Part shown: positions 1-64,000 of the stretch, piece after piece
Layout of the letters: every line of letters starts with the position of its first letter
How positions within the stretch are numbered: the first letter of the stretch is position 1
DNA from: Kutzneria viridogrisea
Lineage (GTDB): Bacteria > Actinomycetota > Actinomycetes > Mycobacteriales > Pseudonocardiaceae
Length of the DNA: 64,000 nt
Assembly (NCBI GenBank): GCA_014138725.1
Contig: JACJID010000007.1
Coordinates: forward strand, 124,001 to 188,000
Direction of reading: 5' to 3'
The notes under the pieces: generated by a model
What the model saw: the letters and a program-made list of their open reading frames with translations, nothing else
Databases searched by the model: none
What the model was told of the DNA's origin: nothing
Program-made: the position numbers and the translations under genes

Positions 1-2611
1 GCGGGGAGAGTGCGGCAAGCGCGTCGGGGGCAGTGTCCGTGACGTCGAGGCCGGCGGCGCGCGATTCGGCCCGGGCGCGCTCGATCCACGGGTGCGCGCC
101 CAGGCGGCGGAAGGTCTCCAGCGCCTCAGTGAGCGGCGTCCGTGCTTCGGCGATGCGCCGACGGCGTCGCAGCCACTCGGCGAGGTCGAGCAGGGTCTGT
201 GCGCGTTCGAAAGGCCAGTGCGCCAGTACCGGGTCCGCCAGGGACGCCCGGAAGTGCGGCTCGGCGTCCTCGGGGTCCGCCAACAGGCCACGGGCTCGGT
301 TGATCAGCGCACGCAGGCGGGGGGAAGCGTTCTCCGCGAGCGCCCGTGCGCAACGCTCGACGATCACGGCAGCCTCCTCACGTCTGCCACAGCGCACAGC
401 GGCGGCGGCCAGATCCGCGACGGCCGGGTAGGAGGCGTGGTAGTGCAGGGGCGCGCCATCTGCCGTGAAGACCATGCGGAGTTGGTCGTACGCGGTCTCG
501 TACGCACCTTCCGCGGCTGCCGCGGCACCGAGCGCACGACGGGCATAGACGCAGACCGAGCGGCTTTCCAGCGGATCGATCAGGGCGAGCGCCTCCTCGG
601 CCCGGGCGCGGGCTGCCGTCGCGTCCCCCTGGTAGGCCAGCACGGCGGCGTCCACGGTGGCCGCACAGGCCACGGCGTGGTCGAGGCCGACCGACCGGCC
701 GACCGCGATGGTGCGGGCGCAGGCCTCGCGGGCCTGTTCCCACCTTCCTCGTTCCACATAGGCCCAGGCGACCGCGCCGCCCAGCCCCTCCGGCAGCGTT
801 CCCTGCAACTCCCAGCTGGCGAAGGCCTCGTCGAAGGCGCGGACGGCCTGCGGGGTCTCGTCCAGGAGCCACGCCATGATCCCGACGGTGGTGAGCTGCT
901 CCGGCCGGGCGTGCGCCTCGGCGGCCAACTGTGGGAGGAGGGAGACGAGTTCGCTCCGGTCGCCGAAAGGATCGCACACGGCCCTCACCCAGGTACGCAA
1001 GCCTGCGTATGAGGCATCCTCGGTTAGGCTCCGCAGGATGTCCTGGATGCGGTGCCGCTGGGTGTCCGCTCCGGAGTAGAAGCGGACCACGGCGGCGTGG
1101 GCCAGGAGTTCCAGCCCGGCGGCGGGCTGGCGGGCCGCCAACTCCTCGGCGGCGTCGGCCAGTCGGGAGAAGACCACGGAGTGGCGCACGGTCAGAACCG
1201 CCAGCCGTCCGGCCTGTACGGCGGCAGCGGCCAGTAGCGACGCGTCATCCGTGCGCGCGCGTACTGCGGCGGCCAGCTCCTTGACCCAGGCGATGTCCCC
1301 GGTGAACACGGCCGCCGCAGCGGCTTCGACCAGCAGCCGGGCACTGTTCTCTCGCTGCGGTGCGAGTTCCGCGGCGCGTTGCAGGGCCTTGGCCGCCGCC
1401 GCATGGCCGCCGCGTCGGCGAGCCCGGGCGGCGGTCCGCTCCAGCTCCGCCGATACGGCCGCGTCCGGGCGCGGGCAGGCGGCGGCCAGGTGCCAGGCAC
1501 GCCGATCCGGTTCGTCCCGCAGCATCGCGGCGAGCGCGAGGTGAGCCTCGCGCCGGGCACCCAAGGACGCGGCGTGATACACGGCGGACCGGACCAGTGG
1601 ATGGCGGAACCGAACGTCACGGCCAGTCCGCCGGATCAGCCGGGCCTGCTCGGCGGGCAGCCAGGCGTCGTCCTCGGCGTTCGGCAGCCCGGCAGAGGCG
1701 GCGATCGTGAAGTCGACGCTGTCCATGGCGGCCAGGAGCAGCAGGGCCCGCGCAGTGGCGGCGGGCAGGCCGTTCAGGCGAGTGGCGAAGATCCGCTCCA
1801 GGTGATCGCTGAGCGGGAGCGGACCTGCGGTCGGCAGCCCGGTGGCCGCGTCGGCGGCGGTGGCTGTCCTTGTCAGTTCCACCAGTGCCAGTGGGTTGCC
1901 GCCCGCTTGGTCAAGGATTCGCGTCCTGGTGTGGCCGGTGGGGCTTTTCGGTTGCAGGTCAAGGAGCTGATTGGCCGCGGCGTTGTCCAGCGGCCCCAGG
2001 ATGAGCGTCGGTACGTGCCGGTCGAATCCCGGGAGGTGATCGCCGCCACGGGCCCCGATCAGCATCGTGACCGGTTCGCCTTCCAACCGTCTGGCGGCGA
2101 AGGACAGTGCGTCCAGGGAAGCACGATCGAACCACTGCGCATCGTCCAGCACCACGAGCACGGGACGCTGGTCGCCCAGGGCTGACAACAGGCTCAGGAC
2201 GGCGACCCCGATCAGCATGAGATCGGGTGCGCTCGAATACCGGGGCATGGCCGGCCCCGTGCCGAAGGCGTCCAGTATCGCCGCGCGCTGCCTGTCGGGC
2301 AGTCTGTCCACTTCGGACAGCACCGGCCGCAGCAACTGATGCAGGGCAGAAAACGCCAGGCTCGACTCCAACTCGCTGCCCTCGGCGCGCAACACGCGAG
2401 CGCCGCCAGCTTCCGCGTGACGCACCGCACGGTCCAGCAGCGCGCTCTTCCCCGTGCCCATGTCACCGACCAGCACCGCAGCCGGGTCGGCCGAAGCCGA
2501 GTCCATCGCACGAACGAGGCGCGCCAGCTCCGCGTCCCGGCCGACGATCGGCTCCCCTGGATCCGGCTCCGGTCTCGGGACCGCACCGAGGTCGCCTGTG
2601 TGCTCGTCCAC
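1..2611 (-). CDS. LuxR-type large ATPase regulator, N-terminal part (runs off window)
   Basis: The reading frame is open from a GTG at 2611 to the left edge, about 870 codons, so the C-terminus, where these regulators carry the LuxR helix-turn-helix, is outside the window. The GTG follows GGAGA at good spacing. Residues 49-56 are a Walker A motif (GDMGTGKS), about residue 150 gives a Walker B (PVLVVLDDAQWFD), and AGGNPLALVEL near residue 235 is typical of the AAA domain of LAL-type LuxR regulators. The rest is alpha-helical repeat sequence rich in Ala, Glu and Arg. It is divergent from the hydrolase/esterase pair at 2.8-5.2 kb, so it may control them; that is inference. Family assignment is firm, target unknown. 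Confidence 0.85.
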   Translation of the reverse strand, partial: MDEHTGDLGAVPRPEPDPGEPIVGRDAELARLVRAMDSASADPAAVLVGDMGTGKSALLDRAVRHAEAGGARVLRAEGSELESSLAFSALHQLLRPVLSEVDRLPDRQRAAILDAFGTGPAMPRYSSAPDLMLIGVAVLSLLSALGDQRPVLVVLDDAQWFDRASLDALSFAARRLEGEPVTMLIGARGGDHLPGFDRHVPTLILGPLDNAAANQLLDLQPKSPTGHTRTRILDQAGGNPLALVELTRTATAADAATGLPTAGPLPLSDHLERIFATRLNGLPAATARALLLLAAMDSVDFTIAASAGLPNAEDDAWLPAEQARLIRRTGRDVRFRHPLVRSAVYHAASLGARREAHLALAAMLRDEPDRRAWHLAAACPRPDAAVSAELERTAARARRRGGHAAAAKALQRAAELAPQRENSARLLVEAAAAAVFTGDIAWVKELAAAVRARTDDASLLAAAAVQAGRLAVLTVRHSVVFSRLADAAEELAARQPAAGLELLAHAAVVRFYSGADTQRHRIQDILRSLTEDASYAGLRTWVRAVCDPFGDRSELVSLLPQLAAEAHARPEQLTTVGIMAWLLDETPQAVRAFDEAFASWELQGTLPEGLGGAVAWAYVERGRWEQAREACARTIAVGRSVGLDHAVACAATVDAAVLAYQGDATAARARAEEALALIDPLESRSVCVYARRALGAAAAAEGAYETAYDQLRMVFTADGAPLHYHASYPAVADLAAAAVRCGRREEAAVIVERCARALAENASPRLRALINRARGLLADPEDAEPHFRASLADPVLAHWPFERAQTLLDLAEWLRRRRRIAEARTPLTEALETFRRLGAHPWIERARAESRAAGLDVTDTAPDALAALSP

Positions 2612-2780
2612 GGAGTCTCCAGGAATTGTGGCTCTTCGACCTTGGCCCACCCAGGTTACAAGCCGCCAGGCCCAGCGTCCCGGGCCGTAGGTGCAGATGC
2701 AGTCACGTTACGGATACCGCGCGCGCCGAGCCACTCGTACGGTTCCAGGGAATCCTCTTCCGCACTCCCCAGGACGCCCC

Positions 2781-3695
2781 ATGGAACAAATCACGCTCGG
2801 CAACGTCACCATCACCCGGGTATGGGAATACTTCGGTTCCGTCAAAATGACGCCCGACGCCTTCTTCCCCGACAGCCCGAAGGAAGTCTGGAACGACGGC
2901 TCCCCCTGGCTGACCCCACATTTCCTGGACTCCGAGAACAACATCGTGCATTCCGCGATCCAGACCTGGCTGCTGCGCAGCGGGGGCAAGACCATCCTGG
3001 TCGACACCGGCGTGGGAAATCACAAGGAGCGCCCGTACGCGCCGGTCTGGAGCCACCTTGAAACGGACTTCCTGGCCAATCTCGCGCGCGCCGGCGTCCG
3101 ACCAGAGGACGTGGACATCGTGATCAACACGCATCTCCACATCGATCACGTCGGCTGGAACACGTACCTGGACGGTCGCCACTGGGTGCCCACGTTCCCC
3201 AACGCCACCTATCTGATGCCGAAGGAGGACTTCGACTTCTGGAATCCCGAAAACGGCCACAAGCCGCTGCTCGGCCGCGGCAACCAGAACGTCTTCGAGG
3301 ACAGCGTGGCCCCGGTGCACCAGGCCGGCCAGACGCTGCTGTGGGAGAACAGCCACCAGATCGACGCCGATCTCCGCCTGGACGCGGCTCCCGGACACAC
3401 CCCCGGCTCCGCAGTGCTGACCCTCACCTCCGGGACAGACCGCGCGGTGTTCGTCGGCGACATGCTGCACAGCCCGGTGCAGATCCTCGAACCCGACTCC
3501 AACAGCTGCTTCTGCGAGGACCCCGCAGGCGCACGCGCCACCCGCCGCAAGGTGCTGGGCTGGGCGGCCGACAACAACGCACTCGTGATCCCCGCGCACC
3601 TGGGCGGTCACGGCGCCGCCGAAGTGGTACGCGAGGCAGACAAGTTCGCCATCAAGGGCTGGGCCCCCTTCGCCCCGTACACCGAACAGGCCTGA
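2781..3695 (+). CDS. MBL-fold metallo-hydrolase (lactonase-like)
   Basis: 304 residues, the usual size for AHL-lactonase-like or quorum-quenching-like MBL hydrolases. The metal motif HLHIDH is at residues 118-123, a further metal Asp lies in FVGDMLH, and a late His in IPAHLGG. The ATG at 2781 starts the conserved fold (MEQITLGNV); an in-frame ATG at 2691 would add an arginine-rich stretch unlike the family, so I reject it. It is followed after 21 bases by a carboxylesterase on the same strand, suggesting a two-gene unit hydrolysing esters or lactones. The substrate cannot be told from sequence. Confidence 0.85.
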   Translation: MEQITLGNVTITRVWEYFGSVKMTPDAFFPDSPKEVWNDGSPWLTPHFLDSENNIVHSAIQTWLLRSGGKTILVDTGVGNHKERPYAPVWSHLETDFLANLARAGVRPEDVDIVINTHLHIDHVGWNTYLDGRHWVPTFPNATYLMPKEDFDFWNPENGHKPLLGRGNQNVFEDSVAPVHQAGQTLLWENSHQIDADLRLDAAPGHTPGSAVLTLTSGTDRAVFVGDMLHSPVQILEPDSNSCFCEDPAGARATRRKVLGWAADNNALVIPAHLGGHGAAEVVREADKFAIKGWAPFAPYTEQA

Positions 3696-3716
3696 GGCCT
3701 GCGGAGAGGCACCACT

Positions 3717-5207
3717 GTGAACCATCACCCCAACCCCATCGTGACCACGGCGCAGGGGGCCGTCCGCGGCATCCGCCAAGGTGACACCGCCGCTTTCCGG
3801 AACATCCCCTACGCCGCCCCACCCCACGGCGCCGGCCGGTTCGCGCCGCCCCAGCCACACGAGCCGTGGGACGGCGTACGGGACGCCACCGTGCCGGGGC
3901 CCAACGCGCCGCAATCCGAGCGCAAGCTCGGCAGCGTGGACATGTCCCCCTACTTCGGCACCGGTTGGAGTCGCGGCGAGGACTACCTGACCGTCAACGT
4001 CTGGACGCCCGCCGCCGGCGGCGGTGACCTGCCTGTCATGGTGTTCGTCCACGGCGGCGGATTCGTCGCCGGATCGACGCGGTCCGCGCTGTACGACGGC
4101 TCCGCCTTCGCCCGCGACGGCGTCGTCCTCGTCACCCTCAACTACCGGCTCGGCATCGCCGGGTTCCTCGACCTTCCCGGTGCGCCCGCCAACCGCGGCC
4201 TGCTCGACGTCCTCGCCGCGCTGCACTGGGTCCAGGAGAACATCGCCGCCTTCGGCGGTGATCCGCACAACGTCACCCTCTTCGGCCAGTCGGCCGGGGC
4301 AACCATCGTCGGTGGCGTCCTGGGCACCCTCGAAGCCACGGGCCTGTTCCGCCGGGCGATCGTCCAGAGCGGCAGCGGCCTGGGGGCGTTCACCACCGAG
4401 CAGGCCGCCCGCGTCACTGGGGCGGCGGCCGAGTTCCTGGGCATCGAGCCCCATGTCGACGCCTTCGCGGAGATCTCCGACGAGCGTCTCGTCGAGGCCG
4501 CCGCCCGGCTCACGGGCATCGACCTGCACACCGAGACGCACCGCGACCCGCTGATCGGCCTCAGCCCTTTCAGCCTGGTCCTCGACACGCAGCCCGCCGA
4601 GTCCGTCGCCGTCGGCCTCAGCTCCGACATCGACCTGCTCGTCGGGACCAATACCGAGGAGGGCAACCTCTACCTGGTCCCCGTGGACAAGTACGCCACC
4701 TCGACCGCCGGGGATGTCGGCGACGCGGCGGCACGCTCACACCCGAATCCAGCGCAACTCATCGAGACCTACCGGCGAGCACGCCCCGAGGCGTCATTCG
4801 GCGAGCTGCGCTCCGCCATCATGGGCGACGCGCTGTTCAGTGCGGGCAGCTGGGCACTGGTCGACGTACATGCCGCCCATTCCCAGTCCGCCACCTACGC
4901 CTACGAGTTCGCCTGGCGCTCACAGGCTCTGGGCGGAGAGCTCGGCGCCACCCACGCGGTCGAGCTGCCCTTCGTCTTCGATCTCGCGCACCTCCCCCAG
5001 TTGCACGGCCCCGCCGCCCTGCTCGGCCCCGACAAGCCACCCGCGGATCTCGCCGCCCGCGTGCATGAGACCTGGGTGCGGTTCGCCAGGACCGGCGACC
5101 CCGGCTGGGACCCGTACGACACCGAGCGCAGGGCCACGATGCGCATCGACGCCGAGTGGACCCAGGTCGACGACCCCCGCAGCCAGGAACGACAGGTATG
5201 GAACTGA
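3717..5207 (+). CDS. Carboxylesterase type B family hydrolase
   Basis: 496 residues, full family length. GTG start at 3717 preceded by GGAGAGG. The oxyanion-hole motif VHGGGF lies near residue 112, the nucleophile elbow GQSAGA places the catalytic Ser at 192, the acid is likely the Glu in TNTEEGN (about 315) and the His lies in GATHAVELPF (about 405). No signal peptide is visible, so a cytoplasmic enzyme is likely. It is cotranscribed with the MBL hydrolase just upstream. The family hydrolyses carboxylic esters; relatives include p-nitrobenzyl esterases. The natural substrate is not known. Confidence 0.9.
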   Translation: MNHHPNPIVTTAQGAVRGIRQGDTAAFRNIPYAAPPHGAGRFAPPQPHEPWDGVRDATVPGPNAPQSERKLGSVDMSPYFGTGWSRGEDYLTVNVWTPAAGGGDLPVMVFVHGGGFVAGSTRSALYDGSAFARDGVVLVTLNYRLGIAGFLDLPGAPANRGLLDVLAALHWVQENIAAFGGDPHNVTLFGQSAGATIVGGVLGTLEATGLFRRAIVQSGSGLGAFTTEQAARVTGAAAEFLGIEPHVDAFAEISDERLVEAAARLTGIDLHTETHRDPLIGLSPFSLVLDTQPAESVAVGLSSDIDLLVGTNTEEGNLYLVPVDKYATSTAGDVGDAAARSHPNPAQLIETYRRARPEASFGELRSAIMGDALFSAGSWALVDVHAAHSQSATYAYEFAWRSQALGGELGATHAVELPFVFDLAHLPQLHGPAALLGPDKPPADLAARVHETWVRFARTGDPGWDPYDTERRATMRIDAEWTQVDDPRSQERQVWN

Positions 5208-5259
5208 CCCACGTACGCGTCCTTACGCACCCCCTGCAAGGACACACAATGGGCGGCGC

Positions 5260-6111
5260 TCACAGGCCGCGATGGCCCGCCCCAGTGCCTAGGGCGTCCA
5301 GTCGGGCCACGGCCTCGGCGGGCAACGCCAACGCCGCGGCGGCGACGTTCTCCCGCAGGTGCGAGACCGACGAAGTGCCTGGGATCAAAAGGATCGCGGG
5401 AGAGCGCTGCAACAGCCAGGCCAGTGCGGTCTGCTGCGCCGTCACGCCGAGCGCGGCAGCCACCTCGTCGAGCACCGCGGACTGCAGCGGACTCCATCCG
5501 CCGAGCGGGAAGAACGGCACGAAGCCGATGCCATCGGCGGCGAGGACGTCGATCAGGGCGTCGTCGCCGCGGACGACCAGGTTGTAGAGGTTCTGGACAA
5601 GGACGATCGGTGCGATGGAGCGGGCCTCGGCGACCTGGTCGGCGGTCACGTTCGACAGCCCGAGATGCCGTACCAAGCCCTCCTTCTGCATCTCGACCAG
5701 CTCGCCGAAAGACTCGGCAATCGATCCCGTCCCGTCGACGCGGAGGTTGACGGCGTCGAGCACGTCCAGTCCGAGGTGCTCCAGGTTCGCCTGCACCTGC
5801 TTGCGAAGGTCGTGCGATGACGGATCCCAGCTGCCCTCCGGTCCCCGCCGGAAGCCGACCTTCGTCACGATCCGCAGGTCTTCCGGATAGGGGTGCAGGG
5901 CCTCGCGGATGATCTCGTTCGTGACCACCGGGCCGTAGTAGTCGCTCGTGTCCAGGTGCGTGATCCCCAGCTCGACGGCGGTGCGCAGGACCCGCACCGC
6001 CTCCGCGCGGTCCCGCGGCGGACCCCAGGCGTTCGGTCCGGCCAGTTGCATGGCGCCGTAGCCCATCCGGTTCAGCACCAGGTCGTCGGCAAGGGTGAGT
6101 GCGTTGTTCAT
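5260..6111 (-). CDS. Aldo/keto reductase, PdxI (YdbC)-like
   Basis: 283 residues from the ATG at 6111 (MNNALTLADD). An upstream in-frame start at 6249 adds residues foreign to the family. Motifs GYGAMQLAGP, HLDTSDYYGP and TKVGF carry the AKR Asp, Tyr and Lys. Where most AKRs have the catalytic His (LLH-type), this protein reads VNLR, as does E. coli YdbC/PdxI, a pyridoxal reductase; the similarity to that protein runs along the whole chain (for example GTSSVSHLREN). NADPH-dependent carbonyl reduction is therefore likely. It is the last gene of the leftward catabolic operon, 163 bases after the amidase, and may be a separate unit. Confidence 0.85.
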   Translation of the reverse strand: MNNALTLADDLVLNRMGYGAMQLAGPNAWGPPRDRAEAVRVLRTAVELGITHLDTSDYYGPVVTNEIIREALHPYPEDLRIVTKVGFRRGPEGSWDPSSHDLRKQVQANLEHLGLDVLDAVNLRVDGTGSIAESFGELVEMQKEGLVRHLGLSNVTADQVAEARSIAPIVLVQNLYNLVVRGDDALIDVLAADGIGFVPFFPLGGWSPLQSAVLDEVAAALGVTAQQTALAWLLQRSPAILLIPGTSSVSHLRENVAAAALALPAEAVARLDALGTGAGHRGL

Positions 6112-6274
6112 GAACTCGATGCTCGGCCTCTGGGCGGCATGGCGGGAGCTACAGACCATCCTGGTACAGCTCGTACCACGCAGCAGCAGACGCAATGCGG
6201 TCGGAATGCCGTAGCGGGCGCCCAGGCCGACCACCGCAGGCCGCGGCATGCACAGACTCCAGTGTCATGACAGG

Positions 6275-7708
6275 TCACGTCGGCAGGGCTGGAGTGCGTC
6301 GACCGGCGAAACCTGCTCCCAGGGTCCGCTCGATCGCCGATGCGACACGAAATGCGGTGGTGTCGTCATACTTGGCCGCGACGACCTGCACACCGGTCGG
6401 CACGCCATTGCGCGCCCAACCCGAAGGCACCGCGATCACCGGATTCGCGCTGCTGATGTTGAATGCCGGGGTGAGTGAGGCATCGGAGAAGTGTTCGAGA
6501 GCAACACCGTTGACCATGAGCTGAGTGTCGGTGTAGTCCTCGCCGGCCGCGAAAGCTGTGGCACCGACGGTCGGGACGATGAAGGCGTCGAAGTGGGCGA
6601 AAACAGCATCGAGGTGACCCTGGATGGCTGACTCGAGGGCACGACCGGTTTCGCCGCCCACACGCGGGGCCGTCTGTACTCCTTTGCGGGCGAATGCCAG
6701 AGCATATGGGGTGATCGTGTTCGGGTGCTGCCGGTCCAGTTCCACGAGCTCGGCGGCGAGACCACTTCCGAAGTGGGCCCACAAGGCCTGCTTGATCTCG
6801 TCGAGACGCCAGGCAATCTCGACTTCCTCGATCACGGCCCCCGCGGATTCCAAAGCCTCCACAGCGGCCCGGGTGTTGGCGCGCACCTCGAGGTCGACGG
6901 GAAAGTCGCCTGGGGTGGCGCTGAAAGCCACCCGCAGACCACGCACATCGTCCAGATGCGGCGGGATGATCGTCACTGGCGGAAGGCTGGAGGCGGGGTC
7001 TCGCGAATCCTCCCCTGCCATCACGTTCTGGAGGAGCGCGCAGTCGGCCACAGTCCTCGCCATCGGACCGTGATGAAAATACGGATCCAGTCCTGCTGGC
7101 GGGAGAACCGGATTACGGCCGTGTGGTGGCTTGAACCCGACCACTCCAGTGAACGAGGCAGGCGCGCGTAGCGATCCACCGATGTCCGATCCGGTGGCGA
7201 GCATGGCGGTGCCGGCCGCCAGGCTGGCTGCCGAGCCGCCGGACGATCCGCCCGCGGAGACGTGCGGATTCCAGGGGTTGCGCGTCACTCCCCACCGTCG
7301 AGTGTGGGACAGCGGCATGCAGCAGAACTCCGAGGTCGTGGTGCGGGCGTGCAAGATGCCGCCGGCGGCCTCGATCCGTGCGAGCACCACCGCGGTCTCC
7401 CCCGCGGGATACGACGAACGCAGCAGTGTGCCGTCGGTGACCGGGTGACCGATGATGTGCTGCTCCTCCTTGGCCGCCACAGGCAGCCCTTCGAGGGGCC
7501 TGGGTTCACCGCGTGGCCGGTACCGCGTCTCGGCGGCGGCCGCGGCCCGGAGTGCCTGTTCAAACATCTGCTCGGCGAAGGCGTTGACCGTTGGTTCAAC
7601 GTGTTCCGCGCGTTCAATGATTGCGCGCATCAGCTCCACTGGGGACAGTTGCCGAGTCCGAAACAGTCGTAGCGCCTCGTTGGCGGACAGATAGTAGAGG
7701 GGTGTCAT
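6275..7708 (-). CDS. Amidase signature family enzyme
   Basis: 477 residues, full length for the amidase signature family. The Ser-cisSer-Lys triad is readable: Lys80 in PVAAKEE, Ser155 in AGGSSGGSAAS and the nucleophile Ser179 in GSDIGGSLR. It starts one base after the stop of the glutamine amidotransferase upstream, so the two are translationally linked. The family hydrolyses amides to acid plus ammonia. In this operon it may release ammonia from an amide intermediate of the aromatic or heterocyclic substrate; that is inference. It is a stand-alone amidase, not obviously GatA, as no gatB or gatC is nearby. Confidence 0.88.
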   Translation of the reverse strand: MTPLYYLSANEALRLFRTRQLSPVELMRAIIERAEHVEPTVNAFAEQMFEQALRAAAAAETRYRPRGEPRPLEGLPVAAKEEQHIIGHPVTDGTLLRSSYPAGETAVVLARIEAAGGILHARTTTSEFCCMPLSHTRRWGVTRNPWNPHVSAGGSSGGSAASLAAGTAMLATGSDIGGSLRAPASFTGVVGFKPPHGRNPVLPPAGLDPYFHHGPMARTVADCALLQNVMAGEDSRDPASSLPPVTIIPPHLDDVRGLRVAFSATPGDFPVDLEVRANTRAAVEALESAGAVIEEVEIAWRLDEIKQALWAHFGSGLAAELVELDRQHPNTITPYALAFARKGVQTAPRVGGETGRALESAIQGHLDAVFAHFDAFIVPTVGATAFAAGEDYTDTQLMVNGVALEHFSDASLTPAFNISSANPVIAVPSGWARNGVPTGVQVVAAKYDDTTAFRVASAIERTLGAGFAGRRTPALPT

Positions 7709-7709
7709 T

Positions 7710-8459
7710 TCACGCTCCGGTTTCTCGCCGGCCGCCAGCCCCTGCGGTCGGGGACTCCGACACGAGCCGGTCGAGGAAAGCTGTCAACTGGTTGTTCATA
7801 GCGGTGAAGTCGTAGCCTTGTAGTGCGACGGCCGGCCGCACAAAGGGGTTACCCTCGGGAGAAGTCGGGTCCTCCTCCGCCTGCGCGATCAAGGTCTTGA
7901 CGAGATCGGGGGTGAACTCCATGTGGCATTGGAACCCGTACACGCGCTTGCCGTACGCGACAATTTGACGGGGACAACCTGCGCTGGTGGCCAGAACGGC
8001 GGCATCAGGCGTGAGTCCGGGCATATCGTCATGCCAGTGGCCTGCGATGAATTTCGCTGCGTAGTCAGCGAAAAACTCGTGCCTCTTCCCCGCGTCAGTG
8101 AGCCTGACGGGAAAGCATCCGATCTCTCGGTACGGGCTGGGTTCCGCGGCGGCGCCAAGGGCCTCCCCGATGAGCTGGGCACCGAGGCAGACGCCGACGA
8201 CCGCCTTGTCGGCCTTGATCGCGGAGAGGATCAGGGCCTTCTCCGCGGCGGCGTCGAAGTAGGCACACTCCGTCCGAGTAGTGGTGGTCTGCTGGGGACC
8301 ACCCAGCACGACCAGCAGATCGATGTCGTCTGCGGCCGACGGCAGCGGGTCGGCGTCATAGAGGAGAGACCACCTGATGTCGTGGCCTCGGGCACGTGCC
8401 CAATCCTCGATGATGCCGGGGCCCTCGAACGCTTCGTGAACCACGAAGTGGGTGCGCAT
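7710..8459 (-). CDS. Class I glutamine amidotransferase-like protein
   Basis: 249 residues. Nucleophile Cys91 in GVCLGAQL, with His179 and Glu181 in FQCHMEF, completing the GATase1 triad. It resembles stand-alone GMP-synthase-like amidotransferases encoded in catabolic gene groups, not a biosynthetic subunit: no synthase partner is in the operon. It probably hydrolyses a glutamyl-type amide or acts with the downstream amidase. It sits between the CMD protein (42-base gap) and the amidase (1-base gap). Family certain, substrate unknown. Confidence 0.85.
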   Translation of the reverse strand: MRTHFVVHEAFEGPGIIEDWARARGHDIRWSLLYDADPLPSAADDIDLLVVLGGPQQTTTTRTECAYFDAAAEKALILSAIKADKAVVGVCLGAQLIGEALGAAAEPSPYREIGCFPVRLTDAGKRHEFFADYAAKFIAGHWHDDMPGLTPDAAVLATSAGCPRQIVAYGKRVYGFQCHMEFTPDLVKTLIAQAEEDPTSPEGNPFVRPAVALQGYDFTAMNNQLTAFLDRLVSESPTAGAGGRRETGA

Positions 8460-8501
8460 GACGGCGCCATCCTTCCTGGTGGCGTGGGGCGGTCTGGTCT
8501 T

Positions 8502-9092
8502 TTACCGTTCTGGGCCGAGAGGATTGGGTGGGTCGAAGACCGCGAGAGCAAGCGCGAGCATCGAGTAGTAGCCGGTGAGCCAGACCAGCTCTGCGAGGCC
8601 GCGTTCGCCCAGTTCCGCGACGGTGTCGGCGTAGGCGTCGTCGTCCAGGCTTGCCGTGCGCAGCATGGTGTTCACCGTGAGCAGCGCGCGCGTCGCCGCC
8701 TTGGGCAGGCCCGAAGGTGGGGTGCCGCCCCGCAACTGGTCGAGTTGCCGGTCGTCGAGGCCGAGCTTGCGGGCGCTGTCTTCGTGGGCGTGCCACTCGA
8801 AGGCGCAGCGGTGATGCGAGGCGACCAGAAGCACTGCCGCCTCACGTACCACTGGGTCCAGCGCGGACGCGTATCGCACCGCGGCGCCCACCTGCTGTAC
8901 CGCTTCGCCGAGGTCGGGAGCGATGGCCATCAGGGCGAACGGGCCGACGAGGGCACCGCTGGCATCGACCAGAGGAACGTCGCCGACGCGTCCCCGGGGG
9001 CCATCGACGAGTCGGCGGTAGAAGGCCGATTGGCTGGCGTCCAGCCCGGTCGGCGGAGGCGGCTGGAACCGCCCCGGTCCTGTCGTGTCCAC
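8502..9092 (-). CDS. Carboxymuconolactone decarboxylase (CMD) family protein
   Basis: 196 residues. An all-helical CMD/AhpD-like protein: the region FEWHAHEDSARKLG (about residues 118-131) matches the family core where a His-containing helix forms the active site. No CxxC is present, so an AhpD-type peroxidase role is unlikely and a carboxymuconolactone-decarboxylase-like role fits better. It begins 6 bases after the stop of the extradiol dioxygenase, consistent with a shared ring-cleavage operon. The exact reaction cannot be assigned. Confidence 0.8.
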   Translation of the reverse strand: MDTTGPGRFQPPPPTGLDASQSAFYRRLVDGPRGRVGDVPLVDASGALVGPFALMAIAPDLGEAVQQVGAAVRYASALDPVVREAAVLLVASHHRCAFEWHAHEDSARKLGLDDRQLDQLRGGTPPSGLPKAATRALLTVNTMLRTASLDDDAYADTVAELGERGLAELVWLTGYYSMLALALAVFDPPNPLGPER

Positions 9093-9098
9093 CGCAGC

Positions 9099-10055
9099 CT
9101 ACCGCACCGTGTCGGGGGTACCGTAGACGTGGAACTCGGGTGGCAGGGGTGCGCCCCAGCCTGGTTTTCCCTTCCATTCCTTGGGGTTCCAGATGTAGGG
9201 CTCGCTGTCCGGAGCGAACACGAGATAGCCGCCGTGGGCGACCTCGACACGGTTCCCGCCCGGCTCGCGGGTGTAGAGGTAGAACCCCTGGATGGCGGTG
9301 TGACGGGAAGGTCCGGCCTCGATCCGAATCCGCGCGTCGGCGAAGATCTCCGCTGCGCGCAACACCTCCTCCCGGCTGTCCACGACGTACGCGAAGTGGT
9401 GCAGGCGCCCGTTGGCGCTGGTGTGCTCTCGGGTGTAGATCAGTTCGTGGCCCTGGATGGAGCTGCTCATCCAGGCGGCGCTCTCGTCGCCTCCGTCCGC
9501 CGACCGGACGATTTCGTAGGTGCGCAGCCCGAATCCTTCCTCCCAGAATTTCCGGCAGGCCGGTACGTCGCGCGCGAGCAGGTTGACGTGGTCGAGGCGC
9601 CGCACGTTCGCGCCCCGTCCGGCGTACCTCTGGAAGCCGGTCGGGATCGCGGGCCGCTGCCCTTCCGGCGCGGAGTACCGCTGGGTGTCGTAGTACAAGC
9701 GGAAGACGTGCCCGTCGGGATCGGTGAACTGGTAGGACGGCCCGATCCCGCGATCCCGCGGTGTCCAGCGGCCGACGTGTCCGTGTGCCTCCAGCCAGTC
9801 GATCCGGCGGTGCAGTGCTTGCGGGCTCGTCGCCCGCCACGACACCCAGGCCGGCCCGGCCTGGTCGGAGCCGATCACCTTGAGCGACCACGTCTCGTAG
9901 TCACCGTACGCTCGCAGGTAGGTCGCCTCCCCGTCCTGCGCGACGACGTCCATGCCGAGCAGATCCACGAAGTAGTGCAGTGTGCCTTCCGGGTCGGGGG
10001 TGAACAGGCCGTGGTGGCCGAGGTGGGCCAGGTCGTGTGTCGGTTCGGTGGTCAT
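9099..10055 (-). CDS. Type I extradiol (catechol 2,3-) dioxygenase
   Basis: 318 residues, two vicinal-oxygen-chelate repeats as in BphC/XylE-type enzymes. Predicted Fe ligands are His156 (RLDHVNLL), His220 (RLHHFAYVV) and Glu271 (GGNRVEVAHGG), all in the C-terminal repeat, as in active enzymes. The ATG at 10055 overlaps the stop of the SnoaL-like gene by four bases (ATGA), so I prefer it to the longer upstream start at 10136. It would insert O2 next to the hydroxyls of a catechol-like ring. The adjacent FAH-family hydrolase would process the ring-cleavage product. Substrate unknown. Confidence 0.9.
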   Translation of the reverse strand: MTTEPTHDLAHLGHHGLFTPDPEGTLHYFVDLLGMDVVAQDGEATYLRAYGDYETWSLKVIGSDQAGPAWVSWRATSPQALHRRIDWLEAHGHVGRWTPRDRGIGPSYQFTDPDGHVFRLYYDTQRYSAPEGQRPAIPTGFQRYAGRGANVRRLDHVNLLARDVPACRKFWEEGFGLRTYEIVRSADGGDESAAWMSSSIQGHELIYTREHTSANGRLHHFAYVVDSREEVLRAAEIFADARIRIEAGPSRHTAIQGFYLYTREPGGNRVEVAHGGYLVFAPDSEPYIWNPKEWKGKPGWGAPLPPEFHVYGTPDTVR

Positions 10056-10498
10056 CGGCTCACTCCGGGTGTGGAAGGTGGCGCGAGGGTGTCGTTGCGG
10101 AAGACCGGGACGATGATCCGCTCGGCAATCCGCCATGCGCCGTTCGCGTCGCTGGTGTAGGTGTCCTGGAAGTCCGCGACCATGAACAGGGGCACGTCCC
10201 GCGCCGCGGCGTCGTTGCTCGCGAACGTGTGCCAGCTACTCCAGCCGAGGATGCTTCCCTGGGGGCCGTCCCGCAGCAGCAGGTTGCCCAGGCCGTGCCG
10301 GGTGGTCCGCGTCGCGGGGCGCGCCTGGAAGGAAGCGATCACCGAGTCGGCGTCGTGGAATTCGCGTCCCACGCTCACGTAGTGCACGTCCGCGGTGAGC
10401 ACGTCCCGCAGGGCGGTCCAGTTGTGCGAGTCGAGTGCCCAGGCGAAGCGGGCGTTGAGATCCGCGATCGCCGCGCGGGTCGCCGCACCAACGCTCAT
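10052..10498 (-). CDS. SnoaL/NTF2-like protein (hydroxylating-dioxygenase small-subunit-like)
   Basis: 148 residues with the NTF2-like pattern (FAWALDSHNWTALRDVLT ... WHTF). Start ATG at 10498 overlaps the stop of the FAH-family gene, and its own stop overlaps the dioxygenase start, so three genes are coupled by ATGA junctions. Proteins of this fold serve as small cyclases, isomerases or as beta subunits of ring-hydroxylating oxygenases. No large oxygenase subunit is present here, so an isomerase or dehydratase role in the pathway is more likely. Function not certain. Confidence 0.75.
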   Translation of the reverse strand: MSVGAATRAAIADLNARFAWALDSHNWTALRDVLTADVHYVSVGREFHDADSVIASFQARPATRTTRHGLGNLLLRDGPQGSILGWSSWHTFASNDAAARDVPLFMVADFQDTYTSDANGAWRIAERIIVPVFRNDTLAPPSTPGVSR

Positions 10499-11421
10499 CG
10501 CAGCTGCACGGGATTGGCCAGGGTGCCGATCCGGTCGATCGACACCTCCACCAACCCACCGAAGCGGTTCAGGTCCAGGTTCTGTACCGCGCTCCCGGCC
10601 CCGGGCGAGCTGCGCAGCGCCGTGCCCATGCCGATCACGTCGCCCGGCTCCAGGGTGAGGTACCGGGACGCGAACGAGATCACCTCGGCGACCCCGAACC
10701 TCAGGTTCGCGGTGGTGTCGTCGGTGACCAGCCTTCCGTTGTGCGAACACGTGATCCGCAGGTCGTGCGGATCGGGAATGTCCTCCGCTGTGATCACCCA
10801 CGGGCCGAGGGGTCCGAAGGTGTCCGCTCCCTTGTAGCGGGCCGGGTAACTCACCCAGCTCTCCACGAAGCGCACCCCGTCGGCCGTCTCCGGATCGGGG
10901 TGGATGGCTCGGTAGTGGAACGTGTCTTCGCCGCGCAGGGTCGGGGACGTGACGTCGTTGAGGATCGTGTAGCCGAAAACGTGCGACATCGCAGCGTCCT
11001 CTGCGATGTCCGCGCCGGCCCGCCCTACGATGACGGCCAGTTCCGGCTCGGGATGCACCCGCCCGTCGTTCTCGCGCAGGCGGATCGGACGGCCGTGACC
11101 GACCAGTGACGAGGATGGCTTGAGGAACATCGCGGGCGTGTCCGGGCCGGACAGTATTCGCTCCGGGTTCGCGCTGTTGTTCAGCGCGACGCACAGCACC
11201 TTTCCCGGGCGCAGCACCGGTGGCAGCCACGACAGTTCGGCCACGGGCAGGCGCTCGCCCGCCTCCGTGGCTTCGCGTATCGCCGCCAGTCGTTGTGCCT
11301 CGGACGCTCGGAGGATGGCCTCAACGTCGGTGAATTCTGCTGGGAGAACGGCCACTTCGTCCTCGGAGACCGCGACCGCCGCCGCGGGGCCCGACGTGTG
11401 CTCGATGGTTGCGAACTTCAT
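10495..11421 (-). CDS. Fumarylacetoacetate hydrolase (FAH) family enzyme
   Basis: 308 residues; ATG at 11421. The FAH metal triad is visible: Glu125 and Glu127 in HPEPELAVIVG and Asp156 in ILNDVTSP. The GMG motif (GDVIGMGTAL) near the C-terminus is also a family mark. Such enzymes hydrolyse or isomerise beta-keto acids from aromatic ring cleavage, which matches the extradiol dioxygenase two genes on. The start lies 12 bases after the stop of the MBL hydrolase. An acylpyruvate hydrolase or 2-hydroxyhepta-2,4-dienedioate isomerase role is possible; they cannot be separated by eye. Confidence 0.9.
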   Translation of the reverse strand: MKFATIEHTSGPAAAVAVSEDEVAVLPAEFTDVEAILRASEAQRLAAIREATEAGERLPVAELSWLPPVLRPGKVLCVALNNSANPERILSGPDTPAMFLKPSSSLVGHGRPIRLRENDGRVHPEPELAVIVGRAGADIAEDAAMSHVFGYTILNDVTSPTLRGEDTFHYRAIHPDPETADGVRFVESWVSYPARYKGADTFGPLGPWVITAEDIPDPHDLRITCSHNGRLVTDDTTANLRFGVAEVISFASRYLTLEPGDVIGMGTALRSSPGAGSAVQNLDLNRFGGLVEVSIDRIGTLANPVQLR

Positions 11422-11432
11422 GGCAGGCCTGC

Positions 11433-12242
11433 TCAGCTCTCCGTGCGGGGACCGGTCAGCGGCACCGCCTCTCCGTCGGCCACGAGGTGGGCCTTGATAC
11501 CCCGTGCCTCGGCGGCGTGGCGGAACCGTCCCACGATGTCGGGCTGCTCGACGTAGACAGGAGGGTTGTTGAACAGTTCGTAGTGGATCGCGCAGACCTC
11601 GGACGCGCCCAGCGCGACCGCGGCCTCGACGGCCTGCTCGGGAGTCATGGTGGCGGGCACGTTCGCCGCATAGCCCTCGAACTGGGCGATGACGCCGTTG
11701 ACGGGCACGAACGCGACGTCGAACGGTCCGTGATCGCGGGCGATCTGCCACCAGTTGCCGTGCCACATCGTGTCTCCGCAGTGGATGATCCGCCTCCCGG
11801 CGCCCTCCACGATCCACGCGACCTGGTCGGAATCCGTGCCCCGCCAGTCCAGCGACACGACCGGTGTGACCGTCAGCGAGCCGATGCGGCGGGACTGCCC
11901 CAGCTTCTGCGGGACCGCCTCGATGCCGTCCTCGGCCAGCGCCGGCGCGATCGGCGCGTGACAGCCAATGGTGCCGGAACCGGCCAGACGCGTCATCAGG
12001 GCGCGGTCGTAGTGGTCGGGATGCAGGTGCGTGATCAGAGCGTGCGTTCCCGCAGGCGCCTCGATCGGCGGAAGCGGACGCTTGGGCGGTCCGAGGGCGG
12101 GCTCCAGGGGCTCGACATTCTCCAGCGCGTCGATCAGCACCCTGGTGTCGTCCAGTCGGATCTCGACGCCAGCCCAGCCCAGGCGCCGCAAACCCAGCGT
12201 GGCGGTCGCGGTGCCCGGGGTGTCCTGAGTGTCCGTGGTCAT
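11433..12242 (-). CDS. MBL-fold hydrolase, UlaG-like
   Basis: 269 residues from the ATG at 12242 (MTTDTQDTPG). Metal motif THLHPDHYD; a downstream HCGDTMWHGNWW and IHYELFNN supply further ligands. The pattern is closer to UlaG/YfhI-type cytoplasmic hydrolases than to beta-lactamases. It is followed at 12 bases by the FAH gene and preceded at 59 bases by the NmrA-like gene, so it likely belongs to the same operon. Probable lactone or phosphoester hydrolysis in the pathway; the substrate is not known. Confidence 0.82.
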   Translation of the reverse strand: MTTDTQDTPGTATATLGLRRLGWAGVEIRLDDTRVLIDALENVEPLEPALGPPKRPLPPIEAPAGTHALITHLHPDHYDRALMTRLAGSGTIGCHAPIAPALAEDGIEAVPQKLGQSRRIGSLTVTPVVSLDWRGTDSDQVAWIVEGAGRRIIHCGDTMWHGNWWQIARDHGPFDVAFVPVNGVIAQFEGYAANVPATMTPEQAVEAAVALGASEVCAIHYELFNNPPVYVEQPDIVGRFRHAAEARGIKAHLVADGEAVPLTGPRTES

Positions 12243-12301
12243 GGTGTTCCTCCTTGTACGGCCGTCCGCCGCGGTACTCGGTTCAGTGACTCGTTGTCGC
12301 A

Positions 12302-13165
12302 TCAGGAGTTCAGTGCCGCGCGCGCCACTGCGGCGAGGGAGACGGGTGCGTGGCCGGTCAGGTCGGCCACCGCGCTGGAGACGTTCGCGAGGAACCCGCT
12401 GCGCGTCGACGCGCCGAACGACGTAACCAACTGCACCGCGGCCTCCGGCAAGCCTGCGGCCCTGAGGCCGTCGGCGAACTCGAGATCGTCGACGTGGACG
12501 AGCTCGACGTCGCGGCCACCGATCTCCCTTGCGAGGACAACGAGATCGTCGGCGCTGATCGCCTCGGGACCGCTGATGTCGAAGACGGTGTTCTCGTATC
12601 CACCCTGAGACAGGACCGCAGCGGCCGCCGCCGCGCAGTCTTCCCGCCTGACGTACGCGGCAGCACCGCTGCCGCTGTTGGTCACCAGGCGCCCCGAGGT
12701 CAGTGCCCGCTCGATGACGGGGACCTCCAGGTGTGCGTACAGGTGGTTGCGCAGCATCGTCCACCGCAATCCGCTTTCGCGCAGCGCCTGTTCGGTGCCG
12801 GCGTGGTCGTCGACCACCAGGGCCGGGTTCGCGGGCACCGGCTCGGGAACCGAGGTGTAGACGATGTGTGACACCCCGGCCGCGGCCGCCGCCGCAACGG
12901 CGGCCCGCTGCTGATCGAGCCGGGAGCCGACGCTGTCGGTGGAGATGAGCAGCAGCCGATCGACCCCGGACAACGCGGTCGTGACGGTGGCGGCGTCGGC
13001 GAAGTCCGCGTGCCGGACCTGGGCGCCGATCGTGGCGAGGTCCGCGAGCGCCTCCGGCCGGCGCGTGGTGAGCACGACCTCGCGCGGGTCGACCATCTGC
13101 AGAACAGCTTCCGCGGTGGCGCGCCCCAGCGGACCGGACGCACCCGTGATACCGATCATCATCAC
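12302..13165 (-). CDS. NAD(P)H-binding NmrA/QorB-like oxidoreductase
   Basis: 287 residues. N-terminal Rossmann motif GITGASGPLGRAT (residues 4-16) followed by the NmrA-type pattern (HIVYTSVP; DHAGTEQALRESGLRWTMLRN), as in QorB-like quinone oxidoreductases. It is the first gene of the leftward operon, divergent from an Rrf2 regulator, with an inverted repeat in the 76-base gap. Likely a redox-responsive quinone or azoreductase-type enzyme, or a redox sensor; the position opposite an Rrf2 gene supports redox or electrophile control. Confidence 0.85.
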   Translation of the reverse strand: MMMIGITGASGPLGRATAEAVLQMVDPREVVLTTRRPEALADLATIGAQVRHADFADAATVTTALSGVDRLLLISTDSVGSRLDQQRAAVAAAAAAGVSHIVYTSVPEPVPANPALVVDDHAGTEQALRESGLRWTMLRNHLYAHLEVPVIERALTSGRLVTNSGSGAAAYVRREDCAAAAAAVLSQGGYENTVFDISGPEAISADDLVVLAREIGGRDVELVHVDDLEFADGLRAAGLPEAAVQLVTSFGASTRSGFLANVSSAVADLTGHAPVSLAAVARAALNS

Positions 13166-13174
13166 TGCCTAACT

Positions 13175-13222
13175 GTAACTATCGCGACTACGAATGTCGG
13201 CGAGTGTAGCCACGGTAGTTAC
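13175..13222. promoter_or_regulatory. Inverted repeat operator between NmrA-like gene and Rrf2 regulator
   Basis: Two 17-base arms, GTAACTATCGCGACTAC (13175-13191) and GTAGCCACGGTAGTTAC (13206-13222), are inverted repeats of each other with 14 of 17 matches and a 14-base spacer. They fill the gap between the two divergent starts. This is the likely binding site of the Rrf2 protein, controlling both its own gene and the catabolic operon. Confidence 0.65.
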
Positions 13223-13241
13223 GAAATGGCAAGATGCTCGC

Positions 13242-13694
13242 ATGGCCGGATCCACCAACACCCAGTTCGCCGTCGCCGTGCACGTGCTGACCTACCTGGC
13301 AGGCGTCACCGACGCGCACGCCGTCAGCTCGGACGAACTGTCCAAGAGCGCCAACGTCAACCCCGTCTACGTGCGTCGGGTGCTGGGACCGCTGCGCCGC
13401 GCGGGACTGGTCCGCTCCCGCTCGGGAGTCAACGGGGGCTGGGAGTTGGCGGTCGATGCCCGGCAGATCACCCTGGAACAGGTCTGGCGGCCACTACAGG
13501 GCACGCAACCGGTGCTCGGACTGCACGGCCCCGACCCGACGTGTGCCACAGGCCGTAACGTGCAGAAGGCACTCACCGCGCTCGACCGTACGGTCGCCGA
13601 CGCGGTGGCGACCTCCCTCAAACGGTTCACGGTGCATGACATCCTCGACGGTCAGCCGGAAGCAGCGCAGTCAATACCCATGACCGGTGGGTGA
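13242..13694 (+). CDS. Rrf2-family transcriptional regulator
   Basis: 150 residues from the ATG at 13242 (MAGSTNTQFA). An N-terminal winged helix (VSSDELSKSANVNPVYVRRVL, recognition helix about residues 35-50) and a wing RSRSGVNGGWEL match Rrf2. The only cysteine lies in GPDPTCATGR, about residue 103; the three clustered cysteines of Fe-S Rrf2 proteins are missing, so this is likely a thiol or ligand sensor of the YwnA/CymR type. It is divergent from the NmrA-led operon and probably represses it. Confidence 0.85.
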   Translation: MAGSTNTQFAVAVHVLTYLAGVTDAHAVSSDELSKSANVNPVYVRRVLGPLRRAGLVRSRSGVNGGWELAVDARQITLEQVWRPLQGTQPVLGLHGPDPTCATGRNVQKALTALDRTVADAVATSLKRFTVHDILDGQPEAAQSIPMTGG

Positions 13695-13753
13695 CATGCT
13701 CCCCAAGCGGCTTCGCTGCCTGATCGCGTCACCAGCCAACCAACCCGAAATCC

Positions 13754-14137
13754 TCACCGGTTAGTACGTGTCTCGTATGGGTGTTCCGGACCTGACGCCG
13801 ATGCCAGGCCTGCGGCGTGGCTGGTGTGACGAAACGACATGCCCGCAACGGTCTCGGTGGGTGGCTGCCGGACGATGTCGTCGGCGGCGACCACGGCGAA
13901 CCGGAGTGCCAGGGACGCGGCCCGGATAGCGTTCAGCGCGTCCTGGAGCACCTCCTTGGCCACCGTGGCGCCCGGTTCGGCCGCGGCGCGGGCGATCAGT
14001 TCCGCGCTCTGCGCAACCGCGAGACCAGCCGCATGCAGCGGGTCGGACGGGCCGGGACACAGCCGCGCCACCGTCTGGCCGACCTCGGCACACGCGCGTC
14101 GCACCAAGTCCAGGTCCGCACTCCGCTCGGTCAGCAC
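13754..14137 (-). CDS. Small helical protein of unknown function
   Basis: 127 residues from a GTG at 14137, preceded by GGAGG at a 4-base spacing, which supports real translation. The chain is Ala-rich and helical (ARAAAEPGATVAKEVL; IRAASLALRFAVVAADD), with a disordered tail. I recognise no family. Its start overlaps the stop of a 21-codon reading frame upstream, suggesting coupling. It lies between the Rrf2 gene and the decayed left edge of the 7-deazapurine cluster. Confidence 0.5.
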   Translation of the reverse strand: MLTERSADLDLVRRACAEVGQTVARLCPGPSDPLHAAGLAVAQSAELIARAAAEPGATVAKEVLQDALNAIRAASLALRFAVVAADDIVRQPPTETVAGMSFRHTSHAAGLASASGPEHPYETRTNR

Positions 14138-14196
14138 GCTGCCTCCACGCTCACATCGGTCCGGTAGGCCACACCGATCTGGTGTGTCGTGTTCAT
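14131..14196 (-). CDS. Possible 21-residue peptide coupled to the downstream gene
   Basis: A 21-codon frame (begins MNTTHQIGVA, ends in Cys) with GGTGGAG a few bases before its ATG at 14196. Its TGA overlaps the GTG of the 127-residue protein. It could be a leader peptide, a very small protein or chance. No homologue is recognised. Confidence 0.3.
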   Translation of the reverse strand: MNTTHQIGVAYRTDVSVEAAC

Positions 14197-14271
14197 GGCC
14201 GCTCCACCAGTGCAGCTGGTCAGCGGGCGAAGGCGATGAGCTCCTGCCTGGCTGCCCCGGACATCATCGCC

Positions 14272-14401
14272 GGTACTCCCCCACGTCTTCGGCGTCTCGA
14301 AAAAGCGGACTACGCTCAATTCTGGAAACTGAGGAATCCAGCGCTCGTACAGCCAGCACGCGAGGTGTTCCGGCGGTCGTGGCCATGCAACCGGAAAACA
14401 T
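14272..14401 (-). pseudogene. Decayed, internally deleted queD copy
   Basis: Read on the minus strand this keeps the queD ribosome-binding site and start (ATG at 14401 after CAGGAGG), then LHGH, then jumps to the C-terminal part: EHLACWLYERWIPQFPEL followed by SVVRFFETPKTW. The intact queD at 28.6-29.0 kb reads ENLARWLYERWLPRFPEL then SSVRVSETAKTW. About 55 internal codons are missing and the frame changes across the junction, so it cannot encode a working enzyme. It shows that a second copy of the queD cassette once stood at the left edge of the cluster. Confidence 0.8.
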
Positions 14402-14444
14402 ACCGCATCCTCCTGGATTCATACTCCCGTCCGCACGCTGGGGG

Positions 14445-14488
14445 CACATCACGGTGCCGACCGAGATTCCAGCTACTGGCCTCCGAAG
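14445..14488 (-). promoter_or_regulatory. Expanded copy of the cluster upstream element (before decayed queD)
   Basis: On the minus strand CTTCGGA (14482-14488) and CCGTGATGTG (14445-14454) are both present, but 27 bases apart instead of 5-6. The second half matches the elements before queC and queD exactly. It lies 44 bases before the start of the decayed queD copy, the same distance as in the intact gene. Confidence 0.55.
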
Positions 14489-14565
14489 GTCAGTTCGGAC
14501 AACGGATGGCGGCGACGCCCACCAGTCTGGCGCATGGCCGCAATCTCGGTCTGATCGGGCGAACA

Positions 14566-14587
14566 CTTCGGGTGCTACCGAGATGTG
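14566..14587 (+). promoter_or_regulatory. Cluster upstream element before the GT4/GT2 unit
   Basis: CTTCGGG-N5-CCGAGATGTG on the plus strand, pointing at the glycosyltransferase gene at 14731. It shares both halves and the 5-base spacing with the copies at 17318, 29047 and 29189. Confidence 0.55.
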
Positions 14588-14665
14588 CGCGAGCACGACC
14601 AATGGCGAGAATGTGTTAGAGATCTGTTATCCGATTTCCAGCTTCAGGGGCGGCGCACGGCTGCG

Positions 14666-14719
14666 GACGACGTTCTGGTCACCGGTGGTACCGGGTTCAT
14701 CGGTTCACATTCGCCGTCG
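14666..14719 (+). pseudogene. Remnant of a nucleotide-sugar epimerase/dehydratase N-terminus
   Basis: A reading frame here spells DDVLVTGGTGFIGSH, the NAD-binding start of GalE/RmlB-type short-chain epimerases, and is then cut within a few codons just before the glycosyltransferase start. The rest of the gene is gone. It suggests that a sugar-modifying gene once preceded the glycosyltransferase. Confidence 0.6.
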
Positions 14720-14730
14720 GCATCAGGAGC

Positions 14731-15882
14731 ATGACGACGAAGAAGGTCGGGGTGGGTATGGACATGACTGTGCGGACCTCCAAGGACGTAGCCTCCGTCG
14801 ACGGGAACGGGGACGGACACTCCGGCGGCGTCCCACTGAGTGGGGGTGCCCGAGCATCGGCGCCGGGCGAGTCGGTGGCCCCTCTCAAGGTCGTCGTTCG
14901 GGTCCACGCGTTTCCGCCGGAGTTCAACGCGGGCAGCGAGCACATGCTCATCAACATGCTGCGACCTCTGGTCGAGCGCGGCCATGACGTCACCGTGTGG
15001 CTGTCGCGACTCGGAACCGCCACGGAGGTGTACGAGTACCGGGGCATCCGGGTGGTGCCCTTGCAGGCACGGCTGGACTTCCCGTCGGCCGTCCGGCAGG
15101 CCGACGTGCTGATCTCGCATTTCGAGTGCGTGCTGTCCACGGGGTCACTGGCCCGCAGCTACGGCAAACCACTGGTCGTGGTGTGCCACAACACCCACCG
15201 GTCGACGTTCCGGGAAGCCGCCGCGGGAGGCGCCGCGCTGGCGGTCTACAACTCACAGTGGATGCGGGTGGAGGCGGAACTGTTCTTCGCTGACTATCCC
15301 GCGTCGGTCCGCCCGGCCAACGAACTGGTGGTGCGTCCGCCGGTGGTCGCCGCCGACTACGCGGTGGACAAGCCCGGCGACCGGATCACCCTCGTCAACT
15401 GCAACCCGGACAAGGGCGGCCACGTTCTGGAACAGCTCGCCAAACGCATGCCGGACACCAAGTTCCTCGCCGTGACCGGCGCCTACGGGTGGCAGGTCAT
15501 TCCCGACCTGCCGAACGTGGAGGTCCTCGAGCACGTCCCGGGCGAGGAGATGCGGGAGAGGGTTTACGCCCGGACCCGGGTGCTGCTCATGCCCAGCTCC
15601 TACGAGTCGTGGGGCCTCACCGGAGTGGAGGCCCTCGCCTCCGGCCTGCCCGTGGTGGCGCACCCCACGCCGGGACTGTGCGAATCCCTCGGCGATGGCG
15701 GGATCTTCGTGGACCGCGACGACCTCGCCGGCTACGAGGCGGTCCTACGGAAACTCGACACCGCCGCGGAGTACCACCTGGCGTCCAAGCGGGCCAAAGC
15801 CCGGTCCGCCGAACTGGACACAGCGGCCGACCTGGCCGCCTGGTGCACTGCCGTGGAAGCTTTGGCCTACAAGAACTCCTAA
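14731..15882 (+). CDS. Glycosyltransferase, GT4-type (GT-B fold)
   Basis: 383 residues. A GT-B transferase: N-terminal domain from about residue 52 (LKVVVRVHAF), C-terminal domain with the E-x7-E region SYESWGLTGVEALASGLPV (about 292-310), which binds the sugar nucleotide phosphate. The first 50 residues look unstructured. The ATG at 14731 has AGGAG only one base away, so the in-frame ATG at 14758, after a G-rich stretch, may be the true start. It is followed 38 bases on by a GT2 enzyme. Probably adds a sugar to the 7-deazapurine product; donor and acceptor unknown. Confidence 0.85.
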   Translation: MTTKKVGVGMDMTVRTSKDVASVDGNGDGHSGGVPLSGGARASAPGESVAPLKVVVRVHAFPPEFNAGSEHMLINMLRPLVERGHDVTVWLSRLGTATEVYEYRGIRVVPLQARLDFPSAVRQADVLISHFECVLSTGSLARSYGKPLVVVCHNTHRSTFREAAAGGAALAVYNSQWMRVEAELFFADYPASVRPANELVVRPPVVAADYAVDKPGDRITLVNCNPDKGGHVLEQLAKRMPDTKFLAVTGAYGWQVIPDLPNVEVLEHVPGEEMRERVYARTRVLLMPSSYESWGLTGVEALASGLPVVAHPTPGLCESLGDGGIFVDRDDLAGYEAVLRKLDTAAEYHLASKRAKARSAELDTAADLAAWCTAVEALAYKNS

Positions 15883-15920
15883 CAGAATGGCAGTTTTCTT
15901 TGACGAAACGGTGCCCGGCA

Positions 15921-17288
15921 ATGAATCTTCCGGTAATTGCAGTCGTCATTTTGGCACGTAATCGACAGGCATATATCGACATGGTTCTCGCGCGATTGCG
16001 CGAGCAGGACCTTCCCCTAAGCTCCTTCCGGGTCATCCTTGTCGACAACGGTAGCTCACCTTCGCTGCAACCGGTAGCCCAGCTTTACGACTCCACATTG
16101 CCACTCACATATATTCGGCTAGAAGACGACATCTCCAGGGCGGCGGCCCGAAACCGAGGGCTCACGGAGGTTGTCGAACCCAATGTTCTTTTTCTGGACG
16201 GTGACACCCTACCCGATGTCGATCTGATCAGGCAGCATTTGGAGACCCTCGAGGATGGTCAGGCCGCGGTAAGTCTTGGAGCTCGCAGGGAACCGAGGCG
16301 GAGAGCGCTGTTCGACCGGACGTCAACTACGCATGGTGATTATGAGTCGTTTGCGGCGCTGCATGCGGAGGCATGGCAGGATACACGCGTTCCCGATATC
16401 AACTTGCCGGTGATTCAAGCAAACTTCGACCGCATTGCGTACCGCTTCTTCTTCAGCCACAATGTCGCGATGCGGACCGCAGTGGCCACCGCGGTCGATG
16501 GGTTCAATGAAAAGCTCTCCGGGTGGGGGCTGGAAGATCTCGAATTTGGCTTCCGCGTGAAAGAGCAACTTCGAGATGGTGAGCTGATTCGATGGTCGCC
16601 ACGGGCCGGATCGGCCCATGTCCCCCACTTGCGAGATTTCGCGCGCAACTCCAACGAAATCAAGTCCAACCAGAAGTTTCTGTTGGCGACGTACAAGTCT
16701 TTTCATTGGGAAGGGCATTGGTTCGCGCCGCCGAGCCTGGAGTGCCTTCGCATCATCATGCTCGAACGGATTGCCGAAAAGATCCAGGCGCGGACTGTCG
16801 CGAGAAGTCATGACCTTATGGAGATCGAGAAGTGGGTCGACCGCGATCGGTCCAGGAACTCGTGGTTACTCAGCACTGGACACGTACAAGGTTGGGATAC
16901 CGTGCCAACAGGTCGCCGTTCCAACCTCAGTGACTGGCGCGATCGAACCGTGCCAAGCTTCTGCGGGACGCAGCTTCCCTCAGATGACTCTTCGGCATGC
17001 GATGTCATCAACATTGATATTTGGCGCGTACTGCCGTGGCATCATGTGTCCGAGATCCTGGCTGAGGCGCTACGTGTAGGCGAGACCGCCTGTTTCGTGG
17101 CCACAGCACAGCATGACGCGGACTTTTCGAGCTTGGAAGCCGCAGTTGATGTTCAAGACTCGTGTTTCGTTCGGGATGCGGAATGGATAGCCGACGGGAT
17201 CGGCGAGTTGGGCCTTGCCCACGAGATCCTTCGCACACCGTCGATGATCGCTGTGCGCGTGTCAAAGGCGAGGTCAAGTGCTTCCTAG
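15921..17288 (+). CDS. GT2-family glycosyltransferase with C-terminal Rossmann-like extension
   Basis: 455 residues from the ATG at 15921. GT-A core: VILARNRQAY, VILVDNGSSP, SRAAARNRGL and the DxD-type LFLDGDTLPD; GWGLEDLEFGFRVKE (about 200-214) is the acceptor/base region of galactosyltransferase-like GT2 enzymes. The last 130 or so residues form a separate degenerate methyltransferase-like domain, as in its paralogue at 19660. No strong ribosome-binding site is seen. Base composition is visibly less GC-rich than in neighbouring genes, hinting at separate origin. It likely extends the sugar chain. Confidence 0.82.
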   Translation: MNLPVIAVVILARNRQAYIDMVLARLREQDLPLSSFRVILVDNGSSPSLQPVAQLYDSTLPLTYIRLEDDISRAAARNRGLTEVVEPNVLFLDGDTLPDVDLIRQHLETLEDGQAAVSLGARREPRRRALFDRTSTTHGDYESFAALHAEAWQDTRVPDINLPVIQANFDRIAYRFFFSHNVAMRTAVATAVDGFNEKLSGWGLEDLEFGFRVKEQLRDGELIRWSPRAGSAHVPHLRDFARNSNEIKSNQKFLLATYKSFHWEGHWFAPPSLECLRIIMLERIAEKIQARTVARSHDLMEIEKWVDRDRSRNSWLLSTGHVQGWDTVPTGRRSNLSDWRDRTVPSFCGTQLPSDDSSACDVINIDIWRVLPWHHVSEILAEALRVGETACFVATAQHDADFSSLEAAVDVQDSCFVRDAEWIADGIGELGLAHEILRTPSMIAVRVSKARSSAS

Positions 17289-17317
17289 GTGCGTGCTTCG
17301 GCACGCGGTGACAACCA

Positions 17318-17339
17318 CTTCGGGGCCAACCGTGATGTG
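17318..17339 (+). promoter_or_regulatory. Cluster upstream element before the queC remnant and phyH
   Basis: CTTCGGG-N5-CCGTGATGTG. The right half equals that before the intact queC, and a queC fragment follows, so this copy probably came with the queC cassette. Confidence 0.6.
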
Positions 17340-17372
17340 TGGCCGCCACCGCGCGGCCAGAATTGGAATTCG

Positions 17373-17456
17373 TCCCCCTCCCCCGGCCACCACGTCAGGC
17401 AGCCTGCGCGGGCGACGGTGGTACCCAACCCTAACGCCGTCTTCACCAAGGCCGAT
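17373..17456 (+). pseudogene. Decayed queC fragment
   Basis: In one frame the sequence reads PGHHVRQPARATVVPNPNAV, against DGHYAEQSMRATVVPNRNAV in the intact queC at 30.3-31.0 kb, and the nucleotides match closely over about 40 bases. Neither the PP-loop nor the zinc site remains. It sits between an upstream element and the phyH gene, showing that a queC cassette once lay here. Confidence 0.75.
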
Positions 17457-17473
17457 CGAAAGAGGTGTACAAT
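17441..17473 (+). promoter_or_regulatory. Probable phyH promoter (TACAAT -10)
   Basis: TACAAT at 17468-17473 matches a -10 box and recurs at the same place before the phyH remnant at 29220. A weakened upstream element (CTTCACC-AAGG-CCGATCGAAA) precedes it. Transcription would start close to the ATG at 17490, giving a very short leader. Confidence 0.45.
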
Positions 17474-17489
17474 TCTTATCACCGATGAT

Positions 17490-18260
17490 ATGAGGACCTC
17501 GTTCCGACAGGATGGCTATCTGGTCGTCCCGAACGTCCTGAGTGCGGCGCAAATCGCGAAAGCTCGTCGTGCTCTCGCCGAGATGGAAAGGAGCGAAACG
17601 CACACCCTTCAGAAGGGTGATGTCGAGGCCCTGCGGGAGGGCCGCGGCGGATACTACATCTGGCACCAGTCATTCATAAGGCAGGAGTCGCGTAGCCTTC
17701 TTGACCTGTACACGGAAACAGGTATCGGAAAACTTGCCGACCAACTTTTGCGGTCCGACATTCCAAGCACTCAACCCCGTGTTGCACAAGTGGTGGTGAC
17801 CGTACCACCATGGCCGGGTCACGGACCACAGCGCGTCCCTCATTTCGACGGCCCAATGCTCATTCCAGGCACTTGGGAACCCACCTCTTTTTCCCTGTTG
17901 GCAGGCGTGTGGCTGACTCAGCACGAGCTTTCCTCCAGCGGAAATCTGCTGGTTTGGCCGGGTACGCATCTTCGATTTGGAGAGTACCTGGCAGAGCGCG
18001 GCGCCGATTCCATCGCGGACACGGACGCGATGCATGAGGGACCCTATCCGAAGATCGAACTGGGGGATCCGGTACCGGTGACCGTGGCTGCCGGATCCGT
18101 GTATTTCGCTCACTATCTCCTTGCTCATGAAGCCGGAAAGTTCATCGATCCGACTGGAGATCGGCGGGAAACCGTGTACTACCGGTTGAATGCAGAACGT
18201 CACGAGTCCAATTGGCGTCAGGCCGTAACTGAACCTTTGTCGGAGTTCGCGTCGGCGTGA
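17490..18260 (+). CDS. Phytanoyl-CoA dioxygenase (PhyH)-like Fe(II)/2-oxoglutarate oxygenase
   Basis: 256 residues from the ATG at 17490. The facial triad is visible: His118 and Asp120 in VPHFDGPM, distal His213 in YLLAHEAGKF, with Arg225 or Arg232 to bind 2-oxoglutarate (GDRRETVYYR). A predicted -10 box lies only 16 bases before the ATG and no ribosome-binding site is seen, so translation may be nearly leaderless. It stands between the GT2 gene and the convergent MFS gene. It probably hydroxylates or otherwise oxidises a sugar or base of the product. A truncated copy exists at 29.2 kb. Confidence 0.85.
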   Translation: MRTSFRQDGYLVVPNVLSAAQIAKARRALAEMERSETHTLQKGDVEALREGRGGYYIWHQSFIRQESRSLLDLYTETGIGKLADQLLRSDIPSTQPRVAQVVVTVPPWPGHGPQRVPHFDGPMLIPGTWEPTSFSLLAGVWLTQHELSSSGNLLVWPGTHLRFGEYLAERGADSIADTDAMHEGPYPKIELGDPVPVTVAAGSVYFAHYLLAHEAGKFIDPTGDRRETVYYRLNAERHESNWRQAVTEPLSEFASA

Positions 18261-18342
18261 GTTCCGCTTGGCGGGTGCTGCTGGCTGGGCGCGGCGGTGG
18301 CCTGCTTGACCAGTGGGATGCCGCCCCACCCGGCCGGTCGTG

Positions 18343-18378
18343 GGCGCCCAAGGGACACACGCCAGTGGTGTGGGCGCC
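18343..18378. terminator. Hairpin between convergent phyH and MFS genes
   Basis: GGCGCCCA (18343-18350) pairs with TGGGCGCC (18371-18378), and inside it CACAC pairs with GTGTG. It lies in the gap between two converging genes, so it could end both transcripts. No U-run is visible. Confidence 0.5.
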
Positions 18379-18400
18379 GGGAAACGACTGCGCGCGAATG

Positions 18401-19663
18401 TCATGTCCGCGGTCGCGTCCCGACTTCGGTGGGAGTGACCTCAGCCTCCGCCGGCAGTTTCCTGATGGCCGGTGTGCTGAGCGCAACCATCGCGGACAGC
18501 AGTTGGATCCCTGCGGCCAACCACAGCGTTGAGTACACGCCGATCGCAGCGGCAACAGGGCCGACCAAGGCCTGGCCGATGGGCTGGCAGGCCACCGAGC
18601 CAAAGTTGGCGTACGCGTTCACTCGGGACAGCTTGTCCCCGGGGATGTTCCGTTGCAGAGTTGTGGCCCACACGGAGCTGAAGATGGCAACGCCGATGCC
18701 GGCGACAAACGCGAGGGCACACAGCAGCAGGAGTGGGAGCTGAAGCGCCAGCCCGAGTGTGGGCAACGCGCCGATCGTCAGAGCCAGGATGCCCGTGCGC
18801 AGCGGCCTTTCGGAGTGGACATGCATGGCGACCATCCCGCCTACGAAGAGCCCCACGCCAAGAACGGCGTTCATCGAGGCCCAGGCCGCTGGGCCACCCA
18901 GATCCCGCTTCGCGAGCAACGGGCCGAGCACCGCTATCCAGGAAAGCAGGAGGTTGCCGAGCGAGGAGGTCGCAACTGTCATCCACAGCCAGGTCCTGCC
19001 GCGGAACTCGCTCCATCCCTCGCGGAGGTCGTGCGTGAACGAGTTCTTCGTAGTAGGCAGTTGTCTCTCGATCGGTATCACGGAGAGCATGAGCGCACTG
19101 ACGCCGAAGGTCGCCGCGTCAACGGCGATCGCCCACCCCGGTCCGGACAGAGCCACGAGCAGGCCCGCTAACGCCGGACCCGCGATGCCGCCACCAGAGA
19201 ACGCCATTCCGCGCAATCCGTTGGCCTGCTGGAGGAGCTCGCCAGACAGCAGCGAGGGAACGAGCCCGGCGGAGGCCGGGTCGAAGGCGGCGCTCGCCAT
19301 GCCCTGCACCGCCTGGAGGGCTGCGAGCTGCCATATTTGGGCGTCGCCGCTGAGGAGCAGCACTGCCACGGTGCCCTGACTCGCGAAGCGGACGAGGTCG
19401 GCCGTCACCATGATCCGTCGGCGCGGGAACCGGTCCGCCATCACTCCGCCGATCAGCAGGGTCGCGACCATGGGGACGGCGCGCGCGGCCAGGACGAAGC
19501 CCAGGTCGCTGGCCGACCCGGTCAGGTCCAGCACCGCGAACGACAGAGCGACGGCCGTCATGCCGTCACCGAGTAGGGAGGTGGCCTCCCCGATGAAAAA
19601 CCGACGGAAGGTTCTCTCCCGCAAGACCGACCATGCCGTCAACCAGTTCTCCTTGGTCTTCAC
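18401..19663 (-). CDS. MFS exporter
   Basis: 420 residues, about twelve hydrophobic segments; the motif GGVMADRFPRRR in the loop between segments 2 and 3 is the MFS motif A. GTG start at 19663 overlaps the stop of the GT2 gene by four bases (GTGA). It is the third gene of the GT4-GT2-MFS unit headed by the element at 22238. In a biosynthetic cluster this is most likely the product exporter and self-resistance pump. Confidence 0.88.
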   Translation of the reverse strand: MKTKENWLTAWSVLRERTFRRFFIGEATSLLGDGMTAVALSFAVLDLTGSASDLGFVLAARAVPMVATLLIGGVMADRFPRRRIMVTADLVRFASQGTVAVLLLSGDAQIWQLAALQAVQGMASAAFDPASAGLVPSLLSGELLQQANGLRGMAFSGGGIAGPALAGLLVALSGPGWAIAVDAATFGVSALMLSVIPIERQLPTTKNSFTHDLREGWSEFRGRTWLWMTVATSSLGNLLLSWIAVLGPLLAKRDLGGPAAWASMNAVLGVGLFVGGMVAMHVHSERPLRTGILALTIGALPTLGLALQLPLLLLCALAFVAGIGVAIFSSVWATTLQRNIPGDKLSRVNAYANFGSVACQPIGQALVGPVAAAIGVYSTLWLAAGIQLLSAMVALSTPAIRKLPAEAEVTPTEVGTRPRT

Positions 19664-20952
19664 AACAATGCTTCGGTGGCCGTCCGAACCTTGTCGGCCG
19701 CCAGCCAGCGGGTGTCGACGTGGCGGCCGATGCGATGGGCCTCGTCGAGGATCCAATTGCCCCAGCGATCCCAGACGCCGGACAGCCGGGAGGTGACGAG
19801 GACGTGGTCCACAGACTGGTCCGCGAGCGGAGTGCGGACGCCCAGTGCATGGCGCACCCTCCCGCCGGATGGGGAAGGCCCCGCGAGTGACCCGTCGAAG
19901 TCGAACAGTTCCGCGCTGGGCAGCCCTTCGGGCAAAACGGGGCCACATCCGAACACCGCGACGCGGGTGCCCGCTGGAAGCTCTCGGAGCGCAGCCAGTT
20001 CGTTCGTGACCACGCTTCCGCGGGCCTGCTCGGCGGCGCGCAGGACGAGGAGGTACTCGTCCTCCACGTTCCAGTCGTGGCTGATCTCGAAGTGGTCGCG
20101 CGGTTCGGCGAACCACGCCCACAGCAACTCGGTCACCGGCTCCGGGTGCTTGCGGGCCATCATGAGCACGTTTTCGGCGCCGCTGCTCAGGTCGTCCTCG
20201 ACGGATCTCTCATGCGGAGTGTCGAGCGCCCACGCGTCCCTGCTCACGGTGAAGGCCGTGCCCCTGCGGTGGAGCCGGTAGCCGAGGTCCAGATCTTCGC
20301 CGCCCCAGCTGCGGAAGTCCTCGTCGAAGCCGCCGACCTCCCAGAAGTCCGCCGCTCGCACCGAACAGTTGAGGGACCAGAACCACTGCCACGGGACGAC
20401 AGCGGTGCCCAGGTCGAAGCCGAACCGTTCGAATGCCAGGTGGCGTACGTCCTGGAAACCGATCTGGTGACCGTGGCGGCGGACGATCTCCTCGGGAGTC
20501 CTCGGCAGACCGGTGGCCGATCGCGGCAGTGGATCGGCGTCGGGACGATAGCCGTACGTGTAGCCGACCACGGCCCGGGTCTGCCCGGCCGGCGGGGCTG
20601 AGTGGGCGGCGAGGTGGGCGCGGACGAAGCCGGCCCCGGGCCGTACGCCGGCGTCCAGGAAGACCAGTACCGGTGCCGAGGCCAGCCGTGCCCCCGCGTT
20701 GCGGGCCGCGGCAGCCCGGAAGCCTCGATCCTCCTGGAACCAGTAACCGAGGTCGAGTCGGTGCTCGAAGTCCCGCACGACCGACCGAGTTTCGTCGGCC
20801 GAACCGTCGTCGGCGACGATGACCTCGAAGCCGCCCCCGTCCGGCGGCTGCTGCGCGGCGAGGGCGGCCAAGCTGCCGCGCAGCAACTCCGCGCGGTTGT
20901 AGGTCGGGATGATCACCGAGACCTGAGCCCCGGTACGGCGGCGCGCCGGCAC
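19660..20952 (-). CDS. GT2-family glycosyltransferase with C-terminal Rossmann-like extension
   Basis: 430 residues, GTG start. GT-A core: VSVIIPTYNRAELL, VIVADDGSADE, AAAARNAGARL, LVFLDAGVRP and SWGGEDLDLGYRLH. After about residue 310 a degenerate methyltransferase-like domain follows (TRVAVFGCGPVL; SVDHVLVTSRLSGVWDRWG). This layout is shared with the enzyme at 15921, so the two are paralogues. It starts two bases after the stop of the GT4 gene upstream. Probable sugar transfer onto the growing glycoside. Confidence 0.85.
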   Translation of the reverse strand: MPARRRTGAQVSVIIPTYNRAELLRGSLAALAAQQPPDGGGFEVIVADDGSADETRSVVRDFEHRLDLGYWFQEDRGFRAAAARNAGARLASAPVLVFLDAGVRPGAGFVRAHLAAHSAPPAGQTRAVVGYTYGYRPDADPLPRSATGLPRTPEEIVRRHGHQIGFQDVRHLAFERFGFDLGTAVVPWQWFWSLNCSVRAADFWEVGGFDEDFRSWGGEDLDLGYRLHRRGTAFTVSRDAWALDTPHERSVEDDLSSGAENVLMMARKHPEPVTELLWAWFAEPRDHFEISHDWNVEDEYLLVLRAAEQARGSVVTNELAALRELPAGTRVAVFGCGPVLPEGLPSAELFDFDGSLAGPSPSGGRVRHALGVRTPLADQSVDHVLVTSRLSGVWDRWGNWILDEAHRIGRHVDTRWLAADKVRTATEALL

Positions 20953-20954
20953 CG

Positions 20955-22151
20955 CTACGCCCTGCCTGGAGCTGTGGCTGGAGTCAGGGAGCCAGCGGTG
21001 ATGCGCAGGAAGTTCTCCGCGACCGCGGCGGAGGACTGGTCGCTGACTTGGTGCAGGGCTTGGGCTGATGCCGCGTGGTAGGCGTCCGCGTTGTCCAGCA
21101 GTTCAGCGGCGGCCTGCCAGAGGCGGGCGGCGTTGTCGGCGAAGTCGACCGCCTCCAGTGTGTTGCCCGTTAGCAGGGACGAGCGGCCGAGCCCACTGAG
21201 TACGTCGAGGTCCACCAGTCGCCCTGCGCCGCCGACCAGCACCGGAAGGTGGCCGAAGCGGTAGGCCACGACAGGGGTGCCCACGGACAACGATTCCGCC
21301 GCCACGTTGCCGAACGTCTCCGGCCTGGTCGACGGCACCAGTGTCAGTGCGGCCTCAGCGAGAAAGGGCTGCACTCCCAGCCAGGGGATGGCGGGAAGCA
21401 CCTCGACGTTGGGAAAAGCGGCCGCACGTGCACGGCACGCGTTTATCAACTCCGTCTGCATCCCGCGCCCCAGTTCGAAGGCCGCCGCCGCGAGCACGAT
21501 CTGCACCGGTCGCCCGAAGCCCTCGGGAAGCGCGTTGAGAAGTTCCGCGATGCCCTTGTACGGATCAGCCCTGGCCACGATCCGCACCGGACCGGTGCGG
21601 CGTAGGCGCTCGCGCTCGTCGTGGCACGGGGCCTGGCCGGTGCTCGGCAGGGCGTTGGGCAGCGCGTGCCAGCCGGTTGTGTCGAGTCCGGTGCGCGCTG
21701 CCTCGTCGATCAGGAAGGGGCTGACCGCGAGGACGGCGTCGGGACGCTGGGCCAGACTGCGTCGCATGTGGTCGTCCTCCCGGAGGAAGTGCACCATGAG
21801 CGCGGTACGGACACCGGGCGGTGCCGGGCTGAGGAAACCAAGTCCCACAACGGCGTCGGCCCAGCAGACCACGTTGATGTCGTGGGCGGTGAGGATCTCC
21901 AGCACCTCCCTGCGCACCGGCTCCGGGTCCGCGAAGAGCTGGGGCAGGTCGTCGAACAGCAACGGGTGCGGCAGGTGCAGCGATGCGAGCCGGACCAGGT
22001 CGTGCTCGTCCTCGGCGCGGGGCGGCCCGGCCGCGATGATCAGAGCGCGGTGGCCGATCTCGCGCAGTCCGCTGGCGAGTGACGCGACGGCACGCTCGAT
22101 TCCCGCGGGTTCATCGGAACTGTGGGTCAGTAGGACGAAGGCGACGTTCAT
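20955..22151 (-). CDS. Glycosyltransferase, GT4-type; paralogue of 26123..27232
   Basis: 398 residues, ATG at 22151. GT-B fold: opening MNVAFVLLTHSSDEPAGIER and the C-terminal donor site TRPETFGNVAAESLSVGTPV with the E-x7-E spacing. It is closely related along its whole length to the GT4 gene at 26123 (MNIAFVLLTHDPDEPAGIER; TGPESFGNVAAEALSVGTPV). It carries about 30 extra residues near the C-terminus. It leads the GT4-GT2-MFS unit, with a cluster element 87 bases upstream of its start. Confidence 0.87.
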   Translation of the reverse strand: MNVAFVLLTHSSDEPAGIERAVASLASGLREIGHRALIIAAGPPRAEDEHDLVRLASLHLPHPLLFDDLPQLFADPEPVRREVLEILTAHDINVVCWADAVVGLGFLSPAPPGVRTALMVHFLREDDHMRRSLAQRPDAVLAVSPFLIDEAARTGLDTTGWHALPNALPSTGQAPCHDERERLRRTGPVRIVARADPYKGIAELLNALPEGFGRPVQIVLAAAAFELGRGMQTELINACRARAAAFPNVEVLPAIPWLGVQPFLAEAALTLVPSTRPETFGNVAAESLSVGTPVVAYRFGHLPVLVGGAGRLVDLDVLSGLGRSSLLTGNTLEAVDFADNAARLWQAAAELLDNADAYHAASAQALHQVSDQSSAAVAENFLRITAGSLTPATAPGRA

Positions 22152-22237
22152 CCTGGCTCCTTGCTACGACCGTGGGCTGGCGCGTCGGGCTGCCTCTGCG
22201 TCTTCCTGTGGCCATGGTGAAGGAATGCGCTCCGGGA

Positions 22238-22260
22238 AACATCACGGCTCGGTACCGAGA
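22238..22260 (-). promoter_or_regulatory. Cluster upstream element before the GT4-GT2-MFS unit
   Basis: On the minus strand TCTCGGT-N6-CCGTGATGTT. The second half matches the queC and queD elements in nine of ten bases, with the 6-base spacing of queC. A plus-strand half-site (CCGAAG-N5-CCGCGACGAA, 22277-22297) follows, pointing toward the methyltransferase. Confidence 0.5.
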
Positions 22261-22313
22261 GAAAGTGGTCGAGGTACCGAAGTTCCACCGCGACGAAATC
22301 AGGAAACGCGGCA

Positions 22314-22342
22314 TTGACAGCGGATCTGGGCCACGACATACT
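22314..22342 (+). promoter_or_regulatory. Promoter of the 22.4-kb methyltransferase
   Basis: TTGACA (22314-22319), a 17-base spacer and CATACT (22337-22342) form a good vegetative promoter 55 bases before the likely ATG. Confidence 0.6.
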
Positions 22343-22397
22343 GGATTCCACCTGTTTCGATATTCAGCCTCTCAGGATGGAAGACCGAAAGGGAAGT

Positions 22398-23165
22398 ATG
22401 GTCGACAACATGCGGAGGTGTGATGAGATACCCGATTCCACGATTGTGCCGGTAGCTGCCGGGGCGCCGCGCCGGTCGATGCGGGAGACTTTCACGAGAA
22501 TCTACGAGAGCAGAGTCCCCGCACCGGTCGACAACGGCACCACCGGGAACGACACCGAATCCTGTTCGGGCACGGGGTCGAATCTGGCCCAGACCGCGGC
22601 GGTTCGCACCGAACTGCCGGCCCTGGTGGCCGATCTCGGCGTCAGCAGCTTCCTCGATGTACCCTGCGGGGACCTGTTCTGGATTTCCACGATCGAACTC
22701 GGTGTCGACGCCTACCTCGGCGCCGACATCGTTCCCGGGCTGATCGAGCGGAACCGGGACCGCTTCGCGCACTCGAACCGTGAGTTCCGGGTCATCGACC
22801 TCACTCGGGATCAGCTTCCGCGGGTGGATCTGATCTTCTGTCGCGACTGCCTCGTACACCTCCACGACGAGGACGTCCACCGGGCGCTGGCCAACATCAA
22901 GCGGAGCGGTTCAACATTCCTCGCGATGACCACCTTCACCGAGCGAACCGAGAATGCCGACGTCATCGAGACCGGAGCCTGGCGCCCGCTCAACTTCCAA
23001 CTCGCGCCCTTCCGCCTGCCTGAGCCTTTCCGGCTGATCAACGAGCGCTGCACCGAGGTCGACGTGACCACCGAGAACGGCGTGCGGGTCGAACACCGCT
23101 ACGCCGACAAGTCGATCGGCGTTTGGCGTATCGCCGAAATCCCCACAGCGACCTCACCGACCTGA
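22398..23165 (+). CDS. Class I SAM-dependent methyltransferase
   Basis: 255 residues from the ATG at 22398 (AAAGGGAAG just upstream); starts at 22377 or 22314 are possible, but 22314 overlaps the predicted -35 box. SAM-binding motif I is FLDVPCGDLFW, motif II YLGADIVPGL, and post-motif FCRDCLVHLHDED. The family acts on small molecules, sugars or lipids. It is divergent from the GT4-GT2-MFS unit and ends at a strong hairpin. It is a candidate O-methyltransferase for the glycoside. Confidence 0.8.
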   Translation: MVDNMRRCDEIPDSTIVPVAAGAPRRSMRETFTRIYESRVPAPVDNGTTGNDTESCSGTGSNLAQTAAVRTELPALVADLGVSSFLDVPCGDLFWISTIELGVDAYLGADIVPGLIERNRDRFAHSNREFRVIDLTRDQLPRVDLIFCRDCLVHLHDEDVHRALANIKRSGSTFLAMTTFTERTENADVIETGAWRPLNFQLAPFRLPEPFRLINERCTEVDVTTENGVRVEHRYADKSIGVWRIAEIPTATSPT

Positions 23166-23199
23166 CCTGAGAATGGCTGGTACCCGGCGAGGTCTCCCG

Positions 23200-23240
23200 C
23201 AAGGGGCTGTCCCGTACACAAGCTACGGGACAGCCCCTTG
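23200..23240 (+). terminator. Strong hairpin terminator after the methyltransferase
   Basis: A perfect 17-base stem (CAAGGGGCTGTCCCGTA at 23200-23216 with its complement at 23224-23240) and a 7-base loop, 35 bases after the methyltransferase stop. It lacks a long U-run. The arm sequence also resembles actinobacterial insertion-sequence ends, and a transposase remnant follows. Confidence 0.7.
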
Positions 23241-23397
23241 TTGGGTCTGATCCTTCGTGCCGGAACTGCGAGCAATGCTCAGAACCTGTGGATCGGCCTG
23301 ACGGAGGGAGGCGTACCTTCCCAATGGATCGATCGATAGGTCATCGAGCAAGGCCGACGTTCGCAGCGTCGGTCGGGAAGGCACGCCCGCGCCTACG

Positions 23398-23517
23398 GTA
23401 GTCAACGAGGGCGGCACCACGCCAAGTGGCAGCTCGCTGCTGGATGAGATCGTCCGCGCCGGCGCCCGCTTCGAACGCGGCCACCTCGTTGAACGGGAGG
23501 AGACTCTGGTGGCGTAA
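23398..23517 (+). pseudogene. Remnant of an IS256-type transposase N-terminus
   Basis: Forty codons read VVNEGGTTPSGSSLLDEIVR then AGARFERGHLVEREETLVA and stop. The SLLDEIVR-x-GAR segment is characteristic of the start of actinobacterial IS256-family transposases. No catalytic domain follows. The remainder of the 400-base gap between the methyltransferase and the PPOX gene shows nothing else convincing. Confidence 0.5.
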
Positions 23518-23565
23518 CTTCCTTCCGGACAGATCCGCCATGGTGTCCGCCCCTGCGGCTGGGTT

Positions 23566-24159
23566 CTATTCAGCGCGCGGAAGCGGTGGCAGCGGCAACG
23601 GCAACCCCGGCAGGCCGTCGATGCTGGTCGCGATGTGCTCCTTCTTCTGGAAGTACACGTCGAGCGACTCATCGGACTCGCGCGCGAAGCGCGACGCGTG
23701 CAGCGGGCGGTCCTCGTCATAGGTCATGAACGGGACCGCGTACCCGCAGGTGTCGCGGATCTTCTCAGCGGTCACGACAATGATCGCGCGCAGGCCGTGC
23801 AGGGTCGGGTCGATGTCCGGGAAGTACCCCAACAGCTCCGCCCAACGCGCATCGTCGCGGAAGACCGGCTCTCCGCGGCCGTGCACGCGCACGATGTTGG
23901 GCGGACCGTCGAAGGCGCACCACATCAGGGTGATGCGGCCGTTCTCGCGCAGATGGGCGATCGTCTCGGCGTTGCTGCCGGCGAAATCGAGGTAGGCCAC
24001 GGTGAGTTCGTCGAGCACAGCGAACGAGCCGTTCAAGCCTTTGGGTGAAAGGTTGACGGTACCGCCGCCGTCCAGCGGCGCCGTCGCGGTGAAGAAGATG
24101 TGCTGCGCCTCGATGAAGGCACGCAGTCTGCCGTCTATCCGCTCGTAGCTCTTCCCCAT
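23566..24159 (-). CDS. Pyridoxamine 5'-phosphate oxidase (PPOX)-family protein
   Basis: 197 residues from the ATG at 24159 (MGKSYERIDG); longer in-frame starts are not supported. A split-barrel flavin or F420-binding fold is indicated by HIFFTATAPL, VNLSPKGLNG, TVAYLDFAGSN and GRITLMWCAF. Enzymes of this group reduce or oxidise small molecules with FMN or F420, or simply bind flavin. It stands alone between a transposase remnant and the carbamoyltransferase terminator, so it may not belong to the cluster. Confidence 0.8.
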   Translation of the reverse strand: MGKSYERIDGRLRAFIEAQHIFFTATAPLDGGGTVNLSPKGLNGSFAVLDELTVAYLDFAGSNAETIAHLRENGRITLMWCAFDGPPNIVRVHGRGEPVFRDDARWAELLGYFPDIDPTLHGLRAIIVVTAEKIRDTCGYAVPFMTYDEDRPLHASRFARESDESLDVYFQKKEHIATSIDGLPGLPLPLPPLPRAE

Positions 24160-24179
24160 ATGCCGATTATGGCGGGACT

Positions 24180-24215
24180 GTGATCCCTCCCCCGCAGCAG
24201 TAGGGCAGGGATCAC
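24180..24215. promoter_or_regulatory. Inverted repeat upstream of the PPOX gene
   Basis: GTGATCCCT (24180-24188) and AGGGATCAC (24207-24215) are perfect 9-base arms 18 bases apart, 21 bases before the PPOX start. Could be an operator or a leader hairpin. Confidence 0.35.
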
Positions 24216-24351
24216 ATGCCAAGGGGATCGACCACCGCCAGCCCAGATCACGATCAACTGGATCGCGTGAGCGGCATCTCGTACTTGATCCACAGGTCTT
24301 GACAATTGCTCCGGAACTACTGGCGGACCGATCGTGACCGGGCCCCACGTG

Positions 24352-24386
24352 GTGAGCCGCTCCCACCGCCGTCAGGAGCGGCTCAC
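24352..24386 (-). terminator. Hairpin at the end of the carbamoyltransferase gene
   Basis: GTGAGCCGCTCC (24352-24363) and GGAGCGGCTCAC (24375-24386) are perfect 12-base arms with an 11-base loop that contains the carbamoyltransferase stop codon. It probably ends the queD-queE-folE-GT4-carbamoyltransferase transcript. Confidence 0.6.
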
Positions 24387-26057
24387 CGCGTACGGCGGCA
24401 TGACCAGCAGGTCGACGTCCGGCGACTTGGCCATCAGACCGACCGCCTGATCCGGGGTGAGCACCATTGGCTCGCCCTTGATGTTGAGCGAGGTGTTGAT
24501 CAGTGCGGGCAGCCCGGAGGCCTCGCCCACCGCCGAGAGCAGGGCACCGAACTCGCTGTCCTCCGCGACGTACTGGCCCCGCGTGGTGCGGTCGACGTGG
24601 ACCCCGGCGACGGCACGCTCGCACTCACCCTGACCGACCATGTGCATGCACAGCATGTAGTCGCTGAGCCCGCTCACCGGCGGTTCCATACCGAGCTTGC
24701 CGAATCCGTCCCCGGTGAGCGACAGCGCGGCCGGACGCCACGACTCGCGGCCCTTGATCCGATTCAACCGGTCCAAGGTGGTACGCGACCGGGGCGAGGC
24801 GAGCAGGCTGCGGGCACCCAGCGCGCGCGGACCGAACTCGTTGCGGCCCTCGAACCAGGCCACCACCTGCCCCTGCTCCAGGGAGCGCACCGCCGTCGCC
24901 CGCAGTTCCTCGGGCTCCAGCGCCCGCGCGGTGACCCCTTGCCCGTCCAGCGCCGTCTCGATCATCGCGGTGGAGACCGGCGGCCCGAAGAAGATCGGCG
25001 GCGGCTCATCGGCTGGCAGCGGTGCCGGGGCCTTGCCCAGCAGGGCCTCCGCGAGCATCGCCGCCCCGAAGACCGTGCCGCCGTCGTTGGGCGCGACGGT
25101 GCCGAGGACACGGGAGTATCCGCTCTCCAGCGCGATCCGGCGGTTCAGATGGGCGTTGAGGGCCACCCCTCCGGAGAGCAGCAGAGTGTCCTCGCCGGAC
25201 AGGCTGCGCAGCCGACGGGCGATGCCCAGCCCCAAATCCTCCACTGTGGACTGCACGTCGGCGGCGAACGGCGCGTAGTCGAAGGGGTTCGCCGAGGAGG
25301 GCGTGTAAGGGAAGACACTGGCCTCGTATGCCTCCAGCCACTGCTCCCCCAGCCGGTCCCAGTCCCGCCCGGCGGCCAGCGAGCCGCGCAGCCTCGGATC
25401 GAGCCGGAACGAGGCGTCGGCCGGGTCGAAGCTCATGAACCGCATGTCACTGGTACGCCCGTAGGAGCTGAGCCCCATGAACTTGCCCGCGCCGAACCAG
25501 CCGAGCCGGGCGTACACCGCGGCGGCGCCGTACATCATGCCGAGCGACCAGCACTTGTCGTAGCGCTCCAGCAGACGGAAACGGCCGTTGTCGACATGGA
25601 ACAGCGAGGTCGATCCGTCTCCGCCCCAGCCGTCGGCGACCAGGACGTCCGCCTTGGCACAGGAGTTGAGGTAGTACGCCTGAGCCGCATGGCAGAGGTG
25701 GTGGTCGAAGAAGATGATCTCCCGGGTGCCCAGCTCACCGGCCAGGGTGGGCAGAATGGTTTCGGTGAGCCGGTCGGTGACGTGGACACCGCACGGGATG
25801 TCGGTCTCCGTCGCCAGCACCTTCTCGGAGTCTTCGGCCCAGGCGTACCCGATGGCGTCGACCTCGCTGGGGTGTACCCCGTGCGAATCGAGCAGGGCCC
25901 GAACCGCTCCTTCCGGCCCCTCCCCCGGTGCGTACCTGCGCCGACTGACGCGTTCCTGTTCCAGCGCGCCGATCACCTTGCCGTCGATCACCAGACACGC
26001 GGCCGCGTCATGGCAGAGCGGGACGTCGGGCCGTCCGATCAGTCCGAGAACGATCAT
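24372..26057 (-). CDS. O-carbamoyltransferase, NodU/CmcH/TobZ family
   Basis: 561 residues, full family length. The N-terminal Kae1-like domain has the metal motif DHHLCHAAQAY (His119 and His123), DGWGGDGS and GMMYGAAAVY; the C-terminal half has the YrdC-like signature FEGRNEFGPRALGARSLL and NTSLNIKGEP. Enzymes of this family use carbamoyl phosphate and ATP to make carbamoyl-AMP and move the carbamoyl group to a sugar hydroxyl, as in tobramycin, nodulation factors and cephamycins. It follows the GT4 gene at 65 bases and ends at a hairpin. It predicts an O-carbamoylated sugar on the product. Confidence 0.92.
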   Translation of the reverse strand: MIVLGLIGRPDVPLCHDAAACLVIDGKVIGALEQERVSRRRYAPGEGPEGAVRALLDSHGVHPSEVDAIGYAWAEDSEKVLATETDIPCGVHVTDRLTETILPTLAGELGTREIIFFDHHLCHAAQAYYLNSCAKADVLVADGWGGDGSTSLFHVDNGRFRLLERYDKCWSLGMMYGAAAVYARLGWFGAGKFMGLSSYGRTSDMRFMSFDPADASFRLDPRLRGSLAAGRDWDRLGEQWLEAYEASVFPYTPSSANPFDYAPFAADVQSTVEDLGLGIARRLRSLSGEDTLLLSGGVALNAHLNRRIALESGYSRVLGTVAPNDGGTVFGAAMLAEALLGKAPAPLPADEPPPIFFGPPVSTAMIETALDGQGVTARALEPEELRATAVRSLEQGQVVAWFEGRNEFGPRALGARSLLASPRSRTTLDRLNRIKGRESWRPAALSLTGDGFGKLGMEPPVSGLSDYMLCMHMVGQGECERAVAGVHVDRTTRGQYVAEDSEFGALLSAVGEASGLPALINTSLNIKGEPMVLTPDQAVGLMAKSPDVDLLVMPPYAVSRS

Positions 26058-26122
26058 TTATGCCTCCATGCAAGGGACGTTTTGGTGCGCGGCGGGACTG
26101 GTGCACCACCATCGCGACAGGG

Positions 26123-27232
26123 TCACGGGGTGCCGACGGTGGTAGCGCGCAGGAACTCCCGCGCCACCGCGGTCGGAGTGTGCGCGGCGACCTGCTGTGG
26201 CCCCTGCCGTGCGGCGGCGTGATAGGCCACGCGGTCGCCGAGCAGTTGCGCCAGCGCACACCACAACTGTTCGGCCCCTGCGGCCAGATCGACTGTCCGG
26301 CCGGCCTCACCGGTGAGCGTCGCGAGGAACCCCAGGCCGTGGCTGACCACCGGAGTGCCCACCGACAGGGCCTCGGCGGCGACGTTGCCAAAGCTCTCCG
26401 GACCGGTCGAGGGGACGGCGGCAACGGCAGCATCGGCGAAGAACGGCTGGACCTCCCGCCAGTCCACGGCCGGCAGGACCCTGACGTCGGGAAGGGCGTC
26501 GGCCAGCGCCCGGCACTCGTCGAGGACCTGGTCCTGCATGCCGCGCCACCACTCGAACCGGGCAGACGCGAGGACGATCTCCAGCGGTCGGCCCAGTTCG
26601 CGGCCCGGATGGGCGCGCAACAGCTCGGCGACCCCCTTCTGCGGATCGGCCCGTGCCACGACCCGCACCGGGCCGGTGAGCCTCAACTGTTCGCGCCGAT
26701 CCGGTCCGGGTGGATCGACGAACCGGGGCAGCGCGTTGGGCAGCGCCTGCCAGTTGTCGCAGTCCAACCCGGCCCGCCTGGACTGGTCGATCAGGAAGTC
26801 GCTGACGGCGAGGACGGTGTCGGGACGGTGGCTCAGGCTCTGTTGCATGGCTTGGTCGGCGCGCAGGAAGTGGACCATCAGGGCGCGGCGCACGCCGGGC
26901 GGCGCTGGGCTGAGGTAGCCCAGGCCCGCGACCGCGTCGGCCCAGACCACCAGATCGACCTGGTGCTCGGCCAGCACCGACCGTACCTCCTGCTCCACGG
27001 GAGCCGGGTCGGGCAGCAGGGTCAACAGCTCATCGACCAGCATCGGTCGAGGTAGTGAGATGGAGTGCAGGCGCACCAGGTCAGGAGGGTCGTTCTGGCT
27101 GGCCGGACCGGCGGCCACGATCAGGGCACGGTGGCCCAGTTCGCGCAGACCGCAGGCGAGTGAGTCGACGGCCCGCTCGATGCCGGCGGGTTCGTCCGGG
27201 TCGTGGGTCAACAGGACGAAGGCGATGTTCAC
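26123..27232 (-). CDS. Glycosyltransferase, GT4-type; paralogue of 20955..22151
   Basis: 369 residues, GTG start at 27232, 34 bases after the folE stop. GT-B fold with the C-terminal donor motif TGPESFGNVAAEALSVGTPV. It is nearly colinear with the GT4 at 20955 (shared SPAPPGVR, ALMVHFLR, PNALP and RIVARADP-type blocks), so one arose by duplication of the other. Encoded directly behind the preQ0 genes and before the carbamoyltransferase, it is the best candidate to attach the first sugar to the 7-deazapurine; that is inference. Confidence 0.88.
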   Translation of the reverse strand: MNIAFVLLTHDPDEPAGIERAVDSLACGLRELGHRALIVAAGPASQNDPPDLVRLHSISLPRPMLVDELLTLLPDPAPVEQEVRSVLAEHQVDLVVWADAVAGLGYLSPAPPGVRRALMVHFLRADQAMQQSLSHRPDTVLAVSDFLIDQSRRAGLDCDNWQALPNALPRFVDPPGPDRREQLRLTGPVRVVARADPQKGVAELLRAHPGRELGRPLEIVLASARFEWWRGMQDQVLDECRALADALPDVRVLPAVDWREVQPFFADAAVAAVPSTGPESFGNVAAEALSVGTPVVSHGLGFLATLTGEAGRTVDLAAGAEQLWCALAQLLGDRVAYHAAARQGPQQVAAHTPTAVAREFLRATTVGTP

Positions 27233-27266
27233 GCAGGGGTTCCCATCAGTGCGGAGGACAGGGCCG

Positions 27267-27866
27267 TCACCGTCGCCCCGACAGGGCCGGGAAGGCGGTG
27301 GCCATCAACTCCTGACGGGCTGGTCCGTCCTGGCCGAAGACTCCGTTGAGCACTGAGGAGGTCATCAGGGCCGGGGTGCGGATGCCGCGCATGGTCATGC
27401 ACAGGTGCTCGCCCTGCGCGATGACCGCCACGTCGGGCGACCCGCTGACCGCGGTGATCTCCTCGGCGATGTCCTGCACCAGGCGCTCCTGGATCTGCAG
27501 CCGGTGGGCGTGGCGATGAGCGATCCTCGCGAACTTCGACAGGCCCAGCACGTCGCCGTTGGGCCGGTAGGCGATGGTGACGGTGCACGAGAACGGCAGC
27601 AAGTGGTGCTCGCACAACGACCACAGGTGGATGTCCGAGACGGTGACGGTCTGTCCCTGCTGGGTGCGCAACGAGAAGAGGGTGTTGACCTCGCCCGCGT
27701 CGTACCCGCTGAACTCCCGCCACCAGCGGGCGAATCGGGCCGGGGTCTGCTTCAGGCCGTCCCGGTCGGGATTCTCGCCGATCGCGATGAGCAGTTGGCG
27801 GGCCACGTCCTCCAACGGGTCCCGGCCCTCCCCGGCTGGGTCCGGGTATGTCGTGCTGGTTGTCAC
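27267..27866 (-). CDS. folE: GTP cyclohydrolase I (type IA)
   Basis: 199 residues from a GTG at 27866, with AGGAGG upstream inside the end of queE and the queE stop only two bases before it. Zinc ligands are visible in SLCEHHLLPF (Cys and His) and HLCMTMRGIR (Cys); the substrate motif LGLSKFARIAHRHAHRLQIQ is intact. It converts GTP to 7,8-dihydroneopterin triphosphate, the first step to preQ0. Its place between queE and the glycosyltransferase shows a pathway-dedicated copy, not the housekeeping folate enzyme. Confidence 0.95.
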   Translation of the reverse strand: MTTSTTYPDPAGEGRDPLEDVARQLLIAIGENPDRDGLKQTPARFARWWREFSGYDAGEVNTLFSLRTQQGQTVTVSDIHLWSLCEHHLLPFSCTVTIAYRPNGDVLGLSKFARIAHRHAHRLQIQERLVQDIAEEITAVSGSPDVAVIAQGEHLCMTMRGIRTPALMTSSVLNGVFGQDGPARQELMATAFPALSGRR

Positions 27867-27868
27867 GC

Positions 27869-28591
27869 CTACTTCCCCCTCCTGTCGCCCCACACGGCGA
27901 CGTGCAGTCTGGTGGTGAGGTTCCAGCCCCGGGCGATCACGGCGTCACCGAGCGCGGCCAGGCGCAGGCTCAACTCCTCCGGCGTGCGCCCCTCAGGCAT
28001 GATCCACACCGGCGTGGTTCCGTAGTGCTCGACGACATCCGCCACCTCGGCGAGGTCCTCCGGGCTCCGGCAGACGAACTTGAAGGCGGTCCCCGGCATC
28101 GCGGCGAGCGCGGCCAGGGCCCGTGGGACGAGCCGACGTGCCGCCGGATCACCCGAGTGCGCCAGCTTGGGCGAGACGTTGAACCGGACGCCGAGAGCGG
28201 CCAACTCGGACAACGGCTCGATGGTCCCGTTGGTCTCGATCTCGACGCGGTGGCCGGTGCCGGTGAGTGCGTGCAGCAGTGGCAGCAGGCGGTTCTGCTG
28301 GCTGAGCGGCTCGCCGCCGGAGATGACGACCAGCGGCACCGCGTACCCGCTGAGCCGCTCCAGCACCGCACGCCAGGCCATCGGGTGCAGCTCCGCACGG
28401 GGACTGTGCGCGATCCCGGAGTCGCCGACCCCGGTCCAGTCCCAGGTGTAGGGGGTGTCGCACCAGCGGCAGGACAGGTTGCAGCCCCCGAGCCGGACGA
28501 ACGCGCAGCGCTGTCCCGCGGAGGGCCCCTCTCCCTGTACGGTCCCTCAAGTGGGGCCGAAGATCTCGTTCACGACGAGCTTCGACTCCAT
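27869..28591 (-). pseudogene. queE: 7-carboxy-7-deazaguanine synthase gene with in-frame TGA at codon 15
   Basis: The frame from the ATG at 28591 has 240 codons and encodes a radical-SAM QueE: cluster motif CNLSCRWC (CX3CX2C), SGGEPL and EIETNGT are all present. Codon 15 (28547-28549) is TGA. Relatives read FGPTVQGEG here; this gene reads FGPT-stop-GTVQGEG, so nine extra bases (TTGAGGGAC) break the conserved loop without shifting frame. No ATG, GTG or TTG lies between the TGA and the cysteine motif, so restart cannot give an active enzyme. Either the gene is dead, or a sequence error or stop readthrough is involved. It would make CDG from carboxy-tetrahydropterin. Confidence 0.85.
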
Positions 28592-28638
28592 CGCGGCACC
28601 ACCTCCTCCCGCTGCCGCACCGGCCGCGAACGACCGTG

Positions 28639-29004
28639 TCACGGTCGGTACTCCGCCCAGGTCTTGGCGGTCTCGCTGACGCGCACCGAACTGAGCTCCG
28701 GGAAGCGCGGCAGCCATCGCTCGTACAGCCATCGCGCCAGGTTCTCGGCCGAGGGGTTGCGATCGGCGAGCAGGTCGTTGAGGTGTCGGTGGTCGACCTC
28801 CTCGTCAAGCCACCGACGGAACGGCGCGAGGTCGCCGTAGTCCCGGACGAAGCCGACTCCGTCCAGGCCGTCCGCCGCTGCGGACAGTTCCAGTTCGACG
28901 ACGTAGTTGTGCCCGTGCAGCCGCCCGCACGGATGCTCCTGGGGCAGGCCGTCGAGCCGGTGACTGGCTGAGAAGTGGAATTCCTTGCTGATCCGATACG
29001 CCAT
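28639..29004 (-). CDS. queD: 6-carboxy-5,6,7,8-tetrahydropterin synthase
   Basis: 121 residues, typical length. Zinc ligands His15 (FSASHRL), His30 and His32 (LHGHNY); catalytic Cys26 in HPCGRLHGH; DHRHLND and PSAENLARWLYE complete the active site. The Cys and motif spacing fit QueD and not mammalian PTPS. ATG at 29004 after CAGGAGG. It makes 6-carboxytetrahydropterin from dihydroneopterin triphosphate. It leads the queD-queE-folE-GT4-carbamoyltransferase unit, with a cluster element 42 bases upstream. A decayed copy lies at 14.3 kb. Confidence 0.95.
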   Translation of the reverse strand: MAYRISKEFHFSASHRLDGLPQEHPCGRLHGHNYVVELELSAAADGLDGVGFVRDYGDLAPFRRWLDEEVDHRHLNDLLADRNPSAENLARWLYERWLPRFPELSSVRVSETAKTWAEYRP

Positions 29005-29046
29005 GTCCGACCTCCTGGATCCATCGTGTCGACCTGGTGCACCCGG

Positions 29047-29068
29047 CACATCACGGCACGCTCCGAAG
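29047..29068 (-). promoter_or_regulatory. Cluster upstream element before queD
   Basis: On the minus strand CTTCGGA-N5-CCGTGATGTG, 42 bases before the queD ATG. Both halves are identical to those before queC, which have a 6-base spacing. Confidence 0.65.
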
Positions 29069-29188
29069 GCGGCCCCACCGGACGCCGAAGGTCGTCGATC
29101 CAACCGGGGCCAGCAGTGGGATCGGGCAATCCTCAACGGGCGGTGGGTGGTTCTTGGGGCGCGTACTTCGGTTGCGCGACGAAGACCA

Positions 29189-29225
29189 CTTCGGGCTCGA
29201 CCGCGACGAAGGAGAGCCGTACAAT
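29189..29225 (+). promoter_or_regulatory. Cluster upstream element and -10 box before the phyH remnant
   Basis: CTTCGGG-N5-CCGCGACGAA (29189-29210) followed by TACAAT at 29220-29225. The TACAAT is shared with intact phyH at 17468, suggesting the native phyH promoter layout is kept here. Confidence 0.5.
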
Positions 29226-29241
29226 TGTTGTCACGGAAGGA

Positions 29242-29330
29242 ATGCGGGCAACCTTCCGAGGACTGGCGGTTCCGAACTTGCTGAGTCCCGCTCAAATCGC
29301 CCAGGGACGTCGTGCTGTCGCCGCGATCCT
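29242..29330 (+). pseudogene. Truncated phyH copy (N-terminus only)
   Basis: From the ATG at 29242 the frame reads MRATFRGLAVPNLLSPAQIA then QGRRAVAAI; intact phyH starts MRTSFRQDGYLVVPNVLSAA then QIAKARRALAE. A few codons are deleted, and similarity ends after about 29 codons, long before the iron-binding residues. The frame runs on into the antisense of the methyltransferase without further similarity. Confidence 0.75.
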
Positions 29331-29390
29331 CTGCCGTAGCGGGGCAGGTGGGTGTGAGTCAGTACGAGCTGAGACCGAAGATGCAGGCCA

Positions 29391-30281
29391 TCACAGCACC
29401 GAAGCCGTCGACGTGTGGGGGCGGGCGATCAGGACGGCGCCCTGGTCCCCGATGGCGTGCGGGCGGTGCGCGAAGTGCTCGCGCAGTGCGGGTGCGATCG
29501 ACTGCCGCATCTCCTCGGCCCTGGGGTGACCTTCGAACCAGAAGTTGACCAGGACGGCCGCCGCCGCCGCTACCCGGCCGTCCAGGTCGGGTTCGGGGAA
29601 GTGCAGCGCGGCTTCGGTGCGGTGCACCGTGAAGCGCGAAAAGCCGTAGTCGGCAAGCACCTCGGCTGCTGTGGCCAGCAGGAAACCCTGGTGGTCCTGG
29701 GGTTCGTCCGCCAGCGGCACGCAGGTTCGGTTGAGCAGTTCCACGAGCTCGTTGTCGGGGGCGCCGCCGATCAACACGATCTTGGCCTCGGGATGGCTGG
29801 GGTCGCAGACCCGCGCGATCTCGCGAGCGGACCGCTCCAGATCGTCGACGTAGGGCAGAATCCACGCGGCGAGGACCGCATCGAAGGACTCGTCCGGAAA
29901 GGGCAGCGCCTCGGCCCGGCCGGGATGGACATCGAGCGTGCCCGTCCGACCGACCTCGGGTCCGCGCAGCGTGGCCACCCGGCTGCCGTGGGGTTCGACC
30001 GTCGTGCAGTGGCCGAGCTGCTCGGCAATGGCACGGGTCAGTTCGCCGGTGCCGCCACCAACGTCAAGCACGGCGTGGTTGGCGTCGGTGGCGGCGCAGG
30101 CCAACGCGATCTCCTCGCGGCGTTCGAGCCGGTCGGCGAAGTCCACCCAGCCGTCACGGCTGAGCTGGTGCGGGCCCCGGTAGTGGGCGGGCATGCGGTC
30201 GAGCGGTCCGCACAGGGGGTGGGTGCGGACACCCTCGGCGTCGAGAGGAGTCACCGCTGTCCGGGATGTTCCCATGCTCAT
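29391..30281 (-). CDS. Class I SAM-dependent methyltransferase
   Basis: 296 residues from the ATG at 30281 (GGAG 7 bases upstream). SAM motif I VLDVGGGTGELTRAIA (about residues 72-87), acidic motif II CTTVEPHGSRV, then the Methyltransf_11 core ALPFPDESFDAVLAAWILPY. It follows queC after 37 bases, so the two are cotranscribed. It could methylate the deazapurine or a sugar hydroxyl; sequence does not decide. Not related in detail to the methyltransferase at 22.4 kb. Confidence 0.85.
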   Translation of the reverse strand: MSMGTSRTAVTPLDAEGVRTHPLCGPLDRMPAHYRGPHQLSRDGWVDFADRLERREEIALACAATDANHAVLDVGGGTGELTRAIAEQLGHCTTVEPHGSRVATLRGPEVGRTGTLDVHPGRAEALPFPDESFDAVLAAWILPYVDDLERSAREIARVCDPSHPEAKIVLIGGAPDNELVELLNRTCVPLADEPQDHQGFLLATAAEVLADYGFSRFTVHRTEAALHFPEPDLDGRVAAAAAVLVNFWFEGHPRAEEMRQSIAPALREHFAHRPHAIGDQGAVLIARPHTSTASVL

Positions 30282-30318
30282 GTGCGTTCTCCTTGGCATA
30301 GAAGCGATGCGGGGGCCG

Positions 30319-31035
30319 TCACGGAGCGGCGAACAGTGTCACGTCGTCCACGTACCGCGTCGGGTCCGCCACGCCTGCGACGCGGAACGCCTCGCGCCGC
30401 TCGTAGCAGGTTCCGCAGGTTCCACAATGCAGTTCACCGCCCTTGTAGCAGGACCAACTGAGGCCCAGCGGAGCGTTGAGGCGCGTTCCGTGCGTGGCGA
30501 TGTCGGCCTTGGACCAGTTCAGGAACGGCGCTTCGAGCTGTGGGGTGGGGAAACCCTCGTTGGCCACCGCCACCAGTTGCCGAAGCGCGGTGTGGAACTC
30601 GGGGCGGCAGTCCGGGTAGATGAAATGGTCGCCGGTGTGCATCCCCAGGGCTACTGTCCCGGCCCTGCGCGCGACCCCGACTGCCACGGCGACGTTCGCG
30701 AGAACCGCGTTGCGGTTGGGTACGACCGTCGCACGCATCGACTGCTCCGCGTAGTGCCCGTCGGGAACCGGGACGCTGGCGTCGGTGAGGGCGGATCCAC
30801 CGAGCACGGCGCCCAACCCGCTGAGGTCCACGAGCAGGTGCTCGGCTCCGTAGTGGGCGGCGACCTGGCTCGCGGAGTCGATCTCCCGGCGATGCCGCTG
30901 CCCGTAGTCCACCGTCACGGCGATGAGGTCGTGGTGCAGGGCGGCGTAGTGCGCCATGAGCGTGGTGGAGTCCATGCCGCCCGACAGCACGACCACCGCG
31001 GTGAACGAGTCGGGTGTGTTGTTGTCCTGATCCAT
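30319..31035 (-). CDS. queC: 7-cyano-7-deazaguanine (preQ0) synthase
   Basis: 238 residues. ATP PP-loop SGGMDST at 18-24, the conserved VVPNRNAVL, GDHFIYPDCR and the C-terminal zinc site CYKGGELHCGTCGTCYER are all present. It converts CDG, ammonia and ATP to preQ0. It starts the queC-methyltransferase unit, with a cluster element 77 bases upstream. No queF, tgt or ToyJKL-type gene lies nearby, so the product probably keeps the nitrile or goes to another 7-deazapurine, not queuosine. Confidence 0.95.
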   Translation of the reverse strand: MDQDNNTPDSFTAVVVLSGGMDSTTLMAHYAALHHDLIAVTVDYGQRHRREIDSASQVAAHYGAEHLLVDLSGLGAVLGGSALTDASVPVPDGHYAEQSMRATVVPNRNAVLANVAVAVGVARRAGTVALGMHTGDHFIYPDCRPEFHTALRQLVAVANEGFPTPQLEAPFLNWSKADIATHGTRLNAPLGLSWSCYKGGELHCGTCGTCYERREAFRVAGVADPTRYVDDVTLFAAP

Positions 31036-31112
31036 GAGTCACCTTTCGCTGCAGTGGAAGGCGGCCTCCGTTGCGTAGGCTCGGTCCAGCTTCCAGCCGG
31101 GTGGCGCGGTCG

Positions 31113-31135
31113 CACATCACGGTCCGGGTCCGAAG
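31113..31135 (-). promoter_or_regulatory. Cluster upstream element before queC
   Basis: On the minus strand CTTCGGA-N6-CCGTGATGTG in the 153-base gap between the LuxR regulator and queC. Both halves are identical to those before queD. Confidence 0.65.
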
Positions 31136-31188
31136 GACCACGGGCACCGGGCCGAGACGAGCCGGAGGATCTCATGTGGTGGAACGTT

Positions 31189-34059
31189 TCACCGGGGATC
31201 CGGTACGCCGTCGGTGAGCAGCGGCCACAGCCCGGGATTGCGGAACAGTTGGGGGAAGTCTCGGCGCCCGGTGATGCCGAGCTTGCGGTACGCGCTCGAC
31301 AGGTGCAGTTCCACGGTGCGGCGGGTGATCCGCCGGGCCGCAGCGATGCGCTCATTGGTCCGGCCGCGCATCGCGTCGATCAGGGTCTGCCGCTCCCGTG
31401 GGCTGAGCGTCAACACGCCACGCAGCGAGAAGTCCTGGTGAGTGCGATCGCTCGCCGCCGCCAACTGCTGCCGTCCCCGCTCGGCCAGCGACCGGGCTCC
31501 GCAGGAGCTGGCCAGCCGGACCGCCCGGGTCAACGCGGCGACCGCCTCCTTGGGCCGGTCCAGTCGGTTCAGCAGGGTGCCCATGTCGCCAAGGGCATAC
31601 GCCAGGTCGAGTTCGCCCTTCGCCTCCTCCAGCAACCGCACCGCCGTCCGCAGCAGGCGCTCGCCCTCCGTGCCACCGGACACCCGGCCCAGCACCCACC
31701 GGGCCCGGCCGCGCTCCTGCGGCGAGCCGATCGTCTCGGCGTACCGCAGTTGGTCTCGGGCGAGTTCCGCGGCCTGTTCGCTCTGCCCCACCTGCTCCAG
31801 CAACTCCACTCCATGCGCCCGCCAGGACGCGGCCGAGACCGCGCGCAGTCCCGCGGCCTCGTTGCGGTCGCGCAGTTCGGCGAGGTCGCGCGCCGCGCGC
31901 GCCAGGTCTCCCTCAGCGGCCCACAGCCGAGCCCGGCACACCAGCAGATCCCGGTAGCGCCAGCCCGGCGGTAGGTTCTGCGCGCAGCGGCCTTGCCGCA
32001 GCAGCTCCTTGGCCCGGTTGTGCTCGCCCTGGCAGATCAGGACGTCCAGCAGCTGCCCCACCACGTCCAGACGGATTGGGTGAACCGGGCTCACGCCGTG
32101 GCGGACGAGGTGAGCCAGGCAGTCCTCCAACTGATCACGAGCGCTGGAGAGTTGGCCCCGGGTGCGGACGTGATGCGCCGCCACCGGAAGCAGCAGCACC
32201 TGGTGCAGCGGCTGCGACCCGGGAGAGTCGGGCTCGGTGTGTCGACGCAGGTGTGCGGTCGCCTCCTCCTGGTACCCGTTGTCCACCAGTACGGTCAGTG
32301 CCGCCGCCAGGGCCAGCGGGTGCAGGTACAGCTCCTCGGTGCCGCAGGCCAGGGCCCCGCGCGCGCCCTCGACGGCCGCCCGCGGGTCGTCACCGGTCAG
32401 ATGCCGGCAGAACGCCGCCGCGGCCGTCGCCGCAGCGCGCAAGCCGCCCGGCGGGCCCTCGAGCAGTTCGCCGAGCCGCTCAGCGGTCACGGCTGGCGGG
32501 GCGTCGTGGAGGTCAGCGAGTATCCGGTGCAAACGGGGCCACTCGGCGACGGCGGTCCCGGCCACGGCTGCCGCCACTGCCTCCAGCACCCGTTGCTCGC
32601 CCTCGGGCCGGTCCGCGCCGTGCAACAGCGATCCGATGCGCCGCAACAGACTGCTGCGGGTGGCAGCGTCGGCTGTTTCGGCCAACGCCTCGATCGCCTG
32701 CGCCAAGCCATTGCCCTGGTCAAGCCGGATGCGCAGGTCGACCAGGGCCAGCACAGCCACCCGGCGCTCGTCGCCGGTGGCCACCCGCACGGCGTGTTCC
32801 AGGCAGCGGGCGGCAGCGGTGGTGTCCTGCGCGGCCAGCGCGGAAGCAGCGGCATCGAGCAGCACCGAGGCCGGCCAGGAGTCGTCCAGCGAGACCGCGG
32901 AGGCGGTGAGGTGGTCGGCGATGCGGCTCGCGGGGGCGTGCCGCTCGTGCAGAAAGGTGGCGGCGGCCAGGTGCGCCGCATTGCGAGCCATCCGGCTCAT
33001 CCCGCCGATCAGGGCGGTGCGCAGCAGGGGGTGGCGCAGTCGCACCATGTCGTCATCCGCCACGAGTCGCATCCGGACCAGCAGATCCGCGGTGATGAGG
33101 GTTTCCCCCGTGGTCATCCCGCACAGATGAGCCACCAGGGGCGGTTCGGCGCCGTCCCGTCCGCCGGCCACGGCAATGGCCCGGATCAGCCGCCCGGCCG
33201 CCGGATCGATCCGGCTCAGCCGCCCGGTGATCAGATCCGCGACGACGGGCAGTACCGCGGTGTCGAGGTGCTCCGGGCGCACGGCCGCACCACCGTTGTC
33301 CCGAACCCAGCGGGCCAGCTCGACCAGCATGAAGGGGTTTCCCGCGGTCAGCCGGTGGCAGGCGGCGGAGAAAGCGCTATCCCGCAACCGCGGCAGCAGG
33401 ATGCCCAGCAGGGCAGCCGTTTCCGCCGGGGACAGCCCGTCAAGGGTGAGCCGCTGTGCGCCGGACAGCAGTTGGGCAACTGCTGTGGGCGCCTGCGGGG
33501 GCTCACCCAGGCGTAGCGAGGCCACCAGCAGCACCGGTAGGTCGGCGCACGCCTCCACCACGCTGCGCAGGTGGGCCAGCGCGGTGTCGTCGGCCTGGTC
33601 AGCGTGGTCCATGATGAGGATGAGCGGAGCCGTCACGGTCAGGTGGACGATCGCGGCGCGCACTGCGGACACGAGCGCGGTGTCCAGGTTCGGCAGAGCT
33701 GTGTGCCTCCCCCACTGCCGCTCGGACGCCGCGTGAAGTTCCGCGACATGCACGCTGTCCGCCGGAAGGCTCCGAGCCAGTGCCCGGACGAGAAGGCCGC
33801 ACGGCTGCTTCGAACCGTGAAAGTGCACTGTCGTACTTCCGAGGCGGCGGGCGGCGAGCGCGAAGGCGTACAGCAGCGCGGTGCGGCCCACGCCGAGCTC
33901 GCCCTCCACCACGTACCGCACCAGACCGGTCGTCATGCTGTCGCGGCGTGCCTGGTCCAGCAGTCGTAGCTCATGCTGTCGACCGACGAAACCATGCGAT
34001 TGTCCCCGTGGCCTGTGCACTCCCTCGGTTTCCCCACGTTTCGAAAATTCCTCGTTCAT
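31189..34059 (-). CDS. LuxR-family (LAL-type) ATPase transcriptional regulator
   Basis: 956 residues. N-terminal AAA domain with Walker A GELGVGRT at 53-60, where the usual Lys is Arg59, and Walker B LILIMDHAD; TAGNPFMLVELARW is the sensor region. A long helical repeat middle follows. The C-terminal LuxR helix-turn-helix (about 885-945) reads LSPRERQTLIDAMRGRTNER then ITRRTVELHLSSAYRKLGI. It lies directly upstream of queC on the same strand and is the only regulator inside the cluster, so it is the likely pathway activator. The Lys-to-Arg change may weaken ATP hydrolysis. Confidence 0.9.
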   Translation of the reverse strand: MNEEFSKRGETEGVHRPRGQSHGFVGRQHELRLLDQARRDSMTTGLVRYVVEGELGVGRTALLYAFALAARRLGSTTVHFHGSKQPCGLLVRALARSLPADSVHVAELHAASERQWGRHTALPNLDTALVSAVRAAIVHLTVTAPLILIMDHADQADDTALAHLRSVVEACADLPVLLVASLRLGEPPQAPTAVAQLLSGAQRLTLDGLSPAETAALLGILLPRLRDSAFSAACHRLTAGNPFMLVELARWVRDNGGAAVRPEHLDTAVLPVVADLITGRLSRIDPAAGRLIRAIAVAGGRDGAEPPLVAHLCGMTTGETLITADLLVRMRLVADDDMVRLRHPLLRTALIGGMSRMARNAAHLAAATFLHERHAPASRIADHLTASAVSLDDSWPASVLLDAAASALAAQDTTAAARCLEHAVRVATGDERRVAVLALVDLRIRLDQGNGLAQAIEALAETADAATRSSLLRRIGSLLHGADRPEGEQRVLEAVAAAVAGTAVAEWPRLHRILADLHDAPPAVTAERLGELLEGPPGGLRAAATAAAAFCRHLTGDDPRAAVEGARGALACGTEELYLHPLALAAALTVLVDNGYQEEATAHLRRHTEPDSPGSQPLHQVLLLPVAAHHVRTRGQLSSARDQLEDCLAHLVRHGVSPVHPIRLDVVGQLLDVLICQGEHNRAKELLRQGRCAQNLPPGWRYRDLLVCRARLWAAEGDLARAARDLAELRDRNEAAGLRAVSAASWRAHGVELLEQVGQSEQAAELARDQLRYAETIGSPQERGRARWVLGRVSGGTEGERLLRTAVRLLEEAKGELDLAYALGDMGTLLNRLDRPKEAVAALTRAVRLASSCGARSLAERGRQQLAAASDRTHQDFSLRGVLTLSPRERQTLIDAMRGRTNERIAAARRITRRTVELHLSSAYRKLGITGRRDFPQLFRNPGLWPLLTDGVPDPR

Positions 34060-34304
34060 TGCCAGAGCCCTCCAGAATCGTCGAGGCGTTGAACCGCGCC
34101 GGAAGCCCGAGGCTCTAGGCGGTACCGCGATCGCGCGCAGAGGGAGGTGCCGCTGTTCTTCAGGACGCGGACGTGCGCGAGTGGTGCGTCACTGAGGTGG
34201 GTGGCCGCTCCGTCGCCGCGGTCGCGCCCGCAGGATGGGCCGCGATGCGGTGCGCTGCTTACGAGCCCAGCTCACTGAGGCTGGTCTCGAGTGTGTTGGG
34301 CGCG

Positions 34305-34716
34305 TCAGTGAAAGACGGAGCGCAGCCCGGCCGACCACCGCAGGCACAAGGCGGGTGGGGGCGCCAATCCGAGCGGACTTTGCCCGGTGGATCGTGCGTA
34401 CGGCGAAGTCCGGTGCGCCTTGTTGGCCTGGATCGCGTGCATGCTTGTGCCGACCAGTTCGGCGGCCTTGCTGGTGCCCCAGCTCATGATGTGACTCCCC
34501 AGGAAACTGCCCGTACCAAGAGCACCTACCGGTAAGCCCGCCATCGGCTACCGCGTCGCGCTCGAGAACACCACCACTGCGGTGTGATCCGTGCCCTCAC
34601 GTCATGGCGAACTGGCCGACGATGAGGACCGGCGTGCCCCAGACCGAGATGGTGACGAGCCGCCAGGTGGCGCGGCTGCGGGGCGGCGTCTCAGTGGACG
34701 GTGTTGTGGCGAGCAT
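34305..34716 (-). pseudogene. Broken membrane-protein gene
   Basis: The ATG at 34716 has a good ribosome-binding site (AGGAGA) and begins a plausible membrane protein (MLATTPSTET, then one hydrophobic segment WRLVTISVWGTPVLIVGQF), but stops after 39 codons. Further downstream (34.3-34.5 kb) short stretches such as KAAELVGTSMHAIQANKAHR and GAPTRLVPAVVGRAALRLSL appear in shifted frames. Probably a transporter-like gene destroyed by frameshifts and deletions. The 240 bases from here to the LuxR start hold nothing convincing. Confidence 0.4.
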
Positions 34717-34763
34717 CGTCTTCTCCTGGAAACCAGGGCGGAGCACAGACAGGGCGGGCTGCC

Positions 34764-34985
34764 TCAGTCGTTGTCCCACGGGTGGCAGTGACGTGCTTCG
34801 GCGGCGGAGTTGAGGTCGCGCAGCCAGGCCCTGAGGCCTGGGCGGACCCTGGTGAAGTTCCAGACGCGGACGCCGTCGATGCGCAGTCCCACGCCGATCG
34901 CGGACCCGGTCCACCGGATGCATTGCCAGACGGTGGGGGGTGATCATCAGCGTTCCAGGGGGCTGGCCGAGGCCAGGCGCTTCAT
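34764..34985 (-). pseudogene. Broken gene of unknown family
   Basis: From an ATG at 34985 the frame has two consecutive stops after 12 codons (34944-34949), then stays open for 59 codons with natural-looking sequence (CIRWTGSAIGVGLRIDGVRV; LRAWLRDLNSAAEARHCHPW) to a TGA at 34764. I do not recognise it. It precedes the broken membrane-protein gene by about 50 bases, as in a former operon. Confidence 0.35.
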
Positions 34986-35012
34986 GTCGGACGGCGCGTA
35001 GTGGAGCCTTGC

Positions 35013-35177
35013 TCAAGATCTCTCCGGGACCGGACCTTGGCCGGTGGGGCGACACCCACTCCCCCGCAGGTTAGCAGGACCGGTCGTGGCGGTGGCCAGT
35101 GGAATCGCGAGCAGGGCGGCACGCGCGCCACCCAGGCGGCGACGGGGTCGTGAGGTGCGCTGGTGGATGTCGGACAC
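35013..35177 (-). pseudogene. Truncated gene for a secreted-type protein
   Basis: GTG at 35177 with GAGGAG upstream and a good promoter at 35241-35269. The 54 codons encode a basic N-terminus and an Ala/Leu-rich stretch like a signal peptide (RRRLGGARAALLAIPLATAT) and then stop. The mature part is missing. Initiation signals have outlived the gene. Confidence 0.4.
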
Positions 35178-35240
35178 GGCTGTTCTCCTCGTTCGACGGC
35201 CGGCCTGGCGAGTCAAGCAATTGACTCTCGCACTAGTTAA

Positions 35241-35269
35241 ATTCTGTAACAACACTTGGTGAGTGTCAA
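35241..35269 (-). promoter_or_regulatory. Consensus promoter in front of a dead gene
   Basis: On the minus strand TTGACA (35264-35269), a 17-base spacer and CAGAAT (35241-35246). ATTGAC-type ends on both sides (about 35220 and 35270) form an imperfect inverted repeat, as in TetR-type operators. Confidence 0.55.
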
Positions 35270-35449
35270 TAGGGACGGTGATAATCTCTAACCAGATTGG
35301 GGCGCTGTAGCGGCTGCGGGTGACTGACGACGGACACGGCCGGGACGAGCCTGTGGGAGCGCTACCAGGCTCAGGTGTGCGCGGAGATCAAGCGACACGC
35401 GTGGGACGCGAGCCTCGCCGACACCGTCCGGGCCGCGCACGACTCCGGA

Positions 35450-35702
35450 GCCGGCCGAGAGCTTGTCGGCGCGTGGTGCATCACCAAGCCTCAGCAACGC
35501 GAACGGCAGCCTCCAGTCCACGGCGGCCAGCGGCAGGCCGCCGACGAGCAGGCGTCGTCGCACCCAAGCGGTCGGCGAGGGCTCCGGACAGCGGAGCACT
35601 GATCGCGGTCGCCAGCGATGTCCGCCGCCGTGATCGTCAACGTGGCCGCAGCCAGCAGGGTCGTCTGAGCCACAGGCGCGGGCCTTGCCGGGTTGTGGCC
35701 AT
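35450..35702 (-). pseudogene. Frameshifted MFS transporter remnant
   Basis: ATG at 35702 follows GAGGAGG and then encodes MATTRQGPRLWL before the frame breaks. In shifting frames one reads QTTLLAAATLTITAADIA, SLATAISAPLSGALADRLGA (an MFS motif-A-like loop) and LLVGGLPLAAVDWRLPFALL. At least two frameshifts separate them. No downstream half exists. From 35703 to 36090 no gene is seen. Confidence 0.5.
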
Positions 35703-36090
35703 GGTTCCTCCTCGGCATTCGCTGACGATGTCGAGGCTGGCAGCGGCACCCGAGGATTCGCGTCGGCGAAAACTGCCCATGCGGTCCGCGGCGACGGGAT
35801 AGGCGGTTTTCACCGACTCGAAGGCCGGCCGAGGATACCAGATAGGGAATATGAACGCTTTGGCATGACCCCGCTGAGCTGATCCAGGTGATGTAGCCCC
35901 TGATACTGGAACGCCGTTATGAGAGTTGAGGGACCCCGTTGATTGTGACGGTGGGAAATGACCGCACGGGGCGGTTGCCCAGTGTTGAGCAACTCGGTCT
36001 CCCGGGCGGCGGGGATCACCGCAACTCACCCCCAGGCCCGGCCGTAATTCGCTTGATCTGGCCTCGGGTCAAGGCTGCACTGTGGCGGGA

Positions 36091-36107
36091 CACCACGAGT
36101 CGTGGTG
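36091..36107. promoter_or_regulatory. Perfect 17-base inverted repeat upstream of the Eis-like gene
   Basis: CACCACGA-G-TCGTGGTG, centred 37 bases before the ATG at 36136. It could be a repressor site or a leader hairpin. Confidence 0.4.
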
Positions 36108-36135
36108 CCGGTATCCCGGGGAGGCAGCGGCAGCA

Positions 36136-37356
36136 ATGGAGATCCGTTCCACGACCGACCAGGACCTCGACGTCTTCGTCGACACACTCCATGCCGCGTT
36201 CGGGCGCTTCCCGGAAGCCCCGGCCGAGGGCGGCAGGGTTCGATGGTCGGCGCTCGAAATGGATCGCAACCTGCTCGCCGTGACGGCGGACGGGCGGCCC
36301 GTCGGCACCGCCGGCGCGTACTCCTTCGAGCTCACCCTGCCCGGTGAGATCCTCGTCCCGGCCGCCGGGGTGACCGCCGTCGGCGTCCTGCCCTCGCACC
36401 GACGCCAGGGTGTGCTCACCGCGATGATGCGGCGTCAGCTCACCGAGTTGCGGGCCCGAGGGGAGTTCCTCTCCGTACTGCTGGCCTCCGAGGCCCTGAT
36501 CTACCGCAGGTTCGGCTACGGACCGGCGACCTACACCCAGCGGCTGACGGTGCCGCGCCACCAGGCCGCCCTCGCCCTCCCCCGGGCGCGCGGAACGGCC
36601 GACGCCCCAGCGACCGGCTCGGTCGAGCTGCTGCGGCGTGCCGAGTGCGGGGAGATCCTGGAAGAGGTCTACGACCGGTACCGCCGCGCACAGCCCGGCG
36701 CGCTGTCCCGGCCGCACCGCTGGTGGGCCTTGGGCGCGGGGCAGCCCCCGATCTGTCCGGCGCCGCGCTACGTCGCCGTCCACCGGGACGCCGACGGCGT
36801 CCCGGACGGGTACGCCAGCTACTCCGTCAGCGAGCACAACACCTTGACGGTCGACGAGACCATCGCCACCGACGACGCCGTCTTCACGGCCCTGGCCCGG
36901 TTCCTGCTCGGACACGACCTGGTCGCTCAGGTCGTGTTCAAGCACGTCGCGCCGGATCACCCGCTGCGCTGGCAGCTGGTGGACTTCCGCGCCGGCCAGG
37001 TGAGCGAGGACACCGACTGGCTCTGGGTGCGGCTGCTGGACGTCCCGCGTGCGCTGACCGCGCGCGGCTGGTTCACCGACGGCGAGCTCGTCCTCGACGT
37101 CGACGACCCGTTCCTCGGCGAGCAAGGCCGCTACCTGCTGACCGTCCGGGACGGCAAGGCCGACTGCGTCCCGACGGACCGGGAGCCCGACCTGTCCCTG
37201 GACGTGAGCGACCTGGGCTCGGTCTACCTCGGCGGCACCGCCCCGAGCACGCTCGTGCGTGCCGGACACATCCGAGCCCACCGCCCGGGCGCGGCCGCCC
37301 TCGCTGACGCCCTCTTCCGCGCCGAGCGCTCCCCGCACTGCCTGCACTGGTTCTGA
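36136..37356 (+). CDS. Eis-like GNAT N-acetyltransferase
   Basis: 406 residues from the ATG at 36136, with GGGGAGG upstream; full Eis length. The acetyl-CoA loop is seen in TAVGVLPSHRRQGVLTAMM, followed by YRRFGYGPAT, both Eis marks; the C-terminus ends in the typical short CLHWF, whose carboxylate acts as general base in Eis. Eis enzymes acetylate several amines of aminoglycosides and lysines of proteins. A single-gene unit with an inverted repeat upstream and two tandem terminators behind. It may give antibiotic tolerance. Confidence 0.85.
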   Translation: MEIRSTTDQDLDVFVDTLHAAFGRFPEAPAEGGRVRWSALEMDRNLLAVTADGRPVGTAGAYSFELTLPGEILVPAAGVTAVGVLPSHRRQGVLTAMMRRQLTELRARGEFLSVLLASEALIYRRFGYGPATYTQRLTVPRHQAALALPRARGTADAPATGSVELLRRAECGEILEEVYDRYRRAQPGALSRPHRWWALGAGQPPICPAPRYVAVHRDADGVPDGYASYSVSEHNTLTVDETIATDDAVFTALARFLLGHDLVAQVVFKHVAPDHPLRWQLVDFRAGQVSEDTDWLWVRLLDVPRALTARGWFTDGELVLDVDDPFLGEQGRYLLTVRDGKADCVPTDREPDLSLDVSDLGSVYLGGTAPSTLVRAGHIRAHRPGAAALADALFRAERSPHCLHWF

Positions 37357-37382
37357 CCGGGTGATCGGGTGAAGGCGGCGTC

Positions 37383-37407
37383 GGCGGCCGGGTTGGTCCC
37401 GGCCGCC
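37383..37407. terminator. Terminator hairpin 1 after the Eis-like gene
   Basis: GGCGGCCGGG-ttggt-CCCGGCCGCC, a perfect 10-base stem 26 bases after the Eis-like stop. Confidence 0.6.
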
Positions 37408-37437
37408 AACGAATGGAACTCCGCCAAGGGCTGATGG

Positions 37438-37468
37438 GTGGGCACGCGGTCGCACACCGCGTGCCCAC
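37438..37468. terminator. Terminator hairpin 2, between Eis-like gene and infA
   Basis: GTGGGCACGCGG (37438-37449) with its perfect complement (37457-37468) and a 7-base loop. It lies between converging genes and can serve both. Confidence 0.65.
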
Positions 37469-37485
37469 CACACCAGGGCGCAGAA

Positions 37486-37710
37486 CTACGTCCGGTACCG
37501 GAAGCGAATTCGGCCACGGGTCAGGTCGTACTCACTGAGCTCGACGAGCACCCGGTCCAGCAACCCGATCCTGATGTAGTTCTTCCGCACCTTGCCGCTG
37601 ATGTGTGCGAGCACCTTGTGCCCGTTCTCGAGTTCCACCCTGAAGGTGGCATTGGGCAGGCACTCGATGACGGTGCCCTCGACTTCGATGCCCTTCGCTG
37701 TTCGTGCCAT
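37486..37710 (-). CDS. infA: Translation initiation factor IF-1 (paralogue)
   Basis: 74 residues, an S1/OB-fold protein: [39 protein letters not shown] and [20 protein letters not shown] are textbook IF-1 blocks. GGAGAAGCGGGAG precedes the ATG at 37710. It is 47 bases behind an acetyltransferase gene and probably cotranscribed with it, away from the ribosomal-protein operon where the main infA sits in actinomycetes; so this is likely a second, condition-specific copy. Confidence 0.92.
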
Positions 37711-37757
37711 GTTCTCCCGCTTCTCCGGTCGATGACTGGTTCGTCCGTGGTGACGTG

Positions 37758-38555
37758 TCAGCGGCGCACCAACTCCAAGGCGCTTCCCATCCGCCGGGCG
37801 CCGAGGCCCGCACACAGCGCCTTGGCCGCCTCGTTGGATTCGTCCACCTCGGCCGATGCCGTGTCGACACCACCGCGATGCAATGCCCCCAACACGTTGG
37901 CCAGCAGCGCCCGCGCGATACCACGGCGGTGGTCGTCGGCGCGGACCGCGACCAGCCCGATCCGTGCGTGGTGGCGCCGCGACACCACGCGGACCAGTCC
38001 CACGTACCGACCGCCCTGCTCGGCCACCGCATACTTCGACGGGTCCAGCGGGGCGGTCCCGTCTGATCGGACCAGTACTTCGGTCGGCATCGATTCCCAG
38101 CCAGCGGTGACGTCGACCTCGGCGCGAATCGCGTCGTACACCTCGCGCAGCGGGCCCTGCCGCGCCGCGCCGATGGGCGTCACCGTCACCCCGGACGGCG
38201 GTCGCACCGTGTCGAGCCCCGTCACCCGGGGGTCGGTGGGCAGGTGGTACTCCCACTCGCGGCGGCCGGTGCTGAAGCCGACCCGCCGCCAACTGGAGGT
38301 CAGGTCGAGGTCGGCCTCGTCGACCACGGTGTGCAGCGGCGTCGGCAAGATCGCCAGCATCGCCTCGGCGAGTTGGTCGAACACCGTGTCGCGCCAGGAG
38401 TCGATGCTGAGGAAGATCCGTCCATCGGGTCGGCGGAACGCTTCGCCGCGGCCGACCACCCGGTCGTCCGCCACGGCGTGCCACTGCATCTCCGCGACCC
38501 GCGTGATCACTACCGCGGGCTCGTCGACGCCCGCGGTGAAATGCGCAGAGTTCAC
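37758..38555 (-). CDS. GNAT-family acetyltransferase with attenuator-like leader
   Basis: 265 residues from a GTG at 38555 after GAAAGG. Two GNAT-like halves: the C-terminal one holds the acetyl-CoA loop [20 protein letters not shown] (about 195-214) and the closing [13 protein letters not shown]. It is preceded by a 19-codon leader peptide, a hairpin that abuts the ribosome-binding site and a WhiB7-like promoter. This is the architecture of inducible antibiotic-resistance genes, so a drug-acetylating role is a reasonable inference. infA follows. Confidence 0.82.
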
Positions 38556-38570
38556 AGGTTGTTGCCTTTC

Positions 38571-38592
38571 GGGAGTGCCTTGAGGCGCTCCC
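38571..38592 (-). promoter_or_regulatory. Leader hairpin before the acetyltransferase
   Basis: On the minus strand GGGAG-c-GCCT / AGGC-a-CTCCC forms a tight hairpin ending one base before the GAAAGG ribosome-binding site. Its 5' arm (GGGAGCGCC) can instead pair with GGUGCUCCC inside the leader peptide frame (38632-38640), giving two exclusive structures. Confidence 0.55.
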
Positions 38593-38600
38593 GGCGACAC

Positions 38601-38660
38601 CTACCTCGATCGCCCAACCGTGACGGGGCGAGGGAGCACCCACGTGCGTACAACGTTCAT
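38601..38660 (-). CDS. 19-residue leader peptide
   Basis: ATG at 38660, eight bases after GGAGG, encodes [19 protein letters not shown] and stops at 38601, 45 bases before the acetyltransferase start. The strong ribosome-binding site and the overlap of codons 7-10 with an RNA segment able to disrupt the next hairpin suggest a regulatory leader, whose translation state controls the downstream gene. Confidence 0.6.
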
Positions 38661-38697
38661 GGGTCTCACCTCCTCGAGTGGTGTCACGGCTTCGCGC

Positions 38698-38735
38698 ACA
38701 CTATCCCCCGAGCGTCGCCCCGCCCAACCCTTTTT
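38698..38735 (-). promoter_or_regulatory. WhiB7-like promoter of the leader-acetyltransferase-infA unit
   Basis: On the minus strand TTGGGC (38722-38727), an 18-base spacer and TAGTGT (38698-38703), with AAAAA (38731-38735) three bases upstream of the -35 box. An A/T run at that position is the recognition mark of WhiB7-dependent promoters. Confidence 0.5.
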
Positions 38736-38775
38736 CTGCCGACGATTCGCGCCACGGCCAGGTTGTCCAGGCGTG

Positions 38776-39480
38776 TCAGGCTTCCTTCGCGGATTCGTGG
38801 TGGGTATGGCAGGCCAGTCCGGCCGCGGTCAGCGTGAGGTGCTGGGCCAGCGCCTCGGCCGCGGTGTCGGCGTCGCGGGCCAGCGCCGCCTCCTCCAGCT
38901 GACGGTGCTCGCCAAGGTAGTCCCGGTCGGGGGTGCGGTGCGCCGACCAGCGGCGAGCCAGTTCGCTCGCGGACCACAGCCGGTCGAAGGTCTCCAGCAG
39001 GACGGGGTTGCCGCACCCTTCAAGCAGTGCGCGGTGGAAGACCCGGTGGGCTTCGGACCATGCGCCGCTGAAGTAGTCGCCCCCCTCCGGCTCGAATGCC
39101 GGGGTGCGGGCCAGACGGTGGTGGGCGGCTCGTACCCGGGCCTCCCAGTCGAGGTCGCCGCGCTCGATGGACATGCGCAGCAGGACCGGTTCGATGGTCC
39201 GGCGGGCCTCCGCGATCTCCTGCCAGCGGCGATCGGAGAAGGCCGGGACGGCGAAGCCGCGGTTGGGCAGCCGGTCGGCGAGGCCCTCGCCAACCACCCG
39301 TACGAGCGCCTCACGCACGACGGCCAGGCTCACGCCCTGTTCCTTGGCGAGGTCCTGCGGTTTGAGGGCGTCACCGGGGGCGTAGTCCCCGCGCATGATC
39401 GCGTCCCGCAGGTGTGCGTAGACCCGCTCGGAGAGCATCTGCGTCCCCGAGGAGGTCGAGGTGTGGGCTGTCCGGGTCAT
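38776..39480 (-). CDS. GntR-family (FCD) transcriptional regulator
   Basis: 234 residues. N-terminal winged helix: LRDAIMRGDYAPGDALKPQD then VSLAVVREALVRVVGEGL; C-terminal FCD domain with the metal-binding His residues in HRVFHRALLEG and SAHRTPDRDYLGEHRQL. Divergent from the PEBP-SRPBCC gene with a 12-base palindrome in between, so it likely represses that gene and itself in response to a small carboxylic acid. Confidence 0.9.
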   Translation of the reverse strand: MTRTAHTSTSSGTQMLSERVYAHLRDAIMRGDYAPGDALKPQDLAKEQGVSLAVVREALVRVVGEGLADRLPNRGFAVPAFSDRRWQEIAEARRTIEPVLLRMSIERGDLDWEARVRAAHHRLARTPAFEPEGGDYFSGAWSEAHRVFHRALLEGCGNPVLLETFDRLWSASELARRWSAHRTPDRDYLGEHRQLEEAALARDADTAAEALAQHLTLTAAGLACHTHHESAKEA

Positions 39481-39505
39481 GTCGTCAGCATAGACGATCC
39501 TGCTA

Positions 39506-39517
39506 ATAATCGATTAT
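39506..39517. promoter_or_regulatory. Palindromic operator for the GntR regulator
   Basis: ATAATCGATTAT, a perfect 12-base palindrome in an AT-rich stretch, 26 bases before the GntR start and 86 before the divergent gene. It is a good candidate site for the regulator and overlaps the promoter region. Confidence 0.55.
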
Positions 39518-39602
39518 CTATGTTATGGTCGATGAAGTCGGCGGCGATGCCCTGTCGCATCACCGCCACTCCACCAGCACGGCCTGAAAGGAACGCGCCG
39601 CG

Positions 39603-40616
39603 ATGAGCGCCAACGACCCCTTCGCCCGCCTCCCCGAGGCGGCCTCCTTCAGCGTTACCAGCACCACCATCACCGACGGCGCCGCCTGGTCACCCGAACA
39701 GTTCTCCTCCAGCGTCCCCGGCGGGAAGGACGTCTCCCCGCAGCTGTCCTGGACCGGCGCCCCGGAAGGCACCAAGAGCTACGCCGTCACCGTCTACGAC
39801 CCCGACGCCCCCACCGGGTCCGGGTTCTGGCACTGGGCGGTCGCCGACATCCCCGCCACCGTCACCGAACTGCCCGAGGGCGCCGGCGACGACACCGGCT
39901 CGGGTCTGCCCGAGGGCGCCTTCCAGTTGCCCAACGACGCCCGCGTCGCCCGCTTCATCGGCGCCGCCCCGCCGGCCGGGCACGGCCCGCACCGCTACTT
40001 CATCGTGGTGCACGCCCTCGACGTCGAGTCCATCGGCGTCCCGGCCGACACCACTCCGGCCGTTCTCGGCTTCACCATGGCCTCGCACATCCTCGGTCGC
40101 GCGGTCCTGACCGCCACGGCGGAAACCCCGCTCGTGGGCGAAGACGCTGAACGGATCGAGGTCTCCCGACTCATCCCCGCCCCCGCCAGCGCCATCTTCG
40201 CGGTCCTGACCGACCCGAAGGGCCACGTGGACATCGACGCGTCGGGAATGCTCATGGACGCCGAAGGGGAACCGGTCAAGCAGCCCGGCGACCGGTTCCT
40301 GGTCCACATGGACCGGGAAGCCATCGGGGACGTTCCCCTGGGTAAGTACGACGTCGAGGTCGTCATCACCAAGCTCACCCCGGACGAGGAGATCGCCTGG
40401 ACCGTCGAAGCCCGGATCCGGCCTCACGCCCGCCACATCTACGGCTACCGGCTGGAGCCCGCCGAGGGCGGCACCCTCGTCACGTCCTACTACGACTGGT
40501 CGGAGATCGACGAGGAGTGGAAGGAGCGCATCGTCTTCCCGGTGGTTCCCGAGTCCGCTCTCAAGGCCACCCTCGGGATCCTCGAGCGCACCGTCCGCCG
40601 GAGGTCCGCCACCTGA
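39603..40616 (+). CDS. PEBP/YbhB-like protein fused to a SRPBCC domain
   Basis: 337 residues. Residues about 15-175 are a phosphatidylethanolamine-binding-protein fold (YDPDAPTGSGFWHWAVADIP; GPHRYFIVVHALD), complete with the ligand-pocket motifs. Residues about 185-337 are a START/Bet v1-like SRPBCC domain (IEVSRLIPAPASAIFAVLTD; TSYYDWSEIDEEW). The two normally occur as separate proteins; no stop or frame break lies between them. Probably binds a small hydrophobic ligand. Controlled by the divergent GntR gene, by inference. Confidence 0.85.
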   Translation: MSANDPFARLPEAASFSVTSTTITDGAAWSPEQFSSSVPGGKDVSPQLSWTGAPEGTKSYAVTVYDPDAPTGSGFWHWAVADIPATVTELPEGAGDDTGSGLPEGAFQLPNDARVARFIGAAPPAGHGPHRYFIVVHALDVESIGVPADTTPAVLGFTMASHILGRAVLTATAETPLVGEDAERIEVSRLIPAPASAIFAVLTDPKGHVDIDASGMLMDAEGEPVKQPGDRFLVHMDREAIGDVPLGKYDVEVVITKLTPDEEIAWTVEARIRPHARHIYGYRLEPAEGGTLVTSYYDWSEIDEEWKERIVFPVVPESALKATLGILERTVRRRSAT

Positions 40617-40697
40617 GCTGCAAGGTCATGGTGCGGTGGTTCGATGGAAAGCCAACGGGTGTAACGGTTTTGGCGCCCGGACAGACAACACCCCATC

Positions 40698-41210
40698 ATG
40701 TGGACCACCGTGCTGCCCGCCCTGATCGCGGCTGTCGCCGCTCTTGGCGGCGTGACCACCGGCGCCCTCGTCGAACCGTTGAAGCTGCGCGCCGCCCGGC
40801 ATGTCCGGATCCGTCAGGAACATGCCGAGCGGTGCGCGCGCCTGGTCGAGGCAGCGACCGCCGCGCGATGCGGCGTGATGCGGCTGAACATCGCCCATCG
40901 CCGCGCGGTACTGGGCGGCGAGCAGGTGAGCGAGGAGGAGGTGCTGGCACTGGAAACCGCCTATTGGACGGCGCGTACCGAGTTGCGCCAGCTTGCCGGT
41001 CTCATCGACCTGTTCGGCCCGGACGAGCTCGCGCAACAGGCCTATGCCGTTCGCGACGCCGACCGGCACTTCCGTGCCAAGCAGTGGATCACGGAGTCCT
41101 CGGGCACGCTGGATCGAAACGACCTGCCTCCGCCCGTTCGTCAGGCCGCCGACGACATGGAGACGCAGATCCGCAGATTCACCGCCCTGGCACGGGAGTC
41201 GACCTGCTGA
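40698..41210 (+). CDS. Conserved-type membrane-anchored helical protein, function unknown
   Basis: 170 residues: an N-terminal membrane segment (WTTVLPALIAAVAALGGVTT) followed by long charged helices (RQEHAERCARLVEAATAARC; LAQQAYAVRDADRHF), probably coiled coil in the cytoplasm. It resembles many uncharacterised single-pass proteins of actinomycetes. It is followed by a terminator-like hairpin. No function can be given. Confidence 0.7.
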   Translation: MWTTVLPALIAAVAALGGVTTGALVEPLKLRAARHVRIRQEHAERCARLVEAATAARCGVMRLNIAHRRAVLGGEQVSEEEVLALETAYWTARTELRQLAGLIDLFGPDELAQQAYAVRDADRHFRAKQWITESSGTLDRNDLPPPVRQAADDMETQIRRFTALARESTC

Positions 41211-41278
41211 CGGACCTGCTGTCCCGCCGCTGATCGGAAATGAGGATCTTGGTCCGGTTGGCGGGTGCGTCCGTGCGC

Positions 41279-41312
41279 AAGTGAGGCGATGTTTTCGGCG
41301 CCTCTCTCACTT
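41279..41312 (+). terminator. Hairpin terminator after the membrane-anchored protein
   Basis: AAGTGAG-GCG (41279-41288) pairs with CGCCTC and CTCACTT (41299-41312) with one bulged base, 69 bases after the stop. Confidence 0.5.
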
Positions 41313-41359
41313 CAACGGAAGTGGACGACCCCGTCTGGTTCCGCCGCTAGAAATGGAGC

Positions 41360-42304
41360 ATGGTTTCCACTTCGATGCGGCTTGCGGCCTACGACCGGTA
41401 CGGACCTCCTGAGGTTCTGTCGGTGACCACCGGGCCCGTTCCGCGACCGCGCCCCGGCGAGGTCCTGGTCCGGGTCCGGGCGGTGTCGGTCAACGGCGGC
41501 GAGCTGGCGATGCGGACCGGGCGGCTGCGCCCGTTCAGCGGCAGGCGGTTCCCGAAGCGGGTGGGGATCGATCTGGTCGGCGAGGTCGTCGTTGGGACCG
41601 GCAGGTTCGCGGCCGGGGAGCTGGTCTGGGGCGGGACGGGGCGGCGGATGGGATCGGCCGCGGAGTACGTCGCGGTACGTGCCGAACACCTTGATCACGT
41701 CCCCGCCGGGCTCGACCCGGTGCGGGCCGCCGCGCTGCCCGCCGGAACCACCGCCATCACCGCGCTGCGTGACAAGGCCACGCTCGCACCCGGCGAGCGG
41801 CTGCTCGTTCGGGGAGCCACCGGCGGCGTCGGGTACGTTGCCGTACAGCTTGGCAAGGCGATGGGAGCGCACGTCACCGGGTTGGCGAGCGCGGCCAATC
41901 TGGACCTGGTGACCGAACTCGGTGCGGACGAGGCGATCGATTACCGCGCGCCTGGGGACCTGGGCCGCTTCGACGTCATCCTCGACACGGTCGGCACCGA
42001 CCTGCCCGCCTTCCGCCGCTTGCTCGCCCCGCGCGGACGGATGGTCGCGATCGCGTTCGACCTCGAGCGCCCGGTCCGCTCGCTGGGTTACCTCGCGGCG
42101 CACGCGATGCACCGCACCCGGTGGATCCGCTTCTTCAGCGGCAACCCGACCGCGCCGCTGTTCGCCGAACTCGGCCGCTGGGTCGCGGCCGGGGTGATCC
42201 GCCCGCAGGTCGACCGGGTGTTTCCCCTGGCCGACATCGCCGCCGCGCATCGCGCGCTGGAACAGGGCGGTGTGCGGGGCAAGATAGTCGTTGAGCTGCC
42301 CTGA
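41360..42304 (+). CDS. NADPH:quinone oxidoreductase-like MDR protein
   Basis: 314 residues, zinc-independent medium-chain dehydrogenase: AAYDRYGPPEVL, the GroES-like fold, then the nucleotide motif RGATGGVGYVAVQLGKAMGA and GADEAIDYRAP. Typical quinone reductase length. The catalytic-zinc Cys-His pair is absent. GGAG lies just before the ATG. It converges with the SDR gene. Probably reduces quinones or enones with NADPH. Confidence 0.9.
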   Translation: MVSTSMRLAAYDRYGPPEVLSVTTGPVPRPRPGEVLVRVRAVSVNGGELAMRTGRLRPFSGRRFPKRVGIDLVGEVVVGTGRFAAGELVWGGTGRRMGSAAEYVAVRAEHLDHVPAGLDPVRAAALPAGTTAITALRDKATLAPGERLLVRGATGGVGYVAVQLGKAMGAHVTGLASAANLDLVTELGADEAIDYRAPGDLGRFDVILDTVGTDLPAFRRLLAPRGRMVAIAFDLERPVRSLGYLAAHAMHRTRWIRFFSGNPTAPLFAELGRWVAAGVIRPQVDRVFPLADIAAAHRALEQGGVRGKIVVELP

Positions 42305-42362
42305 ACGAGCGACAACGCGCGCCCCTACTGATCGCCGACAACTTTCATGGCCACAGAAGGCG

Positions 42363-43100
42363 TTACCAGGGGATGACACCGGCGTCCTCGAAGAACGAGC
42401 CGGTCGGGCCGCCGTCAGGCAGCGTGGCGAGCCGGATCGCGGTGGCAGCGCCCTGCTCGGGGGTGCGGGGCCCTTGGCGGCCAGTGAAGTCGGTCGCGAC
42501 CAGGCCCGGGCAGGCGGCGTTGATCAGGATGTTCGTGCCGGCGAAGTGCCGGGAGTACTGGACGGTGACGGCGTTGAGGAACGTCTTCGTCGGCGCGTAG
42601 GCCGCCATGATCGGGCCGACATCGACGTTCGGATCCGCCTGCCGGGTAAGGGATCCGACGCTACTGGAGATGTTGACGATCCGGGGCGACGCCGAACGCC
42701 GCAGCAACGGCAGCAGCGCATTGGTCACCCGGACGACACCGATGACGTTGGTCTCCACGACCGTGCGGACGACGCCGAGGTCGAGCGTGGTCGGGTCCTG
42801 CAGCCACCCCGGCCCAAACTCTCCCGAGATGCCGGCGTTGTTGACCAGGGCGTCCAAGCGTCCGGCCTGCTGTTCGAGCAGTTCCGCAGCCGCACTGACG
42901 CTCTGGTCATCGGTCACGTCCAGCGGCACGCCGAACGCGTCCACCCCAGCGGCGCGCAACTTCTCCACGGCGGCCTCGCGCCGGGACTCGTCGCGGGCTC
43001 CCACCCCCACGCGGTAGCCGAGAGCGCCCAGTCCGGCCGCGATCTCGTACCCGATTCCCTTGTTCGCGCCGGTCACCAGCGCGATCTTCTGCTCACTCAC
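42363..43100 (-). CDS. Short-chain dehydrogenase/reductase (carbonyl reductase-like)
   Basis: 245 residues. Cofactor motif VTGANKGIGYEIA, NNAGISGE, and the catalytic Tyr-x3-Lys in AAYAPTKTFLN; Ser in VNISSSVGSL. The TGxNKGIG form resembles carbonyl reductase-type SDRs. It is divergent from a LysR gene with a strong inverted repeat between them, so it was probably the LysR target; the regulator is now broken by an insertion element. Confidence 0.9.
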   Translation of the reverse strand: MSEQKIALVTGANKGIGYEIAAGLGALGYRVGVGARDESRREAAVEKLRAAGVDAFGVPLDVTDDQSVSAAAELLEQQAGRLDALVNNAGISGEFGPGWLQDPTTLDLGVVRTVVETNVIGVVRVTNALLPLLRRSASPRIVNISSSVGSLTRQADPNVDVGPIMAAYAPTKTFLNAVTVQYSRHFAGTNILINAACPGLVATDFTGRQGPRTPEQGAATAIRLATLPDGGPTGSFFEDAGVIPW

Positions 43101-43150
43101 GCCGTCGATCCTGTCCCGTCGGCGAGCGGGTTATCCAACACCGATACGGT

Positions 43151-43181
43151 GCGCTGTGATACTCACCAGGTATCACAGCGC
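43151..43181. promoter_or_regulatory. LysR operator between the SDR and lysR
   Basis: Perfect 12-base arms GCGCTGTGATAC (43151-43162) and GTATCACAGCGC (43170-43181), 7-base spacer, containing the T-N11-A form expected for LysR sites and lying between the two divergent starts. Confidence 0.75.
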
Positions 43182-43195
43182 ATTACCCTGGAGCG

Positions 43196-43660
43196 GTGGA
43201 CCTTCTGGAGACCCGCGAGCTGAGGTACTTCGTGACCGTCGCCGAGGAGCTGCACTTCGGCCGTGCCGCCGAGCGCCTCGGTATGGCCCAACCGCCGCTG
43301 TCGCGGGCGATCCAACAGCTCGAGCGGCGCCTCGGCGTCCCCCTGCTGGAACGCAACCGCCGCGGTGTCACCCTCACCCGTGCCGGGGAGGTGCTGCTGC
43401 ACGAGGGCCGCGCGACCCTTGACGCGGCCACCGCCGCCGCCCGCCGCACCCGCCGCGCCGCGTCCCCCGGCAACCGCCTGGTGCTGGCGGTGAAAAGCGG
43501 CGCGGACCACGAACTGCTGCGGAAACTTCTCGACGCCCACGCCGCCGAACCCGATGCGGCCGAGGTCGAGGTGCTGCTGTGTGGGATCGGTGAGCAGGAA
43601 CGGCTCCTGCGCGACGGCCGTGCCGACGCCGCGCTGGTGCACCTGCCCTTCGACTGCCTA
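43196..43660 (+). pseudogene. LysR-family regulator, 5' part, interrupted by IS630 element
   Basis: GTG at 43196. This part encodes the DNA-binding domain (RELRYFVTVAEELHFGRAAE, then AQPPLSRAIQQLERRLGVPL) and the first half of the effector domain, to Leu155. The codon CTA at 43658-43660 is where the insertion occurred. Joining 43660 to 44857 restores one frame of 282 residues. As it stands the protein ends ten codons into the element and lacks half of its sensor domain. Confidence 0.92.
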
Positions 43661-44854
43661 GTGGCTCGTCACGCAACCTTGGTCGGGTAATGCGTCCAGG
43701 TCCGGATCGGCGAGTCGGTGGCGAACCCGGTCTTGGGCCGGGCACGAGCGTTGCGCCAACGGACATACGCCTCGATCGCGGCGTTCTGCTCGGCGTGGCT
43801 GCGGTGGTCGGTCCCGTTGAGCGCGAAGTAGCGCAGCGCGGCGAACTCGGCCTCGATCCAGTTCAACCACGACCCGTAGGTCGGCAGGAACACCAACTCC
43901 ACCTGATTGTCGGCGCACCACGTGCGAACCTTCGGGTGGCGATGCGGGGAGAAGTTGTCCGCGATGACGTACAACTTCTCCCCAGGCCAGCGGGCGCGGA
44001 GGACCTTGAGCAGGTTGAGGAACTCGAGGTGACGTTTACGGTCTCGGATCCGGTAGAAGATCTTGCCGGTGGCCAGATCCAAGGCGGCGAGCATGTGCTT
44101 CACACCGTTGTAGCGGTTGTAGGTGGCCCGCTGTCGCATCGGTCTGGTCGCAGACCGCCAGGCTTTTCCCTTGCGGGGCTGCAGGTTCAGCGGACCGAAC
44201 TCATCCACGCAGACCACGCGGCCGTCGTCGGGTGGCTGGTCGTAGAGGCCCAGGATGCGGTGCATCTTGACGATGAACTCCGGATCCGTCGATGCCTTCC
44301 ACGTGGTGGTCGTCTGCCAGCTGACGCCGCCGGCGCGCAGGATCCGACGCAGGGTCTCCGTGGAAATGGCCACCACAGTGCCGCGGTCGAGCAGATGCTG
44401 GCGCAGCTTGGAAAGTGACCAGGTCGCGAACGCGGTGATGCCCCAGTCAGCGGGGGACGTCCGGGCGATCAGACAGATCCGCTCGCGGATCTGCTCACCG
44501 ATCGTCTTCGGTCGTCCCCCGTTCCATTTTGGGTCCAGCGCGTCGAACCCCCGCTCGTTGAACGCGTGGATCACATCGCGTACATAGTCGGGGCTGACCT
44601 GCAGCAACGAGGTGATGTCTCGCACGGCCTGGCCCTGGCCGGACATCAGGACCACGATCGCCCGCCGCATCTTGACCGGGTCCTTCGCGGTCCTGGTCAC
44701 CCGTTGCAGTTTGCGGCCTTCCTCCATCGACAGCGTCCGGACGAACACTTCGGGTCGACGAGCCACAACCACCTCCCACAGTCAGCCTGCGGGACCAGCC
44801 TCGCCTACCCCTGGCGAAGATCAATTATCGGGTCAACGATCCGAGACGAGCCAC
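43661..44854. mobile_element. IS630-family insertion sequence, 1194 bp
   Basis: Terminal inverted repeats begin GTGGCTCGTC at 43661 and end GACGAGCCAC at 44854, and TA is duplicated on each side (43659-43660 and 44855-44856), the hallmark of IS630/Tc1-mariner insertion. One transposase gene fills it. The intact ends and clean target duplication imply recent insertion. Confidence 0.95.
43669..44772 (-). CDS. IS630-family transposase
   Basis: 367 residues. N-terminal helix-turn-helix region (GQAVRDITSLLQVSPDYVRD) and the DDE catalytic core: Asp in VVCVDEFGPL, Asp in LYVIADNFSPH and Glu in GSWLNWIEAEF. No frameshift, so the element may be active. It is read opposite to the lysR gene it interrupts. 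Confidence 0.95.
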   Translation of the reverse strand: MVVARRPEVFVRTLSMEEGRKLQRVTRTAKDPVKMRRAIVVLMSGQGQAVRDITSLLQVSPDYVRDVIHAFNERGFDALDPKWNGGRPKTIGEQIRERICLIARTSPADWGITAFATWSLSKLRQHLLDRGTVVAISTETLRRILRAGGVSWQTTTTWKASTDPEFIVKMHRILGLYDQPPDDGRVVCVDEFGPLNLQPRKGKAWRSATRPMRQRATYNRYNGVKHMLAALDLATGKIFYRIRDRKRHLEFLNLLKVLRARWPGEKLYVIADNFSPHRHPKVRTWCADNQVELVFLPTYGSWLNWIEAEFAALRYFALNGTDHRSHAEQNAAIEAYVRWRNARARPKTGFATDSPIRTWTHYPTKVA

Positions 44855-44856
44855 TA

Positions 44857-45240
44857 GCCGGGTTCGACAGCGAGGAGTTGCTGATCGAGGAGCAGGTCGC
44901 CATCCTGCCCGCCGAGCATCCCCTCGCCGCGCGCACGTCCCTGTCCGTGGCCGAGGTCAGCGAGGTCCCCGATCTGCCGCTGGCCCGCTGGCCCCGCCAC
45001 GACGGCACCTATCCACCCGGCCCAGGCCCCGAGATCCACGACCAGTCGCAACTGGCCCAGCTGATCGCCCTTGGGCGCACCATGGTCGTCATTCCCGCCT
45101 CCGGCCGCGCCTGGCTGTGGACCGACCACGTCGCCGTTCCCGTGACCGACGCGCCGCTGGTCACCACTCTCATCGCCTGGCCCCCGCACAGCCGCTCCCC
45201 CGCCCTCGCCAGGCTCATCCGCACGGCCGCACGACTGTGA
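44857..45240 (+). pseudogene. LysR-family regulator, 3' part, cut off by IS630 element
   Basis: The frame continues from 43660 across the insertion: AGFDSEELLIEEQVAILPAE, then QLAQLIALGRTMVVIPASGR and the C-terminus, stop at 45238-45240. It is the second half of the effector-binding domain and has no start of its own. Confidence 0.9.
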
Positions 45241-45275
45241 AAAGCCGGCAAGCCCTGCCGGACGCCGACCGCGGG

Positions 45276-46073
45276 TTACCCAGCGGCGAGGTCGTTGAGA
45301 AGGCGGCCAAGCTCTGCTGGCGCATGGATGTGGCCCAGGTGTCCCTGGTTGGCCAGTTCGTGGACTCTGGCGTGGGCAATGCGCTGTTGGACATCCTCAA
45401 ACGAGGTGCCGTACGGCGCCGCGCCGCGGTTGTGCTGGCCGATGACCAGGTCGACCCGGTCCGCCTGTCGTGCCAGCGCGTCCGGTACCGGCGCCGTGTT
45501 GATCACGGCCGTTTCGGCGTACAGCGGCTCACTCAGACGACACAAGGTCGCCCACCCGTCGTGGTCGGCCCGCAGCGCCTCGACGTGCGCCGCGGACAAG
45601 CCGACGATCTGTCGGTTCACGATCTCGACGCAGCGGCCCCAGTCCGCCTTCTCCGCGGCGGCCTTCAAGTCCGGTAGCGCGTGGCCGCCGAACGGTCGCA
45701 TCACCGGCTCGTAGGCGATCACCTGGCGCATCGGACGGTCGTTGGTGGCCAGCAACGCGATCAAGGCACCGTAGCTCCAGCCGAAGAGGGTCTTCACACT
45801 GCCGAGTTCGTCGAGGACCACGCCGAGGTCCTCAACCTCGCTCCGCATCGAGTACCTGTCGGTCAACGGCCCGGAGGGAGCGCGGCCCCTGCGGTTCACG
45901 ACCGCCACCGACGGCCAGGCGTCGACAGCGCGCGCGACGTGGCGCCAGGCGTGCGCATCGCTCATCGCGCCAGGGACGACCACGAGGCCCGGAGCGTCCG
46001 GATCCCCGTACACGTCAACGGTGACCCAGCTGTTCTCGCCGACCGGCAGCTTCTTCTGGATCGATTGCTCCAT
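45276..46073 (-). CDS. Alpha/beta hydrolase
   Basis: 265 residues, ATG at 46073. Nucleophile elbow GWSYGALIAL (Ser about 117), strand-turn VVVPGAMSDAHAW as oxyanion region, and the late His in NQGHLGHIHAP. Family: serine hydrolases of small esters or lactones. It is divergent from a TetR gene with a symmetric operator just before its start, so it is the probable TetR-controlled gene. No ribosome-binding site is visible; transcription may start close to the ATG. Confidence 0.85.
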   Translation of the reverse strand: MEQSIQKKLPVGENSWVTVDVYGDPDAPGLVVVPGAMSDAHAWRHVARAVDAWPSVAVVNRRGRAPSGPLTDRYSMRSEVEDLGVVLDELGSVKTLFGWSYGALIALLATNDRPMRQVIAYEPVMRPFGGHALPDLKAAAEKADWGRCVEIVNRQIVGLSAAHVEALRADHDGWATLCRLSEPLYAETAVINTAPVPDALARQADRVDLVIGQHNRGAAPYGTSFEDVQQRIAHARVHELANQGHLGHIHAPAELGRLLNDLAAG

Positions 46074-46082
46074 AAATGAATT

Positions 46083-46100
46083 ATGGAGCAAGTGCTCTAT
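46083..46100. promoter_or_regulatory. TetR operator between the hydrolase and tetR
   Basis: ATGGAGCA-AG-TGCTCTAT, arms matching in seven of eight positions, in the 28 bases between the two divergent starts. It fits the TetR-type operator form. Confidence 0.7.
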
Positions 46101-46101
46101 A

Positions 46102-46731
46102 ATGTGCAACGTGCTCGAGCGACACCGTGGACGACCACGCGCTTTCGACCGCGACGACGCGGTCCTCGCGGCTGCCCGACTGTTCTGGCGACACGGGTAC
46201 TCCGGCACGTCGACCCGAGCCCTGACCACGGCACTTGGTCTGTCCACGTCCAGCCTCTACGCCGCCTTCGGCAGCAAGGCCGGACTGTTCGAGGAAGCGG
46301 TGCGGACCTACACCGAGCGGTACCGGGAGATCTACCAGCGGGCCGTCGCCGCGAAGGACATCCCGTCCGTCGTCAAGCGCCTGTTCACCTGCTCCGTCCA
46401 CGAGTTCACGCAACCGAGCGACACGCATCCCGGATGCCTCACCAGCAGCGCGGTGATGACCGACAGCACGAGCACGCTCGACATCAGCGCCTACTTCGCC
46501 GAACTCGAGGACTTCAACGAACAGGCCCTCCGCGCGCGCATCGAACGAGCGATCCAGGACGGGGAACTGGCCGCCGGGACCAGTGCGGCGGTACTGGCCA
46601 AGCTCATCCAGTCCATCTGGCACGGGCTGTCAGTCCAGGCCAACCTCGGCGCGGACCGCGAGGACCTCCTCGCGGCGGCGCACCTCGCGCACAAGTTGAT
46701 CTCCCAACAGACCACATCACCAACGTCCTGA
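46102..46731 (+). CDS. TetR-family transcriptional regulator
   Basis: 209 residues if the ATG at 46102 is used; a GTG at 46111 is as likely. The N-terminal domain is RGRPRAFDRDDAVLAAARLF then the HTH GYSGTSTRALTTALGLSTSS with LYAAFGSKAGLFEEAV. The C-terminal part is of the common AcrR/TetR_C form. It sits next to its operator and probably represses itself and the alpha/beta hydrolase. Confidence 0.9.
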   Translation: MCNVLERHRGRPRAFDRDDAVLAAARLFWRHGYSGTSTRALTTALGLSTSSLYAAFGSKAGLFEEAVRTYTERYREIYQRAVAAKDIPSVVKRLFTCSVHEFTQPSDTHPGCLTSSAVMTDSTSTLDISAYFAELEDFNEQALRARIERAIQDGELAAGTSAAVLAKLIQSIWHGLSVQANLGADREDLLAAAHLAHKLISQQTTSPTS

Positions 46732-46747
46732 CGGGAGGATCGTCGAA

Positions 46748-49579
46748 TCAGCCGCCGCCACGTACCACCGTGTCGATCCGGTGGGCGGCGGTGGTGAGCA
46801 TCTGCCCCGCCTGGGCGATCCCGCCGATCGCGGTCAGGACGGCGTCGCCGTTGCGCTGCTCGATGGAGTGCTGGCAGTCCTGGCTGGCCTTGCTCGCCTG
46901 CGCGACGAAGGTCTGCCAGAGCGACTGGGCCTGTGGCTCGGGGACCGGGAGGTAGCGGTTGGCGTCCCGGGTGAGCTGGTCGATGTCGGCGCAGGGCGGC
47001 TGGATGAGGTTATCGTCGATCTGACGGCCGCCGGCCTTCCCCGCTTCCCGCAGCGCCGCACCGAGTCGGAGGATGTCGGCGTTGAAGCGGTTCATCAGCG
47101 CGAGGCCGCCGTTGCTCCGCCAGGCGTCCACCTGCTTCGCCATCGCCTCACGGGACACCGGGGACGGGGTGGTCGGTGCCGCCGGCTGCGTGGACGTGGG
47201 CTGACGCGCCTGCGGGCGGGTCCCCAGTGAGTGGATCTCCACGACCACGGTGATCCCCACGGCCGCGACGCACAACACGCCCGCACCGAGTCGGCGGGCG
47301 ACCAGCGCGCCCCGCCCGGTCCCGGCAGTCCGCACGGGGGTCGGGCGACCCGCCCCGGGCCGCCACATCCGCCGCAACGCCGCCCCGGCCGCAGCCGCGA
47401 CCACAGCGGCGATCGCGGTGAACACGACGGTCTCACCCAGGACGAACTGGAAGGCCGTCCAGATGATCACGGCGGGCATCCACTGACAGGTGGACTGGAC
47501 CGTGTTCAGCGGCTCGACACACCCGTCCGTCGAGGCGAGCACGAACAGCCCGGCGAAGCCCACCAGCACCGTGGCCTGGGCCGCGATGAGCGCCATGATC
47601 AGCCGAAGACGCCCGGCCAGCGCGCTGAGGACGAAGGCCGTCACCGCGGCGACCACCACGAGGGCCGTGCACACCGCCGACTGGTAGGTCAGCACGTAGA
47701 AGCCCACTCGCTGGCTGGGCGGCGGCTGCCGCGTGTGCAGAGCGGCCATCACGCCCGCGACGGCGAGCCAGCACCCGATCCCGCCGAACACCGCGGCCAG
47801 CAGCACCCGGCGTAGCGGGGGCAACGCCGCCCCGCGCGGCGCGAGCTCCCCGGTGGCCGGGCGGATCATCCAGGCCAGCAGCGGAACCACCCACAGCACC
47901 GCGACCGCGGGCAGGGTCAGCGGCTCGACGACCACGGAGCTCATCCCCGACCACGCCACGGTGAGCGTGGTCAGCAGCTCGGGTTGCTGCGCGAGCGCGC
48001 CGTGCCCGTACGACTGTTCCAGCATCTCGCGTGCCACGCCGTCAAAGGGCACCCCCAGGCTGAGGAACACGCCGATGTCCCCCCACCAGGAGAACCACGC
48101 GGACAGCCCCAGGCAGGCAGCCAGCAGACCGGCCAGCAGCACCGGACGGATCGTGCGGCCCCGCCACGAACCCAGCCACAGGTGGGCGCATTGGGTGACC
48201 CACCAGGCGAACGCCGCTCCCACAAGCACTTCCAGCACCAGCAACCCGGGCACGGAGGGCAACCACTGGAGCAGGACGACCCGGTTCGTGACCAGCTCGC
48301 CCGCGGCCATCCCGGCGCCCAGCCACAACCCTGTCCGCACCCCGGAGGGCACCCGGCGCGAGCTGAGGACGGCGTGGGTCACCGCCCGCCACAGCGCGAT
48401 CCCCACCACCCCGGTGACCAGCCCGGCCGCGGCCACCGCCAGGGACAGCCGCAACCACTGGTCGAACAGCTTGTACGTCGCCAGTACCTCGGACACCTGG
48501 GAGCTGATCAGCGTGGCGGCGGCCCCGGCCAGGAACATCGGCAGCGCCGACACGGTGAACAGCGCCTCGGGATCGGTCAGTGCCGCGCGGCGCAGGTCCC
48601 ACCTCGGGTGGGTGCGCCACAACTCGACGAAGGAGTCGAGCGCCCGCCGCAGTGCGCCCCTGGCAGGCGGCGGCGCCGTTGTGACGGCCCAGCCGTGTGG
48701 GGCCGCGCCCCAGCGCGCCGCGGCCAGGTCGGCGTAGACCTCCCGGCTGCGCAACACATCCGAACGCGCGAGGTACACCAACCCGACGAGGACGACCATG
48801 AGCATGAGGTTGCGGATCACGGCCGGGGCGTTGCTGGACCAGAGCGGCCACAGAATCCCGTTGGCGAACCTGACGAGGTACCAGGCCAGGTAGGGCAGGA
48901 GCACCAGGGCGAGGAAGACCCGCCATGCGGCGACGGTGACATAGGTGATGGTGACGTCACCGTTGCGGATGTGGGCCAGTTCGTGCAGCAGCACCGCCTG
49001 GAAGCCCTCGGGATCGGTGTGCCTGCGGGCGAGCAGGCCACCGTGCAGGCACACCGTCGGCCGACGGTTGCGGCCGAAGACCACCGCGCCGGTCGAGGCC
49101 GCCGCCGGGTCGACCACGACACGCGGCGCGCGGGAGAGTTCCGCTCTCCGCACCAGGTCAGCCAGTTCGGCCCGGATCTTGTCCTCCTGGTCGACCGCCG
49201 CCAGCGGGACGACCCGGCCGCGGCGCGCCCGCCAGGCGGGCAGGGCCGCGAACAGGACGCAGGTCGCGACCAACAGCAGGAGCAGCCAGGCGGCCAGCAC
49301 CCACCACGGTGGCGGCGGCGCGATGCGGTCCACGCAGGCCTGAACCGCATCGGGGTAGGGGTTCGTCCTGAAAAGGGACGAGTCGCTGCCACTGTCGAAG
49401 TCGACTCCGGCGGCGAGGAAGCACCCCCGCACACTGGAGTTCGTGAGCCCGTTGACCAGGTCCAGCGTCATCGAGGCGGCGGTCGCCAGCATCAGCGCCA
49501 CCAGCAGCACGAAGCGCACGGTCGTGCCCGCGCCCACCACCCGCTCGTCGAACCGGGGCTGGGCGGGCTCCGGGGTCAC
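46748..49579 (-). CDS. M48-family (HtpX/Ste24-like) multi-pass membrane protease
   Basis: 943 residues, much larger than HtpX (about 290). The zinc motif HELAH is at 199-203 (LLHELAHIRNGD), after two membrane segments. Many further hydrophobic segments follow (about 300-750), then a membrane anchor near 790 and an outside helical tail (about 830-943) with two Cys. GTG start at 49579 overlaps the stop of the upstream gene. It looks like an actinobacterial large M48 protein of unknown substrate, probably for membrane-protein quality control. Confidence 0.85.
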   Translation of the reverse strand: MTPEPAQPRFDERVVGAGTTVRFVLLVALMLATAASMTLDLVNGLTNSSVRGCFLAAGVDFDSGSDSSLFRTNPYPDAVQACVDRIAPPPPWWVLAAWLLLLLVATCVLFAALPAWRARRGRVVPLAAVDQEDKIRAELADLVRRAELSRAPRVVVDPAAASTGAVVFGRNRRPTVCLHGGLLARRHTDPEGFQAVLLHELAHIRNGDVTITYVTVAAWRVFLALVLLPYLAWYLVRFANGILWPLWSSNAPAVIRNLMLMVVLVGLVYLARSDVLRSREVYADLAAARWGAAPHGWAVTTAPPPARGALRRALDSFVELWRTHPRWDLRRAALTDPEALFTVSALPMFLAGAAATLISSQVSEVLATYKLFDQWLRLSLAVAAAGLVTGVVGIALWRAVTHAVLSSRRVPSGVRTGLWLGAGMAAGELVTNRVVLLQWLPSVPGLLVLEVLVGAAFAWWVTQCAHLWLGSWRGRTIRPVLLAGLLAACLGLSAWFSWWGDIGVFLSLGVPFDGVAREMLEQSYGHGALAQQPELLTTLTVAWSGMSSVVVEPLTLPAVAVLWVVPLLAWMIRPATGELAPRGAALPPLRRVLLAAVFGGIGCWLAVAGVMAALHTRQPPPSQRVGFYVLTYQSAVCTALVVVAAVTAFVLSALAGRLRLIMALIAAQATVLVGFAGLFVLASTDGCVEPLNTVQSTCQWMPAVIIWTAFQFVLGETVVFTAIAAVVAAAAGAALRRMWRPGAGRPTPVRTAGTGRGALVARRLGAGVLCVAAVGITVVVEIHSLGTRPQARQPTSTQPAAPTTPSPVSREAMAKQVDAWRSNGGLALMNRFNADILRLGAALREAGKAGGRQIDDNLIQPPCADIDQLTRDANRYLPVPEPQAQSLWQTFVAQASKASQDCQHSIEQRNGDAVLTAIGGIAQAGQMLTTAAHRIDTVVRGGG

Positions 49580-50058
49580 CCCGCCTCACCCTCGGGCCGG
49601 GGTGGCTCGGCGAGCACCAGCCTGGCCACCACCACGTCGGCGATCGTCTCCGCGCGCTCGGCCGGCAGGCCCCGTTGCGCGGCGGTCTCCAGGATCCGCT
49701 GCCGTACCTCGGCGAGCTGCTCACGAGTCAGCGCGGGCATGACAGCCGGTGCGGTTCGCCTGCGGAATACCTTGCGCAGCAGGGCTTTCGTCCCCTTGGT
49801 CGCGCCATCCACCGCCGAACCGGCCACCTTCTTGGCCGTCTGGTCCAGCACCAGCCAGACCACCGGGGTCACCAGCACCGCGACATCGCCCAAGCCGAAA
49901 CCCAGGGGCTCCCGCCGCCGGCCGTGCCGACTCAGCCGCCGTATGACTGTGGCTTCGTCGAACCCGGCCAGCCCCGTCACGAGGGGCAGTTCCTCTCTGG
50001 CGACCTCGGCCACCACGTCGTGGACTGCGTCGTAGACCGTGGTCGCGTCAGAACCCAT
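49576..50058 (-). CDS. Helical protein coupled to the M48 protease, function unknown
   Basis: 160 residues from the ATG at 50058 (MGSDATTVYD). It has one hydrophobic segment (GDVAVLVTPVVWLVLDQT, about 65-82) and a C-terminal helical domain with ALTREQLAEVRQRILETAA. It ends overlapping the GTG of the protease by four bases, so the two are made together; a partner or regulator role is inferred. No named family recognised. Confidence 0.7.
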   Translation of the reverse strand: MGSDATTVYDAVHDVVAEVAREELPLVTGLAGFDEATVIRRLSRHGRRREPLGFGLGDVAVLVTPVVWLVLDQTAKKVAGSAVDGATKGTKALLRKVFRRRTAPAVMPALTREQLAEVRQRILETAAQRGLPAERAETIADVVVARLVLAEPPRPEGEAG

Positions 50059-50156
50059 TTCGCCGGTGTACACCAGGCTGGGCCGGTGCGAGGCTGAACC
50101 GGTGAGCACCGCCCAGACGGCGCAACAGGGTGTGGTAGTGCTGCGGGGGCCCGGTG

Positions 50157-50169
50157 GTAACGGCGTTAC
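50157..50169. promoter_or_regulatory. Palindrome upstream of the M48 operon
   Basis: GTAACG-G-CGTTAC, perfect 6-base arms about 100 bases before the first gene of the M48 pair. A possible regulator site. Confidence 0.35.
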
Positions 50170-50202
50170 TCACCTGGGTGAACCGCAGGAGGGCTGTGCT
50201 GC

Positions 50203-50502
50203 CTAGGGGAAGGTGACCGGTGCCCGGTTGATGCCAGGACCCGACGGGGGAATCAGGTCGGTCGTCCTGTTCATCATCGGCAGGAAGACGGTGAACAGGA
50301 AGACCAGGAAGACGATCAGTCCGATGACGCCAGCGATCATCTGAAAGCTGACGTAGCGGTTCGCGGCACGGCCGATCGTGTTGTCCTCGGCCGGTGACCC
50401 TGGTTCCAGCACGCGTCGCTTCGCCGCTTCGAACTCGGCATTCGACAAGGCACCCGACTGGCGCAATCGCTCGAGCTTCCCCAGCTCGTCAGCCATGCTC
50501 AT
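50203..50502 (-). CDS. SHOCT-domain membrane protein
   Basis: 99 residues. The N-terminal 32 residues form a SHOCT domain (LGKLERLRQSGALSNAEFEA), followed by a linker and one membrane segment (MIAGVIGLIVFLVFLFTVFL, about 55-74) with a short Pro-rich tail. SHOCT domains are oligomerisation modules common in actinobacteria. A single-gene unit upstream of the M48 pair; function unknown. Confidence 0.8.
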   Translation of the reverse strand: MSMADELGKLERLRQSGALSNAEFEAAKRRVLEPGSPAEDNTIGRAANRYVSFQMIAGVIGLIVFLVFLFTVFLPMMNRTTDLIPPSGPGINRAPVTFP

Positions 50503-50593
50503 GGCTCCTGCCCCCTCAGTCGCAGTGTGCCTGGATCGTAGCCACCCAGGGGCTTGGCGGGGTCAAGATCAGCAAGATCCGTAAGCCCGTGGT

Positions 50594-50938
50594 CTACCGA
50601 GCGGGCGCCTCGGCCAGCGACAGGCTGTTCCCGTCCGGGTCCAGCACGACGACGTGTCGCACGCCGTTGCTGTAGGTCTCCACCGGATCGTGGCCGATGC
50701 CGTGGGCGGCGAGGCGAGTCAGAATGTCGTCCAGGTCGGTCACGCCGAGCGTGATCATGGCGCCGCCCACCCGATCGGCCCGCACGTCGCGATCATCGAC
50801 GACGACCCACGCGCTCTTGCCGACCTGCCACAGGTACTCCTCGCCAATGATCTCGTCCGCCGGGCGCCCGAAGAACGCGCCGAACCACTCCAGTGCCGTG
50901 GCCCGGTCACTCACCGGCACGATGCTGTACAAGTCCAC
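50594..50938 (-). CDS. VOC (glyoxalase/bleomycin-resistance) family protein
   Basis: 114 residues from a GTG at 50938, eight bases after GAGGAG. One vicinal-oxygen-chelate repeat pair: LYSIVPVSDRATALEWFGAF and VVVLDPDGNSLSLAEAP. No clear full set of metal ligands, so an antibiotic-binding or isomerase role cannot be told apart. Single-gene unit. Confidence 0.8.
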   Translation of the reverse strand: MDLYSIVPVSDRATALEWFGAFFGRPADEIIGEEYLWQVGKSAWVVVDDRDVRADRVGGAMITLGVTDLDDILTRLAAHGIGHDPVETYSNGVRHVVVLDPDGNSLSLAEAPAR

Positions 50939-51039
50939 GCGAACCACTCCTCGTTGTCGCTTCGGACGTGAGACCACTCCCGTAACCGAAACTCATCGAT
51001 CGCGGTGAGCCGGTCGCCGCCTTGCCGGTGGCCGATCGA

Positions 51040-51399
51040 TCAGCGCTGGAGCAGGTCGGCAAGCACGGCCGCGTGACTGTGCTCGACGTCCTTGGTCGCG
51101 GTCAACAGCACCAACACCCCGTCCCGGGCTTGGTCAAGCAACCTTTCCAGCGCCTGCCGTGCATTGGGCTCCCGCAATTCAGCGTGGTAGCGCCGACGGA
51201 ATTCAGCGAACTTGCCCGGGTCGTGGCCGTACCACTTCCGCAGTCCGCTGGACGGGGCGACATCGGAGTTCCAGTCGTCCAGGTGCAGATCCTTCTTGCT
51301 GATGCCGCGGGGCCAGACGCGGTCCACCAGCACCCGGGCTCCCCCGTCCGCCCGCCGGGTGTCGTACACACGCTGGACCCTGACCTCTGTGCTGGTCAT
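51040..51399 (-). CDS. DUF488-family protein
   Basis: 119 residues, ATG start. Family motifs: RVYDTRRADGGARVLVDRVW, PRGISKKDL, and HDPGKFAEFRRRYHAEL; the closing LLTATKDVEHSHAAVLADLL is typical. Function of the family is not established. It is read away from the hopanoid operon. The 254 bases to hpnC hold the promoter region of that operon but no gene. Confidence 0.88.
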   Translation of the reverse strand: MTSTEVRVQRVYDTRRADGGARVLVDRVWPRGISKKDLHLDDWNSDVAPSSGLRKWYGHDPGKFAEFRRRYHAELREPNARQALERLLDQARDGVLVLLTATKDVEHSHAAVLADLLQR

Positions 51400-51653
51400 G
51401 GTGCTGGGTACCCGGGCGATGATCGGTCAACCACGTACCCACCACGCGGGCAGTTGTCAGGTTTTCCCGGCTTCTCGCCATGGCCTCCGGCGTGGCAGCG
51501 CCCCTGGTTCGCGCGAGGTCTGTGCGCGACACGAGGCCGTGACCAACAAGCGACGAAGGCACGGTTCTGCCAACGAGTCGTCAGGAACGCTGCGGTTACC
51601 ACAGTTCTTGCTGGGTACGCGCAGACCGACCTGGGACCGACGAGGAGGCTGCG

Positions 51654-52484
51654 ATGACCGAGGCCGCACTACGGGCGAGCGCGCGCAAGGAGAACTTTCC
51701 CGTGGCAATGGCAGTACTGGCACGTCGACATCGCCGCCACCTGACAGCGCTCTACCGGTTCGCCCGCACAGTTGACGAAATCGGTGACACTTCCTCCGGA
51801 GACCGATCGCGGGCATTGGCAGCGGTGGCAGCCGATCTGGACCGGCTCTACCGCGGCGAGCCCCCGCAGACCGCGGCGTGTCAGCACCTGACGGACACCA
51901 TCGTCGAGTGCGCACTGCCCAAGACGCCGTTCGAGGACTTGGTCGCGGCCAACCTCCAGGACCAGCGCGTCCACCGCTACCGGACCTTCGCCGAGTTGCT
52001 CGACTACTGCCGCCTGTCGGCGAACCCCGTAGGTCACCTCGTGCTGCGCGTCTTCGGCTCGTACACCACGCAGCGGGCGAGGTGGTCGGACTCGATCTGC
52101 ACGGCACTACAGGTGCTGGAACACTGCCAGGACGTCCGAGAGGACCTGGAGCGAGACCGCGTCTACCTGCCGGCCGAGGACCTCGCACGGTTCGGGGTGA
52201 CCGAGTGCGAGCTGCGCGCACCGTCGGCCACCCGGGCGACACGAGCGTTGCTCGGCTTCCAGGTCCAGCGTGCGGTGCGCATGTTGGAGGACGGTCGCCC
52301 GCTGGTCGACCAGCTGCGGGGCGCCGCCCGCATCGCCGTCGCCGGGTACGTGGCTGGCGGGCTGGCAACCGCGGCGGCCCTGGCACGACGGCACTTCGAC
52401 GTCCTCAACGCCGAGATCGCCCCCAGCGTCGCGGGCACAGTCGGCAACTGCGTGCACCTGCTCACCGGAGGAACCCGGCGATGA
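51654..52484 (+). CDS. hpnC: Squalene synthase-like HpnC
   Basis: 276 residues, first gene of the hopanoid operon, with GAGGAGG before the ATG. Trans-prenyltransferase motifs: RFARTVDEIGD and the second Asp-rich EHCQDVREDLERDRVYLP; RLSANPVGHLVL is an HpnC mark. HpnC converts presqualene diphosphate to hydroxysqualene in the three-enzyme HpnCDE route. Its stop overlaps hpnD. Confidence 0.93.
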   Translation: MTEAALRASARKENFPVAMAVLARRHRRHLTALYRFARTVDEIGDTSSGDRSRALAAVAADLDRLYRGEPPQTAACQHLTDTIVECALPKTPFEDLVAANLQDQRVHRYRTFAELLDYCRLSANPVGHLVLRVFGSYTTQRARWSDSICTALQVLEHCQDVREDLERDRVYLPAEDLARFGVTECELRAPSATRATRALLGFQVQRAVRMLEDGRPLVDQLRGAARIAVAGYVAGGLATAAALARRHFDVLNAEIAPSVAGTVGNCVHLLTGGTRR

Positions 52485-53338
52485 ACCTGCAGGACGCCTA
52501 CAACCAGTGCGAGCGGATCACCGAGCAGCAAGCCAGGAACTTCTCCTACGGCATCAAGCTCCTTCCGCGAGGGAAACGGCAAGCGCTGAGCGCGGTCTAC
52601 GCGTTCGCCCGCCGAGTGGACGACATCGGCGACGGCCAACTGGCAGGCCGGGACAAGCTGGCCGAGTTGGCCGCTGTCCACGATCAACTGCACGACCTGC
52701 CGCACTATGCTGATGATCCGGTGCTGTTGGCGCTGGACGACGCCGTGCACCGCCATGGACTGCCCCTGTCGGCGTTCGACGACCTGATCGAGGGCTGCCG
52801 GGCCGATGTGCTCGGCGCCACCTACCGCACCTTCGACCAGTTGCGCCGGTACTGCGGCCTCGTCGCCGGTTCCATCGGCAGGCTCTGTCTGGCGGTGTTC
52901 TCCCCCGATCGGCAGCGGCGACACGAGGAACTGGCCGACGCCCTCGGAGTGGCCTTGCAGCTGACCAACATCCTGCGCGACCTCCTGGAAGACCGCCGCA
53001 TGGGACGCATCTACCTGCCGACCGAGGACCTCGATCGCTTCGGATGCACGCTCGAACTCGACCAGGACAGGCAGTTCACCGATGGCGAGGACCCACTCGC
53101 CGCTCTCGTGGAGTACCAGGCGGCACGGGCCGAGGAGTGGTACGCGATCGGCCTCCGCCTGCTGCCGGAACTGGACGGTCGCAGCCGAGCCTGTTGTGCG
53201 GCGATGGCCGGCATCTATCACCGGCTGCTGCGTCGCATCGCGCTGCGCCCGTGGCAGGTGGTTCACGAACGCGTGCGTCTACCACCTGTCGAGAAGGCCA
53301 CGGTAGCCGCGCTGGCACTGACCGGAGGAGACGCATGA
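52481..53338 (+). CDS. hpnD: Presqualene diphosphate synthase HpnD
   Basis: 285 residues; ATG at 52481 overlaps the hpnC stop (ATGA). Asp-rich motifs AFARRVDDIGD and QLTNILRDLLEDRRMGRIYL, typical of HpnD. It joins two farnesyl diphosphates to presqualene diphosphate. Ends overlapping hpnE. Confidence 0.93.
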   Translation: MNLQDAYNQCERITEQQARNFSYGIKLLPRGKRQALSAVYAFARRVDDIGDGQLAGRDKLAELAAVHDQLHDLPHYADDPVLLALDDAVHRHGLPLSAFDDLIEGCRADVLGATYRTFDQLRRYCGLVAGSIGRLCLAVFSPDRQRRHEELADALGVALQLTNILRDLLEDRRMGRIYLPTEDLDRFGCTLELDQDRQFTDGEDPLAALVEYQAARAEEWYAIGLRLLPELDGRSRACCAAMAGIYHRLLRRIALRPWQVVHERVRLPPVEKATVAALALTGGDA

Positions 53339-54663
53339 CCGGGCACGTCGCGGTCATCGGCGGCGGGCTGGCCGGGCTCACGGCCGCCTGCGACCTCGCC
53401 GACGAGGGGCTGCGCGTGACCGTGCTCGAGGCGCGCCGCCGTCTCGGCGGAGCCACCTTCACCTTCCACCTGGACGGCCTGGAGATCGACAACGGCCAGC
53501 ACGTGGTGCTCCGCTGCTACACCCAGTACCTGAACCTGCTCCGCCGGTTGGGATCGGCACACGCCCTGGAGGTCCAGAGACAGTTCGACGTGCCCGTGCT
53601 CCGACCAGGCGTGGGGCGCACCCGGTTGCGCCGAGCCCGAGTGCCGGCCCCGCTGCACCTGCTCACCGCGCTGGCCCGGTACCGCGCCCTGTCAGTGCCG
53701 CAACGGCTGCGCGCGGTCCGCGCCGCCGCGGCGCTGCGAGGGCTGGATCCCGCCGAGCCCGCCCTCGACGAGATCAGCTTTGGGCGGTGGTTGGACGATC
53801 ACGGACAGGGCGGTGCACCTCGTGCCGCTCTGTGGGACCTGATCTCGGTGGCGGCGCTGAACTGCCCTTCCGAGCACGCCTCACTCGGCCTGGCGGCGAT
53901 GGTGTTCCGCACCGCACTGCTCGACCACGCCGCAGCCGCCGACATCGGCGTGCCCACCGTCCCGCTGGACCAGGTTCACGTCCTGCCCGCGGAACGGTAC
54001 GTGACCGCCAGGGGTGGCGCGGTGCACACCAACTGCCCGGTGCGGGCGGTCCGGGTCGATCGCCGCGGCTTCCACCTGTTCCTCGACCAGCGACGCCTGC
54101 TCGTCGACGCGGTCGTGGTGGCCACGACGCCGATCGCCGCGGCGGCGGTCTGCCCGTCCGAGGCCAACCTGATCCCGGCCGACCTGCACCGACTCGGCTC
54201 GTCGCCCATCGTCAACGTGCACGTCGTGTTCAGCGAGCCGGTCACCGATCTGCGGTTCGCCGCGGCCGTGTCCTCACCGGTGCAGTGGCTGTTCGACCGC
54301 AGTGGACCAGCCGGTCTGGAGCACGGCCAGTACCTGGCTGTCTCGCTGTCGGCGGCCCAGCGGTGGATCAGCGCTCCGGTCAGCCGACTGCGTGAGGTGT
54401 TCCTGCCCGCACTGGGGACGCTGCTCCCCGCGGCAGCCAGGACCTCGGTCACCCGGTTCTTCGTCACCAGGCACCGACGCGCCACCTTTCAGCAGCGGCC
54501 GGGCACCGCACGGCTACGCCCCGAACCGGCCACCTCGGTGCCCGGACTGGTGCTGGCGGGCGCGTGGACCGCGACCGGGTGGCCGGACACGATGGAGGGC
54601 GCCGTACGCAGCGGGCACGAGGCGGCGGGGTTGGTCAGGCGACACCTGGGCGGCGACCGGTGA
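53335..54663 (+). CDS. hpnE: Hydroxysqualene dehydroxylase HpnE
   Basis: 442 residues; ATG at 53335 overlaps the hpnD stop. An FAD-dependent amine-oxidase-like fold: dinucleotide motif VAVIGGGLAGLTAACDLA (5-22), EARRRLGG, and the C-terminal FAD motif GLVLAGAWTATGWPDTMEGA. It reduces hydroxysqualene to squalene. Overlaps the next gene through GTGA. Confidence 0.93.
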   Translation: MTGHVAVIGGGLAGLTAACDLADEGLRVTVLEARRRLGGATFTFHLDGLEIDNGQHVVLRCYTQYLNLLRRLGSAHALEVQRQFDVPVLRPGVGRTRLRRARVPAPLHLLTALARYRALSVPQRLRAVRAAAALRGLDPAEPALDEISFGRWLDDHGQGGAPRAALWDLISVAALNCPSEHASLGLAAMVFRTALLDHAAAADIGVPTVPLDQVHVLPAERYVTARGGAVHTNCPVRAVRVDRRGFHLFLDQRRLLVDAVVVATTPIAAAAVCPSEANLIPADLHRLGSSPIVNVHVVFSEPVTDLRFAAAVSSPVQWLFDRSGPAGLEHGQYLAVSLSAAQRWISAPVSRLREVFLPALGTLLPAAARTSVTRFFVTRHRRATFQQRPGTARLRPEPATSVPGLVLAGAWTATGWPDTMEGAVRSGHEAAGLVRRHLGGDR

Positions 54664-55664
54664 CCGCGACGATGCCCCAACCGATCGCAGCGGCCAACCG
54701 ACTCGTCACCCCCGCACTGCGTCAGGCGGTCGACGAACTGGACCCCGCGATCGGTGCCGTGATCGGCTACCACCTCGGCTGGAACGACGCCCAAGGCAGG
54801 CCGATCCAACCGCAGGGCGGCAAGGCAGTGCGGCCCAGTCTCGCCTTGCTCAGCGCGGAGGCGGTCGGCGCGCGGCCACAGGTCGCGCTACCCGGCGCCG
54901 TGGCCGTCGAACTGGTGCACAACTTCTCGCTGCTGCACGACGACGTGATGGACGGCGACGAGCAGCGCCGGAACCGCCCGACGGTGTGGCGGCAGTTCGG
55001 AGTTCCTGCCGCGATCCTCGCTGGGGATGCCCTGCTCGTCCTCGCGATGGACGTGCTGGGCCGCGCTGGCGTGCCAGCCGCGTCCCGATGCCTGGCCGAG
55101 GCCGTGCAGTCGCTCATCTCCGGGCAGTGCCTGGACCTGGCGTTCCCGCGACGCCAGACGGTCGCCGTCGAGGAGTGCATGACAATGGCCGCACGCAAGA
55201 CCGGGGCGCTGATCAGATGCGCCGCGCGGCTGGGCGGCCTGCTCGGGCACGCCCGACCGGACCAGGTCGAGTTGCTCGGCAGGTACGGCGCACACCTGGG
55301 ACTGGCCTTCCAACTGGTCGATGACCTGTTGGGCATCAGGGGTGAGCCGGCGGTCACCGGCAAGCCGGTCATGGCGGATCTCCGCGAACGCAAGAAGTCG
55401 GTTCCGGTCACCGTGGCGCTCAACTCCGGCAAGGACGCAGGTCGCGCGTTGGCGCGCCTGTACGCGGAAGACGACGACTCCGAGGAGTGCCTGCGTGCCA
55501 TGGCAGCGCTGATCGACGTCACCGGGGCGCTCGCGTGGACCGAGCGGCAGGCGCGACACCACGTGCGCAGCGCCGAGCACTGTCTGGGGCGATTGGCCCC
55601 CGCGCCGCAGGCGCACGCGGCCCTCTACCAACTGGCGCACTTCGTGACAGGACGGAACCGATGA
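54660..55664 (+). CDS. Polyprenyl (farnesyl-type) diphosphate synthase
   Basis: 334 residues from a GTG at 54660 overlapping the hpnE stop. First Asp-rich motif LLHDDVMDGDEQRRNRP (DDxxD); the second reads QLVDDLLGIRGE, so DDxxG and not DDxxD. GGKAVRPSLALLSAE is the substrate-binding start. In hopanoid operons this enzyme supplies farnesyl diphosphate for HpnD. The Asp-to-Gly change at the second motif is common in some actinobacterial members and need not be damaging. Confidence 0.9.
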   Translation: MTATMPQPIAAANRLVTPALRQAVDELDPAIGAVIGYHLGWNDAQGRPIQPQGGKAVRPSLALLSAEAVGARPQVALPGAVAVELVHNFSLLHDDVMDGDEQRRNRPTVWRQFGVPAAILAGDALLVLAMDVLGRAGVPAASRCLAEAVQSLISGQCLDLAFPRRQTVAVEECMTMAARKTGALIRCAARLGGLLGHARPDQVELLGRYGAHLGLAFQLVDDLLGIRGEPAVTGKPVMADLRERKKSVPVTVALNSGKDAGRALARLYAEDDDSEECLRAMAALIDVTGALAWTERQARHHVRSAEHCLGRLAPAPQAHAALYQLAHFVTGRNR

Positions 55665-57589
55665 GCGAACTGGAGGAACTCGGCGACCCGGCCGCCGAGC
55701 CGTTGAGCAGGTCCACCCGCGTGCTCGAAGCGGTCCACCGAGCTCGGAACCGCCTGCTGTCGCTGCAAACGCCGCTGGGCTGGTGGAGGGGAGAACTGCA
55801 GACCAACGTCACCATGGATGCCGAGGATCTGTTGCTGCGCCAGTTCCTGGGCATCAGAGACGAGCAGGTCACCACGGAGTCGGCGCGCTGGATCCGTTCC
55901 CAGCAACGGGAGGATGGCACCTGGGCGACATTCCACGGTGGTCCCGGCGACCTGTCCACCACTGCGGAGGCGTACACGGCTCTGAAGCTGGCCGGGGACC
56001 CCGCGGATGCCCGGCACATGCGCCAGGCCCGGCAGTTCGTGCTCGACAGTGGCGGCCTGGAGCGCAGCCGCGTGTTCACCCGCATCTGGTTGGCGTTGTT
56101 CGGCGAGTGGTCCTGGAACCGGCTGCCCGTGCTGCCGCCGGAGATGGTACTGCTGCCGTCGTGGTGTCCACTCAACATCCATGACTGGAGCTGCTGGGCT
56201 CGCCAGACCGTGGTCCCGTTGACCGTCGTCTCCGCCACCCGCCCGTGCCGTGACCTCGGCGTCAGCGTGCGGGAACTGCGCAGCGGTTCACCCGCACCGC
56301 AGGCCGAGCGGCTACCGAGCTGGGTTGGCGCGTTCCACCACCTCGATCGGGTACTGCACGCGTACGAACGGCTGCCCGCCAAACCGCTGCGGCGACTGTC
56401 CCTACGCAAGGCCGAACAGTGGATCCTCGACCGTCAGGAGGCCGATGGCAGCTGGGGCGGGATCCAGCCGCCATGGGTCTACTCGGTGCTCGCGCTGCAC
56501 CTGCTCGGCTACTCGCCGCACCACCAGGTCCTGCAACGCGCGCTGTCCGGCCTGGAGGGTTTCGTCATCCGGGAGCGCGGTGACCAGGGCTGGGTGCGTC
56601 GGCTGGAGGCCTGCCAGTCCCCGGTGTGGGACACCGCGTTGGCGCTCACGGCCCTGCTGGACACCGGTACTCCCCCGGACGCGCCGGAGGTACTTCGCGC
56701 GGTGGACTGGTTGCTGTCCCAGGAGGTCCGCAAGTCCGGAGACTGGACCGTACGGCGCCCCGGCCTACGCCCGTCGGGCTGGGCGTTCGAGTTCGCCAAC
56801 GACACCTACCCGGACATCGACGACACCGCCGAGGTGGTGTTGGCGCTGCGTCGAGTACGGCATCCGGACCCCAGCGAGGTGGCGCAGGCGATCCACCGCG
56901 CGAGCCGCTGGGTCCAGGGCATGCAGTGCATCGACGGCGGCTGGGCCGCGTTCGACGCCGACAACACCAGGACACTGTGCGAGAAGCTGCCGTTCTGCGA
57001 CTTCGGAGCCGTGATCGATCCGCCCTCCGCCGACGTCACCGCACACGTGCTGGAGATGCTGGCCATGCTCGGTGACACCGGCTCCGCCCAGGTCAGACAG
57101 GCAGTGCGCTGGCTGCTCGAGCACCAGGAGCCCGCCGGTTCGTGGTTTGGGCGATGGGGCGCCAACCACGTCTACGGAATCGGCGCGGTCGTCCCCGCCC
57201 TGGTGGCCGCCGGGCTACCGACCTCGCACGAAGCGCTGCGAGCCGCGGTGCGCTGGTTGGGCGAGCACCAGAACCCCGACGGCGGCTGGGGCGAGGACTT
57301 GCGCTCCTACCGCGATCCGGACTGGATCGGCCGAGGCGAGTCGACGGCCTCGCAGACAGCGTGGGCGCTGCTGGCACTGCTGGCCACCGGCGAGCGCGGG
57401 CAGCCGCTGCTGCGCGGGGTCGACTGGCTGGTGGCCACCCAGCGTGCGGACGGCAGCTGGGACGAACCGCAGTTCACCGGCACGGGATTCCCCGGCGACT
57501 TCTACATCAACTACCACCTGTACCGGCTGGTGTTCCCCATCAGCGCGCTGGCCCGATTCCTGGAGGCGAACGATGCCCAGCAGCCCTGA
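55661..57589 (+). CDS. shc: Squalene-hopene cyclase
   Basis: 642 residues; ATG at 55661 overlaps the preceding stop. Catalytic DxDDT motif at 385-389 (PDIDDTAEV), repeated QW-type motifs (ADGSWGGIQPPW, NPDGGWGED, RADGSWDEP) and FFINYHLYR-like FYINYHLYR at the end. It cyclises squalene to hopene in the membrane. Full length, no lost motifs. Confidence 0.95.
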   Translation: MSELEELGDPAAEPLSRSTRVLEAVHRARNRLLSLQTPLGWWRGELQTNVTMDAEDLLLRQFLGIRDEQVTTESARWIRSQQREDGTWATFHGGPGDLSTTAEAYTALKLAGDPADARHMRQARQFVLDSGGLERSRVFTRIWLALFGEWSWNRLPVLPPEMVLLPSWCPLNIHDWSCWARQTVVPLTVVSATRPCRDLGVSVRELRSGSPAPQAERLPSWVGAFHHLDRVLHAYERLPAKPLRRLSLRKAEQWILDRQEADGSWGGIQPPWVYSVLALHLLGYSPHHQVLQRALSGLEGFVIRERGDQGWVRRLEACQSPVWDTALALTALLDTGTPPDAPEVLRAVDWLLSQEVRKSGDWTVRRPGLRPSGWAFEFANDTYPDIDDTAEVVLALRRVRHPDPSEVAQAIHRASRWVQGMQCIDGGWAAFDADNTRTLCEKLPFCDFGAVIDPPSADVTAHVLEMLAMLGDTGSAQVRQAVRWLLEHQEPAGSWFGRWGANHVYGIGAVVPALVAAGLPTSHEALRAAVRWLGEHQNPDGGWGEDLRSYRDPDWIGRGESTASQTAWALLALLATGERGQPLLRGVDWLVATQRADGSWDEPQFTGTGFPGDFYINYHLYRLVFPISALARFLEANDAQQP

Positions 57590-58652
57590 ACCGCCGTTGC
57601 TGATCGCCGTGGCGCTGAGCATCGAGTCCTGCGCGATCGCGCGCACGCTGCGAGCTCGCCTGGTGCACGTGGGAATGCGGGCCCGACACGCTGACCGACT
57701 GGACGCGGCGCTGCTGGCCGAACCCGACAGCGCGGTCGCCGTCGCTGGCGTCGCTGGCGCGCTCAGCGACCGCCTTCGCCCCGGCCAGGTCGTGGTGGCC
57801 GACGAGGTGCGCTCGACCGAAGGAGTACGTCGCTGCCCCTCTGCGCCGCTCCTCGCGTCCGCGCTGCGCGACACGGGCCTCACAGTCCATGTGGGACCCG
57901 TACTCGAAGCAAGTCGAGCTATGCTCACCTCTCGTCGAACGGCGGTCGACGGCGCACTGGCGGTGGACCTGGAATCGGCCACCCTGCTCGCCCGTACCGA
58001 AGGTCACCCCACCGCCGTGGTCCGCGTCATCTCCGACACCCCACGTCACCAGTTGGTCCACCCGGGAACCCTGGCCACCGGCTTCACCGCCCTGCGCACG
58101 CTGAGCCGTGTCGGAGATCCGCTGCGCCGCTGGGCGGCGGCGACCGGTGACCGCACCCTCCTGCTCGCCTCGCCCCGCTCCCGCCGCACCAAGGCACGCC
58201 CCTGCACCCGGCGCGGCAAGCGCGGCGGCGCGCTCGCCCACGGTCAGGATCGGCCAGTACTGGTGAGCAGCGCCGAGGAGGCCGCCCGGCTGGTGGTACC
58301 CAAGGCGAGCGGGATCTCCGCCCGCACCCAGATGACGCTGGCCCTCGCCCAACGGGCCGACGTGGTGCTGGTTGCCGGGACTGCCGACTCCACGTACACC
58401 CGGTGCCTGGTCGAGCTCGCCCGCAGAACCGGCACACCGGTGCACCTGGTGACCGAGGTCAGTGACATCGACCTCGACTGGCTGACCGGAGCGTGGACGG
58501 TCGGCGTGTCCGCCGGGGCCGCGGCGCGGGCCGAACTGGTCGTGGAGATCGTCGATGCCCTGTGCGGGCTGGGACCGGTCGCCGTACGGGAGATCACCAC
58601 GGCGCCAGCCGACGATCACCGCTTCGTGTGCGAGGAGGTCAACCCGACATGA
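57573..58652 (+). CDS. hpnG: HpnG-like phosphorylase fused to a degenerate IspH-like domain
   Basis: 359 residues; the ATG at 57573 lies inside the end of shc. Residues 1 to about 185 match HpnG nucleosidases/phosphorylases (LIAVALSIESCAIARTL; GVAGALSDRLRPGQVVVADE). From about 190 the chain follows IspH (LytB) order but shrunken: LLLASPRS stands for VLLAAPRG, then ADVVLVAGTADSTYTRCLVE and TVGVSAGAAARAELVVEIVD. All three Fe-S cysteine motifs of IspH are missing, so it cannot reduce HMBPP. HpnG releases adenine from adenosylhopane; the second domain may only be structural. Confidence 0.82.
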   Translation: MPSSPEPPLLIAVALSIESCAIARTLRARLVHVGMRARHADRLDAALLAEPDSAVAVAGVAGALSDRLRPGQVVVADEVRSTEGVRRCPSAPLLASALRDTGLTVHVGPVLEASRAMLTSRRTAVDGALAVDLESATLLARTEGHPTAVVRVISDTPRHQLVHPGTLATGFTALRTLSRVGDPLRRWAAATGDRTLLLASPRSRRTKARPCTRRGKRGGALAHGQDRPVLVSSAEEAARLVVPKASGISARTQMTLALAQRADVVLVAGTADSTYTRCLVELARRTGTPVHLVTEVSDIDLDWLTGAWTVGVSAGAAARAELVVEIVDALCGLGPVAVREITTAPADDHRFVCEEVNPT

Positions 58653-59659
58653 GCATGCCACTGCACCAGAGCCTGCGCATGGCTCGCTACCTGCTGGGGC
58701 AGAAACTACGGGGGCGCCAGAAGTTCCCGCTGATCGTCGAGCTGGAACCACTGTTCGCCTGCAACCTGGCGTGCGGGGGGTGCGGCAAGATCCAGCAGCC
58801 CGCGCACGTGCTCAGGCAGCGCATGCCGGTGGACCAGGCCGTTGCCGCGGTCGAGGAGTGCGGGGCGCCGATGGTGTCCATCGCCGGCGGGGAACCGCTG
58901 ATGCACCCGGAGATCGACCGGATGGTCGCCGAACTGGTCGCCCGCAGGAAGTACGTGTTCCTGTGCACCAACGCCGTGCTGCTGAGGTCCCGGTGGCAAC
59001 GCTTCGACTTCACCCCGTCCAAGTACTTCGCCTTCGCCGTGCACGTGGACGGCCTTCGCGAACGGCACGACAGGTCCGTCGCCAAGGACGGAGTGTTCGA
59101 CGAGGTCGTACAGGCAGTGGCGGAACTGCGCCAGAGGGGATTCCGCGTCACCACGAACACCACGGTCTTCAGCGACGACACCCCGCACAGCGTCATCGAG
59201 TTGCTCAACTTCCTCAACGACGACCTGGGGGTCGACCAGATGATGATCTCGCCCGCCTACGCCTACGACAGGGCACCCGACCAGGAGCACTTCCCGGGCG
59301 TCACGCAGACCAGGGAACTGTTCGGCAAGGCCTTCGGTGCGGGCAACCGCAGGCGCTGGCGGCTCAACCACTCCCCGTTGTTCCTGGACTTCCTGGAGGG
59401 CAAGGTCGACTTCGGCTGCACCGCCTGGGGCGTGCCGTCCTACTCGCTGCACGGCTGGCAGCGCCCCTGCTACCTGATGGCGGACGGCTATGCCAAGTCC
59501 TACCGAGAACTGGTCGAGACCACGGACTGGGACTCCTACGGGCGGGGTCGCGATCCCCGCTGTGCCAACTGCATGGCGCACTGTGGGTACGAGCCGACAG
59601 CCGTGCTGGCCACCATGGGATCACTGCGGGAGTCCCTGCGGGCAGTACGCGGCGGCTGA
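58649..59659 (+). CDS. hpnH: Adenosyl-hopene transferase, radical SAM HpnH
   Basis: 336 residues; ATG at 58649 overlaps the hpnG stop. Radical-SAM cysteines 38, 42 and 45 in ACNLACGGCGK, the glycine-rich SIAGGEPLMHPEI, and a C-terminal Cys cluster RCANCMAHCGYEP. It adds 5'-deoxyadenosyl to hopene to start the extended side chain. Last gene of the tightly overlapping operon. Confidence 0.94.
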   Translation: MSMPLHQSLRMARYLLGQKLRGRQKFPLIVELEPLFACNLACGGCGKIQQPAHVLRQRMPVDQAVAAVEECGAPMVSIAGGEPLMHPEIDRMVAELVARRKYVFLCTNAVLLRSRWQRFDFTPSKYFAFAVHVDGLRERHDRSVAKDGVFDEVVQAVAELRQRGFRVTTNTTVFSDDTPHSVIELLNFLNDDLGVDQMMISPAYAYDRAPDQEHFPGVTQTRELFGKAFGAGNRRRWRLNHSPLFLDFLEGKVDFGCTAWGVPSYSLHGWQRPCYLMADGYAKSYRELVETTDWDSYGRGRDPRCANCMAHCGYEPTAVLATMGSLRESLRAVRGG

Positions 59660-59723
59660 CCGGCACGCGCGCCAGGTTATTCTCGCTGAGGGGCCCAGCT
59701 ACCGAGCAAAGGGTGTCCACGAG

Positions 59724-60371
59724 GTGACCCACCACAGCACAGTCCATCTGCCCGCGCCGTGGCCGCTGCTGCGGCGAGCTGGCACACATGTGTTGGAAGC
59801 CGCAGTGGTACCGCTCGGGGTGTTCACCGCGGTGTTCGCCCTGGCTGGCTTGGACGGCGGCCTGCTGGCCGCACTGGGGTGGTCGCTCGCGGCGATCAGT
59901 GCGCGACTCGTGCGGCGTCGCCCGGTACCGGCAGTGCTCTGGCTGACCAGTGCACTGCTCGTGGTGCGAACCGCGGTCGGGCTGGCCACAGGTGACCTGG
60001 TCCTGTACTTCCTACAGCCGACGGCCCAGAACTTCGTCATCGCGACGGTCCTGCTGGTCTCCGCCTGGCTGCGACGGCCGATGCTCGGGAAGCTGGCGGC
60101 CGAGTTCTGCGGGCTGCCCGCTGTGCTCACCGGACGGCCCAGGGTCAGGCTGTTCTTCGGCCGGGCTTCGGTGCTCTGGGCGCTGATCTTCCTGACCAAC
60201 GGCGCGGTGACACTGTGGGTGCTCGCGACGGCGCCGATCGGACAGTTCCTCGCTGTCAGCACGGCGGGCTCCTACAGCCTGGTGCTCGCAGGCGCCGCGT
60301 TCTCCCTGTTGTGGTTCCGCCGGGTGCTGCGCCGCGACGGCGTCCGGGTGCGGCTGGGCAGCGCGGATTAG
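59724..60371 (+). CDS. VC0807/DUF3159-like multi-pass membrane protein
   Basis: 215 residues from a GTG at 59724 (start uncertain: the ribosome-binding site is weak). Five or six hydrophobic segments (GVFTAVFALAGLDGGLLAAL; ALIFLTNGAVTLWVLATAPI), the layout of the small septation-protein-like VC0807 family. It follows hpnH by 64 bases on the same strand and could be cotranscribed. Function unknown. Confidence 0.65.
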   Translation: MTHHSTVHLPAPWPLLRRAGTHVLEAAVVPLGVFTAVFALAGLDGGLLAALGWSLAAISARLVRRRPVPAVLWLTSALLVVRTAVGLATGDLVLYFLQPTAQNFVIATVLLVSAWLRRPMLGKLAAEFCGLPAVLTGRPRVRLFFGRASVLWALIFLTNGAVTLWVLATAPIGQFLAVSTAGSYSLVLAGAAFSLLWFRRVLRRDGVRVRLGSAD

Positions 60372-60380
60372 CCCAGCGGA

Positions 60381-61130
60381 TTAGCCCAGTCGCCGCTGGA
60401 GCACGTCGACGGCCCTGGGTACCGCGCCGCGCAGCCGGGCCGGCAGTCGCAGCCAGCGGGGCACGAACACCTCGGCCGTGTCGCGTTGCACGGCGTGCAG
60501 CACCTCGCGCGCCACCGCGTCTGCCGAGGCCATGCGCGGAAGTCGCCGCGAGTAGGGCTGGCCCCTGCGGCGGAAGAAGTTCGTGTCGACAGCTCCCGGA
60601 ACGATCAGGCTCACCCCGATCCCCCGGTCGGCCGCCTCCAGGCGGAGGCTGTCGGCGAAAGCCCGGAGTCCGGCCTTGGTCGCCGCGTACACCGCCTCGC
60701 CAGCCACGCCCATGTAGCCCGCGATGGATGAGACCAGGACGAGGTGCCCGTCGCCGCGCGCCAGCATGCCGGGCAGTACCGCCCGGGTCAGCCGCAGCGG
60801 CGCCACCAGGTTGATCTCCACCAGGGAGCCCAGTTGGTCAGCGGGCATCGCCTCCAGCGGCCCTGCCCAGCCCACTCCCGCGTTGTTCACCAGGAGGTCG
60901 ACCTGGCCGCCCGCCGCCCGCACCACCGTGTCGGCCGCGTCGGGGGAGGTCAGGTCCACCAGGCACTCCACCCCACCGGTCTGCCGGGCCGCTCGCCGCA
61001 GGGCTACCTGGTCACGCCCTACGAGCACCACTCGACAGCCGTGGTCGGCCAGCAGCCGCGAGGTCGCCAGGCCGATGCCCGAGGTGGCGCCGGTGACCAC
61101 CGCGGTGGCGCCGTCGAGTCGGCGCCTCAT
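60381..61130 (-). CDS. Short-chain dehydrogenase/reductase
   Basis: 249 residues from the ATG at 61130, which overlaps the stop of the DMT transporter gene. Cofactor motif VTGATSGIGLATS, NNAGVGWAG, catalytic Ser in LVSSIAGYMG and Tyr-x3-Lys in AVYAATKAGL. It resembles lipid-modifying SDRs (fatty alcohol or ketoreductases). It is the last gene of a leftward three-gene unit with the DMT protein and the WS/DGAT fusion, a lipid context. Confidence 0.87.
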   Translation of the reverse strand: MRRRLDGATAVVTGATSGIGLATSRLLADHGCRVVLVGRDQVALRRAARQTGGVECLVDLTSPDAADTVVRAAGGQVDLLVNNAGVGWAGPLEAMPADQLGSLVEINLVAPLRLTRAVLPGMLARGDGHLVLVSSIAGYMGVAGEAVYAATKAGLRAFADSLRLEAADRGIGVSLIVPGAVDTNFFRRRGQPYSRRLPRMASADAVAREVLHAVQRDTAEVFVPRWLRLPARLRGAVPRAVDVLQRRLG

Positions 61131-61996
61131 CGCTGCTCCCGGGCGGCGTGCGGAGCCCGCACGCTGAGAACAGCCACCCCTACGACGAGTACCGCCAACG
61201 CGAGGACCTGCCCGATGATCGGCCAGGGACCGGTGCGCAGCTGTTCGCCCAGCCACAACGCACCGATACCGATGCCGACCAGCGGATCGAGCACCACGAT
61301 CACCGCCAGCGCGGGGGCCAGGGCCACCCCGACCCGGAACGCGTTCTGGTTGAGCACGAACCCGACCAGCCCGCAGACCACGACCAGGTACAACGGCCAG
61401 TTCGTGAGCGCGGCCCAGAGCCCGCGCCGCAGGTCGTCGGTGGCCAGCTTGGCCAGTCCGGCCGTCACGCCGTACAACAGGCCGGTGGCGGTCGCCAAGG
61501 CCAGTGCCCTGGTCCGTCCCGGTCGGTGGAAGGCGACGGCCAGGCACAGCACCAGCAACACGCACAGTCCACCAGCCAGCGGCCACACCTCATCCGCGCT
61601 CATCCGGTCCTGGCCGGCCTGGGGACTGGCGATCAGCAGGAACCCGGCCAGCCCGGCCACGCACAGTCCAGCGCCCAGCAACACCACGCGGTCCGGCCGC
61701 TGTTTGCCGAGTGCGGCGCTGAACAGCACCGCGAACACCAGCCCGGTGACCAGCAACGGCTGCACCAGGATGAGTGGGCCGGTGGCCAGTGCCAGCCACT
61801 GCAAGGCGATGCCGAGCCCGTTGGCCACCAGCGAACCCAGCCAGACCGGCTGCCGCAGCAACTCCCCCACCAGGCCGATCCGGATCGTGCCCTGCTCACC
61901 GGTTCGACGCGCCGCCCGATGTTGCAGCGCGCCGGTGAGACCGAAGCAGGCCGCGGCGGCCACCGCCGCGGGTACCGAGATCAGCAGGTCACCCAT
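61127..61996 (-). CDS. DMT-superfamily (EamA-like) transporter
   Basis: 289 residues with about nine or ten membrane segments (SVPAAVAAAACFGLTGALQH; LYLVVVCGLVGFVLNQNAFR; IIGQVLALAVLVVGVAVLSV). The pattern of two similar halves fits DMT/EamA exporters of the kind widespread in actinobacteria. It overlaps the preceding fusion gene by eight bases. Substrate unknown; possibly lipid precursors. Confidence 0.8.
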   Translation of the reverse strand: MGDLLISVPAAVAAAACFGLTGALQHRAARRTGEQGTIRIGLVGELLRQPVWLGSLVANGLGIALQWLALATGPLILVQPLLVTGLVFAVLFSAALGKQRPDRVVLLGAGLCVAGLAGFLLIASPQAGQDRMSADEVWPLAGGLCVLLVLCLAVAFHRPGRTRALALATATGLLYGVTAGLAKLATDDLRRGLWAALTNWPLYLVVVCGLVGFVLNQNAFRVGVALAPALAVIVVLDPLVGIGIGALWLGEQLRTGPWPIIGQVLALAVLVVGVAVLSVRAPHAAREQR

Positions 61997-64000
61997 ACCG
62001 ACCCACTGATTGGTCGATCAAGTCCTGAGCGGCGGTCCGCACCGCCTGTGCGAGCCGGGGCCCGTCCACACCGGGTGCGGTGGTGAAGCAGAAGTGCAGC
62101 TGATCTCCCCAGCACAGGGCGCCCCAGGACAGACCGCTGCCCGGGGCCAGCGGGAGCACGGGGTGGGCCTGGCCGATCCTGCTGCCATTGAGACGGATCT
62201 CGTGTCGCGGACCGGGCAGCACGGTACCGATGGCGTTGAACCAGGGCGGCCGGTACATCGCCCTGGCGAGGGCACGATGAGCCAGCGGCGGCAGCCAGCC
62301 CACCGCGTGCAGCACGGCACGAGCCACCTCGGCCAGGTCGGTGCTTTTGGCCTCGCGCAACGCCTCGGCCACCGCGTGCAGCCGGGTGGCCACGTCCATC
62401 GGCCCAATCGGAAGATCGACCGGGACGGCACCCGTCCAGTTGCCGGCGGCGCGCATTGACGTCGGTTGGCGCAGTGACACAGGCATCACCATGCGGATGG
62501 CCGAGGTGCCGTGCCCTGCGTCTGGCAGCGCGCGGTGCAGCGCCTCGGCGACCACGGTGTACACGGCATCGGCAAGTCCGCACCCGGCACTGCGAGCCGC
62601 GGCCCGCAGCCGGTCGCCCGGGATCGTCACGAACTCGTGGCGTCGCGGGGTCCCGGCGCGGTCGAGGGCACTGGCCGGGGCGCGTCCGCCAGCTGCCAGC
62701 CGGCGCAGGCCGCGAGCCAGCCGGGACAGCGAGGGCAGCGCGGCGGTGCCCATGCGGGCGGTCGGCGGCGCCGCCCAGGCGCGGGTCGCAGTGCCGGTCG
62801 CCGACAGCAGCGCCTGCAACACCATCACTCCGTCGCCCAGCGCGTGATGTGCCTTGATCAGTACGGCCATCCGGTCCGGGTCAGCTCGCGGCTCGACCAA
62901 AGCCGCCGCGACGGGCCGGTCGAGGTCCAGCGGCGCGCTGAAGAACTCGTCGGCGATCGTCCGCCAGTCACCCGCCCGGCGAACGACCAGGTCAGCTGGA
63001 TCCACCGCGTGGTCCCGCACCCATCTGCCGCGACGCAGGGCGGTCGGCGGGACGAGCCGCCCGAACACACCGGGCACGGTCGACACCAAGCGGACCACCT
63101 CCTCCCAGGTGGGCCCTGTGTCCTCGAAGATCAGTACGGCGCCGACCTGCTGGGGCGCGTCCGCCGTCTGGGCGTGCAGGAACAGCGCATCAGCGGCGGG
63201 CAGGACCCGACCGACCGGGTAGCTCGGACCGGCGGCGACCAGGTGGCGCAGCCCGTCCTCGATCCTGTGGTCGGCCGTGTAGCGCAACGCCCGCTCCTCC
63301 TGCTCCCGCAGTCGATCCGGATCCGCGCGCACGGCGTGCAGCCACGCCGTCAGCTCACCGGGCTGGTCGCACACCGTCGCCAACCCGGCGTCGGCCATCA
63401 GCGCCGCGTTCGCGCGGCCGTGCCCGGCGATGGGCTCGTGCAGGACCACGGCACGACCGCAGGCCAGCGCTTCCAGACCAGTGGCGCCACCGGCGTTGGT
63501 CACCACCACGTCGGCGGCCACCATCAGCGAGGCCATGTCCGTTACCCAGCCGAGCACCACCACCCTGTTGTCGGCGAACCGCGCGGTGAGTTCCCGCCGC
63601 AGTTGGTCGTTGCGGCCGGCCACGACGAGCACGACACCCTGGCTGTCACCCGCCAACAGTTCGGTCACCGTACGGCCGGTGCTGCCGAATCCCAGCGATC
63701 CACAGGACACCAGCGCCACGAACCGGTCGGTGGGCAGACCGAGCCGCCTCCGTGCCCGCTCGCGGTCTCCTGGGACGAACCGCTCAGCCACCGGCGGCGC
63801 GGACACCTCGACCACCGCGCCTGGTTCGTCTCGCGTGGCCACCTCGGCGGCCACGGGGTGCATCACCAGGTTCAGATCGACTCCGGTGTGCACCCAGGAC
63901 GGATGCGGAGCGAAGTCGGACACCCAGGCGCCGACCGGCGTGGTCAGCCCACGATGGTGCCGAAGCCACTCCAGCCCGGTGCTGGCCATCGGGTAGGTCG
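61989..64000 (-). CDS. Glycosyltransferase fused to WS/DGAT acyltransferase (5' end outside window)
   Basis: At least 670 residues; the frame is open to the right edge and an internal Met at 63989 is not preceded by a stop, so the start lies outside. The N-terminal part is a GT-B transferase C-domain (VSCGSLGFGSTGRTV; NAGGATGLEALACGRAVVLH with a GHGRANA donor loop). The C-terminal part (about residue 255 on) is a wax-ester synthase/diacylglycerol acyltransferase with the catalytic HHALGDG (HHxxxDG) and NWTGAVPVDLP. WS/DGATs acylate alcohols; fused to a glycosyltransferase it may make an acylated glycolipid, perhaps a hopanoid one. Inference. Confidence 0.85.
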   Translation of the reverse strand, partial: TYPMASTGLEWLRHHRGLTTPVGAWVSDFAPHPSWVHTGVDLNLVMHPVAAEVATRDEPGAVVEVSAPPVAERFVPGDRERARRRLGLPTDRFVALVSCGSLGFGSTGRTVTELLAGDSQGVVLVVAGRNDQLRRELTARFADNRVVVLGWVTDMASLMVAADVVVTNAGGATGLEALACGRAVVLHEPIAGHGRANAALMADAGLATVCDQPGELTAWLHAVRADPDRLREQEERALRYTADHRIEDGLRHLVAAGPSYPVGRVLPAADALFLHAQTADAPQQVGAVLIFEDTGPTWEEVVRLVSTVPGVFGRLVPPTALRRGRWVRDHAVDPADLVVRRAGDWRTIADEFFSAPLDLDRPVAAALVEPRADPDRMAVLIKAHHALGDGVMVLQALLSATGTATRAWAAPPTARMGTAALPSLSRLARGLRRLAAGGRAPASALDRAGTPRRHEFVTIPGDRLRAAARSAGCGLADAVYTVVAEALHRALPDAGHGTSAIRMVMPVSLRQPTSMRAAGNWTGAVPVDLPIGPMDVATRLHAVAEALREAKSTDLAEVARAVLHAVGWLPPLAHRALARAMYRPPWFNAIGTVLPGPRHEIRLNGSRIGQAHPVLPLAPGSGLSWGALCWGDQLHFCFTTAPGVDGPRLAQAVRTAAQDLIDQSVGRYG

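Follow-up and report, generated by a model that had tools for sequence, protein, structure and literature searches.

The queE gene of a huimycin-type 7-deazapurine cluster in Kutzneria is split by an in-frame TGA after its first 14 codons, and the same break, always after one threonine codon, is present in 23 of 38 queE genes with an NEIFGPT-type motif. Judging from the sequence pattern, programmed short translational bypassing (a stop-hop) on tRNA-Thr probably restores the canonical QueE protein. We lean slightly towards the broader proposal that the split is maintained throughout a queE family of antibiotic clusters (huimycin, tubercidin and preQ0 types) and that the enzyme supply of this family depends on this tRNA-Thr stop-hop. 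The window, by which we mean the whole analysed stretch of DNA, comprises 64,000 nucleotides of Kutzneria viridogrisea, and all coordinates refer to it.

The window queE lies on the minus strand, where an AGGAGG-type ribosome site (about 28601-28608) precedes a 14-codon ORF, MESKLVVNEIFGPT (28550-28591). This ORF ends with the putative take-off codon ACT (Thr, 28550-28552), and the in-frame TGA follows immediately 3' of it (28547-28549). The enzyme sequence picks up 6 nt later, such that a putative coding gap TGAGGG (28544-28549) and a putative landing codon ACC (28541-28543) separate the upstream ORF from the downstream part (27869-28540), which resumes at GTA (VQGEGPSAGQRC...) and contains the CxxxCxxC motif. 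Between the stop and the end of this motif there is no in-frame ATG, GTG, TTG or ATH codon, the sole CTG lies inside the motif, and the first usual start yields a protein of 170 amino acids. The gene was identified by homology and context: it shares 61% identity with an annotated QueE gene, and its downstream part, read from ACC, matches TIGR03365 positions 12-237 of 238. Its profile scores are below the curated cut-offs (Radical_SAM, 22.1 versus 29.5 bits; TIGR03365, 81 versus 206.1). The first-pass annotation had reported a full set of preQ0 genes; this stands for folE, queD and queC, which were confirmed by Pfam, and not for queE, whose in-frame TGA had been overlooked.

A private mutation of huiE is ruled out by the same break in other genomes. 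Altogether we compared 53 queE genes, 38 with the NEIFGPT-type motif (23 interrupted and 15 uninterrupted) and 15 uninterrupted outgroup genes without it. The interrupted rows derive from the window, Streptomyces (17), Micromonospora (2), another genus (2) and an S. chartreusis plasmid (1). The 17 are those interrupted among 29 Streptomyces places scoring 318 bits or more (the genus of Streptomyces sp. MP131-18), and the search profile, built from five interrupted genes, favours finding their kin. Outside the 53-row set are L058, L060, L061 and L123, the queE genes of G688, G693 and G694 (other lineages), and 24 of the 58 listed queE places (23 lower-scoring, one partial); 16 of 18 plasmid records (at most 50% identity) are outside the break comparison. 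L124 duplicates L042, and L121 duplicates the window. Interrupted queE occurs in huimycin-, tubercidin- and preQ0-type clusters of four genera. The tubercidin (tub) and toyocamycin (toy) clusters have the folE/queD/queE module in common with the window and differ from it in their tailoring genes; the one tub-type cluster tested with Pfam, L103 (GMP reductase and UbiD), holds an interrupted queE and no huiC match.

The alignment establishes a split at a fixed place, with the stop preserved, changes of frame, an NCY codon and constraint on the coding sequence of either half. The order is Thr codon, stop (save in one row), variable gap, NCY codon and (V/I/L)QGEG. The take-off codon is ACC in 14 and ACT in nine interrupted rows, and the codon that follows is a stop in 22 of 23 (TGA 12, TAG 8, TAA 2), with AGA in its place in row L054. 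Insert lengths are 5 nt (four rows), 6 (four), 7 (ten), 8 (four) and 9 (one), which correspond to remainders of 0, 1 and 2 modulo 3 in 5, 10 and 8 rows, and thus to all three frames. The codon ahead of the resume point fits NCY in all 23 rows (ACC 10, GCC 9, TCC 2, GCT 2), ten of them exact Thr matches. On a tree of these rows we counted six changes of reading frame and six changes of stop-codon state, always to a stop save one AGA; within the NCY codon, position 1 changed six times, position 2 never and position 3 twice (C/T only). ACT makes up 9 of 23 take-off codons, whereas within the gene bodies of all 38 motif-bearing rows it accounts for 7 of 368 Thr codons (Fisher test, p about 1e-8, which is indicative, the rows being related). 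Codon tests on 21 interrupted rows gave pN/pS values of 0.12 before the stop and 0.20 after it, indicating purifying selection on both halves, and a start with an SD-like site (permissive pattern) is present in 22 of 23 interrupted rows.

We propose that a forward hop would join both halves. Initiation would take place at the normal ribosome site, and 14-15 codons ending in ...NEIFGPT would be read until the ribosome stalls with peptidyl-tRNA-Thr on ACC or ACT while its A site holds a stop codon or, in one row, the rare AGA. The tRNA, presumably tRNA-Thr with anticodon GGU, would then detach and re-pair with the NCY codon that lies 2-6 nt further downstream, and decoding would restart at the next codon to give the canonical QueE sequence GPT-V-QGEG; the product would contain the junction peptide ...NEIFGPTVQGEG.... 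Such a device may set the 7-deazapurine output of the cluster. Several observations speak against a hop. The landing codons GCC, TCC and GCT could pair only through wobble or mismatch in their first position, and row L054 has AGA where the others have a stop. Five of the 23 rows resume at GTG, which might serve as a start, and the A/T-rich third codon positions after the break are left without explanation by a hop and could suggest re-initiation. A conserved hairpin around the break found no support within the 120 nt covered: we saw no common structure by eye in 21 interrupted and 13 uninterrupted folds, RNAalifold z-scores were alike (-1.73 in 23 interrupted and -1.66 in 15 uninterrupted rows), and a synonymous-codon test of the folding energy past the break gave no significant result (p 0.10).

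Termination-reinitiation is the most serious alternative. Here the 14-15-codon ORF would be a leader peptide, and the ribosome would slide a few bases and restart at an NTN codon, producing a QueE without its first strand. The distance of 5-9 nt is short and frame-independent, as this reading would have it; the A/T-rich third positions past the break, which include the resume codon in 12 of 23 interrupted versus 1 of 15 uninterrupted rows, resemble gene starts; and PGAP places the start of the S. chartreusis gene at a GTG immediately past the break. However, the resume codon is neither GTG nor ATH in 15 of 23 rows (GTA, GTC, GTT or CTC; ATH accounts for three), and no selection for a start codon is seen, although GTG is synonymous for Val. 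The stretch from the stop to the end of CxxxCxxC in the window, with its lone CTG, also argues against a restart, as do the retained QueE N-terminal sequence of the upstream peptide (pN/pS 0.12) and the matched solved QueE proteins, which possess that N-terminal stretch. We regard re-initiation as quite unlikely.

More doubtful is a mixture of ordinary recoding events, namely readthrough at inserts of 6 or 9 nt, +1 frameshifting at 7 nt and -1 frameshifting at 5 or 8 nt, each adding a few residues. Every single event would be of a known kind, and five of the 23 rows keep the frame, but one site would need three mechanisms. These would have to switch among near relatives (L078 with 5 nt and L080/L082 with 6 nt; L053 with 6 nt and L054 with 5 nt), and all three stop codons are seen. 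Taken singly, programmed +1 or -1 frameshifting lacks a fixed shift direction across the 23 rows, and stop-codon readthrough is confronted with a downstream part that is out of frame in 18 of 23. Loss of function, whereby the interrupted copies would be pseudogenes or artefacts of assembly and preQ0 would be absent or supplied by another queE, is very improbable: 6 of 21 split-queE genomes do hold another queE, but the break falls at the same codon in 23 genes, each from a different genome, purifying selection acts on both halves, no queE besides the split one was found in 15 of 21 genomes, and production has been published for a huimycin locus (PMC7439116) and for a tubercidin cluster whose TubB is short (PMC6112128).

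The 21 genomes in this count are 17 searched in depth, 15 of them without another queE, and G758, G770, G975 and G1093, in which a second place was present; G1253 and S. chartreusis are outside it. The six genomes with a second queE are these four, G000 and G891, and therefore a need for the split queE cannot be argued in them. In the window's genome, the further copy lies in a prophage. Complementation by another queE was rejected as a general explanation, since 15 of 21 genomes hold no other. Concerning function, the K. albida locus yields huimycin in S. albus (PMC7439116), and the published tubercidin cluster, which works in S. coelicolor M1154, has its QueE (TubB) listed as only 139 aa (PMC6112128); this argument covers the clusters, with other queE genes of the two hosts outside the comparison. 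A late GTG in the interrupted L084 likewise gives 139 aa, as does a TTG in L065 and L069, and the TubB length is a weak hint of an interrupted tubB. Presumably, K. albida huiE and S. tubercidicus tubB are interrupted in the same way; the K. albida paper leaves a huiE interruption unmentioned (PMC7439116), and we found no published description of the queE split in the open-access literature.

The proposed stop-hop resembles bypassing in phage T4 gene 60 in that a stop immediately 3' of the take-off codon, a non-coding gap and a landing codon would turn two ORFs into one protein. In contrast to T4, where the gap is 50 nt (PMC5009743), the queE gap would span 2-6 nt, the landing codon is often only NCY, no conserved stem-loop was found, and the proposed hop concerns numerous genes of bacteria, not a single gene of a phage. 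Short forward hops over a stop or small blocks, as in the synthetic E. coli stop-hops and mitochondrial byp inserts covered by a review (PMC5009743) that discusses two-out-of-three pairing for byp, are similar, whereas the queE case is natural and located at one conserved codon of a single enzyme family of antibiotic clusters. The review, dating from 2016, knows of no natural in-frame stop-hops (PMC5009743). Very few cases of natural programmed bypassing are known so far; if true, ours would be the first family of short stop-hops to occur naturally in bacterial chromosomes, and it would be a candidate case in which bypassing serves regulation and not the repair of an insert. The 23 natural rows, with their differing gaps, stops and landing codons, offer ready tests of what a hop requires. 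The split could also explain why gene callers shorten QueE (170 aa in the window; 139 aa for TubB as listed in PMC6112128), a point of importance when 7-deazapurine clusters are mined or rebuilt.

The locus itself is a huimycin-type m6preQ0-glycoside cluster of a Kutzneria close to K. albida. The first-pass annotation had taken it for an undescribed cluster, which is contradicted by its gene order: comparison with known clusters gave a close match to the huimycin locus already described for K. albida DSM 43870 (PMC7439116). That locus consists of an Eis-like protein, two hypotheticals, huiA-huiG and KALB_4074-4078, which encode a carbamoyltransferase (KALB_4074), a PNPOx protein (KALB_4075), a methyltransferase (KALB_4076) and two glycosyltransferases (KALB_4077/4078) (PMC7439116). 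Both loci agree in twelve genes arranged in the same order, starting with huiA and ending with the pair of distal glycosyltransferases, and also in the Eis-like flank. The window contains huiA-huiG in order, all on the minus strand: a huiA homologue encoding a large AAA/TPR/LuxR-type regulator (31189-34059), queC/huiB (30319-31035), the SAM methyltransferase gene huiC (29391-30299), queD/huiD (28639-29004), the split queE/huiE, folE/huiF (27267-27893, start uncertain) and huiG, a GT4-type glycosyltransferase gene (26123-27232). The flanking order of KALB_4064 and KALB_4074-4078 was matched at the level of protein families and not through the K. albida sequence, and the two hypotheticals were left out of the ORF matching. 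It comprises an Eis-type acetyltransferase gene (36082-37356, plus strand; KALB_4064) on one side and, on the other, genes for an O-carbamoyltransferase (24372-26057, minus; KALB_4074 position), a PNPOx-type flavoprotein (23566-24159, minus; KALB_4075 position), which had been overlooked before, a second SAM methyltransferase (22314-23165, plus, start uncertain; KALB_4076 position), a GT4-type glycosyltransferase (20955-22151, minus), which is a huiG paralogue (61% identical), and a GT2-type glycosyltransferase (19660-20952, minus). Unlike these, the window genes at 14731-19663 are absent from the K. albida description: a GT group 1 glycosyltransferase (14731-15882, plus), a GT2-type glycosyltransferase (about 15921-17288, plus), a PhyH-type oxygenase in a low-GC stretch (17289-18260, plus, start uncertain) and an MFS exporter (18401-19663, minus).

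Pfam matches bear out the earlier calls of five glycosyltransferases, the O-carbamoyltransferase, two methyltransferases, the oxygenase, the exporter and the large LuxR/AAA regulator. The predicted preQ0-core 7-deazapurine glycoside with a methyl group likewise held up, and O-methylation to m6preQ0 has been proposed for huiC (PMC7439116). As also predicted, tgt is absent from the cluster. Queuosine or DNA 7-deazaguanine modification would call for a tgt/dpdA-type transferase beside the preQ0 genes; among the 40 window ORFs scanned, none was matched, and one was found only in a separate prophage. A carbamoylated, multiply glycosylated preQ0 oligosaccharide from a new cluster, as the earlier reading had it, is unlikely. 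The cluster does hold a carbamoyltransferase and additional glycosyltransferases, but in the huimycin locus, which this is, KALB_4074, 4075 and 4076 are dispensable in S. albus when inactivated singly, production there stays intact when everything beyond KALB_4076 is removed, and no carbamoylated product is reported (PMC7439116). A congener with a carbamoyl group or several sugars may still be made. The carbamoyltransferase also has no match in the 38 related regions compared, 12 of them with huiC. It was rejected as a conserved cluster part: an initial contig scan was negative, and the homologues that 8 of 9 related genomes contain share 31-38% identity with it and are located elsewhere. A clean division of GT4 proteins into huiG-type and second-sugar type was also dropped, with identities of 58-71% giving no separation. 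In favour of additional sugars, related loci of other genera contain homologues of the distal glycosyltransferases next to huiC and queC, those of the GT4 type in 4 of 9 regions and those of the GT2 type in 3 of 9.

Pfam searches bore out the enzyme classes named by the first-pass annotation and added a PNPOx-type flavoprotein to its gene list. A minus-strand run encodes, in order, a LuxR/AAA regulator, QueC, a methyltransferase, QueD, QueE, FolE, a GT4 glycosyltransferase, a carbamoyltransferase and the PNPOx protein; it is followed by a plus-strand methyltransferase, by GT4, GT2 and MFS genes on the minus strand, and by PhyH, GT2 and group-1 glycosyltransferase genes on the plus strand. Because queE scored below the curated cut-offs (22.1 bits vs 29.5; 81 vs 206.1 for a second model), it was named from its 61% identity to an annotated QueE and its position between queD and folE. 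GC content falls to 58% at 16000-18000, compared with 65-73% in the other 2-kb windows. This dip covers GT2 and PhyH genes, which probably arrived in the locus recently.

Compared by protein family, the gene order is that of the huimycin locus of K. albida, a species described as a close relative of K. viridogrisea (PMC10232511). The K. albida locus comprises genes for an Eis protein and two hypothetical proteins, huiA (regulator), huiB (QueC), huiC (methyltransferase), huiD (QueD), huiE (QueE), huiF (FolE) and huiG (glycosyltransferase), and distally KALB_4074 (carbamoyltransferase), 4075 (PNPOx), 4076 (methyltransferase) and 4077 and 4078 (glycosyltransferases) (PMC7439116). Its Eis flank is matched in the window by an Eis-type gene at 36082-37356. 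Loss of huiC stopped huimycin production, which persisted after single loss of 4074, 4075 or 4076 and after removal of everything beyond 4076 (PMC7439116). The window cluster is therefore the already known huimycin locus rather than the undescribed cluster that had been claimed, and a carbamoylated, multi-sugar product stays a guess.

The queE gene of the window is interrupted. It reads ATG...AAC GAG ATC TTC GGC CCC ACT TGA GGG ACC GTA CAG GGA GAG, with a stop directly after an N-terminal Thr codon and a short insert before the QueE sequence resumes, whereas uninterrupted homologues read (I/V)FGPT-(V/I)-QGEG. Three solved QueE sequences were matched, and all lack an insert at the break position: 5tgs has EIFGPT-I-QGEG, and the remaining two are one residue shorter at this point. 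A private mutation was rejected, since the break also occurs in all five other hui-type queE genes of the lineage first examined. In a profile search it was present in 17 of the 29 places scoring 318 bits or more (the remaining 12 being uninterrupted), and it recurs in a second Micromonospora and in a S. chartreusis plasmid queE. The comparison comprised 53 queE rows, 38 of them with the N-terminal NEIFGPT-type motif (23 interrupted, 15 not). A protein tree of 43 rows requires the interruption to have been gained or lost at least four times; L064, which is uninterrupted, falls within an interrupted group, and L081, which is interrupted, sits next to an uninterrupted one. No second queE was found in 15 of 21 split-queE genomes (15 of 17 at E 1e-8; the four others have a second queE place in the profile search).

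The Thr codon before the break, hereafter the take-off codon, is ACC or ACT in all 23 interrupted rows, and a stop follows directly in 22 (TGA 12, TAG 8, TAA 2); the lone exception is AGA, which makes up 10 of the 492 Arg codons of these genes. The codon preceding the resume codon has C at position 2 and C or T at position 3 in 23/23 rows, and its first base varies (NCY). The insert measures 5, 6, 7, 8 or 9 nt in 4, 4, 10, 4 and 1 rows, respectively, and the reading frame therefore varies. On the tree, frame and stop-codon state each change 6 times; the third base of the resume codon changes 11 times on the tree of interrupted rows. Codon tests on 21 interrupted rows gave a pN/pS of 0.12 over the 12 codons that precede the stop and of 0.20 over the 39 that follow. 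In 22 of 23, an SD-like site (permissive pattern) accompanies a start codon 14-15 codons ahead of the stop. Codons 0-5 after the break show an excess of A/T third positions (GTA, GGA, GAA, CCT) over uninterrupted homologues.

Judged from these sequence comparisons, the split queE is a conserved recoding device, most likely a natural stop-hop. Peptidyl-tRNA-Thr would hop forward from ACY onto NCY, which would accommodate all 23 interrupted rows and restore the canonical QueE sequence; in a variant, NCY itself may be decoded, adding one small residue. The take-off tRNA-Thr presumably carries a GGU anticodon, and a G-U wobble pair, as formed with ACT, would ease tRNA release. ACT is in excess at take-off (9/23 vs 7/368 Thr codons in the gene bodies of the 38 rows with the motif), which fits such release. 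Against a hop stand the inexact landing codons, the A/T-rich codons after the break and RNA folding of the interrupted rows, which showed no conserved structure around it. Re-initiation after the stop would need a start codon at the restart; decoding would resume at GTG in 5 rows and at ATH in 3, but at another codon in 15 of 23, and the window gene has none of the usual start codons up to the end of CxxxCxxC. One fixed frameshift, or readthrough, does not serve all 23 rows because the frame varies.

Regarding function, the K. albida locus yields huimycin in S. albus (PMC7439116), and one interrupted queE (L103) belongs to a cluster that also contains two tubercidin-pathway genes, those for GMP reductase and UbiD. 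The published tubercidin cluster was expressed in S. coelicolor M1154, its QueE (TubB) being listed at 139 aa (PMC6112128), vs 238 positions in the QueE model. A late GTG in the interrupted row L084 likewise gives 139 aa, a weak hint from sequence length, as two other rows give 139 aa from a TTG. HuiE and ToyC share 50% identity, compared with 65-72% for the other three preQ0 proteins (PMC7439116), which would likewise fit a truncated annotation. We infer that K. albida huiE and the published tubB are interrupted.

At the cut-offs used, huiC was rare, occurring in 1 of 296 other genomes in the family sample and 2 of 393 others in the class sample; a genome contig scan returned nine loci, seven of them clearly huiC-like (55-68% identity). 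Neighbourhoods were compared across nine fetched regions, all containing huiC. GT4-type homologues adjoin the core in four, including Streptomyces sp. NBC_01306, whose homologue is closer to huiG. The carbamoyltransferase had no match in these nine or in 29 further regions (12 of the 38 hold huiC). Homologues of the GT2 at 19660-20952 occur in three of the nine, from Micromonospora wenchangensis, Streptomyces zingiberis and Streptomyces sp. MP131-18, whose loci have an FkbM-type methyltransferase in common.

The M. wenchangensis locus (L041-L042, about 77914-89985 of the contig) holds huiC, a regulator, GT2, folE, a split queE, queD and queC, together with FkbM methyltransferase, RmlD-like, RmlB-like and GT4 genes. 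It is a candidate dapiramicin cluster because dapiramicin A is described as m6preQ0 with 6-deoxyglucose and 4-O-methylglucose (PMC8450960) and its producer as a Micromonospora (PMC8944786). In Streptomyces sp. NBC_01306 (L037), huiC, a huiG-like glycosyltransferase and queC are kept at 5366029-5368823 of the contig; within the 40 kb fetched, queD matched only as a fragment and queE and folE had no match, and we propose a decayed or salvage-type locus. Another region (L096, G1093 C23:142000-160000), with two queC, two huiA-like and three huiC-like matches and one split queE, may represent a doubled or merged cluster. Elsewhere in the window's own genome (L014, C2:1278000-1296000), a prophage at 3501-17641 of the region carries QueC, QueE and FolE as well as a frame that looks QueD-like when read by eye. 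It also encodes a queuine-tRNA-ribosyltransferase/DpdA-like protein, a glycosyltransferase, and DUF6884 and ParB-like proteins. These genes are interspersed with primase, terminase, portal and capsid genes, and the set probably serves phage 7-deazaguanine DNA modification.
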